Assembly: GCA_963989385.1 (NCBI GenBank)
Contig: OZ022510.1
Span: 36,213,448-36,277,447, forward strand
Origin: Ctena decussata
Lineage: Eukaryota > Mollusca > Bivalvia > Lucinida > Lucinidae
Reading direction: 5' to 3'
DNA: 64,000 nucleotides
Shown here: positions 1-64,000 of the stretch, piece after piece
How the letters are laid out: every line of letters begins with the position of its first letter
Numbering within the stretch: position 1 is the stretch's first letter
Program-made: the position numbers and the translations under genes
The notes under the pieces: model-generated
The model's input: the letters and a program-made list of their open reading frames with translations, nothing else
Told to the model about the DNA's origin: nothing
Databases searched by the model: none

Positions 1-87
1 GTCAAATTTCACCCTCCCCACCATCCCCTATCCCTACGCCATCTGTGCTGTAAGAAAGAACGAATAAATGAATATGTAAAGACATAC

Positions 88-235
88 CTGAAAAGGTTAG
101 CAAAATATTCCTTAATCAACCTTTTAATCACAGGAACAAAGAATATACCATATTGTGTATCTACCTCTAGGTACAAACTCGCAGAATATCCTTCAGTCAA
201 GGTTACTATTTTTAGAAACACCAATTTATAATTGC
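88..235 (-). CDS. Candidate internal exon of an unidentified minus-strand gene
   Basis: An open 148-base segment lies between an acceptor (TTTACAG, ending at 236) and a consensus donor (CAG|GTATGT, starting at 87). It encodes 48 complete codons with alternating hydrophobic residues, including TEGYSASLYLEVDTQYG and FFVPVIKRL, which look like strands of a beta-sandwich. Its 5' phase fits the 3' phase of the candidate exon at 3355..3431, joining through a glycine codon (G+GC). The spacing of 'TEGY...LEVDTQYG...VPV' loosely recalls the PapD-like repeats of TMEM131-family proteins, but that is a weak resemblance from memory, not an identification. The next exon downstream would lie outside the window. 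It could also be a chance open frame. Confidence 0.5.
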
Positions 236-1273
236 CTGTAAACCCATATTGTAACTTTCAAAGTGTAATTTTATAGTTGCTATGCTAAATTCACAGCTGC
301 AGCTAATATTTGGCGATTCAATCTAACATCATGGACACTTACACACGGTTTATTTAAAGAATCAAATTTAAGGTCTTGCTACCTAAAATTGTTCCAAAGT
401 GTAGTTTGTTCCCTAAGGTATATCAAAGAGTTCTGAAATTCTGGCAGCAACTGATTGATCATAAGTTGGCATATACTCACTTAGGAATAAGCCAGAGCAA
501 CAGTTTATGGAAAGTACTGTAATAATTCTAGGTATTGGGACAGATACAGCTGAACAAACAGTGCAGACCCAGAACAGACTGCTCCTAAGAGCAGTCTGAT
601 CAGGGTCTACAATGTTTGCCATTCCATACATATCACTTCATTGTAATATTTAAATACAGTAGTTCCACTTTTAGGGCAATTTCAGTAATATTTTTGGGTG
701 TCCCAAATTCCATTTTTAGGATATAGAACCTATCCTAACTAAATGAGCTGCAACTGGAGCAAACAGCAAGGACTCCCACCAACCTGTGCACTGATGCTGG
801 CCATGCCTGTGCTGTTTACAATAGTGAGAAATTTTTGCTTTAAAATAGTCTTCCGTTGCCAACAGCCCTCTAACTGACAGCATCAAACACTTTTGCAAGC
901 ATGCAAACAATGAAATATTAGTCCATCAATAACAGCCCCACTTCTTGGCAAGAAAATTTCTTTAAGTTACTTACACTTAAACTTTGACTTAAATATAATA
1001 TTCTGTAGGTATAAACTTCTTCAGAAAATTTCATGTAGGTTCGGTACAATCTTGAAATAGTCTCCCCAGATGCCAAGAGATAATATTTGATGTGTTTATA
1101 TTATAGAACTTGTATAGATATTTCTGTGATTTCCTGCCTAAAGCTACAATTCTTATCATTCAGTCAGCGGTAGCTTATCTCACCTGCAGAGTTATACTGA
1201 TTTCTGTAAGAAGACTGGAAGTTCAAAAATGTAAATTCTGTAATTATCCTAAATATCTGGGCCCAACTGTTCA
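236..1273. other. Unassigned intergenic or intronic DNA
   Basis: Apart from a fold-back element near 508..625, I recognise no gene, RNA or mobile-element signature here. A possible splice-bounded segment on the minus strand near 479..553 (acceptor TTCAG, donor GTGAGT) is open in one frame. It begins inside the fold-back element and its phase is not needed to join the neighbouring candidate exons, so it is not called. Confidence 0.4.
508..625. repeat. Fold-back element, family FB-3
   Basis: A palindrome centres on 'ctcctaagagcag', with arms reading caaacagtgcagaccc and gggtctacaatgtttg. Related copies lie near 4192, 10605, 13262 and 15243, all with arms derived from gcaaacagtgtagacc and a central agactgctcc/ggagcagtct stem. 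It is non-coding and probably a MITE. Confidence 0.6.
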
Positions 1274-1432
1274 AGTGAGTGAACTCGGGTTTAACGTCCC
1301 ACCAACAACAAGGTCATATGGAGACGGGACCTTGGGTTAAATAAAGTCTCATCTGAAAGACCGGAGAAGCGGGGGATTGATCTTGCGATCCCTGGATTGG
1401 TAGTCCCAAGTGTTATCCACTACACTACAGCC
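1274..1432 (-). mobile_element. tRNA-derived SINE, family SINE-1
   Basis: Read on the minus strand, it starts with an A-box-like CTGTAGTGTAGTGG and a B-box-like stretch near 1383-1400, then the family tail (cttcnccggtctttcagatgagac, tatgaccttgttgttggtgggacg) ending at a run of cactcact. It matches copies at 12459, 44149 and the dimer at 54838. It is Pol III-type and has no coding capacity. Confidence 0.7.
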
Positions 1433-1483
1433 CAACTGTTCAAAACTAACATATTACATATATACCCAAAACTACTACTATTT

Positions 1484-1545
1484 TTCGCCAAAAAAATGTG
1501 AGAAGCTTTTGCAGTGCAAAAGCTTCACAAATTTTTTGGCAGCAA
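1484..1545. repeat. Short palindrome, family FB-4
   Basis: The arms gccaaaaaaatgtgagaagc and gcttcacaaattttttggc flank a short loop (ttttgcagtgcaaaa). A related palindrome with the same loop, ttgcagtgnaaaa, occurs at 14326..14387, so this is a dispersed hairpin element rather than a unique structure. Confidence 0.55.
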
Positions 1546-3354
1546 AAACAAAGTGAATCAGACACATTTTATGAGTATTGAAAGACTTAACAAGGTTCTT
1601 TAAACTCACATTTTATGCTTCGAATAACTGGGCACTGAAACGAAAAAAAAAACTGACATGATACAGAGTAGACCTTGTCTGGATCTGCACTGTTTGCTTA
1701 CGCCTAAAAGATTCCATAAAATATTTCCAGATTTCTGAGATAAGACAAATTTGAAGATGAAAGGATCCATAAAAGATTAATGGTTAGCCTGTCTCAATAT
1801 CTTACGTATATCAAGATGGCTGATTTTCTCAATGGATACCCCTTTTATTGCTCACTTAAGCCCTTTTACTTTTTTTACTACCCCCGCCCCTCCCTTCCCC
1901 CAAATCCCCTCCCCCCAACCCCCTTGTATGTATTCAAAACAGAGGCAAAAATGAACATGGCAGAGTTACTTCCCCTGAAATTCTATCTTTTCATCTAAAC
2001 TGTTCAGATTTTTTTTCTCCAGCTACAGAGATCATATCAGAAGAAATTGCTGTTGCACTTGTTAACACTTATACAGCAGAATACAATGATGTATGTTAAA
2101 ACTATCAACAAGTTTGCTGTACTGACAGGTTTTCTGGTTCATTGATAGTTCTACAACATTGAATAACTTTACATCATAGTCACATCAGTTGTTCCCTTTT
2201 GTAAAAATGGCCAAAATGTGTAAAGTGCACCTATACACATTCTGTCAATTTACTTTGAGTTTTAAAACTGCAGATCATCATCAGACTCAGGCCATAACAG
2301 TAAACATGTTTTAATTGACTTACGGGAGATACTAAACCCATTTAAACATGTTAAAACCCTTTTACCTGCTTTGAAACACAAAACTGTACAAAAGAACTCC
2401 AAATTAATTCCACTTATTAATTACCGGTTGTAACAAAAATTCAATAAATCACTAATAAAGATTACAGTCATATTATCATTGCTATACTACAGTCAATCTA
2501 AAAGGAATTCTCAACCAAGTTGTTTGGGAATCAATACAAATCACATCAAATGGTTATCGGCTTCTCTCAAACAATAATCTAAGCTTAGCTGGAGACAGGA
2601 ACCAGTATGATGCCAATTTCTACTTGCTGCTTCCCTAATTGTCAAAGACAAAGACCATTCATCGAAAGAAAAATAGCTCTGACTCATTGAGTTTGTCACT
2701 TAATATGTGTCATGGCCAGTTTGGTTTAGAGTTACTGTAAACCCTGAAAACGCAAACCTGTTTGCTGATATTAAATGCTGGAAGACCGATAACACAATGT
2801 TAATTCCTTTTAATGAGAATATCATATATCACATGACATTTAAAATGACCAGAAATGCTGAGGCTTGCCCTGCCCTTCAGCTTGTTCAAGCCATTCTGCA
2901 TTTTCAGGTTGAGTCTGAAAACATTCTGTCATGCAACATTTAAACTAGGAATAAACAAGATAATCAATTAAACTTTATGACGTCACATATTTTCATGATG
3001 TCATTCTTAAGTAAAGGTAAAAAATTCCCAAAGCCTAGCGACCATAGGGATTAATGAGAGCTCAGTTTGGATATTGTTTTGGAAGAGAAAAAAAACATCT
3101 TGTGGAAGAATTGCATGTATGATTTAGAGAGGTCACTCTTGAGAGTGATTCTTCATCTTAAAGTCATATTATTACTGTAAGTAAGCACTGCTTATGTTGT
3201 CAGGTATGTTTATGAGCTATTAAGGACAGCAACATTTCAAACAGAGAAAAATTCCATCCAACTTTGAAAGGATTCTCTTTCCCAATACCTCCCTATTAAA
3301 GAACATGACAGAAATTAAATTGTAACAATAATACCTCTATAAGGCAATCATTAC
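1546..3354. other. Unassigned DNA
   Basis: No recognisable gene or transposon domain. A plus-strand open frame at 2707..2943 (78 codons) has no similarity that I recognise and no convincing splice or start context. A short C-rich run lies near 1880-1925. Confidence 0.4.
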
Positions 3355-3431
3355 CTTTATCAGGTGTCACAGTGTCAATTTGACTGATGGCCCCTGTCAC
3401 ACGATTACAACTAGTGCCCAGAAGGAAATAT
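3355..3431 (-). CDS. Candidate internal exon, partner of 88..235
   Basis: This 77-base open segment runs from an acceptor (CATTAAAG, ending at 3432) to a donor (AAAG|GTAATG). It encodes 25 codons including LLGTSCNRVTGAISQIDT and a VTPDK end. Its last base (G) plus the first two bases (GC) of the 88..235 exon make a glycine codon, so the two exons join in frame across an intron of about 3.1 kb. The acceptor has only a modest pyrimidine tract. I do not recognise the protein; a TMEM131-like beta-sandwich protein is only one possibility. Confidence 0.45.
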
Positions 3432-3716
3432 CTTTAATGACCAATTACAGGCAATAAGAAGAAAAATAATACAAAAATAAACTATTGTATTAATTTTCTG
3501 TAACTAATCTGTAGCAATGTAATCATGACAATTTTCTGTAACTAATCAGTACCAATGCAATCATGACAAAGGTTTTGTCCCTTGCACATAGATTGAGGTA
3601 TACAAAGTCTTGTAAAAGCTGTAGCCAGTATCTCAAATTTATTCAGCACCCTTTAGTACTACTGGAATTATTCTAGGATCTCTGTGACTAATCCAAGATG
3701 CACTTAAATACAAGTT

Positions 3717-3935
3717 AATCAAGTTCCCACTATGCACCTGACTCTATGTTAATCAAGCTCCCACTATAGTGGAAACTTGATTAGAACCAAGTTCCCACTA
3801 TACACCTGACTCTATGCTAATCAAGCTTCCACTATAATGGGAACTTAATTAGCATAGAATCAAGTTCCCATTATGCACCTGACTCTATGCTAATCAAGTT
3901 CCCAATATAGTGGGAACTTGATTAGCATAAAGTCA
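3717..3935. repeat. Compound tandem and inverted repeat
   Basis: Several copies of a unit of about 55 bases (tcaagttcccactatgcacc, tgactctatgctaatcaag) alternate with their own reverse complement (actatagtgggaacttgatt, agcata). The block can fold in more than one way. It contains no open frame of note. Confidence 0.7.
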
Positions 3936-4191
3936 AGTGCATCTTGACTTTGGTTTGAAAACATCAGGGTTCTCGCAATGCAAGTTTGACAGAACCCTGG
4001 CAAGGCAGCTCATAAATAACCGCCTTATCTAGATCACAGAAGGGTTTCATCGTCCACGAAAGCAACATAGAAGTCACAACAGTTGTCTCCCTTTGCAAAA
4101 GTGGCAGAAAACATGGAACTGTACCATCTATAAACCTTACATTGCTCAATCAAATCATATTGCATTAACCCATTCAATGCGGGATACCCCT

Positions 4192-4268
4192 AAACTGGGC
4201 AAACAGTTTGGATCCAGATCAGGCCCCACAAATGTGGGGCCTGATCTGAGATCCAAATTGTTTGCTGC
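4192..4268. repeat. Fold-back element, family FB-3 (variant stem)
   Basis: The arms gggcaaacagtttggatcc and ggatccaaattgtttgc-type sequence flank an inner stem ggcccc/ggggcc around a short loop. It has the same outer arms as the other FB-3 copies but a different inner stem. Confidence 0.6.
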
Positions 4269-4384
4269 CTAGACATCATTTCTACAAGAGTTAGTTAGAC
4301 GGATATTGTCAAAATATTCTTAATTTTTGATGCAGATGACAATTTCAGCAGATGACAAAAACACCTAGAATGCAATGGGTTAAA

Positions 4385-4580
4385 AGAATCAGCTTCAAAC
4401 TCACTTGGTCAATTTGTAAATCCCTGAACAACTCTACCACCAATGGAACAGAAATCACTTGAAAATGATGACCTATTGACGTGATCAGCTTCAAACTCAC
4501 TTGGTCAATTTGTTATCCCTGAACAACTCTACCACCAACCGAACAAAAATGACTTGAAGATGATGGCCTATTGACGTGAT
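4385..4580. repeat. Tandem duplication of about 95 bases
   Basis: Two head-to-tail copies start with atcagcttcaaactcacttg and end in ctattgacgtgatc, at about 4387-4483 and 4484-4580. They differ by scattered substitutions. The second ends 'gtgatccgtaac', where the array stops. Confidence 0.7.
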
Positions 4581-4939
4581 CCGTAACATTTCATTATTGA
4601 CAGCTACATGTCTCATAACTATGTTGCCCTAGGCAGGTGACAATAGTGAGATAGGATACGATATCTGGTATCAATTCATTAACGACTGGACAATTAACAT
4701 TAGTGTTATTATATTATCGAATGTTGGCAACATCTGTCACATTTACGCAGTCATTTTTTTCTACAATTTGACGCATGTTTGTATTCTGACTCAGGGTGCT
4801 TCGTAGCAATGTCTTTCGTCAAACTTAAAACTGCTTCAACACTTAGCAAAAACTGCTTCAACACTCAGCTCTGAGGAAAACAAACGTCTACCCCATTTGA
4901 TCCATATCAACATACAGACAAAAATTATATTAGTAGTAG

Positions 4940-5625
4940 CCTAGAATATTAATTACTTACAGCAAATTACATTAGAGGTACATGTAGATTATAGCAAAGA
5001 CTATTTCTAACAAGTAAGAGCAGAGATAGATTCTTGCCTAGAATATTTATGAGCAAGTGATCTAAGTGCTAGAATCTAGCATGCAATATCAGCTATATAA
5101 CTTTTTAGCCTAGAATATTTAAAGAAAGCAAAACCTTCTAGCCTAGAATATTTATATTATAACAAGTACCGTAAGGTAAGAGCTACCTTCTAGCCTAGAC
5201 CATTGATTGATTGATTGATTTGATGATTAATGTCCAAAGTAAACAGCTATGGTCATGTCAGGACGATCAGTTAACCTAACCACACTATTCCTGGGCAGGC
5301 TTAGACCTCCTAAGCCGTTAACCAGTACTAAGTGCACATACTTTCCCCAGTAACTGACAGCTGCCCTTCTTGAATCAGGGGAAGGAGAAACGAAAGTATG
5401 TGGCCAGACCGGGTTTCGAACCAAGGACCTAGCCTAGACTATTTACAAGTAAGGTAAGAGCGATTTTCTAGACTAGAATATTTACAGCAAGTTAGGTAAG
5501 AGCTAACCTTTTAGCCTAGAATATTTACTGCAATGTGAGGGCTAGATTCTAGCCTAGAATATTAACAACAAGAAAGGTGAGGGCTAGGTTCTAGCCAAGA
5601 ATATTTACAACTAGAGAAAGTGAGC
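4940..5625. repeat. Minisatellite array, left part
   Basis: This is a degenerate array of a roughly 40-base unit containing agcctagaatatttacagca, then agtaaggtgagggctagatt. It starts irregularly near 4940, is interrupted by a SINE (5206..5431), and stops at the left edge of the nested element at about 5626. The same unit resumes at 9491, so the two parts were once one array. Confidence 0.75.
5206..5431 (-). mobile_element. tRNA-related SINE, family SINE-3, head truncated
   Basis: This matches the full copy at 37178..37446: a gattgatt tail on the left, then the body (ggtcatgtcaggacgatcag, ctgggcaggcttagacctcc), then gaccgggtttcgaacc, which is the complement of a B box. The outer part of the tRNA-like head is missing. 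It sits inside the minisatellite. Confidence 0.7.
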
Positions 5626-6468
5626 AGGGGCTCACGTATACCCCCCGGCCAGCGCCACCGCCTAATGACATTAAACTTTAAAACACAAAAATTTAACACA
5701 TATCAGATATAAATTTTAAAATCTGTGACCTTGACCTTTGGTCAGCAGCAGCAGCATACAGAGGGTTTGCAAGCTAACAGTAAACCAAGAAATATATCAA
5801 ACAGTTCCATTGAAGGATATCTGAAACATTATAAAGCAGTACATTGATGCAACTGTTTAGTATGAGACCTTGACCTTATGTCAACAGCAGCATCCAGATA
5901 ATGTAAATTGTTGCAACCTAGAGGTAAACAAAGTCACATACCAAAAGGTAATACAAAAGAAGCAAATAATATCAACTTAACTTAAAACTTTAACATGGAA
6001 AAGCATGTCTGTGACCTTGAGTAAAGGCATGTGTGGAGATGATATAGAATACATTTTAGACCAATACCTATAATACCAAAAATAAATCAAACCCAAAAAA
6101 CCCAAAAAAGGATTTGGATGACATGAGATCTCAAAACCTTAAAACAAAACATATATGAAAATGTCTAAGTGCAAAACTTCAACATGAAATGTCAAAGTCC
6201 ACAACCTTGACCTCTAGGTAACAGGCATGGGTGGGAATGTTAGAGAATAAAACTATGTATCAACATCTATCATCATGCCAAACATAAACCCAAACCAACA
6301 CAGGGTTTGAATAATATAGAGATAATAAAAACTTTAACGCAAAACTTTAACATGAAAAGTCAAAGTCCGTGACCTTGACCAATATGTCACAGGCACCAGA
6401 GGGGATGGTACAGAATAAAACTTTGGACCAATATCTATCATCATGCCAAACATAAACACAACCCAAAT

Positions 6469-8272
6469 ACCAGAGGACCATTGGTCCTGTAGCTCACCTG
6501 AGTCCATTCATCCTTAGCACTCAAGAGTAAGAAACACTGAAGTAAGTTGTACAATTCGGCCTAATTTCAACTTTGACTGAGTTGTTATGCTTGTCCTAGT
6601 AAAAATTAGCAAGTTTGATGAAGTTACAATAAAAAAAAACATGCTTGTAAAACTTTTTGCCTAAATATTGCAGTAACACAGAAATAAATGCCAATTTGCA
6701 CTTTTCCCAATACAAGTCTATAGAAACTTTAAAATGCCATAGTAATGAAACCATGTGGGCAACAATAATAAAAAACAATATTTACGTAGGGGCTAATGTC
6801 ATGAACATGTATGCAAAGAATCAGCTTCATCCCCTTATATGGTTTTTGAGGAAAAGATTTTTAAATATTTTTTTCAAAAATATTTCCTTAATATTGCCAT
6901 GGCAACAAATCAAATTCGGCAATTTGGACAAAATTAAAAGGAATCATAGAGGACTACTCAAGCAACATTTCTGTAGATAAAAATCCAAAAATAACTGCAG
7001 GGTGATAGCAAAAACGGCAGCTTTCCATTTTTCCCATCATATTTCAATGGAAACTATAAGTTGTCATACCAACCTATCCGCTGAAGCAATTGCCATAAAA
7101 AACAGTAATTCTATAGAGGCTTGTACAAAGATCTGTTCTGTAAAGTTTGAGCTTTATCGGCCACATAGTTTCTGCAAAAATGATATTTTAATATTTTTTT
7201 CTATTTTTAACCATTCGGTTGCAATGGCAATCAGCCAAATTGTGCAATTTACATAAATTTCATGTGGTTGATATAGGACTACTCAAGGAACATTTCTGTA
7301 AAAGTTTTGTCAAAATATCTGCAGTCACATAGCAATAAATGCAAATTTTCAATTTTCCCATTATAAGTCAATGGCAACTTTAAGTTGCCATGGCAACCAA
7401 ACTACTGGAGCAATTGCCAAAAAAAATAGTATTTTTATAGATGGTAGTACCTAGATCCTTTCTGTGAAGTTTGAGCTTTATTGGTTGTATAGTCTCTGAG
7501 GAGATGATTTTGGAATATCTTTTCTATTTTTAACCATTCGGTTGCCATGGCAACCAGCCTAATTGTGCAATTTACATAAAGTTCATGTGGTTTATAGAGG
7601 ACTACTCAAGGAACATTTCTGTAAAAGTTTTGTCAAAATATCTGCAGTGACATAGCAATAAATGCAAATTTTCAATTTTCCCATTATAAGTCAATGGCAA
7701 CTTTAAGTTGCCATAGCAACCAAACTGCAGGAGCAACTGCCAAGAAAAACAGTATTTTTATAGAGGGTAGTACCTAGATCCTTTCTGTGAAGTTTGAGCT
7801 TTATTGGTTGTATAGTTTCTGAGGAGATGATTTTTGAATATCTTTTCTATTTCTAACCTTTCGGTTGCCATGGCAACCAGCCTAATTGTGCAATTTACAT
7901 AAATTTCATGTGGTTGATAGAGGACTACTCAAGGAACATTTCTGTAAAAGTTTTGTCAAAATATCTGCAGTGACATAGCAATAAATGCAAATTTTCAATT
8001 TTTCCCATACAAGTCAATGGAAACTTTAAGTTGCCATAGCAACCAAAGTTCTGAAGCAATTTGGATAAAAAACAGTATTATTGGTTCCCCCTGCCTATAG
8101 ATGCTATAAATGAAATTTGGTAACAATGGGCTTTGTAGTTTCAGAGGAGATGTCTTTTGAAAATATTGACGGACGACGGACGGACGGACGGACGGACGGA
8201 CGGACGACGGACGACGGATGCCTGCCTATACTATAAGCTCACCTGTGAGCCTTCGGCTCAGGTGAGCTAAAA
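6469..8272 (+). mobile_element. Helentron-like element A
   Basis: The 5' end is a hairpin, AGGACCA-T-TGGTCCT, followed by GTAGCTCACCTGAG. The 3' end carries the inverted motif GCTCAGGTGAGCTAAAA in a hairpin with a cttcg loop. The core has about four tandem units of roughly 300 bases around 'ggttgccatggcaacc' and 'tactcaaggaacatttctgt'. A (GGAC)n tract lies at 8168..8218 just before the terminal hairpin. It has no transposase and is inserted in the 5626..9490 element. Confidence 0.65.
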
Positions 8273-9174
8273 AGCATCGTAAACGACTGCGTAATACCCC
8301 GCCACTGCAAACCAATACCCCGTCTTCTATCTTTTATACATTTTTTTTTATCATGACGTCAACCTCATATTACCTAGATAATGTGTTGCAAGTTTCAGGA
8401 AAATCCTGTTAATCTTTGATTTTATACAGAATTTTTTCATAATTTTATACATGTATATAGCTCTGGGGCAGGGGCAGGTAACCTATGTGGACTTAATACT
8501 ACTTCTTACAGAAAGCTTATGTTATTTTAATCATTTCTATGAAATTTCATCAAGATATACCGAAAATCTGATTTTATATTGATTTTTTCATGATTTCATA
8601 CATGTATACAGCATGTGTCAGGGGCAGATAACCACTGGGGGACAAAATTTTGATCAAGACATAAAGCTTATATCAATATGATAAATTGTTACAAGTATCA
8701 GAAAAATCCCTTTCGACTCTAATTTTATACATTTTTTTTCATTACTTCATACATGTATATAGCCCTAGGGCAGGGGAAGATAATCCAGGTGGACAAAATT
8801 CTGCTTATTACTGAAAGCTTATGTTACTTCGATCATTTCTGTGAAATTTCATCAAGATATTTCAAAGTGTAAAAGAACTACAGACCAAAAACTGTTTTTA
8901 AGACCATGAAAAGGGCAATAACTCCATAAGAAGACATCGAAATTTGCCCATTAACAATCCCAACCGAGATCTTCCCAAGACCAATGCACATGCCATGTAT
9001 GAATAAAATCCGTTAATAAATACTCAAGTTATCGAACGGAAACAAAGTGCTCACGGACGGACGGACGGACGGACGGACGACCGGACGGACGGACGTACGT
9101 ACGACGGACGGACAGACACACGGACAGCCAGCGGGAAAACATAATACCCCGCCACTAACGTGTGGCGGGGTATA
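8273..9174 (+). mobile_element. Helentron-like element H, copy 1
   Basis: It starts gcatcgtaaacgactgcgta, then ataccccgccac. It ends ataccccgccac-taacgt-gtggcggggtat, a perfect terminal hairpin. The core consists of units of about 170 bases around 'acatgtatatagc' and 'ggggcaggggcagataac'. An (ACGG)n tract lies at about 9054..9113. A second, larger copy of the family is at 27545..31214. Confidence 0.65.
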
Positions 9175-9490
9175 CAAAGGGTTTGAATTATACAGAGATC
9201 TTAAAAACTTTAACGCAAAACTTTAACATGAAAAGTCAAAGTCCGTGACCTTGACCTCTAGGTCACAGGCATGGGTAGGGGTGGTATAGAATAAAACTTT
9301 GGACCATTATCTATCACCATGCCAAATATAAACCTAATCCATCAAAGGGTTTGGATTATATAAGATCTTAAAAACTTTAACGCAAAACTTTAACGCAAAT
9401 GTTAACTTACGGACGGACGGACGGACGGACGAACGGACATCGGACGAAAGCTATATACCCCTTGGCATACTTCGTATGCCAGGGGTATAA

Positions 9491-10215
9491 CAAGTAAGGT
9501 GGAGCTTAATGTTCTAGCCTTGTCTATTTACAGCAAGTAAGTTTTGAGCTAGTTCTAACCTAGAATATTTACAGTAAGGTTAGGGCTACATTTTAGCCTA
9601 GAATATCTATAGCAGGTAAGGTTTGCACTAGGATTCGATGGACACTCGGCGCCAAGTGCATGCAACTGTGGTTACATACCGCTGACCCACTTGAGGAACG
9701 TTGTTAGGAGAACTGAACTGAAGTTTGCGCTAGGTTGTAGCCTAGAATATTTACAGCAAGTAAGGTGAGGACTAGGTTCCAGCCTAGAACATTTACAGCA
9801 AGTAAGGTGAGGACTAGATTCCAGCCTAGAACATTTACAACAAGTAAGGTTAGGGCTAGAATCAAGCCTAGAATATTTACAGCAAATAATGTTAAAGCTA
9901 TGTTCTAGCCTACAGTATTTACAGCAAGTAAGATGAAAGAGCTTCAGCCTAGAATATTTACAGCAAATAAAGCAAGAACCCATGTTCTAGCCTAGAATGT
10001 TTTCAACACAGATTGTGAAGGCTAGGATCTAGGCTAGAACTTATCCCTCACATTTCTTGCTGTAAATATTCTGGACTAGAACCTTGCTCTCACCATGCTA
10101 GATCCTAGTGCACAATATTTACAACAAGAGGAAGGTGAGGGCTAGGCAAGTAAAGCAAGAGATCAGACTAGAGACCCAGAATATTTACAGAAAGGTTAGA
10201 GCAGAAAAAGTCTGT
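9491..10215. repeat. Minisatellite array, right part
   Basis: Continuation of the 4940..5625 array, with units containing tagcctagaatatttacagc, then aagtaaggtgagg. The unit is regular from 9720 to 10010 and decays to the right. Open frames here are artefacts of the repeat (repeated CCKYSRLE). Confidence 0.75.
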
Positions 10216-10604
10216 CTTTTAACCATAACCACAGAATACAAGCTCAAGAGAAGATGCAATCTGCTGCTGCTGCTGCAATCCATCAATTCTCTGACATGCC
10301 TAGATGCAAAAAAATACCATCTTCTAGCAGTATTATACACAACCATTCATACTGTTTACATGATACATATAAAGTTACATAATTCTAGTTTTCTTTGTGA
10401 ATTACTCCCAGTTAAGCAATTAATATATTTAACCTAGATCTGCAGTGCAGTAATTAATGGGGGGTTTAGTTACAGAATGTGAACTACAGTAAATATCCAA
10501 AATATTAGCACTTTATCAAATCCTGACCAATAAAATCCTGACAAATTTTTGTAATCAAATTAAATTTCGATTCAGCTGATTTTACCATTTTGGTGCAGTG
10601 TGAT
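10216..10604. other. Unassigned DNA
   Basis: AT-rich stretch with a short ctg run near 10261. I see no gene or repeat signature. Confidence 0.4.
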
Positions 10605-10682
10605 TATGGCAAACAGTGTAGATCCATATCAGACTGCTCCTCAAGGAGCAGTCTGATCAGGGTCTACACTGTTTGCTCAGAT
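10605..10682. repeat. Fold-back element, family FB-3 (well preserved)
   Basis: Near-perfect palindrome: gcaaacagtgtagatc and agggtctacactgtttgc as outer arms, with cagactgctcctcaaggagcagtctg at the centre. The best copy of the family in this window. Confidence 0.7.
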
Positions 10683-10981
10683 ACTTATGTCCCAACATTT
10701 AGGAGAACTCAAGCTTGCATTAGCTGCCATTTCTTATCAGATCTATGCAACAAGTTGGTGAAAGGTTAAACTCCACCGATGCAAATGATGCTATGTATGC
10801 ATCCCTGCATATGAATCAGCGTGAAATTGGCCAACTAGACAAGAATTCCATGGAAGAAAGTGTCTCGCCTGTCAAAGCATTGTCATAAAACACAGCTAAA
10901 CCAGAAAAGTCAGAAAAAGATTTAATGTTGCTGACAACACAGGATGCCAGAAAAGTAATGCCTATGTCTTGCTGCAAGACA

Positions 10982-11130
10982 ACAAGATCTGTCTGCATAC
11001 AGGTTAGCTCGCCTGATAGTGCCTTGCTGACATTACATTAAACATCTTAATGTAAAACTTTCACATCTTGCTACTGCCGCCACGGATAGTGCAACGGCTC
11101 TTCCTGCATTTTGTGCAGGTAAGCTAAAAA
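10982..11130 (+). mobile_element. Compact Helentron-like element E
   Basis: This 149-base element starts ACAAGATCTGTCTGCATACAG (hairpin CTGT/ACAG), then TTAGCTCGCCTGA. It ends GCAGGTAAGCTAAAAA after a hairpin, ctgcattttgtgcag. The core resembles the element at 47038..47200 (tgccgccacggatagtgcaa, cggctctt), so both belong to the small-core branch. Confidence 0.65.
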
Positions 11131-11962
11131 TGGTGTAAAAACATGGAGGTGAGCCCATACACCTTAAAGCTACTGGAAATTCACTTAGAGCAATTCACAT
11201 AGAGGAATTTCTGGGGGCAACTTCATGGCAATGTTTCCAGAAACCACTGATGGTATGCCCTCTTTAACTAGACAAAATATGGTATTCACATGTGTTGTAC
11301 CTGCAAACTCTGTTTATGTTCATTGTTTCCACTAGATTACAATCTGAACCTTATCACTAGAACACATTATCACTTCATTAAGTGATTCTTAATGTAGCCT
11401 CACATTCTTGGCTTAGTTTAAAACATGGAATTGAATGGAATGGACTGGCACTGACAAGCTCATCTTCCTTCCCTTGATTTGAGATAGCATTCTTACACGA
11501 AAGAATTTGCTCCCTTGCTCCCTTTTCTGAAATAGTGCCATCCAAGGCTCAATGAGCAAATTATAGCCAACAGATCTGTAGAGACTGTCTCATCCATTCC
11601 ATTTAACTCAATTCCCATATTCCATGTTTTAAATTATGCCTGCATTGGACCAGCATATTTCTGTTGTAGTGGTTCTCTAGCCCAATATCCCGAAAAAGGT
11701 CAAATATCAAAAGGTCAGAAACTTGTAAAACCACCTACAGAACCAGCAGGGATAAAGACTAACAAGGCCCAGACTGCCAAAATTCAATATTTAACATTAT
11801 GGGTATGGGTATTTTCTCCAAAAATGCAGGAGCCCAGCCCAAAATTTAGGGGCCAAGGGTGACTGGGCCCTTGTGAGTCTTTTTCCCTGACCAGGTAAAC
11901 CATGCAAACAGTCTGGTCCTATGACCACTTGTCCTGAATTAACAACAGTCCCTTCCTGATTG
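11131..11962. other. Mostly unassigned DNA with one fold-back element
   Basis: Inverted arms (tttaaaacatggaattgaat near 11417 and attccatgttttaaa near 11620) enclose about 220 bases, including aagaatttgctccctt. This looks like a small terminal-inverted-repeat element. The rest shows nothing recognisable. Confidence 0.45.
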
Positions 11963-12130
11963 GAGCCCCAGTAGCTTAGCAGGTTAAGTGCTGGCCTGCT
12001 GATCTAGCAGTCCCAGGTTCGATCCTGCTGGAATCTTTTCAATCTTAATGGGGTTCCATTGCACACAGCCTTTCATTATCACCCACCCATCATCCTGATA
12101 TGACTGAAATGTTGTTGAAAAGGACGTACG
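11963..12130 (+). mobile_element. tRNA-derived SINE, family SINE-2
   Basis: A head with an A-box-like GTAGCTTAGCAGGTTAAGTG and a B-box GGTTCGATCC is followed by the family body (ccattgcacacagcctttca, gatatgactgaaat). Minus-strand copies lie at 13795..13960 and 40255..40422. Confidence 0.75.
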
Positions 12131-12458
12131 GAACAGCTGAAGGTCATCCATCCCTGCAAAATTACTGTGACAAATCTGAACTTCTTTATATGATTACAGA
12201 TCATTTTCATTATTACGTCTTTGGCAGGCAAATGATATATGAGTATTAAAATATCTTTTTTCTGCATAAAGGCACATGATACATCAATCATCTCTCTCAT
12301 AAACATTTGCAAATTATTGATAAACATTTGTAAATTAATCATAACATATTTATATAGAAAGGCACTGTGCTTACACACGAAGAAAAGGTCTTTTATTCCG
12401 CTATAAAATGAGTATGCCATTTCTTGCCCTTAAGGTAAACAGTCACACTTTCGGAGGA

Positions 12459-12731
12459 AGAGGAGCAGCTGTAGTGTAATGGTTAGGGCAAAAGACTACA
12501 AATTTAGGGGTCCCAGGTTCGATCCCCTGCTCCAGACCTGTCTTTCAGCTGCAACTTTCAATCAAGGTCCCATCTCCGTATGATCTCTGTGTTGGTTAGT
12601 TCACCGATACAGCCCTAAAAAATGAAATTATAACCGATGGACAGATCATATTGACAATCCATTGGGTATGAAACTTTTGTTTTGACGGCTATGCGTTGGT
12701 GGGACGCTAAACCCCAGTTCACTCACTCACA
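12459..12731 (+). mobile_element. tRNA-derived SINE, family SINE-1
   Basis: The head carries an A-box-like TGTAGTGTAATGGTTAGG and a B-box AGGTTCGATCCC, then a clamp ctgctcca that pairs with the start (ggagcag). The body ends in gggacgctaaaccccagttc and cactcact. It contains about 100 bases absent from the 44149 copy. Confidence 0.75.
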
Positions 12732-12774
12732 AATTCAGAGGAAGCAACTCTGCTATTTTCATTTTTGCCTCTCT

Positions 12775-12852
12775 TTTTAACAGGGGTATAATAGTTTAAA
12801 GAAAAGAATTTGCTCCTAAGGGAGCAAATTCTTTCCTTTAAATTATTATACC
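12775..12852. repeat. Long palindrome, family FB-5
   Basis: Nearly perfect inverted arms, ggggtataatagtttaaag and ctttaaattattatacccc, continue into aagaatttgctcc/ggagcaaattctt with a 3-base loop. A related inner stem occurs at 61341..61400. Confidence 0.7.
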
Positions 12853-13261
12853 CCTTGTTGATACTTTTCTCTGAGACAAGACCCCATTTTGCCATTATGG
12901 AAGGGCTTAAAATGTCATTGCAAAGTCGCAAAAGTTGTTCCCCTTGGTAAGTATAGCTCTCGTACTCACCTGACTGATATTCCAAATTTTTTTGGCTAGC
13001 TTACACTTCTACAAACATCCACCTTTCATCCAGCAGGTATCCAAGCACTCTGCCAAAAGAGTGAGAAATCAAAATCAAGTTGCTCAAAGACTGCTGTATA
13101 TACTAGCAAAACTACTCATGTACCAGCAGCAAGTGCATCCACAGAGAGCAGGATTAACAGTAATACCGTAAAAATGCTAAAAATTGGGACACCAGAGTAA
13201 TTACCATAATTGTTCCAAAAGCTGAACAGTTTGGTTTTACAATGCAGAAATGGGTCTTAAA

Positions 13262-13335
13262 GCTGCAGAAGGAACAGCGATATGTGTAGACCCTGATAAC
13301 ACTGCTCTGGTCTACACTGTTTGCTCAGACCTATG
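13262..13335. repeat. Fold-back element, family FB-3 (decayed)
   Basis: It contains tgtgtagaccctgataacac, then tgctctggtctacactgttt, with one arm degenerate. Recognisable only by comparison with the copy at 10605..10682. Confidence 0.45.
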
Positions 13336-13399
13336 TGTCACACTATTTAGAATTTTAATGGTACTAGAGCCTCTCAAAAATAATTTTGGGGCTAGATTT

Positions 13400-13562
13400 T
13401 TAGAGATTGTCTCAATATTTTGCTGAAAATTCCATTATCCCCTAATTAGAACCTTCTTGCAGAGACAATTCTATTGAGTGGTCACAACATCGATGTGTCT
13501 TCTTTGAGAAATAAGAGAAAAATCCTCAAAACTCCACCATATCTGGAGCTCTGATCTAACCA
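13400..13562. repeat. Fold-back element, family FB-2 (decayed)
   Basis: It keeps ctaattagaacc, gagtggtcacaacat, gagaaataagagaaaaat and the terminal tatctggagctctgat. One arm is degraded. Nearly all other copies lie in the cyclin L locus. Confidence 0.5.
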
Positions 13563-13794
13563 CAGTCTTTCACCACAGTGTCCCTCCACCCACCCCAAAC
13601 TGCTCAGTACAACACCTATATGTTCAATCAGTCATCTTAAAAATTATTTGACACTTACAGTATTTATCTGGCTATAAGACGGGGTTAGTACCCCAAATAT
13701 TTAAATCAATAGTATGTAATTTGGACTTAGATTTTTGGGATCGTTTTGGAAGGGAAAGTTTCTGTCATATAACTGATGAAATACGGTTAGGGTA

Positions 13795-13960
13795 TAGATG
13801 GATGGATGACTTGTAGTTTATGGCCCTTTAAAAACTATTTCAGTCATATCAAGCCAATGGAAAAGTGATAATGAAAAGCCAATTTTAATCGAATCCCGAT
13901 ATTTTTCCTCCACCGGGATTCGAACCCGGTATAATAGCTTAGCCTGCGCGAAACAAAGGG
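13795..13960 (-). mobile_element. tRNA-derived SINE, family SINE-2
   Basis: On the minus strand it has GGGTTCGAATCCCGGT (B box, 13915-13932) and the SINE-2 body (atatgactgaaatagttttt). The head is longer than in the 11963 copy, and its A-box side is diverged. Confidence 0.65.
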
Positions 13961-14325
13961 AATGATAAGCAGAAGGAGGCTTATACTCTCTTACACAATA
14001 CAACTAGTCATACTAAATTGCAAATCCTAGCTGTGGAGGTTCCTGAGAAATCTGATTGTAAAAAAAAAAATGTTTACATACACACACACAAATATATACG
14101 AACACTAAAAACCTATATACCCCTTTATATACTCAGTATACAGGGGGAAAAATATGGTAGAAGGAATAAATCATATACTAAATGGTACAATGGGTAGTCT
14201 TTTCTTTCAGTATCAGTTTCCTCTGTATTGGCAGCATTTTAAAGTGGCGATTTTCTTCTTTGTTTTTCAATCAGTATCACCAAAACAAACTGGCCGCCAA
14301 ATATAATTGTTTTACAGTAATAGAT

Positions 14326-14387
14326 TTTGCTGAAAAATGTGAGGAGATTTTGCAGTGTAAAAGCTCCTCACATTTTCTGGCAAATGA
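14326..14387. repeat. Short palindrome, family FB-4
   Basis: The arms gaaaaatgtgaggag and ctcctcacattttc flank attttgcagtgtaaaag. The arms share little sequence with the 1484..1545 copy apart from aatgtgag and the loop. Confidence 0.55.
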
Positions 14388-14894
14388 CATTGTTAGTTTT
14401 GAACAATTGGACCCTGATCTACAAAAGTTTGCTCAGCTACCAAAGGTTCAACCTTCATTTTCTACCTGAAATCTACCTGGGGTCAAACTAACCTCTGCAG
14501 ACTATTAAAACAGGACCTAAAGTAAATTGGCATGCATAATTAGGTACAGATCATAATCCAAGCAAATTAGTACTGTGATTCCCTATCATTTATTCATGAA
14601 ATCAATGATAGATGAAATAGAATTGATCATTGTCTGATAATGACTTCTCCTGACCATGTTATGACCTCATTAATGTCACTCCAGCAGGACATACTACCAG
14701 TGACTGTGTGTATTTTCTCCAATAAGGGTGCTGAGCAGGGGTTAAGGGTTGTGCCCTTATTAGGGTCACTTGAAGACGGGACTTCTGCTGGGGAGGGATG
14801 GGGGGAGTCGGGTAGAGGGAAGGGTCTGGTTCCCAGCAATAGCATATATAGCACACTTTTCCCATACTGGCAAAGGTGTGAAAATCTTTTCAAC

Positions 14895-15094
14895 CAATCA
14901 CAGAGCCAGAATCAGAATTGCAGTACACATTCACGGATAAATGAACTAATAAATGGAAAAACGGACTGACGGGGGGGGCGGGGGGGGGGGGGGGGGGGGG
15001 CCAGAATCAGAATTGCAGTACACATTCACGGATAAATGAACTAATAAATGGAAAAACGGACTGACGGGGGGGTGGGGGGGGGGGGGGGGGGGGG
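14895..15094. repeat. Tandem duplication capped by poly-G tracts
   Basis: Two copies of ccagaatcagaattgcagta, then cacattcacggataaatgaa, then ggaaaaacggactgac each end in a long G run (about 14971..15000 and 15067..15094). The duplicated segment is close to 93 bases. G-run lengths are likely to vary between individuals or sequencing runs. Confidence 0.8.
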
Positions 15095-15242
15095 CAATGA
15101 AATTTAAAAAGATCAGACAATAGCTGACAATTGCATTTATACACTGCTGACATTTGTCTGGTGTCAGACTAGTGGAACTGTCTTGGGGCTGTAAGTGCAA
15201 TTATAGTGGTATTGTAAAGCTTTTACATATTCGACCACTGGG

Positions 15243-15310
15243 TCTGAGCAAACAGTGTACATCCAGACCACAGACTGCAGTCTAATCAGGGCCTACGCTG
15301 TTTGCCATTC
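15243..15310. repeat. Fold-back element, family FB-3
   Basis: Arms gagcaaacagtgtacatcca and gggcctacgctgtttgcc surround a short inner stem cagactgcagtctaa. Same family as 10605..10682. Confidence 0.6.
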
Positions 15311-16189
15311 CATCTGCAGCTTTTGGACATATTACTGCATTGTAAAACCAAATTTTTCCATGTTTTGGACACTTATGGTTATTACTTTATGTGTCCCATT
15401 TTTTAAATCTTTTACGGTATTGGTATTTTCTTATCTGGTCTTTTGTCCAGACTGACTCAACATATGACCAGCAGTTGTTGACAAAGCATTGATTTTATAG
15501 ACTAATGCCTGTTGTCAGAACAAAATGATTAACTGTATCATCACTGATGTACCCCAAGCAGCACAGAATTACAAATTACAGTGTTTCTAATATAAAATGC
15601 ACTCTTGGGGAAGACGGACAGAGAAGACATCCACAAGGGGGGGCAATGCCACGTGGCAAGCCAGCCACGTGGTAGCAAACATTCTCTGACGCTGTGGCCC
15701 TAGACAGGGTTGTTCCAGCAAGATGACTCAATGGCTGCTGCATTTCTGCAGAAGAAGAGGACCCATTCCTGCTGTCTTGGCTGTATTCTAACTTTAACTT
15801 ATTTTCACTGCTTGGGCACTTGAGGCTTGGACATTCTGCAATAGTCGAAACTGACTAAGGCCTATAGAACTCTGTTGGCAGCTCACTTTATACTGTTGCT
15901 CTAAATTTTCTGTAACGGACAGACTGCTCAACATTTTATTGCACGTTGTGGGCAAGATGTGATGGCTCGAATTGGGTCTAGCATCGTTTAGAAGCCATTG
16001 TTGAGCGGTAAAACTAATCCGGGTTAACCGGAGTAGCCCCCATGTGCTTTTTAGTGCCTGGCTACCTTAAAAACCTGATATGAACGAACGGCAAAATGCA
16101 CCAGGGGCATTGTAATTCACAAGACTTATAAACAGCATCTTTGATAGTGTTGTACCAACGGTCAACTATAATTCGTCTGTGGATGCTGA
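15311..16189. other. Unassigned DNA
   Basis: No gene or repeat recognised. A small inverted repeat, gccacgtggcaagccagccacgtgg, lies near 15647, and a short G run lies near 15639. Confidence 0.4.
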
Positions 16190-17595
16190 TCAGCAAATTT
16201 TTCTTCCCCCCAGGCAGACTATCAGAGATTAGAATTCCCTGGAAGATTCCCTTATTTCCCTGCTGAGTGTGCAGAGGATTCAGTTACTATTACTTCTCTT
16301 GTAAGGCTAGGGACTAGCTTCCCTGATCACAGGTCCTGGTGAATGATTGTCCTTGGATGTATAACCAATAAACAATTCTGATTCTGATACAAGTTCTGTT
16401 TCTTCCGTCAGACTATTGGAGATTGGAACTCCCTGGCAAATTCTGTCTGCTGCTGTGCAGAGGATTCAGTTTCTAAGTTTACTTCTCTTGTATCTATAGT
16501 AGGAGGAGAAAGATCTGTATAAAAAATTTCATGGGCCCGACCGGGAATCAATCTCATGATCCCAAGATTATAAAGCGAGCACACAACCACATTTAGACTT
16601 GTCAGTCATACCCTCTATATACCTATATACACAACACTAATTGGCCTAACGACTACACTCCTCCATCCTACTAAAGAACATTTGTATCAAATGTTAAGGA
16701 AATGAAAAAATTATAATTCAGGTTCTTTTTGACTGTGCTGCCATTGTTTCGCCCTTGAGCTCCAACGGTAATCATCCTGGCACCAGGCACCACTTTAGTA
16801 GGAGAAAAATCTGTAAAGAAAATTTCAAGCGCCTCGACTGGGGATCCATCTCCATTAGGGAATGGAATGCCCTCCCCCCCAGACCTTGCGCATGTCTTAT
16901 CTATATACGAGTTCCAGGCATGTCTGCAGACCTACACAGCCTACACAACACAGCTGCTTCATGTTTTTAATTGTATATCCTATCATTTAACCATGTTGCT
17001 GACGCCACTTGCTCGTGATGCTTATGCCCTGGACAGTATCAAAGTATTAGATCTCAGAACTCCAAGATTATAAAGTGAGCACACTAGGTAGTTCAGTTTG
17101 GGACCCCCAAAGTATACTTCTTCAAGATCAACTTGAGAAGATGCAGAAAAGGGCAGCTAGATTTGTAACGCGAAATTACACATATGAAACTGGTAGTATG
17201 ACTGGCATTCTGGAAAAACTTAAGTGGGAATCTCTGAAAAAGAGAAGGAAAGAAAGTAGAGTCATAATGCTTTACAAAGGTCTGAAGGGTGCGGCAAGTA
17301 TACCCATAAATGACCTTGTTCCTCCAAGTAGGCGTACCAGGAATCATCATTCCCTGGCATTTCAAACCCCATTGGCTGGGACTGACATTTACATGTCCAG
17401 TTTCTTCCCCCAGACTATTATAGATTGGAATTCCCTAGGAGATTCCCTTATTTCTGCTGCTGAGTGTGCAGAGGATTCAGTTACTCAGTTTACTTCTCTT
17501 ATAAGGGCTAGGGACTAGCTTCCCTGATCACAGGTCCTTGTGAATGATTGTCCTTGGACGTATCACCAGTAAACAGTTCTGATTCTGATTCTAAA
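16190..17595 (+). mobile_element. Cluster of LINE 3' ends
   Basis: At least three partial copies of one non-LTR retrotransposon 3' end follow each other: about 16190-16390 and 16395-16500, then 17075-17595. A related fragment at 16740-16900 encodes a short IREWNALPP stretch. The best copies end with ctagcttccctgatcacagg, then an attctgattctgat tail, the short 3' repeat typical of CR1/L2-like elements. A further scrap of the same 3' end lies at 18525-18610. Confidence 0.65.
17075..17518 (+). pseudogene. LINE reverse transcriptase, C-terminal fragment
   Basis: A 147-residue open frame has the features of the region downstream of the RT catalytic domain in non-LTR elements: QKRAARFVTRNYTYETGSM near residues 25-43, ESLKKRRKESRVIMLYKGL near 53-71, and a closing SSFFPQTIIDWNSL. 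The fingers/palm and the catalytic YADD lie upstream and are absent, so it is a 5'-truncated dead copy. The natural stop is kept, followed by the 3' UTR and tail. A diverged relative lies on the minus strand at 24806..25243. Confidence 0.75.
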
Positions 17596-19308
17596 AGGAC
17601 TGGCCAGTTAGGGAGCACTGAAATACCGCAAACCACCACAAACAACTCCCAGATCTCCACAAACTACCACAAACCAGTTAAAAAACATTTCTAACCACAT
17701 TTTTAAATATTTTTTTATACATTTGATATAATATTTATCTGCTGAATTATTCTTATACAATTCCGAAATGGTCACTAATGTAAACACTTTAACGTTTATT
17801 ACAACCTGTTTTAAAATAGTATCAATATTATTTTACTATTAATATTATTACTATTATCAACTAGAAATAGAGTTGTTTTATTTTTTTATAATCCCCAAAA
17901 AGGAAGATATAATTGCAGGTATTTTCACACTTTTCCTGTGTAAGGTTATGGACACGCTAGAAAATTATAGATACATTAAAGAATCTAAGGTTCTTAATAC
18001 AGTAAAGTTGTCATAAATAGTACAACAGATCTATATCAAATAAACTGATTAAATGTACAGTGAATTAGTTTTTGAGGCTTTAGCTGATTTCAATGCACTA
18101 TTGCTGTTTTGTACCATATCTTGGCAATGGCGATTAAAACAAAAGAGAAACGAGAAAGTAACAGCGGATTTTCGTCACAGGACTCAGGTATGCATGATAT
18201 TTATGCGCCACCGTAGATATTTTGGTGCAACAATTACACAGTGCGCGACAATTTGGATATGCATTTGTGAGTATTGAAAGCATGTAACAGACTTTATCAT
18301 TGGTCAATTTTCACGGTCATGTTTCTGAGTCATGCTGTAATACCCTCGGCTCGGAAAATGCCATGGCATGTTTTCATCGGTCCTAAAGAGGAAAAAGGCG
18401 AAGTTTTATGCAGACATGGTTAATATTTGCTGATGCTTCTGTGTTGCGAATAAAGCAGAAGACTTTATTAACGTATCGATAGCATGGATATCTAAAAACA
18501 TCACTAATTGGCCGTACTACTACACTAGTAAGGGCTAGGGTCTAGCTTCCCTGATCACAAGGTCCTAGTGAATTAGTGTCCTTGGATGTATCTGATAGTC
18601 ACCAGTTGTAGTTGTAAATAGGCCCCACCACCGCAATGACTCTCGGGTAATTTCTTCTTCGTAAATCAATACTACAGTAACTGCTCGCAAGTAATGTATT
18701 GGTGGTGCACGGTTTTAATTTTGGTTATCCCCGAGATTAAGATAGGAATTCGTACTCCATTTTACGCCGTTTCCTTTTGGCTTGCTTTCGCCGTTTATTA
18801 CAGGTCCCACTATCTCCCGGTACTTCTACATTTGGCACACCCTGCTACAGGGTTCTCGCCAGCATCGCTAATGCATGATCTTTATAGCTTATATCTTAAA
18901 ACCCTTTATAAATGTCACCTTATACAAACAGTTATCTGAAAGTTCAGTTAGCACTTTACAGTGCAGATCAATAACAATTTCTACTTGATTAACGTTAAAT
19001 GCAGGTTCCACTATTTACTGGTACTTGCTCCCACAGTTAAGCGCACCCAGCTGCAGGGTCCCTTCCAGCATTGCTAAGACATGAGCTGTAAAACTTATCC
19101 TGAAGACTTCATCTCATCTAATACAAGAATCTCACCTAATACAAGCACTTACTTACGGTAACTTACGGGTAACTTATGGGTACCAAGCCATCTTCTAAGC
19201 AGGAACGCTTGTGTAGGCCGATCGCAGCATCCTATCAAATCTTCTTAGTATACATAGCTTAAAACTTTAAAATTTTGGAGTGTTAAAAAACGTGTTTAAA
19301 ACTATTTA
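17596..19308. other. Unassigned DNA with small direct repeats
   Basis: Two related segments of about 100 bases (near 18795-18900 and 19003-19105) share 'aggtyccactat', 'ctgcagggt'-type and 'ccagcat' blocks. A LINE scrap lies at 18525-18610. No gene is recognised; a plus-strand open frame at 18053..18277 lacks any familiar motif. Confidence 0.4.
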
Positions 19309-19487
19309 CAGTCAAACCTGTATTAAGGGGTCACTGTATTAAGGGGTCATCTGTCTTTAACAGCCACTTATTTTGGGTCCCTTGGACCAAAATACAGTGC
19401 AAATAAGCCTGTATTAAGAGGTCACCTGTCTTAAGCAGCCAATTTTTTAGGGTCCCCTGAGGTGACCCCTTAAGACAGGTTTGACTG
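19309..19487. mobile_element. Small DNA element with CAGTCAAACCTG ends
   Basis: Terminal inverted repeats CAGTCAAACCTGT...TTAAG and CTTAAGACAGGTTTGACTG bound 179 bases made of internal half-copies (tgtattaagnggtcac, tgtcttnagcagcca). It has no coding capacity and abuts the 3' end of the LINE at 19488..20690. Confidence 0.65.
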
Positions 19488-20690
19488 CACACGTCGAATT
19501 TTAGTGGATGATCTTTCCAGGCAGCATTCAATGCAGATTTGAAACTGCTGATAGAGTCACTTTCTATACAGGAAGACGGGAGACTGTTCCATGGATTCAC
19601 AACATGCTGAGAAAACATACTAGCTCTATGTAATGTCTTATTATGCCCCTTTGCAAGCTTAAAGCTATGGCCACGTGTTCTAGATTCCACAGATAAAATG
19701 AATAGCTGATTAAAGGTAGGTTCCTGTACTTTGGAATGCATCATAATTTTGATGAACTTCCATCCAAGTTGTTGGAAAGCACTTATAAAAGGGAATTAAT
19801 AAGTTTCACTAAAAAGTGTAAATCCAAAAAATATTATAAAAGTTGTTTTGCAAGGGATTTCCTAACTCTGCTTCGCACACCAGTTAGTGCTATTTTTAGT
19901 TCGCGCCAAAAATAGATAACGCAGCTGATGTCATGCTGCACTGCATTTTGGGATAGTTTTAACCCACCCGCCATGCCAGGACCGGTAGGAGAGCTCATGT
20001 CAATGGAAAATTGACCTTTGGAGAATGGCATCAGAAATCGCGCGCATATAGACATAATAAACATAGTTATTTTTAGAACTGGAATTCCAACGAAAGAAAA
20101 TAAACCAAATGGGAAAATGACTATTTTCTTCAACATCTGACGAGTTTCTCAGTAGCAACAAATTCAGAAAAATAAGAGAATTCAATACTGCTCAGAAAAA
20201 GACGAAATTATTTTGTGGACATAATTGACATCGCTAGCCCAGGAACCTACCTTTAACTGGTATGCTGTCAATCTGTTTCATTATTTTGAATACTTGAATC
20301 ATATTGTTTCGACATCTTCGGTAGTTCAACGTAGGTAAACCCAACTTTTTCAATCTTTCTTCATATGGTAATTGTCTTAATCATGGAATTAATTTAGTGG
20401 CACGTCTCTGAACATTCTCAATGAGAAATATATCTTTTTTCCAATATGGACACCAGACAGTTGTGGCGTACTCCAAATGAGGACGAATAAGTGCAATGGT
20501 AGAAACATGTCGATGTCCATGTATGTAAATGTACGTTTAATAATGCCAAGAATCCTATTGGCCCGATTCACACAGTTGAGAATATGCTTATCAAACTTCA
20601 GTGTATCGCAGAAAGTTACACCCAGATCTTTTTCCTCTGATACTTGTTCAATAGGTATCCTTTGATTTCCTTCTTTCATGAAGTAAACTG
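19488..20690 (-). pseudogene. LINE reverse transcriptase C-terminal fragment, interrupted
   Basis: Minus-strand codons read EEKDLGVTFCDTLKFDKH (20590-20645), [18 protein letters not shown], then, after a frame break around 20390-20480, KLGLPTLNYRRCRNNMIQVF (about 20290-20350). The order is that of the RT thumb and downstream region of a jockey/CR1-like LINE. The reading is interrupted by the TTAA-flanked element at 19714..20252. Removing it with one TTAA restores the frame into LFILSVESRTRGHSFKLAK and ends near WNSLP...FKSALNAAWK. The 5' part of the element is absent. A related fragment is at 28338..28631. Confidence 0.75.
19714..20252. mobile_element. TTAA-flanked DNA element, copy 1
   Basis: TTAA (19710..19713 and 20253..20256) flanks the inverted ends AGGTAGGTTCCTG and CAGGAACCTACCT. 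A TTAA target duplication is typical of piggyBac and Kolobok superfamilies. The 539-base interior has no transposase. The host LINE frame closes exactly on one TTAA when the element is removed. A second copy, itself interrupted, is at 62798..63561 in the opposite orientation. Confidence 0.8.
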
Positions 20691-21054
20691 TCCTAGGGTA
20701 CTAACCAGAGAGTACAGTCCACTTACAAAGAGCCATTACTAAACAGTGCAGGTCATCTAACAAAAGTTAACAGCACTGAAGCTCACATATTACAAGCAAT
20801 CACTAGACAAAAAGGAAAAGCTGTCAAACTCGCCACTTACCTACAGCTTCAACAAATCCAAAAATACAATATAATTAACTTGTATTTGCTGCCATTTTTC
20901 TGCTTTACCACTTGCATCCTATAGATTCATTTGCTAAGGGATAACCTCTAGATTCTTGATTCTTTGTCGATACGACAGTAGTAGCTTCACAGGTAATCTT
21001 ATTCTCTCTGTATAGTCTTCTTCGTAGTCATCTCACGGTACTTAGAATTTTGTG
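20691..21054. other. Unassigned DNA between two LINEs
   Basis: No domain or repeat recognised. A donor-like sequence on the minus strand near 20831 has no convincing exon attached. Confidence 0.4.
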
Positions 21055-21273
21055 GTGGGCGGAGAGTTAAAGTCTTCCTGTCTGAGACAGAAATTCACTC
21101 AGAGCTAATATTATTGTATGTCCGAATTCCTTTTGTAAATCACTTTTGTCACAGCCGAGAAGTATATTTGTTGTCAATTCAGTGACTCCTGCCTGGTGGA
21201 ACAAATCTGTTCTCATCTGCTCTCTTTCATTAAAATAATTTTCACAGTTCAATAAAAAATGATCGACAGTTTC

Positions 21274-22053
21274 TAGAGGTGAAACGATTCACCGAAAACG
21301 CGGTGCGGTCGGCTCGGTTCGATTCACGATATGGTCTTCCTTCATTTTCGGTTCGGTTCGCTTCATCCTTTTAGTGCCGCTTAGGCAAAAAAAAGAAGAA
21401 AAAAAACGAAAAAAAACTTGATTTGCCACTTTTGTAAAATCGCAAGATTACAGTTTTATTTGTTTCTTGAGTCTAGCTATCTGATAATTGTTTTTTTCTC
21501 TCTTGCAATCGATTTATAAATTTTACTTTTATTAATACTCGAGCGGCGTGTTTACCAAAATGGCTGACTGTGAAGTTGCGGATGCTCCCGCGAAGTTTAA
21601 ATCAAGAGTTTGGCAGTACTTCGGCTTTGAAAACATCATTGATAAAAATGGAATCAGAACTTTAGATAAATCTAAAACTGTTTGCAAAGAATGTCGGGCC
21701 CAAATTTCCAACGGAACTGGCAACACAACCAATATGTTCACTCATCTAGTCAACTCATTTTGAGTAAAAGTCAATCCAATGTTAAAATTTTCAAAGTTTA
21801 CTGTTTAATCAGATGTTTTTTTGTTGTTGTTTTTGTCAAATTTTACTGTTTAATCAAATGTTAAATCAAATATTAAAGATTTCTAATTTCATTGCTCAAA
21901 TAAATTTTGCATAGTTTCTTGTATTTTTCTTATTCCAGATTTGTGTTCCTAGCAGAGCAAATAACCTAAGATGTATCGCGATACGTATCGTATCGTGACC
22001 TCTGTATCGCGATACGTATCGTATCATGAGGTGAGCGTATCGTTGCAGCCCTA
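21274..22053 (+). mobile_element. hAT element with BED-finger fragment
   Basis: A perfect 8-bp target duplication, ACAGTTTC (21266..21273 and 22054..22061), flanks imperfect inverted ends TAGAGGTGAAACGAT and ATCGTTGCAGCCCTA. It lies within the LINE knuckle codons, and joining the flanks restores the LINE frame (ETVDHFLLNC). The 780 bases hold only an N-terminal BED-finger frame (21548..21763), so the element is non-autonomous or internally deleted. Subterminal sequence is rich in the gcgatacgtatcgta repeat on the right and cggttcggtt on the left. Confidence 0.9.
21548..21763 (+). CDS. Truncated hAT transposase, BED zinc finger
   Basis: A 71-residue open frame begins MFTKMADCEV and carries the BED-type DNA-binding finger: KSRVWQYFGF (aromatic pair), then KTVCKECRAQI (Cys pair), then TTNMFTHL with the closing His. 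In full-length hAT transposases this domain precedes the catalytic and dimerisation regions, which are missing here because a stop follows just after the finger. The upstream ATG at 21548 is in frame, and a second ATG follows four codons later. It could encode a small DNA-binding protein, but most likely it is a relic. Confidence 0.7.
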   Translation: MFTKMADCEVADAPAKFKSRVWQYFGFENIIDKNGIRTLDKSKTVCKECRAQISNGTGNTTNMFTHLVNSF

Positions 22054-22239
22054 ACAGTTTCAATTTCACAACAGGAGCAGTCTCCAGAATCTGAGAGTCC
22101 TATTTTATGCTTGTACTCATTCAGTCTTGCATATCCCATTCTAAGTTGTGCTATACTTTTGTAGGATTTCCTATCTGGGTAGTCATAAGTTGCTTTAATA
22201 TTCACCTTTGGCTTAAGACCATGGAGAAATCTTCCACGC

Positions 22240-22770
22240 TCATGCATCCCACCGTCTTTGCCACGCTGATAAACCATGAATCTTTGCTGCTTGTCTAAAT
22301 TCTGTCTGTGTCAGAACTTTGACATCTTCTGCCATTGATTCTGCTTCATTTGATGTCTCCTTTGCAAGTCTATCTGCCTCCTCATTGCCTTTAATTTCAG
22401 CATGCCCAGGTGTCCATTTGATTTCAGCATCTGTGTTTTGTCGTTTGACTTGACTTAGTTCTTGCAATATTTCCTTAACTGTATGAATGTGCTGATTTGG
22501 CTTCCAACCGAGAGTAAGTAAACCTACAGAAGATTGGCTGTCAGATAAAATGAGTATTTTCTTGAATTTCGTTCTCTGCAGCATCTTTTCTACAACAAAG
22601 ACTAAGACCATCTTAATAGCCACCAATTCTCCCAAAAGGACAGACCCATGGCTGCTGACTGGTTGTTTGAGGAAAACCGGGCTTGCTTCATATGGGAGAT
22701 ACAAACACGCTCCAGCTCCACAGGGTCCAGGATTTGGATGACACAATCCATCTGTAAAAGCAATGAGAGT
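22240..22770 (-). pseudogene. LINE RNase H domain
   Basis: The RNase HI fold is readable in order: FTDG with the first catalytic Asp (about 22745-22760), GAGACLYLPYE, LLGELVAIKM with the catalytic Glu, LILSDSQSSVGLL with the third acidic residue, and WTPGHAEIKGNEEADRLA with the His and final Asp. All expected catalytic residues are therefore present. In LINEs that carry it, this domain degrades the RNA strand of the cDNA hybrid. It continues toward the C-terminal knuckle and is separated from it by the hAT insertion. Confidence 0.85.
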
Positions 22771-23530
22771 ATCTGGAGAACAGCTGTCAACTGTGTCACT
22801 GATGATAGAACGAGACTCGTATTTTTGCTCTTGAGTTCTGCTTTTGGAGGAACCAAGCCTATTCCAGTATTCAGGTTTATGAAGAGTTGGTTGGAGAAAT
22901 CTTTGAAAGAGAATTCTGGTTCCAAGACAAACATGGTCAAACCTGTGTCTGAGCTCATGTCTTCTAACTGTATTTGCATTTTTCCAAATGGGGACGTGTA
23001 TTTCTCTGCTTTCGCTTCATCCAGCCATGCTTGCCAGGAGTTTTTAATGGGAACTTCTGTGTCTTTACATATGATTCTTGCTGCTTCTCTGACGGAGATT
23101 TCAGCTCTTCTTATTTCTAGTGGTTTGACATTCAGTTAGACTTCAAGGGCTTCTCTCCCACTGGATCCAAGAGCTCCTATACAGAAGGACAGACATTTCC
23201 TTTGAACCTCATCCAATCTTGTTGCATCTGCACTTTGCCACACTGGCGATGCATACTCCACAACTGAACTGGTAGAACTTAAAACTTATACAACTGCAAT
23301 AGTTTTACAGTGCTTATCTTTTCAACGTGTTTAACTTGCCTCATTAAGCTGACTGCTTTCTTGGCTTTCTGTTCAACATAGGATACATGTGTTTGAAAAT
23401 TCAGGGTTTCATCTAGGTACACTCCTAGTAGTTTAGGGGTTGGATTGTATTTGATTTTGCTTTGTTCAAGTGAAATGACTGGCATTGATTCATCATTGTC
23501 CGATATTTTTGAAAAAAGACATATTTCTTT

Positions 23531-24414
23531 TTATGCCCCCGTGACGATAGTCAGGGGGCATTAAGATTTGCCCCTGTCTGTCTGTCCGTCCGTCCATCTG
23601 TCTGTTCGTCACGCTTTATGGTATAGAGTTTGTGTTATCAACTCCTCCCACAGTTTTCAACGGATCTGTTTCAAACTTTGCATACATGTTGGGGACATAT
23701 TGAAGATGTGCATGTGGATTTTTGTTGGACCTATAATCAATTTTGACAGAATTATGGCCTTTTGAACTTAGTCATTTTAGGCAAATTTTTGCCTTGTAGG
23801 GTAAAGAGTTTGTGTAATCAACTCCTCCCACAGTTTTCAACGGATCTTTTTCAAACCTTGCATACATGTTATGGACATATTGAAGATGTGCATGTGGATT
23901 TTTGTTGGACCTAAAATCAATTTTGACAGAATTACGGCCTTTTGAACTTAGTCATTTTAGGCAAATTTTTGCATCATAGGGTATAGAGTTTGTGTAATCA
24001 AATCCTCTCACAGTTTTCAACGAATCTTTTTCAAACTTTGCATACATGCTGTGAATGTATTGAAGATGTGCATGTAGGTTTTTGATGGCACTAGAATTAA
24101 TTTTGACAGAATTATGGCCTTTTGAACTTAGTCATTCTAGGGAAATTTTGCATTGTAGGGTATGGATCTTGTGTTATCAACTTGCTCCACAGTTTTCAAT
24201 GAATCTTTTTCAAACCTTGTCTACATATGGTGGACATATTTGAAGATATGATAAGGCATATTGATAGGTCTAGAATTAATTTTGACAGAATCACAGCCTT
24301 TTTAACTTAGTCATTTTGGGCAGTTTTTTTCATGGCAGGTTACGTTTTCAATGGATTCTTTGTAGGTGCTTTATGTATATACATATCATGTGACAGGCGC
24401 TGCACGGGGGCATC
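23531..24414 (-). mobile_element. Helentron-like element L in the LINE
   Basis: The left edge is a hairpin, tgcccccgtg/cagggggca, followed by a tgtctgtccgtccgtcc tract (the complement of ACGG-type repeats). Then come four or five tandem units of about 175 bases (cccacagttttcaacggatc, gaagatgtgcatgtgg, gaattatggccttttgaact). The right edge is cacgggggcatcat. LINE coding sequence resumes on both sides. Confidence 0.65.
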
Positions 24415-24606
24415 ATTAGTGTCTTACAGACACAATTTTCTAGTTTTTGTATGTTTATCTTCATCCTCCACTTGGAGGTCCATGTGTAAACTCTTTTTAA
24501 ATCTTCTTCAACTTCTTTTGAGATTACCTCTGTGTTTTTTCCTGTGGACCAGATAGTTCCATCGTCAGCATATTTGACTCCCTTACAAATGTTGTCCTTA
24601 AAAATG

Positions 24607-25268
24607 TTTTTCTTTCTTTCTCTCGATACTGCTCTCGGTCAGTAACTGACCATGATGGCAGGCGCGGGGTGTGGCGCATAAGTTTCCAAAAAAAAAAAAA
24701 AAAAAAATAGTATTTACCTATGACAAGGCCACACAGAGTTAAAACTATTTACAAGAAGTCCTCAGGGATAGGCATTACATGCTCTATCCCTGCCCAACCC
24801 GAGGTTTACACTATTTTGGACTTAAACTCCTCAACTGTCTCCGCAGAGACAGCTTCAGTTGTAAGCCCATTCCAAGCTGCAATTGACCTGGGGAAGAAGG
24901 AATGTTTCAAACCGTCAGAATAAGCAACTGGACGGTGATACTGAAAGGGGTGGGATCTTGTTCTCATCTTCCCTCTACCGGACTCAGACAGATACTTATC
25001 CTTATTAACTATTGCCTGGTTATTATGAATTTTGTAGAACAGAGATAGAGAAGCCTGTTGCCGCCGTTCCTGCAGATCTGGCCATTCAAGTTCCTCTAGC
25101 ATGTCGCTTACATGGCTCTGGTTGCGCCAGCGTCTGCAGGTCCAGCGTGCAGCAGTCCTCTGTACTTTCTCTATTCTACCAATCTCAGTCTGATGATGGG
25201 GGGTCCAAACAGGTGCCGCGTACTCTAATTGGGGCCGGACCACAGCTTTGTATGCAGCAGCCTTAATT
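24607..25268 (-). mobile_element. LINE 3' fragment inserted in the RT of another LINE
   Basis: It sits between RT motifs of the host LINE: removing it joins ATCTATCTACAAGACATT to TTTAAGGACAACATTTG in frame. Flanks share aatgt, a probable short target duplication. It contains a post-RT open frame and a 3' UTR, and ends in an A/GAAA-rich tail on the left (ctttctttctttctc on the plus strand). Confidence 0.7.
24806..25243 (-). pseudogene. LINE reverse transcriptase, C-terminal fragment
   Basis: A 145-residue frame runs from MVRPQLEYAAPVWTPHH through EKVQRTAARWTCRRWRN, ELEWPDLQERRQQASLSL and LKHSFFPRSIAAWNGL. This is the region after the RT palm, related to 17075..17518 but clearly diverged. The catalytic RT motifs are absent, so the copy is 5'-truncated. 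Confidence 0.75.
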
Positions 25269-25390
25269 AATGTCTTGTAGATAGATGCTGAATAGTACAG
25301 GAGATATGACAGAGCCTTGTGGAAGGCCTACATATGTACCATTTCTTCTTCCATTTCTTGTACCAAACAAGCTTTTTCAAAAGCTAAACT

Positions 25391-25865
25391 TGTTGATACT
25401 TATTCTTACCCCACCCACTTTTTCTATGTGAGTAGCGAAAGCGTAAACGTTTCTCTTAACAGTTTGGGCAGTTGGATATAATTCAGTATCTATATTAAAA
25501 AAGGCGTATAAGCTAAATCTTTTACACACGAATATACTATATTGGTTAAGTTAGCAATACCTAAATGAATCTTATTCTTAAATTTTCTTCTGCCGGCCAC
25601 CGTTTACCAGGGGAAACTACTCTGAATTATCTTGTACTTGCTATTTATCAAAACCTCCTTCAAAGGAGAACCGCACTAGAGTGCGTTGTCACGCCTGGTT
25701 TTGTCTCCCTCCACGAAGAATGTACATATATACAGCTCAATTGCTCTGTGATAAAGTTCCATTAAAATTTATTCTAACCGCCCTTTCTAACTGGTCGTAT
25801 CAGTGTCTGCATTTGTTGGACCTATATTCGCCAATGACTTCAAGGGACGAGTAATTTATTAATTT
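25391..25865. other. Unassigned DNA
   Basis: A palindromic scrap, aagctttttcaaaagctaaa, near 25373 recurs near 57546, suggesting a small repeat at the LINE's truncated end. Nothing else is recognised. Confidence 0.4.
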
Positions 25866-26023
25866 ATTATGGGGGGGGGGGGGGGGGGGGCGGGGGGAAC
25901 AACTTCATATGGCCACCAAAATTTTCCGACCCTCCCCACGAGGGGGTGGGAACAATTTCATATGGCCACCAAAAATTTTCCGACCTCCCCCAGCCCCCCC
26001 CCCCCCCCTCATCCCAGCTACCC

Positions 26024-26068
<45 letters not shown>
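25866..26068. repeat. Low-complexity block: poly-G, direct repeat, poly-C, (CA)n
   Basis: A G run of over 20 bases (25871-25899), two copies of ttcatatggccaccaaaa, a C run (25997-26010) and a (CA)n microsatellite (26029-26067). Open frames here are low-complexity artefacts. Confidence 0.85.
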
Positions 26069-26069
<1 letters not shown>

Positions 26070-27223
26070 TTATGACCTTGTGTTGACCTTGACCTTTTTT
26101 ACGACTTTTTATGCTAGAACATAAGATTTCATGGAAAGTTTTTAAGATTTAGGCCTAAAAATTGGTATATACAGTCATCTTAATGAGTACATGAAGATTT
26201 ATGAGTACAAGACGTCAAGGTCATTCTTTGACCTTTGACCCAGAACTGGCATATTTTGACAATTTCAAACAGTCTCCTCAAAATCCACTGGGCCGATTGT
26301 AACCAAATTTCATATAGACCCTCCAAGGGTTGAGGGAATGAAAATTTGTTCAAACAGTCCAGGTCACATGTCCAACATGGCCGCCACGCCCATACATGGT
26401 AAAAACCTTTAAAAAATCTTCTACTCCAGAACCAATTGATCGATGGCCTTGAAACTTGTTATATAGCATTGGGTACTCCAGTACTATCAAGATTGTTGAA
26501 AATGATGACATTGGGTTGACCTTGACCATTTTATGGAAAGGTCAAATATGGGAAAATGCTAGAACATAAGATTTCATGGAAAGTTTTAAAGATTTAGGCC
26601 TAAAAATTGGTATATACAGTCATCTTAATGTGTACATGAAGATTTATTAGTACAGGAGGTCAAGGTCATTATTATTTGACTTTTGACCCAGAACTCTCAT
26701 TTTGACAATATCAAACAATCTCCGCAAACGCCACTGGACCAACTGAAACTAAATTTCATATAGAGCCTCCAAGGGTTGAGGGTATGAAAATTTGTTCAAA
26801 CTTCCAGGTCACATGACCAACATGTCCTCCGTGACCATATATGGTAAAAACCTTTAAAGATCTCCAGAACCAACTGACCGACGGCCTTGCAACTTAGTAT
26901 GTAGCATTGGGTACTCAAGTACTATCAAGATTTTTCAAATTATGACCTTGGGTTGACCTTGACCTTTTTTATGGAAGGGTCAAATATGGGAAAATGCTAG
27001 AACAGAAGATTTCATGTGAAGTTTTGAAGATTTTGGCCTAAAAATTGGTATATAGTCGTCTTAATGAGGTCATGAAGAATTATGAGTACAAGAGCTAGCT
27101 GGTCAGCGTCATTCTTTGACTTTTGACCCAAGACCCATATTTTGACTATTTCAGACATAAGAAAAAGCCACTTTGCCAATTGCTCAGGTGAGCGATTCAG
27201 GAGGGTCTGATGGCCCTCTTGTT
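26069..27223 (-). mobile_element. Helentron-like element F, truncated
   Basis: Read on the minus strand it begins ACAAGAGGGCCATCAGACCC (hairpin GAGGG/CCCTC), then TCGCTCACCTGAGC. This is the start seen in elements A and B. Core units of about 430 bases carry ttgaccttgaccttttttat and agtactatcaagatt. The 3' end is lost in the (CA)n block on the left. Confidence 0.6.
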
Positions 27224-27544
27224 TCTATTTTGAGAGATTCAGAAGAGGAATTGGGGGGGGGGGGGGGAGGGGGTAAAGGAACAAAGAACATGGCAACTGA
27301 AACTGAATTTCGGAATACATTTATCGCACGGACCTGTAAAGGCGTTATCCGAACCATTGACCTCTATATATAGGTCACTGATCATACAGTAAACCATGCC
27401 ACGAAAATTAGACAAATGGAGGAAAATAGAAATGTGTCCGTTGTAAACGGATGACCCCGCATAGTGGCTTTAGTTATATGACTCCTTGAGGTACTGGCAC
27501 TTATAGGATAACAAGGCTCATAGAGGCAGACTTGTATATAACAA
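27224..27544. other. Unassigned DNA with a G run
   Basis: Contains a G-rich tract near 27254-27272; otherwise nothing recognised. Confidence 0.4.
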
Positions 27545-28144
27545 TAAAAGCATCGTAAACAACTGCGTAATACCCCGCAGCTGCAAAACTTTCATATTCT
27601 TTTTTTTTTTTTTTTTTTTTTTACATGATTTCATACTCGTATATAGCCCCAGGACTGGGGCAGATTATTAACCTCCTTGTGATAACATTTTAACCATCAC
27701 TTGAAGCTATTATTGCTTTGACCATTTGTTACATGTTTCATCCCTTTCAGTTCTGATTTTATACATATTTTTTCGTGATTTGTTACATATATATAGCGCT
27801 GTGTCAGGGGCATATAGTCCCTCGGAAAAAAAAATGAGCATAAAAAGGAAGTTATATATTTTTGATAATTTACTACAAGTTCTAGAAAATCTCATTCAAC
27901 TCTGATTTTATATATATATTTTTTTCATGTTTTTATACATGTATATATGCCCGTGGCAGGGGCAGATAACCCTCTTGGACTAAATTCGGGTTGTAAAATA
28001 AAGCTAATGTTACTTATATCATTTCTGTGAAATTTCATAAAGATATACAAAAAAACTGATTTTAAATGGATTGTTTTCATAATTTTATACATGTATATAG
28101 CCCTGTGCAAGGGGCAGATAACCCCTGGGGACAAAATTTTGATC

Positions 28145-28735
28145 ATGTCAGAAACTCACCATAACTCACCATACCCGACATCAGTGTAAGTCATTCGACT
28201 TGTATCGATGCTTCTCGATATTGTCTATATTCTCCCGTTGGGCGGCCAGCTCGATAACATGCAGCTTCAAACTTATATGGTTGCCCGTGCCAGTGTTTGT
28301 TTAAACAGGTTTTAAAGGCATAGAGGGAGAAACAAGTTTAGTGGCACGTCTTTGTACATTCTCGATTATTATTTTGTCTTTTTTTGTAAGACGGTGACCA
28401 CACAGGAGTGGCGTATTCTAGGTGCGGCCTTACAATTGATTTGAAAAGGTTTAAAAACATTTCCTGGTCTATATAGGTAAATGCCCTGAAGATAATGCCC
28501 AAATTTTTGTTTGCTGTATTAACTTTAGATGTTATATGGTCTCTGAAATTTAAATTCTGATCAATAATAACACCTAAGTCCTTTTCACTTTCTACTTTTT
28601 CTATTTCTACTTCCTCGTTGTTTGTAACCATTGTGTATTTAGTTCAGTGTCGTGTTTACCAATATGTAAACTGTGGCACTTTGAAATATTAAAAAAAACA
28701 TTCTCCAGATATTGGCCCAGCTGACAGCTTATATT
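28145..28735 (-). pseudogene. LINE RT C-terminal fragment in element H
   Basis: A minus-strand frame reads ESEKDLGVIIDQNLNFRDH, then NKNLGIIFRAFTYIDQEMF and [15 protein letters not shown]. The sequence corresponds closely to the 20390-20650 fragment, so both derive from one LINE family. Only about 97 codons remain open; catalytic motifs are absent. Confidence 0.7.
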
Positions 28736-28877
28736 GTTTCGATAAGCTGTAGCAAGTTTCAGGAAATTTACTTTCAACCCTGATTTTATACAGAATTTTT
28801 CATGATAAAAATACATGTATATAGCCCCGGGGCAGGGGCAGATAACCCTGGAGGACAAAATTCTGCTAACAACAAAA

Positions 28878-30892
28878 ACAAGAGGACCATTAGGTCCTGA
28901 TCGCTCCCCTGGGCCCTGAGACTTTAATGTGATATGAACTTTTTGGACATTTGTTTTCGCTATGAATTTACCGAACTTTTGTAGACATAAAATAACAGTG
29001 CCGAAATGGTGATGAGCAAAACATCCAGACCTAATAGTTTCTGAGAAAAAGAACTTTAAATATTCAACACAAGTGCATGACCATTGGCCAAGGTCACTAA
29101 ATAACCTTGACCTCTTGAATTCAAAGAAATTGAGGTCAATTGCATTTTCATATCATAGAGTCTAATAGCAACAGAAAAATGCACTTTTACAGCTTTCTCC
29201 TTCAAAGCCTGAGGGGATAAATTAGACCTTTCCATATAAATGGTCAAGGTCAACTCAGGATCATCAGTTATATACTAGTAAACTTTGCAGTCTTAGATGC
29301 TGCATACCAACTTGCAATCGGCCCCGTGGTTCTGGAGAAGAATTTTTTTATGGTTTTAACCATATAGGGGCATGGCCGTCATCTTAGTCATGTGATGTGG
29401 ACATAATGTATAAACTTTCTTTCCTACTTTGCCTGAGGGGTGCATATGAAATGTAATTGAAATTGGCCCAGACATTTCAGAGGAGGTCCTTTGAAAATAA
29501 TGACAGATACGTGACCTTTGGCCACAGTCTCTTAATGACCTTGACCTCTAGAATTCATACAGATTGTACTTGAATGCATTTCCATATCACAGAGCACAAT
29601 AGAAACAGAAAAATCCACTTTTTCAGTTTTTCCCATTCAAAAGCCTAAGGGACCAAATTTGACCTTACCATTAAATAGATCAAGGTCAACCCAGGGCCAT
29701 CATTTATATACACTTTGTAGTACTAGAGTCCTAGATGCTACATACCAAGTTTCAAGGCAATCGGCCCAGTGGTTCTGGAGAAGATTTTTTAACGTTTTTA
29801 CCATATATGGGCATGGCGGCCATCTTGGTCATGTGACCAAATGTATAAACTTTCTTTCCCCCTTTGCCTGAAGATTCGATATGAAATCTAATTGAAATTG
29901 GCTCAGTAGTTTCGGAGAGAAGTCCTTTGAAAATGTTGAAAGACAACGGACAGGTGACCTTTGGCCAAGGTCATTAGATGACCTTGACCTCTAGAACTTC
30001 ATAGGTGTTGAATTTGAATGCATTTCCATATAACATAGCACAATAGCAACATAAAAATGTACTTTTCAGTTTTTCCCATTCAAAAGCCTAAGGGACCAAA
30101 TTTGACCTTGCCATAAAATAGGTCAAGGTCAAGTAAGGGTCTTCATTTATATAAACTTTGTAGTGCTAGAGTCCTAGATGCTACATACCAAGTTTCAAGG
30201 CAATCGGCCCAGTGGTTCTGGAGAAGTAATCTTATTAGGTTTTTACCTTATAGGGGCTTGGTGGCTATCTTGGTCATGTGACCTGGACCAAATATATATA
30301 CTTTCTTTCCCCCTCTGCCTGGAGGCTGCATATGAAGTTTAATTGAAATTGGTCCAGTAGTTTCAGAGAAGACCTTTGAAAATGTTGACCGACAACAGAC
30401 TGTGACCTTTGGCCACAGTCACTTAATGACCTTGACCTCTAGAACTTCATAGGAGTTGAATTTGAATGCATTTCCATATTACATAGCACAACAGCACCAT
30501 AAAAACGTACTTTTTCAGTTTTTCCCATTCCAAAGCCTCAGGGACCAAATTTGACCTTGCCATTAAATAGGTCAAGGTCAAGTCAGGGTCTTCATTTATA
30601 TAAACTTTGTAGTACTAGTGTCCCAGATGCTACATACCAAGTTTCAAGGCAATAGGCCCAGTGATTCTGGAGAAGAAGATTTTTTTTAGGTTTTTACCAT
30701 ATCTGGGCATGGCAGCCATCTTGGTCATGTGACCTGGACCAAATATATAAACTTTCTTTCCCTCCTTGTCTAGAGGCTGCATATGAAGTTTAATTGAAAT
30801 TGGCCCAGTAGTTTCAGAGAAGTCCTTTGAAAATGTTGACAACAGACGCCGGAGACTACCATCCTATAAGCTCGGCTCAGGGAAGCTAAAAA
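28878..30892 (+). mobile_element. Helentron-like element B
   Basis: It starts ACAAGAGGACCATTAGGTCC (hairpin AGGACC/GGTCCT), then GATCGCTCCCCTGGG, and ends CTCGGCTCAGGGAAGCTAAAA. Tandem units of about 450 bases contain gaccttgacctctagaactt, ccatatatgggcatggc and atgtgacctggacca. It is inserted in the H copy, whose core resumes at about 30893. Confidence 0.65.
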
Positions 30893-31214
30893 TATATTAT
30901 TTCCATCATTTCTGTGAAATTTCATCATGATATTTCAAAGTGTAAAGGAATAACAGACTAAAAACCACTTTTGCAACACAGACAAGGGCAATAACTCTGT
31001 CACAAGATATCGAAATTTTCCCAACAATCCCAACAGAGATATTCCCCAAGGCCAATTCATATGCCAAGTTCAAAGAAGATCAGTCAATACTCAAGTTATC
31101 GAACGGAAACAAAGTGGTCACGGACGGATGGACAGCCAGCGGGAAAACATAATACCCAGCCACTATCGTGTGGGGCATATTACCCCGCCAATAACGTGTG
31201 GCGGGGTATAAAAA

Positions 31215-33042
31215 GGAAATCAAGGGACCATGAAATATAGGTCAAAGTGACTTACATTTATTTTACTGTAAAACCTCGGAAACGAATGACAGTTTTTCTT
31301 TATAGCCTATTCACATAGTTAAGTGCGTACCGTGACCTTGAACTTTCAGCCAGTGACATGGTCCTTGCGCGCAATGAATCTTCCTGCCAAATAAAATTGA
31401 AATCCCGCCATGCAGGATAAAGATATGAGCCTCAAATACAAACATTGCACTGTTGCCTATGCACAATGTTAAACCTCGACCTCTGAGTCAGCAACATAGT
31501 TGTTGTACATGGTATATTGTCTTATGATGATCATTTTGAATTCGACTAAGTTATGGGCTTGTTCCTACATCTGTGTGTATTCTCTGCTCTTGAAGGAACT
31601 TTTTAAGATTTTAATTTTACCTCACTGCAGCTGGTGTTGTGCCATGTGGTGGGCGTAAAACGTCTCCCCGTACATCATCCATAGTGCAGGTTATATTTAC
31701 ATCCTTTGAGATCAGAGGATAGATTCTGAGAAATCTAAAATATGAGATAGATTTAGACTGTTATTCTAGATCATCGTCTTTTATATTATTTGGATCCTTT
31801 TGAAATTAATCAGTCTTTGAATCCACTGCCCAGTTAAAATTAAGAAATTACAGTAAGCTTTTTTCTGGTTTCGTCACCAGATATTGTCAGGCAGTGTTCT
31901 CCCCAGAACTTTCAGAAGGCATGTTGCTTTTAACCCCAAAATCAGATTTTGACTTGTTGGTCAGTTCTTTAAATCTTTAATATAGCAATGCTTTGTCAAA
32001 ATTTGCCTGAATTTACATTATAAATGATTTATTGATGGTCCTTAATGCATTTAAAACAGCTTTACTGGCTGATAAATGAAAATAATAACATTTTCATAAA
32101 TTTTCATTGGAAATTAAGGCATGTTGAACAGGTAATTTGAAGAGGAAGGCATGTTGAAAGCGACATGCCTTAATGGTCTGGGGAGATCCCTGATTGTCAG
32201 GGTCACTTGCCGAGGCTTTATTAGCCGAAACTACGAAGTCTGGCCCATGTTCCTACTTCTGAATGTATTCTCTGCTCTTGAAGGAACTTTTTAAGATTTT
32301 AATTGGACACTAACATGTTTCCACTGTGGCCTATGTATAAAGTTTAAGTGCAGATTGTGACGGCCTTTTGGAGCTAGCATCATGGTTCTTGCATGCGACA
32401 CGTCTTATCATGATAATTTATGCTAGATAATTTTGAAATCCCCATACAGGACAAAGTAATGGGCCGGATACAAACTATTTTCACAATAGCCTGTGCACAA
32501 AGTTTACATGCAGTGTGACCTTGACCTCTGAGCTAGAGTCTTCATTCTTGCATGCAAAATATCTTGTCATAATGATCATTTGTGCCAGGACAAATTAATG
32601 GGCTGGACATAATTCTGGTAACTTATCAACACACACAAACAAGGACATGCCCTTAGACTGAGTTTTAGAGAATCTAAATCCTAGATTGTTAAATTCAGAA
32701 ATTCAAAAGTGGGTAAGGTACCTAACACTTATGGATTCTTCTAATTCAGCAGTCAACAAGCTCCAACCACTTTCAAAGAATGCATACCGCTTCCTATGCC
32801 AGGCGTCACCTCGCCAGGTAACGGCTAGATTCCTCAGGATCCATGATATGCAAACAGTACCATAATATTTGAGCCTAATACCAAAGATGCATAAAACAAA
32901 TTTTAAAACATAAATGGTATAATTATTTAGAGTATCAGCTTTATCATATTCCTGTGTAAATGAACCTAAAATACTACAGGATCACCCCAACTGAATAGGA
33001 AAATGACACTGATAATTTCACGATAGTATTATTGAATACACA
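31215..33042. other. Unassigned DNA with degenerate direct repeats
   Basis: A block gtattctctgctcttgaagg, then aactttttaagattttaatt, occurs at about 31570-31625 and again at 32256-32306. Recurring 'tgaccttgacctctgag' and 'catgcaaaatatcttgtcat'-type phrases suggest an old tandem-core element without preserved ends. No coding sequence is recognised. Confidence 0.4.
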
Positions 33043-33425
33043 TACTGTAATTGACCTTATTAGCGCCATGTGCGCTTAACTTTCTTTCAAAATGGCAACA
33101 AATACTTGTAGTAAACTTTCTAGTCTTATAAGCACACATTTTAATAGGTTATCATATGTTGAAGGGAACGAATTTAAAGGTAAAGCATCAGAGAAAAGCT
33201 GCTTATAGGCAGCTTTTCTCAGATGCTTAATCTTTAAATTTGTATGGTCATAGAAGGATAGAGAAGCTTTAGAAATGAAAAATTCTATTACATTTTCAGC
33301 TCTTGTAAACAAGCAAACAAAGGGATAAACCAGTAAAAAATATGTGCATTTATAGTCCTATGCCTCAAGAATTGCCATGGTGTGCGCTTATAGGCCCATG
33401 TGCGCTTATTTGGTAGAATACAGTA
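33043..33425. mobile_element. MITE with TACTGTAAT ends, copy 1
   Basis: The ends TACTGTAATTGACCTTATTA and AGAATACAGTA, with subterminal tgcgctta copies, surround a long central hairpin (33175-33240: aaaggtaaagcatcagagaa, aagctgc/gcagctt). The flanks are compatible with a TA target. No transposase. Copy 2 at 33756..35455 is the same element with a later insertion. Confidence 0.7.
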
Positions 33426-33755
33426 CTTCATCTTAAAATTGTACACTTGCAATTATTTTGCTTTAATGTAAGGGAAAATACACTATACAAGCACCTTAAA
33501 CCTAATTGTCTCCCTTCTGATTAACTGAACATCATTCAAAAGGTAAATTACCTGCACTGTACCCATTTCAAGGGCAGATAATTAAAAATAACACCTGAAC
33601 TGTCATAGACTCTGCCTATAAACCAGCTGCAGCACCTCCTGTTATGCTGGTACATATGGAGAAAATAGCCATCAGAGGAGATGGCAAATCCCCCGACCGA
33701 AGACCCCCATGGGCTTTGGTAAAAAGGGTGCACTTCAAAACACATATTAGTAATA

Positions 33756-35455
33756 TACCGTAATCGACCTTATTAGCGCCCTGTGCGCTTAACTTTTTCA
33801 AAATGGTGGCAAATACTTGTAGTAAACTTTCTTTCTTATTAGCGCACATTTTAATAGGTTATTTTATATTGAAAGGAACAAATTTAAAGGTAAAGCATCA
33901 GAGAAAAGCTGCTTATAGGCAGCTTTTCTCTGATGCTTAACCTTTAAATTCATAGAGAAGCTTTAGAAATAACAAGAGCTGTCGCCTGACAGCATAGCTC
34001 GCCTGAATTGGTGCTTGCCCATCACTCAGCCGCTATGGTGGTGTGGACTGCTATGCATAAAACTTCATGCAAGCATGTCCATAATGAAAACACATTTATA
34101 AACAAAAGCTATCTCAGAAATAAGTCTTAAAATAAAATTAGAATAAAACAAATGAAATGAAATTTCAAAGTCCATGAGCTTGAGGTTAAAAAAAAAAGAC
34201 GGGTGGGGGGGTGGGGGGGGGGGGGGGCTGTGATGCATAAAACTTCATGCAAGCATGTCCATAATTAAAACACAAAAGCTATCTCAGAAATAAGTCTTAA
34301 AATAAAATTAAACTAAAAAAAATGAAATGAAATTTCAAAGTCCATGAGCTTGAGGTAAAAAAACTGACGGTTAGGGGGGGGGGGGGGGGGGGGGGGCACT
34401 AGTATGTATCAAAACCCTAAACCATTATCTAACATCAGCCCAAGTATTAGTATCAACTGAGTCCATCATCGTGGCACTGTGAAATTATGTCTTCATAAAT
34501 ATAAAACTTTAACCAAAATCTTTAAAACAAAATTCTAAGTCGATGACCTTGACTTCAAGGTCACCCAGTGGGGTAAGTATAAGGTGTTTTGTAAAAACTC
34601 AAAAAAGAGTCTAACATCAGTTCAAGTATAAACTGTATCTCTGCAAAGCATTATGAATCAGTATGCAATTACAAAACTTTAAAAAAGACGAAAATTTCCT
34701 AAGTCCCTGACCTTGACATCAAGATCACTGAGCGGGGTTGGGGTAGTACTCTGTAGATCTAACTACGGTGCAAATATAAAAGGAATTCATCTCTGGGTTC
34801 AGGAGATATGTGTCTTTAAAAAACTTTAACCAAAACATCCAATCAATAAAAAGACAATATTCTAAGTCCATGACCTTGACATCAAGGTCACAGAGGGGGG
34901 TGGGGGTAGTACCTTTGAAAACTTTAGACCAATATCTAACTTTAGTGCAAGTATCAAAGGAATCCATCCATGGGTTCATGAGATATTGGGCTTTATAAAA
35001 CTTTAACCAAAACATCCAGTCCAAAAAAACACCAATTTTCTAAGTCCATGACCTTGACATCAAGGTCACAAAGTGGGGTGGGGGTGGTACCCTGTTAAAC
35101 CTTAGACCAATATCTAGCTACAGTGCAAGTATCAAAAGAATCCATCCATGGGTAAGGAGATATAGGTCTTTAAAAAACTTTAACCAAAACATCCAGTTCG
35201 AACGCCGACGCGGACGCTGACGCTGACGCGGACGCGGACGCGGACGCCGACGCCGTGGTGACAACAATAGCTCTTCCTGAACTTTCGTTCAGGCGAGCTA
35301 AAAAATGATATATTCTGTTGCATTTTCAGCTCTTGTAAACAAGCAAACAAAGGAATAAACCAGTAAAAAATATGTGCATTTATAGTCCTATGTCTCACAA
35401 ATTGCCATGGTGTGCGCTTATAGGGGCATGTGCGCTAATTAGGAAGAATACGGTA
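33756..35455. mobile_element. MITE with TACCGTAAT ends, copy 2, interrupted
   Basis: Same ends and central hairpin (33890-33950) as 33043..33425, split by Helentron-like element C (33972..35305). The right arm of the inverted duplication shows the empty site (tagtatactgtcattctttt against the interrupted left arm), so this MITE arrived after the duplication. Confidence 0.8.
33972..35305 (+). mobile_element. Helentron-like element C
   Basis: It starts ACAAGAGCTGTCGCCTGACA (hairpin CTGTC/GACAG), then TAGCTCGCCTGAA. It ends TTCAGGCGAGCTAAAAA, a perfect 12-base inverted subterminal match (AGCTCGCCTGAA). Tandem units of about 170 bases include aagtccatgaccttgacatc, aaggtcac, some with expanded G runs (about 34201-34227 and 34375-34396). 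A (GACGCG)n-like tract (35199-35250) takes the place of (ACGG)n. MITE copy 1 supplies the empty site. Confidence 0.75.
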
Positions 35456-35698
35456 TTGTCATTCTTTTATGCTTCTGATTGACATTAACCTGTTAACAGA
35501 TGCATGATTATCTAACACTCAGACTAAAACAGTATGCTTGACTGCTAAAAAGAGGTAATATCTCAAACAGCCACCATATACACAAATGTATAGCATACGA
35601 TACATTCAACTTTCTCAAAATGTGTGAATAACTTCTAAAGTACAAGCCCTACAAACCTTATTTTGAGCTCTCTAGTAAGTGAATTTGGACAAAGAATC

Positions 35699-35756
35699 CA
35701 AATCTGGATTTTTTTTTTTTTTTTTTGGAGGTGGGGGGGGGGGGGGGGGGGGGGCC
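35699..35756. repeat. Poly-T followed by poly-G
   Basis: A run of T (about 35709-35726) passes through gaggt into a long G run (35731-35754). The right arm has the mirror tract at 39290-39346 (poly-C then poly-A), so the tract predates the inverted duplication. Confidence 0.85.
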
Positions 35757-35989
35757 CAGCGTGCGGGAATGTGGAGGGGTCAGAGAGAGATAGGAACATG
35801 GATAAGATATCACAGCATGATCATCAATATTCTAAAAGGTACACGTTTATTCAAATTCTGGAGCTGGCCAGGGTTATACAAATATAGAGCAGAGACTCAA
35901 ACAGCAGCTCAAACTACCAAAGAGAATTACTCACAGAGTATAAAAGCAAGTTATCATTCATGTATGAGACAAATAGTCATGACCTGTTC

Positions 35990-36890
35990 TGCATATCTGT
36001 GAAGTATCATGAAAATATTTCAAAAGGTATTCAAGCTAAGGAGCGGACACCTAAAATCATCAAAGGGAAATAACTCAAAAAGTAAAAAAGCAAGAGTTGT
36101 CATTTTTGTTTGTGACACATCTACATATCTGTGAAGTATCATGAAAATATTCCAAAAGGTATTTAAGTTATAGAGCAGACACGAAATCACACCTAAAACC
36201 ATCAAGGGGAAATAACTCAAAAAGTAAGAGAGCAGGAGTTGTCATCCTTGTTCGCGACACATCGTCATGACCTGTTCTACATATCTGTGAAGTATCACGA
36301 AAATATTCCAAAAGGTATAGAGCGGACACGAAATCACACCCAAAATGATCAAGGGGAAATAACTCAAAAAGTAAGTAAGCAAGAGTTGCCATTCTTGTTC
36401 GCGACACACCATCATGACCTGTTCTACATATCTGTGAAGTATCATGAGAATATTCCAAAGGGTATTCTAGTTATAGAGCGGACACGAATCTGCCAAAAAA
36501 TCACACCTAAAACTATCAAGGGGAAATAACTCAAAAAGTAAGACAGCAAGAGTTGTCATTCTTGTTCGCGACACATCGTCATGACCTGTTCTACATTTCT
36601 GTGAAGTATCATGAAAATATTCCAAAGGCTATTCAAGTTACAGAGCGGACACGAATCTGCCAAAAAATCACCAAAGGGGAGATAATTCAAAAAGTACAAT
36701 GGCAAGAGTTACCATTCTTGTACGCGACATGGCATCATGACCTGTTCTACACAACTGTGAAGTATCATGAAAATATTCCAAAGGGTATTCAAGATATAGA
36801 GCGGACAAGAAAGTGTTTACAGACGGACGGACGGACGGACGCCAGGCTCATCGCTATATCCCCCGAACCTTTCTGTCGGGGGATAAAAAT
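35990..36890 (+). mobile_element. Helentron-like element J (tandem core and terminal hairpin)
   Basis: About five tandem units of 150-180 bases (gtgaagtatcatgaaaatat, aaggggaaataactcaaaaa, ttcttgttcgcgacacat) lead to an (ACGG)n tract (36821-36840). The terminal hairpin is tatcccccgaacc/gtcggggata. Its 5' limit is unclear. The right-arm counterpart is 38106..39260. Confidence 0.65.
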
Positions 36891-36944
36891 GGTCACTTAA
36901 ACATTTTAGTTTAATGTGGGTCCCTGTGGAAAAAAAATAAAGAA

Positions 36945-37170
36945 ATGAGCTGCGACATAACAAAACCATGTGGCATGTGCACCCAGTGAACACTCAAATC
37001 AGCCTGGGCATCCACCCAGTCTGGTCAGTCTTTGTTGTCTGCATGGAGCTAACGTAGGCCTTTAGCTAGACTTAAATCTCACAACCAAGACTCTGATTGG
37101 GTAGCTGCCCAGGCTGTCTTAGGCTGGGCATATACACCACTTTGTTGGTTTTGTCCTGTTGCGGCTCAAA
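36945..37170. repeat. Fold-back element, family FB-1
   Basis: The inverted ends tgagctgcgacataacaaaa and ttttgtcctgttgcggctca enclose nested arms (agtggcatgtg, cagcctgggcatccacccag, ctgatcag). About 226 bases, no coding. It lies in the spacer of the large inverted duplication. Confidence 0.7.
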
Positions 37171-37177
37171 TACTCAT

Positions 37178-37446
37178 GATGGTTGGTTGATTTGATGCTT
37201 AACGTCCACGGTACACAACTAAGGTCATGTCGGGACGGTCAGTTAACCTAACCACACTATTTCTGGGCAGGCTTAGACCTCCTAAGCGGTTAACCAGTAC
37301 TAAGTGCACATACTTTCGCCAGTAACTGACAACTGCCCTTCTTGAATCAGCGGAAGGAGAAACGAAAGTATGTGGCCAGACCGGGATTCGAACCCAGGAC
37401 CTCTGACTTACGAGTCAGGTGCCCTACCGATTGCGCTACCCGGCCC
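37178..37446 (-). mobile_element. tRNA-derived SINE, family SINE-3, full copy
   Basis: The minus strand begins with a complete tRNA-like head (37375-37446): GGGCCGGGTAGCGCAATCGG (A box), anticodon-loop CTCGTAA, and GGTTCGAATCCCGG (B box) closing on GGTCTGGCC. The body (actttcgtttctccttcc, cagttaccgaccgtcccgac-type) and a tail rich in atcaaatcaacc follow. The anticodon would read CGU (Thr-like), but the acceptor is not a mature tRNA, so this is a SINE and not a tRNA gene. Confidence 0.8.
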
Positions 37447-38104
37447 GGCTTCAAATACTCATGAAAACCATCTCTACCAAAATGACACAGAAAATTTCAC
37501 ACATACCAAGAACATGAGGGGTCATACATCACTTCAGTAACATACTGAAATTTCTATTTGGAACATGAATTTAAAGCTCAGAAGAGACTCTTTGGTGTAA
37601 TATGAAGGATACTTATTTACATATAAAATGCACCATTAAACTTTTTATTGTTTAATGACCACTCCTTGTACTAGCATACAGCCCATAGCAAAATTTCCCT
37701 ACAGATGCCCAAAAAGACTGCCTATGGGTATAAATGAACAATCAAACATGATGATATTTCACTTTTTATTAGAAAAGTAATATTTGTCATGATAATATCT
37801 GTGGAACTGAGGTATGAGACATTTATTTACAATGATATTATGAACATGATTATCCCACTTCTTGGTCAATTGTTTAAATAAGTATTATGAAAGGTCCAGC
37901 TCTTGGAAAGGAGAAAATAATTGTATGGGCACGTCTTACATTTTTCAGTGATTTTTACAAAGGGGAATAACTTTTCTAACTTCCACTTTGCTTGTCTCTT
38001 CCCGTACATGGTGTGTGACCGGGGGTGAATAGTAAATGCTCTGATCAGACTGCTAATGCACAGGTTGGTCTAAATCTCTGCCAGAAACAAGGGCTTTTAG
38101 CACC
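37447..38104. other. Unassigned spacer of the inverted duplication
   Basis: No domain, RNA or repeat recognised. Confidence 0.4.
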
Positions 38105-38105
38105 A

Positions 38106-39260
38106 TTTTTATCCCCCGACCGAAAGGTTCGGGGGATATAGCGATGAGCCTGGCGTCCGTCCGTCCGTCCGTCCGTCTGTCCGTCCGTCCGTCCGTCTGT
38201 CCGTCCGTAAACATTTTCTTGTCCGCTCCATATCTTGAATGCCGTTTGGAATATTTTCATAATACTTCACAGTTATGTAGAACATGTCATGACGATGTGT
38301 CACGTGCAAGAATGGTAACTCTTGCTTTTGTAATTTTTGAGTTATCTCCCCTTTGGTGAATTTTTGGCAGATTCGTGTCCGCTCTGTAACTTGAATACCC
38401 TTTGGAATATTTTCATGATACTTCACAGATATGTAGAGCAGGTCATGATGATGTGTCACGAACAAGAATGACAACTCTTGCTTTCTTACTATTTGAGTTA
38501 TTTCCCCTTGATGGTTTTAGGTGTAAATTCGTGTCCGCTCTATAACTTGAATACCTTTTGAAATATTTTCATGATACTTCACAGATATGTAGAACAGGTC
38601 ATGACGATGTGTCGCGAACAAGAATGACAACTCTTGCTTTCTTACTTTTTGAGTTATTTCCCCTTGATGATTTTAGGTGTAAATTCGTGTTTGCTCTATA
38701 ACTTGACCTTTTGAAATATTTTTATGATACTTCACAGATATGTAGATCAGGTCATGACGATGTGTCGCGAACAAGAATGACAACTCTTGCTTTCTTACTG
38801 TTTGAGTTATTTCACCTTGATGGTTTTAGGTGTAAATTTGTGTCCGCTCTATAACTTGAATACCTTTTGGAATATTTTCATGATACTTCACAGATATGTA
38901 GAACAGGTCATGACGATGTGTCGCGAACAAGAATGACAACTCTTGCTTTCTTACTTTTTGAGTTATTTCCCCTTGATGGTTTTAGGTGTAATTTCGTGTC
39001 CGCTCCATAACTTGAATACCCTTTGGAATATTTTCATGATACTTCAGTTACGTAGAACAGGTCATGCTGATATGTCGCGAACAAGAATGACAACTCTTTC
39101 TTTCTAAGTTTTTGAGTTATTTCCCCTTGATGGTTTTAGATGTGATTTCGTGTCCGCTCCATAACATGAATACCCTTTGAAATATTTTTATGATACTTCA
39201 CAGATATGGAGATCAGATCATGACAGTTTGTCTCATACAAGAATGACAACTATTGCTTTC
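38106..39260 (-). mobile_element. Helentron-like element K, mirror of J
   Basis: It carries a hairpin at the left edge (tcccccgaccgaaaggttcg), a (CCGT)n tract (38157-38210), then about six tandem units (cttcacagatatgtagaaca, ggtcatgacgatgtgtcgcg). Same family as 35990..36890, opposite strand. Confidence 0.65.
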
Positions 39261-39285
39261 ATACTTTTCCGAGCCCTCCAGTCCC

Positions 39286-39347
39286 CCTCCGCCCCCCCCC
39301 CCCCCCCCCCCCCCCCCTCCCCCCCCCCCCAAAAAAAAAAAAAAAAT
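39286..39347. repeat. Poly-C followed by poly-A
   Basis: Mirror of the tract at 35699..35756; C runs of 10 to over 20 bases end in about 15 A. Confidence 0.85.
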
Positions 39348-39739
39348 TTCAGATTTGGATTCTTTGTCCAAATTCACTTACTAGAGAGCTCAAAATTAGA
39401 TTTGTAGGGCTTGTACTTTAGAAGTTACTCACACATTTTGAAATGTTGAATGTATCATATGCAATACATTGTCTACATGGTTGCTATTTGAGATTTTATC
39501 TCTTTTTAGCAATCTGGCGTACTGTTTTGGTCTGAGTGTTAGATAATCATGCATCTGTTAAACAGATATTGTCAAGAAGGAGCATAAAAGAATGACAGTA
39601 TACTATTTATATGTGTTTTGAAGCACACTGTGTTTACCAAAGCGCAAGGGGCCTTCGGTCGGGGGATTTGCCATCTCCTCTGATGGCTATTTTTATGTAT
39701 TGTGGAAGAACTGCTGTTAGCTGGACATTTTCTCCTTTT

Positions 39740-39935
39740 CCAATGCTCCAGGTTAGTGGGTAACAGGGATAATTTTTCGTATTTCTCCATAAAATATACA
39801 TCATGATCCCTCATTAGAACTGTCTCAGTGAGACAGTTCTAATGAGGGATCACAATGTATAATTTCTTAGAGAAATGATAAAAAAAATTCCCAGAATTAC
39901 TTTTAAAACCCTGTTTTATCTGTAGACCTGCTTTT
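39740..39935. repeat. Fold-back element, family FB-2
   Basis: Central stem gaactgtctcagtgagacagttc flanked by atccctcatta/taatgagggat and outer arms (aatgctccaggttag on the left). The right arm is diverged beyond 39890. Confidence 0.65.
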
Positions 39936-40254
39936 CTGTTACTGTTCCTACAATATGGATGAATGACAAAACAACAAATGATGAAACACGTATCTGAAAT
40001 AAATAAGACTTGCATTTAACAAACACTGATACATGTATATTACACTATACATAAACAAATTATAAAGCACTTAAAAGAGACTCTATCTCAGAGATCAAAA
40101 TTAAACTAGCATGTTGTTAATTTTGAAATAAGTTCTTGTTTTTCTCCAATAACTCAAAATTTTTGGGCATATCATTCTAATCACCTGGGCCTGATTGTTC
40201 AAAACTAAGGACATCGTAAGTCTTCACACATTTTTTCAACAAAGGGTGGTGGTG
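39936..40254. other. Unassigned DNA
   Basis: AT-rich, nothing recognised. Confidence 0.4.
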
Positions 40255-40422
40255 GGTGACTTGTGATTTAAGGTCCTTTTTTACAGTAATTCAGTCACAT
40301 AAGGAGGATAAAAGGCTGTGTGCAATGGAATAACTGAAAAGATCCCCGCCTACAGCAGGCTCAAACCCATGACCCCTAGTTCAGCAGGCCAGGGCTTAAC
40401 CTATTGAGCTACCAGGGCTCCT
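40255..40422 (-). mobile_element. tRNA-derived SINE, family SINE-2
   Basis: The minus strand reads gagccctggtagctcaatag (A box), then gggtttgagcctgc (B-box position, one arm decayed) and the body ccattgcacacagcctttta. It matches 11963..12130. Confidence 0.7.
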
Positions 40423-40430
40423 TTCAACAA

Positions 40431-40579
40431 ACAAGAATTCCGCGGAATGCTATGTCGCACCTGCACTGTACAAATCTGAACGCCAGGGTTGACGTAAATG
40501 TGAACGGACTGACAGACGGAATGACGGACCGAAAACCGGACACCTATATCGCACCTTACTAAAGCAGGTGCCACAAAAA
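40431..40579 (+). mobile_element. Compact Helentron-like element G
   Basis: It starts ACAAGAATTCCGCGGAATGC (perfect palindrome ATTCCGCGGAAT), then TGTCGCACCTGC, and ends GCAGGTGCCACAAAAA. The subterminal motif and its inverse match with one mismatch. A degenerate ACGG-type tract (acggactgacagacggaatg) lies before the end. 149 bases, no coding. Confidence 0.65.
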
Positions 40580-41012
40580 TAGTGTTATAGTCATAAAACT
40601 TCATGAGCTGACCTCTTAAGGACCTTGTTAGGCTAGAGATGCTTTGAACAACTGGGCCCAGGCCAAGATGATGCCAAATAATGTATTTCTGAGAAGCACA
40701 AACTTATCCCCAAATTACCATCAAGCCCACACCTTTTCTCACCTCTGAATTTGCTAGACACTACCATGTTTATTAAAAATAAGGACATACAAGTGAACAA
40801 TCTTCATTGCACTTTTTGTTTAAAAGGACAAAAACAAAAACATCAATATGAGTCCTGAAAATGACTGGGACACTTTGGGCAAAAGAATAAAGCAAATTTC
40901 ACAGTTTTGTGAATTAAGAAATATGATTCACTGATGTTTTAGTTTCACTAAACTTCACCAATGTCAAATTTCACCAATGTTAAATTTTGAGACTATATCC
41001 AACTTTGCTATG

Positions 41013-41917
41013 CACTTAAACGGTAGCTAAGTGTCTAAGCTACCTCCATGCCGACAGTGAAAACTCTGATCAGAATGGGCAGATGAGTCAGAGCATGGCA
41101 CACATGCCATTTTAGGGCTGGCTAATCGAATCCAAAATGGTAATCGATTATCGGTCTGGTCGTTTCGATAATTAACCGATTAGTAATCCCTGAACGAGGC
41201 AAATTGAAAATGGGTATGTTTAAAAGCTTCGGTGGCACAGATTTGGTTAAAACGTTTTGACAAGGTACACTAACAAACAATAAAGTTGATAACTATTCAA
41301 ATTATCAATTACCTTTGATTAAATCTTGTCTTCTGATATGCCAATCCACGCTAATTGGCTTCCTAATTGGCAGCTGATTGGCAACAAGCGACCATCTTGT
41401 TCTATTCAGATTCCGATAAGCCACCTTCGGTAGTTCGTAGTACCTACTTTCAGTACATCTACCGGGACAATATCTATCAATTTGCGTGTTAATAAGGACC
41501 TAAATTCTAATCATTTTATTAAAAAGACTGGATTAAAATTATAAGCGAGGCTACTGAACTAATAAAATGTTCCGGGTTTTGCGCAAAACATTAACTTGGT
41601 CGTCTGAACTGACCAGAACACAACGGGTTTATGCTATTCGTTACAACCTATTCACCGTATCACAAATACTCTTCAACGTTTCCGGTTGGTCTCCGAGACT
41701 TCCGTTTTCCTTTGGAAGGAAATAAGAAGTGAATAACGAGAGAAATTTCTCATATTTTATTGCAGAAAGTGACAGGACATTTTCAGCAGGTAATCGATTA
41801 CTTAATTTCGTCGATCGATAATTGTTTTCGTTTTGCTTATCGACCAATTAACCGATATTTCGATTAATCGTGCCAGCCCTATGCCATTTTGTTGGTTTTT
41901 GAGGCGTTGCAGCTCAC
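41013..41917. repeat. Fold-back element, family FB-1, split by a hAT
   Basis: Only one half and the inner stem survive (cggtagctaagtgtctaagc through agcatggcacacatgccatt), resuming at 41882 with tgccattttgttggtttttg and ending at cagctca. The hAT element at 41113..41881 sits in the atgccactttgttgg segment typical of the family. Confidence 0.65.
41113..41881. mobile_element. Non-autonomous hAT element
   Basis: Perfect 8-bp target duplication TGCCATTT (41105..41112 and 41882..41889); inverted ends TAGGGCTGGC and GCCAGCCCTA. Subterminal regions are rich in aatcgatta/gattaatcg repeats. No transposase remains in the 769 bases. Other FB-1 copies supply the empty site. Confidence 0.9.
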
Positions 41918-41986
41918 CTGTCTCACATTCTGCTACTCACAGGTAAGACAAAACTCTGCCCTCATCAGCGGCCAAGATTTTCAACA

Positions 41987-42182
41987 AAGCTCCAGATAAG
42001 ATTGGGTAACAGGAATTATTTAGGCATAATTTTCCATAAAAACCTATCTTGTGACCCCTCATATGAACCATCGTGCCGACTCAGTTCTAATGAGGGGTCA
42101 CAAGATGTTTTCGTTGAGAAATAAGAAAGAAAAAAAAACATCTTTGAATTATTCTCAATTCCCCCTTCTTATCTGGAGCTCT
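41987..42182. repeat. Fold-back element, family FB-2
   Basis: Outer ends agctccagataag and cttatctggagct; inner arms tgtgacccctcat/atgaggggtcacaa; loop region gaaccatcgtgccgactcagttc. A complete copy. Confidence 0.75.
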
Positions 42183-42933
42183 ATTCAACACAAGGTATAT
42201 GTAATGTATCACATTGTGTGATCATCCAACTTGGAATCCCTTTAAAGCCATTTTATTTGATATGGTATTTACATGTATTTTTAAACTTACAGACTGTCGT
42301 TTTCCTGAAAATAATGTCTTATAACTTATTTCTGCCCCAATCTAGAACTACAATGTTGAATCAGAACTTCAATGGCTAAAGCCGAACAGGTTTGGGACCA
42401 TAAAAATTAGTTCCAGCCAACGGAAGTTCCAGCCATCCTTGGTTAGTTTCTCTATAAATGGACCTCTAGTGAACCAAGAATGAGTTCTAGTCAGGCAGGG
42501 TAAACACGCCATCATCAAAGACCATGAGAGACATGGAAATTTCTAAATGCTGAGAAATATTCAAAGGTTTTAACTCAGTGCTTTAAACAGCATCCTAATA
42601 CAACCCTTGACCCTTGTATGATTTTCAGGGCTGAAAAATCCACTCGTCCGCTCGCCATGGCGAGTGCCTTGGGCTACAGGACGAGTAGAATTTCTCAGTA
42701 CTGCCAAGGTAACATTAATTTCACTATACATCTTGTGACGCAGGACGAGTGACAATTTAAGAATTTTTTCCAGCCCTTATTGCTTCTCAAAGTGATATTA
42801 AATACATATTCAGAACTGTAGTACTATCTTTGATTGAAAAAGTAGGCCCATTTACACCACATAATCTAAAGATTTAAATCTCGACTCTGAATTATTTAAA
42901 TTTTTCTGTATCACAGACATAATTACCATGTTC

Positions 42934-43122
42934 AAAGCTCCAGCTAAAGTGAGACTTTGATCAGAATTCCAAGATTATTTCTGATCATTCTCCATCACAA
43001 CAGGTTCTGGTTCTTCATAAGAACTGCCTTAACAAGACAGTTCTAATGAGGGACAATAACCTGTTTTATTGAGAAACACTATAATCATAGACTTGTCATC
43101 AAAGTTAGCATATGTGGAGCTA
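42934..43122. repeat. Fold-back element, family FB-2, in the presumed 3' UTR
   Basis: Inner stem gaactgccttaacaagacagttc between diverged arms (agctccagctaaagtg on the left, atatgtggagct on the right). It lies just downstream of the cyclin L stop codon on the minus strand. Confidence 0.65.
43065..43070 (-). promoter_or_regulatory. Possible polyadenylation signal for cyclin L
   Basis: AATAAA on the minus strand about 300 bases downstream of the cyclin L stop, within an FB-2 fold-back element. It is the first canonical hexamer that I see after the stop. The site could equally be unused. Confidence 0.3.
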
Positions 43123-43133
43123 TTATTGAGCCA

Positions 43134-43336
43134 AGACATAACAAAACCAACAAAGTGGCATGTAAGCCACGCAAAGACTCAGAACTACCTGGGAATCCGT
43201 CAAGTCCGATCAGTCTTCACTGCGCTTTTAAAGGGTAGCTAAGGGTCTCTGCTACCTCGATACCAACAACAAGGAGACTGATCAGACTTCTCTGAGCACA
43301 CATGCTATTTTGTTGGTTTTGTTGTACTACGGCTCA
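43134..43336. repeat. Fold-back element, family FB-1
   Basis: Ends gagccaagacataacaaaac and gttttgttgtactacggctc, with inner arms caaagtggcatg and tgctattttgttgg. It starts 37 bases downstream of the cyclin L stop codon, so it is probably transcribed in the 3' UTR. Confidence 0.7.
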
Positions 43337-43372
43337 AATATTTCAACTAAAATGTCTAATAACAAGCAATCA

Positions 43373-43757
43373 TCACCGACGGTACTTTTCGTATTTGTCA
43401 TACTTCTCATACTTGTCGTATTTCTCATATTTATCGTACTTTTCGTATCTATCTCTGCTTGGCGACAAATGATGTCCATTTCGATTTTTCCGAGAATGCC
43501 TTTCAGGGGAGTAATACTTGTCCATTTTCTCTTTCTCTTTGTAATGCTTTTTATGACTAGTTTTATACTCTGGGGATAGAGACACTGAATGGCTAGGGCT
43601 ATGAGATCTTTGTTTCCTCTTTCGAGATTTGTGTATGTCTTTATTATTGTATTTGTCTGGAGAGTATCTGTTCTTTTTGAGCTTTCTTGCGGGACTGTGA
43701 TGTTTCCTTTTCTTTGGCACTGGACTGTAACTTCTACTTGAACGGGAATGAGAAGAC
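43373..43757 (-). CDS. CCNL1: Cyclin L last exon (basic tail, stop)
   Basis: Encodes [19 protein letters not shown], many SP sites ([29 protein letters not shown]) and a closing tandem repeat of YEKYDK before RR and TGA (43373..43375). Acceptor TATATTACAG. SP dipeptides are potential proline-directed phosphosites. The YEKYDK run stands where vertebrate proteins keep RS/RH-rich sequence. Confidence 0.92.
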
Positions 43758-46700
43758 CTGTAATATAAATCAATATAATCCTAAGGACTGGGAGAAAAAC
43801 ATCAGGTGCCTGTTTCACTAAACATCTTAGCTTAAGACTTTCATAAGTTCCATACAGTTTATGAAAATCTTAGGGTTAAGATGTTCAGTGGAATGGGCAC
43901 CAGGACTGAATATCCATAACATTTCTTAGACCGATCTTTCACCTTTTTAAAATTCTAGTTACAGGTAAAATCCATGCCTTACATCTATACACCTTCTTCG
44001 TTCAACCTTCCAAACACAACACTTTCCTCATAATTTGCCAAAACAATGAATACAAGATCTAGCTGTCAGACAATTTCTGTGAAATATCCACATATACAAA
44101 GCAATACAGCTCTTCTCTGAAAAATTCAAGTAGGCGGTTCTTAGGTCAGAGAAGCGGCTGTAGCGTAGTGGACAACACTCCAGACTACTAATCCAGGGGT
44201 CGCAAGATTGATCCTCCGCTTCTCCAGTCTTTCGGATGAGACTTTAAACTGAGGTCCTGTCTCCATATGACCTCGTTGTTGGTGGGACGTTAACCGGAGT
44301 TCACTCACTCACTCTTAGGTCAGAGCAAAACATATGAGCTGCACCAAGACAATACCAACATAGTGGCATGTTTGCAAAGCCAAGACTAAGTTCCCTGGGC
44401 ATCCACCCAGTCTAATCAGACTTTACTGTGCACTTAAATGATAGCTAAGGGTCTGAGCTAGCTCCATGCAGACAGCAACAACTCTGATCAGACTGGGTGG
44501 ATGCCCAGGCTGGTCTGAGTCTTTGCTGGGCACACATGCCACTTTGTTGGTTTAGTCCTGTCGCGGTTCATATACTTTTTATAAAGATTATAGAACATCA
44601 ATTCATAAGACAGAAAAACAAAAAGGAACTTTGTTTTCTATTTAACTCTCTCCTTAACTCTCACACTTTTCATTATCGCAGCCTCAAACTATTCCTATTC
44701 CACATGAAATCAGAGTTATGTATAAAGCTAAAACCAACCAAGTGGCATGGGCGCCCAGCAGGATTTGGATCAGTCTTAGCATCTGCCCAGGCTGATCAGA
44801 GTCTTTACTGTCCACATGGAGATAGCTTGGACCCTTAGCTACCGCCGATCTGAGTCTTTGCATTGCGCACATGCCTCTTTGTAGGTTTTGTCGTTTGATG
44901 GCTCACAGATTCCTCTCATGATCCACATCTTTCTTACAAGTCATTTTTTCTCACCAAACCATGGTGATTTTTCATCTGACTCCGACCAATTCTGTAACAT
45001 CATATTTTAGGGATTTTTGTATTTCTAGCCAAAGTTTCTTTATATCATAAAAGAAAGACTAACCGAGATCTACTTCTTGATCGACTTCTAGAGAAACCAT
45101 TTTTCCTTTTTTTGGACACATAGTTCTCTTTGTAACTGAAAAGATTAAGGCACAATGTCATTGTTCCATGTCAAAGAGAATTCTGAGTCAGTTTCAACTA
45201 CTAGTAACTCTAAATATAAACATCAGCCGAGGCTCCTAATTAGAACTACCTCTCTGAAAGAGTTTTAATGAGGGAGCCACAACTTTACTTTAACATAGAA
45301 AGAAGTTATCCTAAAATTTCACCTATTAAATTTGAACTGAAATGTAACACCTACACAGTCATACATATGCACCTTAAATACGATAAAGTTCAAAGCTTGA
45401 CAATGTTAACTCTAACTCTTCAAGAAATTGCTGCAACTCATTTATCAATGAGTGATTGTGACGAATTTTAGTGGGAATGACTAAAAGAATTATTCTAAGT
45501 TATAGTTAAACACTCCCTTTCTCTTTAAAAGTCTGTCTCAACCAATGACCCCAAATTCTGAGACCTAAGTGCATTAGCAAATCTGGGACTTAAGTGCATT
45601 TGCGAATAGTGTAGACCCAATCACACTTTGAGAGATTACTTTGAATACTTACTTTGAATCTCTATCAGAGTGTTTATCTTTTTCTCCCTCCTTCTTTATC
45701 CTCAGAATACTTCCCAGGAGCGTAGGATTAGGGCTCACATTTTTAGGAGAGTCTGAAATTATGAAATACAGAATATTACTATAATGTAAGTCTACAAATA
45801 CAAGTTGTGGTATATCTGTATTATCCACAGAATACTTTAGAGAAGTATGGGATTAGGACCCCTCTTCCTAAGTGGTGGTGTGTTATAGCTTTACATCCAC
45901 AGTCAACAGCTATGGTCATGTTGGGACAATCAGTTATCCTAACCTCACTATTCCTGGGCAGGCTTGAGACCTCCTAAGTGGTTAAACAATACTAAGTGCA
46001 CATACCTTTGCCAGTAGCTGATAGCTGCCCGATTATGATTTTGGGAATAAATACATGCATGTATTTAAACCTAATTTACATTGTTCAAACAGAAAGATAC
46101 ATGCATACACTTAAAACTCTGCCTACTTTACAAAGGTTTCACGGAAAGCTCAATGAGCATTAATTTCAAGAAGGCATATATGTTGGCATTCTGTGGTAAA
46201 GCACTATCATAGCTTTAGATATTGGAGTATTTGGTGATAATAAGTGACAACTTTTGTTAAATCTGCATAAAAACGTATGTTGTGACCCCTCATCTGAACC
46301 GTCTTGATGAGACGGTTCAGATGAGTGGTCACAACAAATGGTTTAAGTGGGAAATAAGGAAAATTATCCTTCAATTATCATCAAATACTCCCTCTTACCT
46401 TGAGCTCCGAATACTGAAGCAACTCTTAAAAGCTCTAGGTATCAAGTTACATTTTTATCTCTCACCAAGAGAGTCAAGAGAAGAGAGTAAACTTACTTTG
46501 TCTTGAGGTAGAGTTTGGTGTGCCCCTTTCTGATGCTGCCATTTCTTTCGCTCTCTTCTTAGCTTCTATCTGCAAATTCCTAGCTACGTTCACCTTCTTC
46601 TCCAACTGCTCTGCATTGGGCTGAAGAGAAATAAGAGCTCATATTAAGGGGGAAGGGATCTTGTAACCAGGGAACACTTAAAGCATCATTGGATATTGTC

Positions 46701-49700
46701 ACCAAAACAGAGCTTAAGCAGGAAATTTGATGCAATGTTTGTATACTTATTTTTTTTGAAAATTTAGTTGTAACTAAGCCACTCTGAAGCTGTAGTCCGT
46801 TTTACTCTTCTAAATTTACTTGTCTCTGCAAATTCTTAGCCGTGTTCACAGGCTTCAACTGTTCTGCATTAGGCTGAATTAAGAGTCACAAGCGTGAATT
46901 ACATTTTTATGCTGCAGGCCTTGACAAGTGCTTCACATTTCATTACTGACTGCATAATGGCTGTAAACAGATTCAATGAACTGGATCTGCTTTCATTTCT
47001 TCGTTGAGTTCCTTGCTTCCAACTGATGCAACATTAAACAAGACCTGTCACAGGGATAGGATAGCTCGCCTGACAGTGCCTTGCCCATCACATAAAAAAA
47101 TTAAACGTAAAACTTTAACATTTTACTAATGCCGCCGCCGCCACCAACGCCGTGGGTAGTGCAATAGCTCTTCCTGAACTTCGTTCAGGCGAGCTAAAAA
47201 GAATTTGATTCAGATGGACTTTTAATTATCCTGGTCTCTGAATCATCAAGATTCTACTATACAAGCCTTTTACATTTCCCACCAAAGAAAGACCATAATA
47301 CTCACTTTTTTCCTTGCATAGAGCCGAAGTATAGTTAGACAGATTTCCTGTATTTCCATTTCATCCACGTCAAATAATTCATACCATGGAGGGCTGTTAG
47401 GCAGGGGAACCTAAAATGAAAAATTTCTATTAACTCATAAAGGCAAATTCATCTGAGTTGTGGCACAATTTTTTTTTGTAATTTCTAAACTGCAGACGAC
47501 ATAATGGTCAAATATTCAAATATGACAGAGTTGTTATATGAAGACATACAAGAAATGGTCACAACATTTTTCACTGGATTTCTGCTAAATGTATAAAGAT
47601 TCACCAAGATCTGCTGAAATCTTTGTAGAATACAAGAATTCCATGGAATACTGAGTTTCAACTGTTTGCAACATGTTTCAAAGCAACCCCCTGTACTGCT
47701 CAAAGAGTAAAACTTATGTCAACTTTTCCATTGATCACAGACAAAAACTACAGAGCTCCGGTAAAGTGGGTTGTGAAGATAACTTTAAGGCATTTTTCCC
47801 ATTTTCAGTAACATAAATTTTGACCCCCTCATTAGAACCATCTCAATGAGACAGCACATTATCACAATATTTATTTTCGTGGATAAAAAAGTAGCCCTAA
47901 ATTATATTACCCCTTCTGACCTGGTGCACTGACACTATAACATACCTGCAGTTGCCTAGCTGCCAAGTAAATACAAGCACAAGCTATAGTCTCAGGGTGC
48001 CATCTGACAAACACATCTGTGCGGAAGCTGTCATTCATATAGTTCCTGAAAGAAAAAGGAAATTTAAATCATCTCTACCACAGGAAAAGCTGAAATAAGA
48101 AAGGCATGAACTGAAAATACGCATTTCTTCAAGCATCCAGCCAAGATTTCTCATGGTTTGGCATTTGGCTTTCAAATCAATTTTTCCATTAGTTATTAGA
48201 CTCAAATGCACCTTTATCCAATTTTCTAGTGATTTTCAATGAGCTAGTAAATTCACATTTCTGTATTTCACACCTGAGAGTGTATTCTGTGTATGTGTGC
48301 ACTTTCAACTCTGCCATTTCCATTTCTGCATCCCTGACCCTTTTCAACAGGGGTCCAACTGTAGGAACCAAGTCTTTCCTTAAAGAGTAGACCCTTTTTC
48401 CTGAAGGAGTTTGTTATCTAGCAGTGCTCCAGATAAGAAAGGCTAACAGAGATAATTTTGGGATAATTATCCATATTTCTCCACAAAAACATATTTTGTG
48501 ACCATCATTAGAACCATCTCGTCGAGACGGTTCTAATGAGGGGTCACAACATATGTTTTCATTGAGAAATAAGAAAAATTGTTTTTGAATTATCCTCAAT
48601 ACCCCCTCTTATCTGGAGCTCTGATCTAGGGAAGCAAGCAGTCACAGAAGTTATTTCTCTTCGAACAAAATGCCAGAAAAATCTGGAGATGTACCCATAC
48701 AAATTGAGGGTAGCATAATCTATGACAAGAGACGCAAATATGTCCAGGTCAAGAGTGTAATTTTCTTTTGTAAATGCGTATTTTCAGTTTCTATAAAATA
48801 GCAATTTTCACAATCTGTTTGAACACATTTACTTCAGCAAAAAGACAAATGAACCATACCAAAACGAGAGACAATTTTCATGTATCAAAACACACAATTT
48901 AGTTTAGAAGCTTAATAATTTTGGCCAACTAAACCATTGAAGAAATAAGAAAATTGATGCTCACCTTTTGTAAAGTACATCAAATATAGAGCAAACTTCA
49001 ACCTATGCAAAATACAAATAAAATCAAAAGAAATTATTAAAGTAGTGCACCCTTTGACCAAAGCCTTCTAGTCCCAGACAGTTATCCTCTAGTTCTTTTC
49101 AGTTTAGTGTATTTCATCATTGCATTTGTTATTTCACTGTATCCTCCGAATATCTGAATAATGATACAAATACATCCTGTCCAAGCACTAATCTTCTTCA
49201 AGGTTTATCACATGACATCGCTGAATTATTCTGTTCGTTGTCCTGATAGTTGGATCTGAAATGTCTGAACAAAGTATGAGTAACCCTTACTCAGTCCTCC
49301 CTTTAACCTTTGGTTTATTTTTCATCAATATTGCCCAAAATTTTGTAACTCATGTTACTTGGGTATATTCACCAATATTTAAAACACAGGTAAATCTGGA
49401 ATGCTTCCAAATTAAGACTCTTTTAACCAGACACAGATGGCCATTTCAAACCTACATTCAGTCTAACTTTGAACTTATAACTTTTTACTGCTCTCATGTT
49501 TTTTTTATGATTATTCCAGTTGTTTTGTACAAAAGCATGCACATTACAACATATGCATGGATGTATTATGTTAAAAACTTGGTTATAACAAATGACCAAT
49601 TGAAACCCATGAGGACACATCCAAATCCTGACCAGCATGACTTCGTTGACTGCCATTTCCACCACTTCTGACTCCATGTTAACATTCTTTTCTCGACGCA

Positions 49701-52700
49701 TCACTGCATCTCATGACTAGTGTCTGGTTGCTTGGTTGGTTTTCTGGTTGCTAGGGCAACAGTTCGGCTGAGGCAAGGTGCTTTTGTGTAATCATTGGGT
49801 CACAGCTACCCACCTAATCTGAGGTGGCAAAAAATAAAATACAATATTAATACACATTTCTATTATTTTAGAAACCATTAAAATAATTTACTCTCTTTTT
49901 TCTTTGGTTCATTGTCAAAGTGCCAAGTAAATGTGTACAATACTACATAAATAATAATAACATGACGATTGTGTGATTCAAGAAAAAAATGTTATGAATC
50001 ATTAAACAAGTTAATTACACACATAGCAGCAAAAAAGGTAAAACTTACGTATTTTTCAGTGTCACCAAAATCTCTATCCCACCAACTGGTACAATTTTGC
50101 AATTTTCTACAATTGTTGTCTCTTTTTTTTGTTGTCCAACTAAGTAACTAATGAGCCCAGAACATTACTTTCAGCTTTTGTTCTTTTTTTCTTTCTTTTT
50201 TTTCCCCAAAAATAAATCAAGCCCTTTCTGTTGCCTTCTACCTTCATTTGTAGTAAAAGTAATTTTCACATTTCCCCTCTCCATGCTCCAATTTCTCCTT
50301 ACAAATAAAACAATGTTTCCAACAACCATTCACCAATAAAACAGCAGTAGAGAGAGCCACAGATAAGGTGGGGTTTGATGACAATTCAGACAATTTTTTT
50401 TTGTTTCTCCACAAAAACATATGATCCCTTATTAGCACCAGCTCGGCAAGAGGGGTTCTAATGAGAGGTGACAATGTTATGTTTTAATGTAGATACAAGG
50501 AAAATTAAACATCTGTTAATCCTCCTTATCTACAGCACTGAGCCTACCAAATATGCTGTCTTACTCTCAAATTTGAACAATATTTCACTCATACCAACAC
50601 ATTGTGTGCATGATCATCGAATCTTTCACACAAATTTCGAACAGAAATCGAGGTACTAAATTCTCTCATCTTACAAATTCATTCACATCTTATTTTATTT
50701 CATAATACATATTCCAATACTTTATGGAACTAATTTATATCGGAATGTGCCATTCCATGAAAAATCTGTCCTAGGGATATGCAAATTGCTAATGCACAGT
50801 TTTTGATATCAGTAATTCCTGGCCTGGTCATTGTTTTATTGAAAAATACAAAGACCAGACTGGTGAAATCTTGGCCTGTTCAGATTACAATTACCTGGAC
50901 AAGTTTTCCTGCAAAATGGCACATGCAGTATACATCCCCATTAATATCGCAACTTTATCAATAAACAAGATTTTATAAATGGTTTTGATTAGAAATTATC
51001 CATCTGTAACCCCAGACTACCAAATTACATTAAATGAGTCGCAACGACAAAACCAACAAAGTGGCATGTGTGCCTGGTGAACACTCCTATCTGCCTGCAC
51101 AGCAGCCCAGTCTGATCAGCCTTCGCTGTATATTTAAAGGCTTGCTAAGCATCTTAAATAACTCCATGCGGACAGGAAAAACTGATCAGACTGGGCGGAT
51201 CCCAAGGCTGATCTGAGTATTTGCTGGGCACTCAAACCACTTTGCTGATTTTGTCAAGTTGCCGCTCAAATAGTGATAAACCTTGACCTAAAAAAGTACA
51301 CTTTCAGTACAATATAGGAACTAATTTATTCCTCTCAGAGCAAATTCTTCCCTTCACAAGCTGACCCACTTTTAGAAGGTTACGTTGTCCAAGGAAGCAA
51401 ACCGGAAATCACACAGTTATCTTCCTTTAAATAAAGGCAGATCAACATGATGCCACCTGCTGACAGCTCGAAAATTGCTGGTGGTTAGGTAATCAGCTGT
51501 AATATTGAAGCTGAGACACCAATATGAAATGCAGAAAGCTTAACATTTAAATACTTTTTTAGCATTTTTTCTGGCATGGCAATCGAGGAAGTCGCGTCAT
51601 CTTACTAATTTGAAAGCACCATACTCCATGCCTATACAAGTAAATTTTGCACAGATACTACTGAGGAGCTACTGATGAATGATTTCTATTTCATAGCTAG
51701 AAAGAATTCCAAATCCTAATCTTTTGTAAATGTCTACAATACAGCTTTATAACTGCTCTGTTCCAAACCAGCGAAGAATAAACATCACAACATGTAGACA
51801 TTTTATCCTTTTTCTGGTAGTGGAACTTTTTTACATTTTACAATTACTTTTTCAGTGATATGGATTGATCTGAAATTCTTTCTCCATAACTCATAATTTA
51901 TCAACAGAAGAGAAAAATTAAGTGTACCTACCATGCACACTGGACCAGTTTCCGATTTTGCTCGGATTCCAGGACTTGCAGATACATGACAATGACCTGC
52001 AATAGATAATGCTACAAGTTTACACATGTTCAATCAACAATAATGGCACCCTTGACCACTGTTAAGACATGTTCTACCTTGTTATATTACCAGAGGCATG
52101 GTTACAGCTTTGAACCTGTATAGGCAGAAGCATAAAATATATTTCTCCACATACAACTTGTGATATTCTGAATTCAGAACCACTTTTGTAGCAAAAAACT
52201 TCTCTGAAGATAACATTATTGCCAGATGAAAACAGACAAAAAGGTACTTGAAGTATCACTTCAAAGCTGTGGAACCCCCGATATGCAATATATATTTTAA
52301 TATCAGCCAAGCCATTTTTCTTGTTCTCCCAAGACATTACAGCATCTCTCAAGAACAGCACTTTTTGTAATGAAACTGGTGACATCTTTTGAATCCCCTG
52401 AGATTCAACATTTATGTGACACACCTAGTTGCTGCTGCTCCAAGTTCATTAAGCTGAAACGAATTTATCATTACTGAAATCCTGCTGCAAATGGAATTTA
52501 GTAATACAATTTAAATATATCAACACATTCCAAAAAGCAAAATAAGGAACTGTAACTACCTTGTGTGGGTGTTTGACGTGTACACAGAACCCCAGCTCCT
52601 TGAGTACCCGCCTCTCAGCCTTGATGACCTGGTTCTTGAGGTTAATATAGTTCTGATCTAACACCAGAGGATGTATAGTTCTGAAATGACACATATTAAA

Positions 52701-55700
52701 CACATGGTACTATTTAACCAGAAAAAAAATATGTTAAAACAACAGTACCCATTTTGTCTTTGCTGCACTGCACAACTTCCTATGTGATCATATTTACATA
52801 ATTCAACGGTATATAACTTTGTCTGCATAGTTTCATATCAATATACAAGAAAATTTCATCTATACAGTGAAAACTTAACTTGTTAAATCATTTTTTTACT
52901 TTAAGTCACCAGTATACTCCATCATTACTCGTATCATAAAAGCAACAGTTATTGCGTAACTTTCTTTCACTTCAATGCTGGATGTTGCATGTAGTGTAAT
53001 GCACCAGTCACTTGCAATTCTGGTTACCCCAGGGCTAGGGGAAAGTGAAGAATCTGACATTTCGCCCAGCAGAGCTCCCATAGATGCCCTGCAGTCTGAT
53101 TAACTCTCTGCTAAAAATCCCTGTTCCCAGGAATGTTCAACAGTTGGGGTTCTTATCACTGTCTCAGTTATTTTAACAATTAATATAAAGCCCAGCATAT
53201 TCAACAAAGATAAGGTAACAACACTATACATAAGCCTGGCAGTTCCTCAGCCCTGGGATAGCTGGGATTGCATATGACTAGTGTGTAACAGATATTGAAG
53301 TGTATTTTTCCATCTTATCTGAAAGCTCAGAACACAATTATACAAACATAGGTTGCTGACAAATTACATATGAGCCGCGACACGAGAAAACCAACAATGT
53401 GGTTGTACGCCCAGCGCAGATGAGCCTGGGGATCTGCCCAGTCTGATCAGTCTTCGCTGTCCGCATAGAGGTAGGTTAGACCCTTAGATACCCTTTGAGC
53501 ACTTTATGTAGATTCTAACAGGGCGGATGCCTAGGCTGATCTGAGTCTGAGCTGGGCGCACAACCACACTGTTGGTTTTGTTGTGTCGTGGCTCATATAT
53601 GCATTTGTAGAATTAATATCACATATACTGCAAGCATTTTCAGAGCTCCAGATAAAGTCTGTTTTTGATGATAATTCTTGATAGTTTTTTCTTATTTCTC
53701 AGCAAAAAATGTATGTTGTGACCCATCATTAGAACTGTCTCAGCATGAAAGTTCTTATGAGGGGTCATAGCATGATTTTTATAGAGTAATATGGAAAATT
53801 ATCCCTACTACTCCTTTTTATCTAAAGCACTGATTTTGCATGGTCAAAGGTTTGGAAATAAAAAATTTCACAGTATCACTGTTAGCTGTAACTTGCAACA
53901 AGCACTCCTACCAACTGCTGAATATTGGCTTTGAGACAGATGTTGCATGCCAATATGCACCAGACAGATGTTGCATGACAATGTCATTAAGAGCGAGATT
54001 TTCCCCTTCTACTCAGGCCCTATTCCCTGCCAATATTTTGGAAATTAAAGTCCCTGCGGGGGAGGGAGGGGAGGGGGGCATTACTGTAACATCTTGCTCC
54101 TCAAGGTGGATCTGAAGCGAAATGAAAGAAATATGCTTGAATACCTCAAAGCATTACTCAAACTTTTGAAAAATAGACATTTTTTGTCCGAAATAAAGTA
54201 AAATCAGTTACTGAAACGCACGAGCAAGAAGGTTGTCATCTTAACAGCTATTTATAGGCAAAAATGAGCCACGACACGACAAAACCAACAAAGTGGCATG
54301 TGCACCCAGCAAAGACTCAGATCAGCCTGGACATCTGCCCAGTCTGATCAGAGTCTTCGCTGTCTGCATGGAGCTAGTTTAGACTCTTTGTTAAGTGCAC
54401 AGTGAAGACTCTGACCACATTTGGCAGATGCCCGAGCTGATCTGAGTCTTCGCTGGGCGCATATGCCACTTTGTAGGTTTTGTCGTGTCGTGGCTCAAAT
54501 AGCATCACCATAAGTTTGCTTAGCTCCCCAGAACATTATGTCATACCTTAAAACACTTGGGTCAGGGTGATTGTGAACAGAAAGACAGGCAGAAAAGTGG
54601 ATGTCTATATTGCATTCTTAATGACATACCAAATCACAAGCACAACTTTCACATACCAACAAATCCATGGAAGCTACCAGTCTCTTAATATCTCTACTGC
54701 AAAGTCGTGAATCTGGCCCATTTGGTGGATGAGAAGTTTATTCATCATGTTACTATCTTTACTAAACATGAGACATACATTAATGTCATATTTTCTTAAA
54801 TTCAACATATCAGAATCAACTGAGAATAGAAAGATGGTGGGTCAATAGTGGTTTACACGCTAGGCTATCAATCCAGGGGTCGAGAGAACTATCCCTCAGC
54901 CCTAGGGTCTTTCGAATGAGACTTTAAACTGAAATCTGTCTTCATAAGATCTACAGTATGTATGGGATGTTAAATTCCATATAATAGTGGTTTACACACT
55001 AGGCTACCAATCCAGGGGTCGCAAAAACTATCCCTCTATCCTCTGGTCTTTGGAATGAGACTTTAAACTGTGAGCTCTCTCTACTTATGACCTACGCTAT
55101 GTGTTGGATGTTAAACTCCAGTTCACCCACACAATAATCGCTACATGTCAAATAATAGCTAGTACAGCTTTCCTGCTTTTGAGGAAACATATGGGGGCTG
55201 TTCATTATATAAACGGCATAGTCCATTCATTAACCCATATAGACTGCAAGCTTCGCGCTGTAGAGGTCTTTAAAAGGGAAATGTAGGATGGACGGATTTT
55301 GCATCCTTTTTTAACAGTATATCAGTTCAGTTGTATCAGATCGATGGATGGGTGATAATTAAAGGCTGTGTTCTAATGAGGAGTCAAAATGTTTAAATGC
55401 AGAAATATGGAAAATTATCCATTAATTATCCTTATTTACCCTTCTAATCTGGAGTACTGGAGATCCACCACCAGAAAAGTTATAGCAATTTCTGGCTTTC
55501 CTAGTCACTGGTGAGACTGAATGGGCTTGTTTCAAGATAACCTGTATTTCTAGAAATGAAGGCTGCACAAATTCAGGTATCACTTGTAGGGCTTCTACGT
55601 TTACAAAATATTGTAAAATATTGTAAACGTTTACATGAGCACTAGACAACAAAACAATTGCATTTAAACGACAATAACTGTTGAATTTATTCTTAGTATC

Positions 55701-58700
55701 TATGAGATGCCCCCAATACCTTTATATGTTACCACAACGTGTAATCCAATCATGCTCTGACATTTTTGGGGCTGATGTTATTTGAAAAACGTAATTACAA
55801 TTGACCAAGTTCTGATGACAGCAATTATTTTCCTACCCTATTTAATCATGTTGATAATTACATGGATTAGTTTTATACAACACTGAGTGTAATTATCCCA
55901 TTAGTTTATAATTACTGTCAATGTTACAAGCTGCAATTATCTCACCTTCCCAGTAAGCTTTACCAGTGAAAAACAGGTAGTCCTAATTTTTCAATTGCAC
56001 AGTATGTGTTGTCGGCAAAGATAACTTTGCCTTTGATCTGCACCTTATAAAATTAGTTGCCGATTGAGACTTACAATTTTCTTGCATTACGTGTATGTCA
56101 TTTATTTCCATAGAGTACACAGAATTTAGAAAACAAAGATTTAGACCTTCTGAGGACGCCGTCAAGTCATTAAGGTTGACAACTGTGTAATTTTATATAT
56201 AACTGGTTGTGTAAGTTATTACAACTGGTTAATCTGTTCATGGTCTTCCGAACGTTTAGGTTCGGTTAAACGATGAGTGAATTTTGTAAAGGTTTAGCAC
56301 ATATACACAAACAGGTAATGTTTATATCTGCATGAAGTAGAAGCTCTAATCACTTGGCCCAGTTTCCATTCTTAGACAAACCTTTCTTGTTCTGCTATAT
56401 GGTTCTTGGGGAGTGATCCAAATAGTTAAGACTGAACAAAACAGGCAAATTCAGTGAATTTATATCCCCAGCCAGTGCTCTAGATAAGAAGGTGACAGGG
56501 ATGATTAAGAGATAATTTCCTATTTTTCTACATCAAAACATAAGCTGTGACCCCTCATTTGAGTGTGATGGTTCTAATAAGGGGGTCACAACTTATGTTT
56601 TGTTCATAAGAAAAAAATTATCTCAAAATTATCCTCAAAACCCATTCTTATCTGCCCCGCTGACGTGTAGGTTTTTGTAAGTTAGTTTCATAAAATTTTA
56701 TGCTGCAAAGGCTGGGATACTCAAATTTTGAAATGTTGAAATCTGTATAATGATCAGACACTGTTATAAGGCTTGGATTTGTGAGTCCTGATATGTGATT
56801 GCTTGACAGGTGAGCAGACACTGAAAAAGTTCAGGACGTATAAAATGGCTATTAAATTGCCTCTGAATTAGGCATCCTATCACTTGGTCTGCAAAATTTC
56901 AGCTGGTCTGGCCTACTTTTTTCACTCCAAGACCTATGGTCATGCAACTGTAGTGTTCACACTTAGAAAATGTTTGTTTCTAAACATGTGTGCACAGCAT
57001 CTTACAAATTCTTTTAATTTCCAATTGTATCAGACTATGGTAAATTTGATATCCAGCATTGATGAGCAAACCCAAAATTTTTATTCATCCCTCACAGTCT
57101 TCGCGAAACCCTCTGAAGAGTTGCAGGACAGCTGTCAGACAGTCTCAAAATTTTTGCAGGACAGAACAGAAATTTGCAGGACAGAAAAAAAAAACATTGG
57201 GGCCAACAAAAATTTAGTCATAAACCACTTGTTGGTTGGTTGATTTGATGCTTAACGTCCACGGTAAACAACTAAGGTCATGTCGGGACGGTCAGTTAAC
57301 CTAACCACACTATTCCTGGGCAGGCTTAGACCTCCTAAGCGGTTAACCAGTACTAAGTGCACATACTTTCGCCAGTAACTGACAATATAAACCACTTGTA
57401 ATTACTTAAAATACTGCTTCATTTTAACTTAAAATTCCCATTTAATCATTCATTCTCTACTTCATTTTGATTTGAATTTCATTTATTTATATTAATGCTC
57501 TGCTTTATCTTATGTCCATCTACGCATAGGTAGGGATAAACTCCAAAGCTTTTTCAAAAGCTAAACTTGTTACAGAAAATTGTTGTGATTATTTCCCTTG
57601 GTTCGGCCTTGTACGATTCACGAAGTTCGGCCATATTAAATTCGCTACCAGTCTATCTATCAAGCATCAAAATACAGTAACAGTAAGCAGATAAATAACC
57701 TGGCGCAGCAGTTATTAAACAGATCCTATGGATAAATAGTTTTAATGGTCATTTCATTTTAGCCCAGTCATCGGAATGAAAATATGAGATTGACACACAT
57801 TCCGAGACCGAAACCAACGATTGCGAACACTCTTTGGGCCGAAAACTGTAACGCTCGAAACAATTGGTTGTATATAAATAGTAAAGCAATATACTGACCA
57901 ATCAGATGTCGCTTTGTATAAGCGCTGTTGTAAATAAGAAATGGCGAAACTTTCATTTTTGTTTCCGCCAAAAGAGGACTTTTCCGACAATAAATTAGAT
58001 TTTACCGAGTTGGAGAACGCCAACTTTTGTCAGTGTCGGACAGTGGGACCGGCGCCCTGGCGAAAATCACCGGACATTTTCCAAATTTGCCGGTTTTGTC
58101 CGACAGACCGACAGTTTTCGTGAAGACTGCCCTCAGCATGAGGCACTCATCATAAGCGGACGAGTGCATGTCACTAGACCTGCAATGACTACAACCAAAA
58201 TGAAATTCAGAACAAGCTATTCGTGAACCAAAACAATATCTCTGGGATATAACAGTCAAAAAGCCTTTGACAACTAAAATGTTATAAATGCACTGTGCTA
58301 CTGACGATGCTAGAGGTGACGGAAACGTCACAAATTAAGCTGAAATGAGACATTTCTCTACATCTTCTTGTGCAAGCTTGGACAGCCTTGTTCCTCTGCA
58401 GAAAGTAATCTGACAAGATTCTACTGCTGAAATAAACCTGACAAAATTAACTAACATACAAATTAATACAAAATTGTAAAACCAATGTTCTCTAAAAACA
58501 GATGTACACATAACAAGAACTTTGATGGTGCTTGAGGTTGATAAAATCCAAATACTTTGTTCACAGTGAATGAAACTGACTCAAATATTTCTACTGTGTA
58601 AGCCCAGATCATCATAATATGGAATATCAATGTTGGTCAATGTTTCATAATTTTTAACCTCTTCTGACAGGGAAGAGGAAAGTTCATGAAGACAAAAGAG

Positions 58701-61700
58701 TACACTTGTCATGCTAGTACTCCCTGGCAGAAATGGTTGTAAACTGATTATGAATATGATACAAAAATATTCACTTCAGCACAAGCTTAGTATAATGTTA
58801 AAGCAAATCCAACAAAAGATTATTAGAAAAATGCATTTTATCAGTTTCATCAACACCCAAGATTAACCAATGTAAAAATGTTGCATTTGATTTGTCTGCT
58901 CATTGTCATAAAACAAGAGTTAAACCAGAAAACTCCACAAAGTTTATGCCGTCGTCACAAATGGATAAGTTATTCCTATGACTTGCAGAAGCAAGACATA
59001 TGAGAGCAAAGTTGGGCGGTCGAAACCACCCCTGGTTTTAACCAGTGGTTTTAACCGGTTATAACCGCCCTGGTCAATACTCCCCAAAGTGGTCAATACT
59101 GGTCAATACTAGTCAGAATGGTCGATTGGAAATTTTAAGTGGTTCTTTGTGTTTTAATGGTGGACTGATATATTTGGTCAGGTTTTAATATGTTCTATAT
59201 ATTGAAAAAAGACAAAAAATGAACTGTTTCATCCCTGCCAAGGGTACTCATCATGTGTGATTTCAGTCTCAAGACCTTAAAGCACTGACTTCTGCATTAC
59301 AATCCAGGCACCTAACAACAGTCTTTTTTTCATCATCAAGGGCAGAATTGAAGTTCCATATAGGGTCATTGGGCTTCATTTTGACACTATTATGACACTT
59401 TGATTAACTTTAATTATTAACTTCACTGATAACAGCAGATAACAGAATGGCCACTCTTTCACACATCTAAATAAACACAGGTGTCACAAAATTACCCTGT
59501 GCATTTTAAGCCCTGTGATTGGATAATTCTCGTAAACTGGACACACCTTCTTCAGTTTGAGAGACAGGCCCAGTATTTTGACAGTTTTGTTTGTTCTGGG
59601 GCAGTTAAGGTTAGACTTACCCCTTGTTTAACAGTTAGTGTTTTCATTACAATTTTCACACTTTTGTCTTCTTATGTAAGAAGCCAGACCAATTTGCATT
59701 TTAGCTAATAGAGCATCACTAATTTGAACAAGATGATCTCTTTGAAGTAGACTGTTTCATTTTTTTTTTTGTACTTCCATTCAGTTAACTGCTTCAGTTA
59801 AATTAGTTACTGAGCTAAATATTCTTAATGAATATGAAAAAGCTACTTTTAAAATTTATTAATTTTTATTACTTGCTTTTGCTTTCCTATTTATTTTTTA
59901 TTAATGGTTACAGAAAATAAGTTAGAGGTCTCTAGTCTGAACTGAAAGTTGGGTGGTAATGATTCAGTCTGACTGAGACTGAAGATCTGAAACTATTAAC
60001 ATTCAGATTTTGTATGTTTTACGGCCTCTTAAATACAGTTCTGAGCAACAGCAACTCATAAAACACATTTTCAATTAAGCCTGTATTATCTTATATTGAA
60101 ACTATTTTAACTCTGTTTATAGACTCCAGTAAAATTGGGATAACAAATGCTAAGTATCTTCAACTGACCATGGTTATTTCAATCGACCAATCGACCACCA
60201 ATCAACCAGTAATAACCGGTTATAACCAGTAATGACCACCGGTCTGGTCAATACTCATATTGACCGGTCATTTGCCAACCTTGTATGAGAGACAACTGTG
60301 CCAAGCGAACACAGGAGGCATGTCTAACAAAACAATTTTGGGGAGATTTTGTTTTGTTTTATTCCACTGAAAGAGACTTGCCTGGGGTGTTAATGATAGA
60401 ATGCATTTATCTTCACAAACTTAAAATTATATTGTTTCTGTACTTGTCTGATTTACTTTAATATTATGCTTTAACTTTTGGTGACAGTAACATTAAACAT
60501 TGTGTACAGAGGGAGCTCAACAATCTTAAATATGGATTTTTTACAATGTATACATTCACTCTCTCTAAACAACCTTTTTCAGTAATTATACGTTCAATCT
60601 CTTTCTCTCTTTAAACAAGCTTTTTCCAGTAATTAATCATTTTTCTTTAAAAAAAAAAGTGACATCATCTTGATGTACCCATTATTATCAAATAGTCTGA
60701 CTAAATGGTTCTATCAAACGTGTTACACTGAAAGACAACTATTGAATATATCTTACAACTGTTAAAAATGTCAAAAAGTAACTATCATAATCAAACTACC
60801 AACAATTCTTTCAAAGAAACCCAAAATTTAATGAAACTATGCAGACTCTTACAAATACCATATACAAACCAGTTTTCCAGTACATCAAATATAACATCTG
60901 GATGAGAGGGTTAGTTGTCCCTCCATCAGTTGTCTTCATCCATTGGTTGTGGACTTGCCACTTTCACCAGGAGCTGTGCAATGCAGCAAAAAAATAAACA
61001 ATTAAAACAGGTTCCATTTAATAGTATAAACCTGTATAATAATCTGCAATAATATAGTAACATAAACAAACTGATGCTATACCACGCACTGACAATAATT
61101 TTGAAATGATAATGTGGCAAAATAATACTAACACAAGACATTCATTTGAATATTAGTATCAATAATTTCAGTAAATAAATTTGTATTCATGTATACATTT
61201 ATGCTGTGCATCATTACCAATCTATAGCCATTTTAAACTGAACTACTACTAAGTGAAACATACAGCAAACTGTTCTTCTTCACTTCAGTTAAATGGGTAA
61301 TTTCAGGTGAAGTAACTGCCATGTTATTTAACTTTCCTTCTCAATGGGTGTCAACTCTTGGAAAGAATTTACTCCTACTGGAGCAAATTCTTGCCATTAT
61401 GACCCCATTGGGAATGGAAATGGGCTCCAGGGAAGTAACATAGAACTTGAGGAAGTCAGATATTTGTTCCCCTTTATAAACATGACAGAAACCCATGAAA
61501 GTGTACCCATACAATCAAGCAAACCTGACCACCCTGCCGAGTCTTTGGAACAACTACCTGTCCTGTTCTTTCTTATCTCTGGAAGATGAATTCCTAGTTT
61601 CCAAGATGACATCTAATCAGTTCAAACACTGCACTATACTAGCTTCCATGGATAAACGTTATCTCCGCTTTAAGCCAATAAATATCTTCTAAAGTCTTTC

Positions 61701-62494
61701 TTAGCATTGGTGCTCATCAGAAAATATATACTTTTTTCTACTGTTGGTCTGATTGTCTGCACCATCTAATCTATCAGAGCTCTATATAGGAGGAAATATT
61801 AGGTGATAATTAGGAATATTTTTTGTTTATTCTACATAAAACATGTTGTCACCCCTCATCTGAACCGTCGAGACGGTTCAGATGAGGGGGTCACAACATA
61901 CAATTTACTTGAAAAATAAGAAAAATCATCAAATACTCCCTATTATCTAGAGCTCTGTATATAAACCTGATACAGTGATTTTTTTCTCTATATAAGTGGT
62001 GCCCATAAAAGGCACCAGTCCCAATTCAAAATAGTATCTTTTTTTCCCAACTGCAAGTTGAAAAATTCCCAATTGCAGGAAGGATTTTTCTAGGGACCAT
62101 TCTACAAGCATAAATTTACTTGCTTGCTTAGAGAACTGGCAGATATATAGCTAAAATTGAATTTAAATATTATATGTTCAGTTTCTTGTCCCCTATTCCA
62201 CCACTTGAGCCAATAAAGGTGTTTCTGAAATTCCAAATTTAAGGAGAATACGACGCGATTTTTCCCAATTCTGCGGGCACAGGCGCCATTCCCCAGATTG
62301 TGAAAAAAATCACTGTGATATTGTCAAAACCCCAATAACAAAGTCTTGCTCATTTACTTCAACATAAACACAAATGATACTTACTTCTGTCCTTTAACTT
62401 GTTTCACATGATGGAACACATTTATGACATCTCTGATTCTTCTTGGACATTCTTCAATCTTGGACGCAAGATTAACACATGCCATTGCTAAGAC
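43373..62494 (-). CDS. CCNL1: Cyclin L, partial gene (nine exons; first exon(s) beyond the window)
   Basis: Cyclin L binds CDK11 and, in animals, CDK12/13-type kinases in nuclear speckles and links transcription with pre-mRNA splicing. The nine exons total 1182 bases (393 codons plus stop). They give the second half of the first cyclin fold ([21 protein letters not shown]), its continuation ([31 protein letters not shown]), the second fold ([37 protein letters not shown]), a charged helix, a short SR stretch (SRSRSRSRS) and a basic Ser/Tyr/Lys tail. Human CCNL1 has an equivalent order but a much longer RS domain. Every junction has GT/AG and matching phase. Missing are the N-terminal residues upstream of VLAMAC. 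Whether it is the single invertebrate cyclin L or one of two paralogues cannot be told; the symbol is by homology. Confidence 0.95.
44149..44312 (+). mobile_element. tRNA-derived SINE, family SINE-1
   Basis: Starts gagaagcggctgtagcgtag (A box), then ggggtcgcaagattgatcct at the B-box position, and ends cgttaaccggagttcactca. Lies in the intron between exons H and I, antisense to the gene. Confidence 0.75.
44334..44572. repeat. Fold-back element, family FB-1
   Basis: Ends tgagctgcaccaagacaata and tagtcctgtcgcggttca; inner arms gcctgggcatccacc-type and ggtggatgcccaggc. Intron H-I. Confidence 0.7.
44721..44906. repeat. Fold-back element, family FB-1 (decayed)
   Basis: aaccaaccaagtggcatggg on the left, atgcctctttgtaggttttg and gatggctca on the right. 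One internal arm has shrunk. Confidence 0.6.
45064..45135 (-). CDS. CCNL1: Cyclin L exon H (SR repeat)
   Basis: 72 bases: [15 protein letters not shown], then SRSRSRSRS, the only run of SR dipeptides in the visible protein. Acceptor AATCTTTTCAG, donor TCTCG|GTTAGT (a slightly unusual +3 to +6). SR repeats target cyclin L to nuclear speckles. Confidence 0.88.
45225..45290. repeat. FB-2 core fragment
   Basis: Only the inner hairpin remains: ggctcctaattagaact and agttttaatgagggagcc around acctctctgaaag. Confidence 0.55.
45653..45752 (-). CDS. CCNL1: Cyclin L exon G
   Basis: Encodes a linker [19 protein letters not shown], then [14 protein letters not shown]. Acceptor ATAATTTCAG, donor AAA|GTAAGT. 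Phase agrees with exons F and H. Low complexity and little conserved, as expected for the segment before the RS region. Confidence 0.9.
45878..46040 (-). mobile_element. SINE-3 fragment without tRNA head
   Basis: Plus strand carries agctatggtcatgttgggac, ctgggcaggcttgagacctc and ccagtagctgatagctgccc, the SINE-3 body; the head at the right is missing. Lies in intron F-G. Confidence 0.65.
46222..46408. repeat. Fold-back element, family FB-2
   Basis: Inner stem gaaccgtcttgatgagacggttc within gtgacccctcatct/agatgagtggtcac. Ends ttggagta and tgagctccga. Intron F-G. Confidence 0.7.
46497..46620 (-). CDS. CCNL1: Cyclin L exon F
   Basis: Encodes the charged helix after the cyclin folds: [20 protein letters not shown], then [17 protein letters not shown]. 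Human CCNL1 has PNYELLEKEVEKRKV at this place. Acceptor ATTTCTCTTCAG, donor CAAA|GTAAGT; ends with one base of a codon. Confidence 0.95.
46820..46873 (-). pseudogene. Tandem-duplicated copy of cyclin L exon F, truncated
   Basis: Located between exons E and F, it encodes [18 protein letters not shown], clearly a relative of exon F's [19 protein letters not shown] with one codon fewer. It keeps an acceptor (CTTAATTCAG) and has a donor-like CAA|GTAAAT 54 bases later. That gives 18 codons in phase 0 at both ends, so inclusion would be in frame. Without that donor the frame hits TAA soon after. It may be a dead duplicate or an optional cassette. Confidence 0.75.
47038..47200 (+). mobile_element. 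Compact Helentron-like element D
   Basis: Starts ACAAGACCTGTCACAGG (hairpin CCTG/CAGG), then ATAGCTCGCCTGA; ends TCAGGCGAGCTAAAAA after tcctgaacttcgttcagg. Same termini as element C with a core of about 100 bases (gccgccgccgccacc). Intron E-F. Confidence 0.7.
47306..47410 (-). CDS. CCNL1: Cyclin L exon E
   Basis: 35 codons: [19 protein letters not shown], then [16 protein letters not shown], the end of the second cyclin fold. Acceptor TTCATTTTAG, donor AAA|GTGAGT. Phase 0 at both ends. Confidence 0.97.
47752..47930. repeat. Fold-back element, family FB-2 (decayed)
   Basis: Ends cagagctccggtaaag and acctggtgcact; inner ccctcattagaaccatctca survives while the opposite arm is mostly lost. Intron D-E. 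Confidence 0.55.
47946..48045 (-). CDS. CCNL1: Cyclin L exon D
   Basis: Encodes (W)[18 protein letters not shown], then [15 protein letters not shown], the helix-rich second cyclin fold. Acceptor TTTTTCTTTCAG, donor GCAG|GTATGT. The first base completes the Trp codon; it ends in phase 0. Confidence 0.97.
48421..48622. repeat. Fold-back element, family FB-2 (full length)
   Basis: Complete copy: ends gtgctccagataagaaagg and ctcttatctggagctc; inner stem gaaccatctcgtcgagacggttc; arms read through aaaaacatattttgtgacc and ggtcacaacatatgttttc. Intron C-D. Confidence 0.8.
48623..50347. other. Cyclin L intron C-D, otherwise unassigned
   Basis: A 136-codon plus-strand frame (49261..49671) and an overlapping 93-codon minus-strand frame have no motif I recognise and no splice support. 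T-rich runs lie near 50110-50215. Confidence 0.4.
50348..50540. repeat. Fold-back element, family FB-2 (decayed)
   Basis: gagagccacagataaggtgg on the left, tccttatctacagcactgag on the right; inner gatcccttattagcacc/gggttctaatgagaggtgac. Intron C-D. Confidence 0.6.
51033..51271. repeat. Fold-back element, family FB-1
   Basis: Ends tgagtcgcaacgacaaaacc and ttttgtcaagttgccgctca; inner arms cagcccagtctgatcag and ctgatcagactgggcgg. Intron C-D. Confidence 0.7.
51932..51996 (-). CDS. CCNL1: Cyclin L exon C
   Basis: Short exon of 65 bases: [19 protein letters not shown], then CA and two bases of a Trp codon. Acceptor ATCTATTGCAG, donor CATG|GTAGGT. Matches the family segment leading to AWNYMNDS. 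Confidence 0.96.
52560..52680 (-). CDS. CCNL1: Cyclin L exon B
   Basis: Encodes [16 protein letters not shown], then [15 protein letters not shown] and HVKHPHK, joining the two cyclin folds. Acceptor CATTTCAG, donor CAAG|GTAGTT. The first base completes the lysine codon from exon A; it ends in phase 0. The intron before it is about 9.7 kb and holds a hAT, fold-back elements and a SINE dimer. Confidence 0.96.
53371..53596. repeat. Fold-back element, family FB-1
   Basis: Ends tgagccgcgacacgagaaaa and ttttgttgtgtcgtggctca. Intron A-B. Confidence 0.72.
53641..53832. repeat. Fold-back element, family FB-2
   Basis: Ends agagctccagataaag and tttatctaaagcactg; inner gaactgtctcagcatgaaagttc with a partly broken stem. 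Intron A-B. Confidence 0.68.
54265..54497. repeat. Fold-back element, family FB-1
   Basis: Ends tgagccacgacacgacaaaa and ttttgtcgtgtcgtggctca; one of the best-paired copies, with 20-base terminal arms. Intron A-B. Confidence 0.75.
54838..55130 (+). mobile_element. Dimeric SINE-1
   Basis: Two head-to-tail copies of about 140 bases: each starts atagtggtttacacnctagg, then ctancaatccaggggtcg, continues tttcgaatgagactttaaac and ends gatgttaaa(c/t)tcca. Neither box A nor box B is intact, so the dimer probably arose before or after retroposition as a defective unit. Intron A-B. Confidence 0.7.
55369..55459. repeat. FB-2 half element
   Basis: Only the right half: tgttctaatgaggagtcaaa through cttctaatctggagtact. 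The left arm is replaced by unrelated sequence. Confidence 0.55.
56474..56662. repeat. Fold-back element, family FB-2
   Basis: Ends agtgctctagataagaagg and cttatctgccccgctg; inner tgtgacccctcattt and aataagggggtcacaac. Intron A-B. Confidence 0.68.
57228..57390 (-). mobile_element. SINE-3 fragment without tRNA head
   Basis: Plus strand ttggttgatttgatgcttaa, then tcatgtcgggacggtcagtt through cgccagtaactgaca; stops before the head. Very similar to 37178..37446, so fairly young. Intron A-B. Confidence 0.75.
57391..58998. other. Cyclin L intron A-B, unassigned
   Basis: A plus-strand frame at 57941..58123 starts with [20 protein letters not shown] and then runs into an inverted repeat (tgtcggacag near 58035, ctgtcggtctgtcggaca-type near 58095). 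It may be a small DNA-element relic; no family recognised. Confidence 0.35.
59007..60283. mobile_element. Non-autonomous hAT-like element
   Basis: Perfect 8-bp target duplication TATGAGAG (58999..59006 and 60284..60291); ends CAAAGTTGGGCGGTCGAAAC and GGTCATTTGCCAACCTTG, partly inverted. Subterminal regions are dense in aaccggttataacc and tggtcaatact repeats on both sides. The 1277 bases contain no recognisable transposase. Confidence 0.85.
60292..61777. other. Cyclin L intron A-B, mostly unassigned
   Basis: Holds the candidate cassette exon (60853..60973) and an FB-5-like palindrome (about 61341-61400: ggaaagaatttactcctact, ggagcaaattcttgcc). Nothing else is recognised. Confidence 0.4.
60853..60973 (-). 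other. Candidate cassette ('poison') exon in the first visible cyclin L intron
   Basis: A strong acceptor (poly-T, then GCATTGCACAG|CTC) is followed 121 bases on by a donor-like TTT|GTAAGA. If spliced to exon A it adds three residues and a stop codon; all frames close. Vertebrate cyclin L genes make RS-less short isoforms through alternative exons, so such an exon is plausible. There is no conservation evidence here. Confidence 0.25.
61778..61957. repeat. Fold-back element, family FB-2
   Basis: Ends agagctctatataggag and tattatctagagctctg; inner tcatctgaaccgtcgagacggttcagatga, shown here in two halves tcatctgaaccgt and acggttcagatga, perfectly paired. Intron A-B. Confidence 0.75.
62385..62494 (-). 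CDS. CCNL1: Cyclin L exon A (first exon in window)
   Basis: Encodes [15 protein letters not shown] and [19 protein letters not shown], the most conserved part of the first cyclin box. The acceptor is taken as TCTTTTAAG|GTC because human cyclin L has the equivalent VAMAC start. The donor is GAA|GTAAGT, leaving two bases of a lysine codon. An upstream ATG in the same frame (62522) reads through intron and is not the gene start. Confidence 0.93.
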
Positions 62495-62797
62495 CTTAAA
62501 AGACATAATCAGGACATGCATGGCTGAAAGCAAAACATTCAAACCGTTATTGTATATATTTTTTTTAACCAGATTCAAAAAACTTTCATATCAGAAAAAG
62601 TTATAAAAATGTGTCAGTAGGCACACAACAGTACTTTTCATTAAAATGTGCGCTTGACTGCCTGCTCAAAGTAGAAAAATAATAAAGAAAAGAACAAAAC
62701 CAACCTTTCTGAACATAATAGTCAAATCCAGTAAAATAAAGCCAAACTAACAAAAACAACATTTAGCGGGTGCAATAAAGTGGGTGATTGACTTTAA

Positions 62798-63561
62798 AGG
62801 TAGGTTCCTGGGCTAGCGATGTCAATTATGTCCACAAAATAATTTCGTCTTTTTCTGAGCAGTATTGAATTCTCTTATTTTTCTGAATTTGTTGCTACTG
62901 AGAAACTTGTCAGATGTTGAAGAAAATAGTCGTTTTCCCTTTTGGTTTATTTTCTTTCGTTGGAATTCCAGTTCTAAAATTACTATATTTATTATGTCTA
63001 TAAGTGTGCAATTTCTGATGCCATTCTCCAAAGGTCAATTTTCCCTCGACGCAGTGCTGGAAACGGCCAGTGGCCCAGTGGCCAAATGCTCCCAATTTTT
63101 GTCTGGGGCCATCAGAAATCTCCAAAATATGACCTTTAGTGGCCCAAATTTATCTTTCTGGCAATACTAAATGAATGGGAACTTCAGATATTGGATAATT
63201 TGGGCCACTGAAAGTTAGGTCTGTTAAGATTTTGGGCCACCACATTAATCTTGCCAGTTTCCAGCACTGTTGACGTGAGTTCTCCTAGAGGTCCTGGCAT
63301 GGCGGATGGGTTAAAACCATCCCAAAATGCAATGCAGCATGACATCAGCTGCGGTATCTATTTTTGGTGCGAACTAAAAATAGAGCTAACTGGTGTGCGA
63401 AGCAGAGTTAGGAAATCACTTGCAAAACAACTTTTCTAATATTTTTTTGATTTACACTTTTTATTGAAACTTATCAATCCCCCCCTCTCATAAGTGCTTT
63501 CCAACAACTTGGATGAAAATTCATCAAAATTATGATGCATTCGAAGTACAGGAACCTACCT
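62798..63561. mobile_element. TTAA-flanked DNA element, copy 2
   Basis: TTAA at 62794..62797 and 63562..63565; ends AGGTAGGTTCCTG and CAGGAACCTACCT. It is the reverse complement of 19714..20252 plus a nested insertion (63052..63269). It lies upstream of exon A in the intron leading to the missing 5' exon(s). No transposase. Confidence 0.8.
63052..63269. mobile_element. Small hAT-like element nested in the TTAA element
   Basis: Ends CAGTGCTGGAAAC and GTTTCCAGCACTG are perfect inverted repeats. Flanks tcgacg and ttgacg suggest an imperfect target duplication, and copy 1 of the host element supplies the empty site (ttccattgacatgag). The interior repeats the phrase gggccac(t/c). CAGNG-type ends point to hAT, but the TSD is not perfect. 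Confidence 0.7.
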
Positions 63562-63565
63562 TTAA

Positions 63566-64000
63566 ATGGGAGTTAAACAGTTCCAAGTGAAATACCACTG
63601 CAGCAGTCATAGGTTTAACAGAAGTAATATTACTTGCTTTCTCCCCTGGGCATGTTAGTAATTCCATAGGATCATTTCAATGGTGCAGTGGAAAAGGGGT
63701 TGACTTTTCTAACAAAAAATTTATACAGATTTTGAAGAAAATTGACTTGGTATGAAACATGAATACAGATCAAACTTTCATTTTAAGTATATATAAACTG
63801 TCATGCTGTAATAACAGGTTATATATTGTTTCATCACTTATTAAGCTATTTTCATCAAGTTCAATATAGCTTGACATATGAAAAGTGAATCTCTTTTGCA
63901 AAGTTCACTGGAACAGCTGAAAAGGCTTAAAATAATAATTTCTGTGCATGTTTGTTTCAATGAAATTCCAACTATTTACAAGAAATCTATTTATAGAACC
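63566..64000. other. Unassigned DNA at window end
   Basis: No cyclin L exon can be recognised here; the segment upstream of VLAMAC (with the family's RFFYSKSF-type motif) must lie further on. Confidence 0.4.

What the first reader, a model, noticed from the sequence alone, without database searches (positions are those of the whole stretch)
6469..47200. A shared terminal grammar links seven or more otherwise unrelated Helentron-like insertions
Elements at 6469, 10982, 26069 (minus), 28878, 33972, 40431 and 47038 begin with ACAAGA or close to it. A hairpin follows whose sequence changes while pairing is kept: AGGACCA/TGGTCCT, AGGACC/GGTCCT, GAGGG/CCCTC, CTGTC/GACAG, CCTG/CAGG, CTGT/ACAG, ATTCCG/CGGAAT. 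Next is a motif of the type CTCNCCTGA that reappears inverted at the 3' end before CTAAAA (or CACAAAA). Cores are unrelated and 100 bases to 2 kb long. Conserved structure with changing sequence suggests selection for recognition of the ends by one mobilising machinery. Subterminal inverted repeats, a 3' hairpin and (ACGG)n tracts are known for HINE/pearl elements; the 5' hairpin covariation looks less described.
Basis: partly seen in the sequence, partly recalled or inferred. Interest (0 to 1): 0.75.

Follow-up and report, generated by a model that had tools for sequence, protein, structure and literature searches.

The report
Ordinary Helentron-type HINE elements, read backwards

Summary
The shared end grammar is real. 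Chosen by inner motif and tail, 8 of 8 termini (the seven listed plus one at 10838-10880) carry a stem of at least 4 bp by the tail, against 16 of 97 other tail sites (p 2.6e-6) and 1 of 11 chance look-alikes from viral contigs. On the other strand they match the published HINE/DINE-1/Cg_HINE plan: T-rich flank, 5' subTIR with inverted repeat, GTCC-type microsatellite (in some), central repeats, 3' subTIR, 3' palindrome, tail. The "less described 5' hairpin" is the known 3' stem-loop; [quoted passage not shown] Claims that shrink: 26069 is no element end; E3/E4 and E2/E7 are related inside; the stems reduce to about three kindred groups; only 4 of 8 named stems appear in DNA folds, while 5 of 6 opposite ends fold strongly. 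A second class with TATACCCC-type subTIRs has the same plan and nests with the first. Genome-wide copies and an autonomous partner could not be searched. New members of a known kind; modest interest.

The parts
6469..8273 (-). E1, HINE-like element, 323-bp central repeats; 3' palindrome 6474-6488, 5' subTIR/IR hairpin about 8236-8268, GACG/TCCG microsatellite 8168-8218
   Evidence: 5' hairpin z -6.7; tail is TCTGGT, not TCTTGT
10982..11130 (-). E2, short HINE-like element; 3' stem CTGT/ACAG 10989-11002 (weak)
   Evidence: stem P 0.17; 5' hairpin z -3.4
10838..10880 (-). E8, additional 3' terminus (subTIR CAGGCGAGAC, palindrome TTCCATGGAA, tail TCTTGT); I saw no 5' end by eye
   Evidence: stem P 0.13
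26068..27222 (+). E3, HINE-like element with 3' end only (subTIR about 27181-27197, palindrome about 27199-27218); 5' side lost at (CA)21
   Evidence: 3' end z -3.3
28878..30892 (-). E4, HINE-like element, 443-bp central repeats related to E3; 3' palindrome 28883-28898; 5' inverted repeat eroded
   Evidence: 5' end z +0.3
33972..35304 (-). E5, HINE-like element, 177-bp repeats, ACGCGG microsatellite 35202-35253; 3' palindrome 33978-33993; 5' hairpin about 35266-35300
   Evidence: 5' hairpin z -5.8; near-empty paralogous site
40431..40577 (-). E6, short HINE-like element with variant subTIR GCACCTGC; palindrome 40437-40448
   Evidence: 5' hairpin z -2.8
47038..47200 (-). E7, short HINE-like element related to E2; stem CCTGT/ACAGG 47044-47054; 5' hairpin about 47162-47196
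   Evidence: 5' hairpin z -4.7
5612..9488 (-). B1, second HINE class (TATACCCC-type subTIR), host of nested E1 and B2; limits by eye
8274..9175 (-). B2, second HINE class; 3' palindrome GCAGTCGT..ACGATGC directly joins E1's 5' T tract; limits by eye
27547..31211 (-). B2', relative of B2, holds nested E4; limits by eye

Best explanation
The seven insertions (plus one further 3' end) are non-autonomous Helentron-associated elements (HINEs, the pearl/Cg_HINE kind), seven of these eight lying on the minus strand. Inferred working: a Rep/helicase from an autonomous Helentron elsewhere nicks at the T-flanked 5' end, recognised by the AGCTCRCCTGA subTIR folded with its inverted repeat; a single strand is peeled off through the core; the 3' subTIR followed by a short palindrome and TCTTGT marks the stop, and the strand is joined into a T-rich target. 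Because the palindrome acts through shape, its letters can change while pairing stays. Shown here: anatomy, pairing beyond chance, nested and near-empty insertion sites. Inferred: every enzymatic step, and that one machine serves all.
For: Order of parts on the minus strand matches Cg_HINE and DINE-1 descriptions. Pairing at 8 of 8 motif-chosen termini against 16 of 97 other tails and 1 of 11 chance look-alikes. Arm swap: of 42 swaps only the two between E2 and E7 (same stem) pair fully, the other 40 lie at 0.00-0.40 (own arms pair by construction). Five of six 5' ends fold with z -2.8 to -6.7. E3 and E4, alignable there, show one A-T to G-C exchange on both sides of the stem, beside one one-sided change to T-G (read). 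Own 5' and 3' subTIRs agree at 13 (E1), 13 (E5), 12 (E7), 10 (E4), 10 (E6) and 9 (E2) of 13. Removing the element leaves a nearly intact repeat unit for E5, E4 and the E1+B2 block, with +3, -4 and +1 bases.
Against: The 3' stems are short, and in 4 of 8 cases not the preferred DNA fold. The arm swap was aligned at the loop edge, so a one-base shift (as between E1 and E4) hides kinship and the swap overstates independence. The 5' subTIRs of E2, E4 and E7 fit another element's 3' subTIR one base better than their own. The three extra bases at E5 leave a 2-3 bp target duplication possible there, and the paralogous sites are diverged, so boundaries and the TT target are not fixed. No Walker-type helicase motif and no full Rep motif 2 were seen by pattern in six frames; the one partial match (QFRGIPH, 4197 minus) sits in a 14-residue frame. 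Membership therefore rests on non-coding anatomy.
Confidence: 0.87

Rival explanations
1. The elements are MITEs moved by a cut-and-paste transposase acting on subterminal inverted repeats; hairpins are by-products of palindromic binding sites.
For: Pearl and DINE-1 were earlier filed as MITEs (passages); inverted subterminal motifs exist; three extra bases at E5 could be a small duplication.
Against: No duplication at the E4 and E1+B2 sites (-4 and +1 bases); ends are asymmetric, only one side carries the extra palindrome and tail.
Confidence: 0.07
2. The apparent covariation is shared ancestry of a few families plus short chance pairing, without selection on structure.
For: Stems reduce to about three kindred groups, worst-member Fisher p 0.027; E2, E6, E7 and E8 stems absent from the DNA fold.
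Against: 8 of 8 against 16 of 97 and 1 of 11; one two-sided exchange between E3 and E4.
Confidence: 0.12
3. The two end classes (CTCRCCTGA and TATACCCC) belong to separate Helentron lineages with separate enzymes rather than one machinery. (Compatible with the best explanation, so the odds are not exclusive.)
For: Same plan but different subTIRs and tails; they nest in each other.
Against: Nothing here tells enzyme specificity.
Confidence: 0.5

Closest known systems
Cg_HINE elements of Crassostrea gigas (PMC7492417; abstract, sections 7 and 9, and passages read)
   Same: 5' subTIR with adjacent inverted repeat, GTCC-type microsatellite, satellite-like central repeats, 3' subTIR plus palindrome, T-rich target, no duplication reported; unrelated cores combined with flanks
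   Different: Their sequences are in supplements not open to me, so identity of subTIRs was not compared
DINE-1/INE-1 of Drosophila (PMC2374699, passages)
   Same: 3' stem-loop with changing sequence and kept pairing, unrelated central repeats, GTCY microsatellite, TT insertion; subTIRs ATACCC-like as in the window's second class
   Different: Published stems 7-11 nt, here 4-7 bp uninterrupted; first-class subTIR CTCRCCTGA differs
HINE-Mo and Helentrons (PMC4067079; abstract, first part of the results, passages)
   Same: subTIRs, 3' palindrome, T-rich sites without modification
   Different: Autonomous partner was found there, not here
Helitron2/FoHeli of Fusarium (PMC5148889, passages)
   Same: Hairpins at both termini in some, asymmetric inverted repeats
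   Different: Other terminal sequences; autonomous copies encode Rep-Hel
Pearl/CvA and DTC84 (as described in passages of PMC7492417 and PMC5139131; originals not read)
   Same: Bivalve non-autonomous elements with short tandem arrays
   Different: Terminal sequences not compared

Membership tests
HINE (non-autonomous Helentron) | Inverted subTIRs near both ends | tested here: met
   9-13 of 13 identities within each of 6 two-ended elements; E3 and E8 have one end only
HINE (non-autonomous Helentron) | Inverted repeat beside the 5' subTIR (DINE-1/Cg_HINE type) | tested here: met
   5 of 6 fold with z -2.8 to -6.7; E4 does not
HINE (non-autonomous Helentron) | 3' palindrome downstream of 3' subTIR | tested here: met
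   8 of 8 have stem >=4 against 16 of 97 and 1 of 11; weak singly
HINE (non-autonomous Helentron) | GTCY-type microsatellite on the 5' side | tested here: inconclusive
   Clear in E1, variant GTCCGC in E5, short in E6; not evident in E2, E4, E7; E3 and E8 lack that end
HINE (non-autonomous Helentron) | Insertion in T-rich/TT site without target duplication | tested here: inconclusive
   Three near-empty paralogous sites, -4, +1 and +3 bases, exact breaks not fixed
HINE (non-autonomous Helentron) | Autonomous Helentron (Rep/helicase/endonuclease) with the same ends | not tested
   Own-genome search did not complete; none seen in the window by motif pattern
Canonical Helitron (Helitron1) | 5' TC and 3' CTRR ends, insertion between A and T | tested here: not met
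   Ends are T-rich plus TAGCTC (GTGGCACC in E6) and TCTTGT; the A/T insertion rule was not tested

The most novel reading that the evidence does not exclude
In this genome many unrelated cores, and perhaps both subTIR classes, share interchangeable end modules, so that one Helentron enzyme reads a shape (a stem next to TCTTGT) plus a loose subTIR code, and ends are swapped between elements; E2, E4 and E7, whose 5' subTIR fits another element's 3' end one base better than their own, and E5/E7, with near-identical ends on different cores, would be traces of such swaps.
Probability: 0.2. Interest if true: 0.5.

Novelty: new member of a known kind. Interest (0 to 1): 0.25.

Why it matters
It settles the orientation of these elements and shows that the supposed new feature is the published 3' stem-loop. 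What remains useful is one window with two end classes and several stem types, which would make a genome-wide covariation test of the terminator model straightforward.

Tried and rejected
Collection scans for outside copies: a 5'-end pattern in viral contigs and genome contigs, 0 and 0; a 3'-end pattern of the E3 type in genome contigs and viral contigs, 0 and 0; a looser 3' pattern in viral contigs gave 15 stretches, 11 distinct, 1 of 11 with a stem of 4 or more; judged chance and used as a control. Some of these 15 can pair otherwise, with the tail itself. Rfam: one tRNA only, at gathering threshold. A covariance model was not built: MAFFT aligns tails and right arms but not left arms, and eight kindred sequences would fit any imposed structure. 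ACAAGA as a signal of its own was rejected (67 sites). A Helentron protein in the window was sought by motif pattern in six frames: no Walker match; one partial Rep-2 match in a 14-residue frame, judged chance. Pfam was run on 5 of the 23 open frames of 110 or more residues listed; one matched, RNase H. The remnant at 47637 was left out of counts because it was noticed through its palindrome. The palindromes of the second class were not tested against chance. Papers holding the end words typed as sequence: 5 of 5 listed, none on transposons by title (listing only).
Full report
What was checked. The seven listed insertions were read on both strands. Six start with ACAAGA on the stated strand and one (6469) with ACCAGA. 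The minus-strand element given as 26069 has its ACAAGA at 27222; near 26069 it only meets a (CA)21 tract, so that element has one recognisable end.

Orientation. Read on the opposite strand the elements run: T-rich flank, TAGCTCRCCTGA or near it (GTGGCACCTGC in E6) with a nearby inverted repeat, in some a TCCG-type microsatellite, central tandem repeats in the four long ones (323, 443, 445 and 177 bp in E1, E4, E3 and E5), then TCAGGYGAGCKA or near it, a short palindrome and TCTTGT(T). This is the published order for Cg_HINE in oyster (PMC7492417 section 7) and for DINE-1 (PMC2374699 passages; PMC4067079). PMC2374699 itself notes that 5' and 3' are arbitrary where there is no open reading frame.

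Is the pairing real? Tails TCT[TG]GT were divided by whether a subTIR motif stands 10-36 bases upstream, blind to pairing. Eight have it, and all eight carry a stem of at least 4 bp near the tail; 16 of 97 others do (p 2.6e-6; at 5 bp 6 of 8 against 7 of 97; at 6 bp 3 of 8 against 0 of 97). The motifs were widened to take in E1 and E6, and the first seven sites were picked by a reader who had seen the hairpins; the narrow motif keeps 6 sites, all with a stem. Eleven distinct look-alikes from viral contigs serve as an outside control: 1 of 11 has a stem of 4. The eighth site is a further 3' end at 10838-10880. A looser scan gives 20 hits, not beyond shuffles (mean 12.1, maximum 21); the strict scan gives 6 against a mean of 0.10 and a maximum of 1 in 20 shuffles.

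Letter shuffles of each interval give P from 0.0017 to 0.17. The sum of stem lengths for the seven listed is 38, against a mean of 18.5 and a maximum of 31 in 5000 shuffles. These figures treat the elements as independent, which they are not: E1, E3 and E4 look kindred, so do E2, E5 and E7, and E6 and E8 (grouped by eye). Over the three groups Fisher's p is 1.1e-4 (best member), 0.0018 (geometric mean) or 0.027 (worst member). The arm-swap table was aligned at the loop edge and hides kinship where the register differs by one base, as between E1 and E4. Between E3 and E4, alignable, one pair changes on both sides (A-T to G-C) and one on one side only (C-G to T-G).

How strong are the hairpins? 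Folded as single-stranded DNA, five of six 5' ends are far more stable than shuffles (z -2.8, -3.4, -4.7, -5.8, -6.7; E4 +0.3). Of eight 3' ends only E3 is (z -3.3); the named stem is in the minimum-energy fold of E1, E3, E4 and E5 only.

Cores. E3 and E4 share blocks of about 190-197 bp at 76.5-82.4%, E2 and E7 are 80% alike over 81 bp, and E1 and E4 share a 57-bp piece at 81%. With 45 bases trimmed from each end, E2 and E7 keep a 30-bp match only. E5 and E7 share 40 bp of end at 97.5% with no core match. E6 gave no match to the others. So end-sharing with different cores is true in part.

Insertion sites. Removing E5, E4 or the joined block E1+B2 leaves a sequence that aligns to a neighbouring copy of the same repeat with 3 extra, 4 missing and 1 extra bases at the junction. 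This fits insertion in T-rich DNA without duplication at E4 and E1+B2; at E5 a duplication of 2-3 bases cannot be excluded. The comparison copies are diverged, so break points are not fixed.

A second class. Five further stretches (B1, B2, B2', B3a, B3b) and one more 5' end at 14108-14150 have TATACCCC/TATCCCCC or similar subTIRs with inverted repeat; most carry a TCCG microsatellite, and where the other end was found (B1, B2, B2') a palindrome follows the 3' subTIR (limits by eye, pairing not tested against chance). The subTIR resembles the DINE-1 subTIRs ATACCC... in PMC2374699. E1 and B2 stand head to tail inside B1, and E4 lies inside B2'.

Mechanism and limits. The most likely working is rolling-circle transposition by a Helentron enzyme, with the 3' palindrome as terminator; this is taken from the literature and not tested here. 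No Walker motif and no full Rep motif 2 were found by pattern in the window; one partial match lies in a 14-residue frame. The own-genome search did not complete in eleven tries, and the viral and prokaryote collections hold no copies by the exact patterns used, as one expects for an animal element. The host is probably a bivalve; this is inference from the element types, not a result.

Novelty. The statement that the stem's sequence changes while structure is kept stands in print since 2008 for DINE-1 (passage), and modular HINEs with unrelated tandem cores since 2020 for oyster. Hairpins at both termini are noted for Helitron2 (PMC5148889 passages). The listings of six paper searches (titles and starts of abstracts, capped lists, open-licence papers only) showed me no account of covariation for bivalve HINEs; that is not proof of absence. 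PMC7492417 says of its 3' palindromes only that all could form stem and loop. The elements here are new members of a known kind. On rechecking, confidence in the best explanation was lowered from 0.88 to 0.87 for the E5 junction and the register flaw in the arm swap, the MITE rival raised from 0.06 to 0.07 for the E5 junction, and the shared-ancestry rival from 0.10 to 0.12 for the register flaw.

Noticed in passing
5612-9488, 8274-9175, 27547-31211, about 35980-36890, 38104-39268, 5' end at 14108-14150: Second HINE-like class with TATACCCC/TATCCCCC-type subTIRs, nested with the first class.
   Followed up: partly
6469-9175: E1 and B2 lie head to tail and together sit in one repeat unit of B1, as if the T tract at an element end were a favoured target.
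   Followed up: partly
35447-36841 and 38186-39607: Inverted near-copies (pieces up to 95% complementary) that include HINE tandem repeats and flanking sequence.
   Followed up: no
39795-39861, 46276-46338, 48502-48542, also about 42047-42105: Long fold-back hairpins of one family (GTGACCCCTCAT...ATGAGGGGTCAC) whose arms differ between copies while pairing within each copy is mostly kept.
   Followed up: partly
41908-41953: Lone 5'-type end TTTTGTCTTACCTGTGAG (minus strand) with a nearby inverted repeat, closer to the subTIR of E8 than to its neighbours' (by eye).
   Followed up: no
47632-47660: Tail plus palindrome ATTCCATGGAAT like that of E6/E8 with an eroded subTIR.
   Followed up: no
22240-23016 (minus): RNase H domain (Pfam PF00075, E 7e-15), probably of a non-LTR retrotransposon (that label is inference).
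   Followed up: partly
43373-43780 (minus): Arg/Ser-rich open frame resembling an RS-domain exon of a host gene; no Pfam match; identity is a guess.
   Followed up: no
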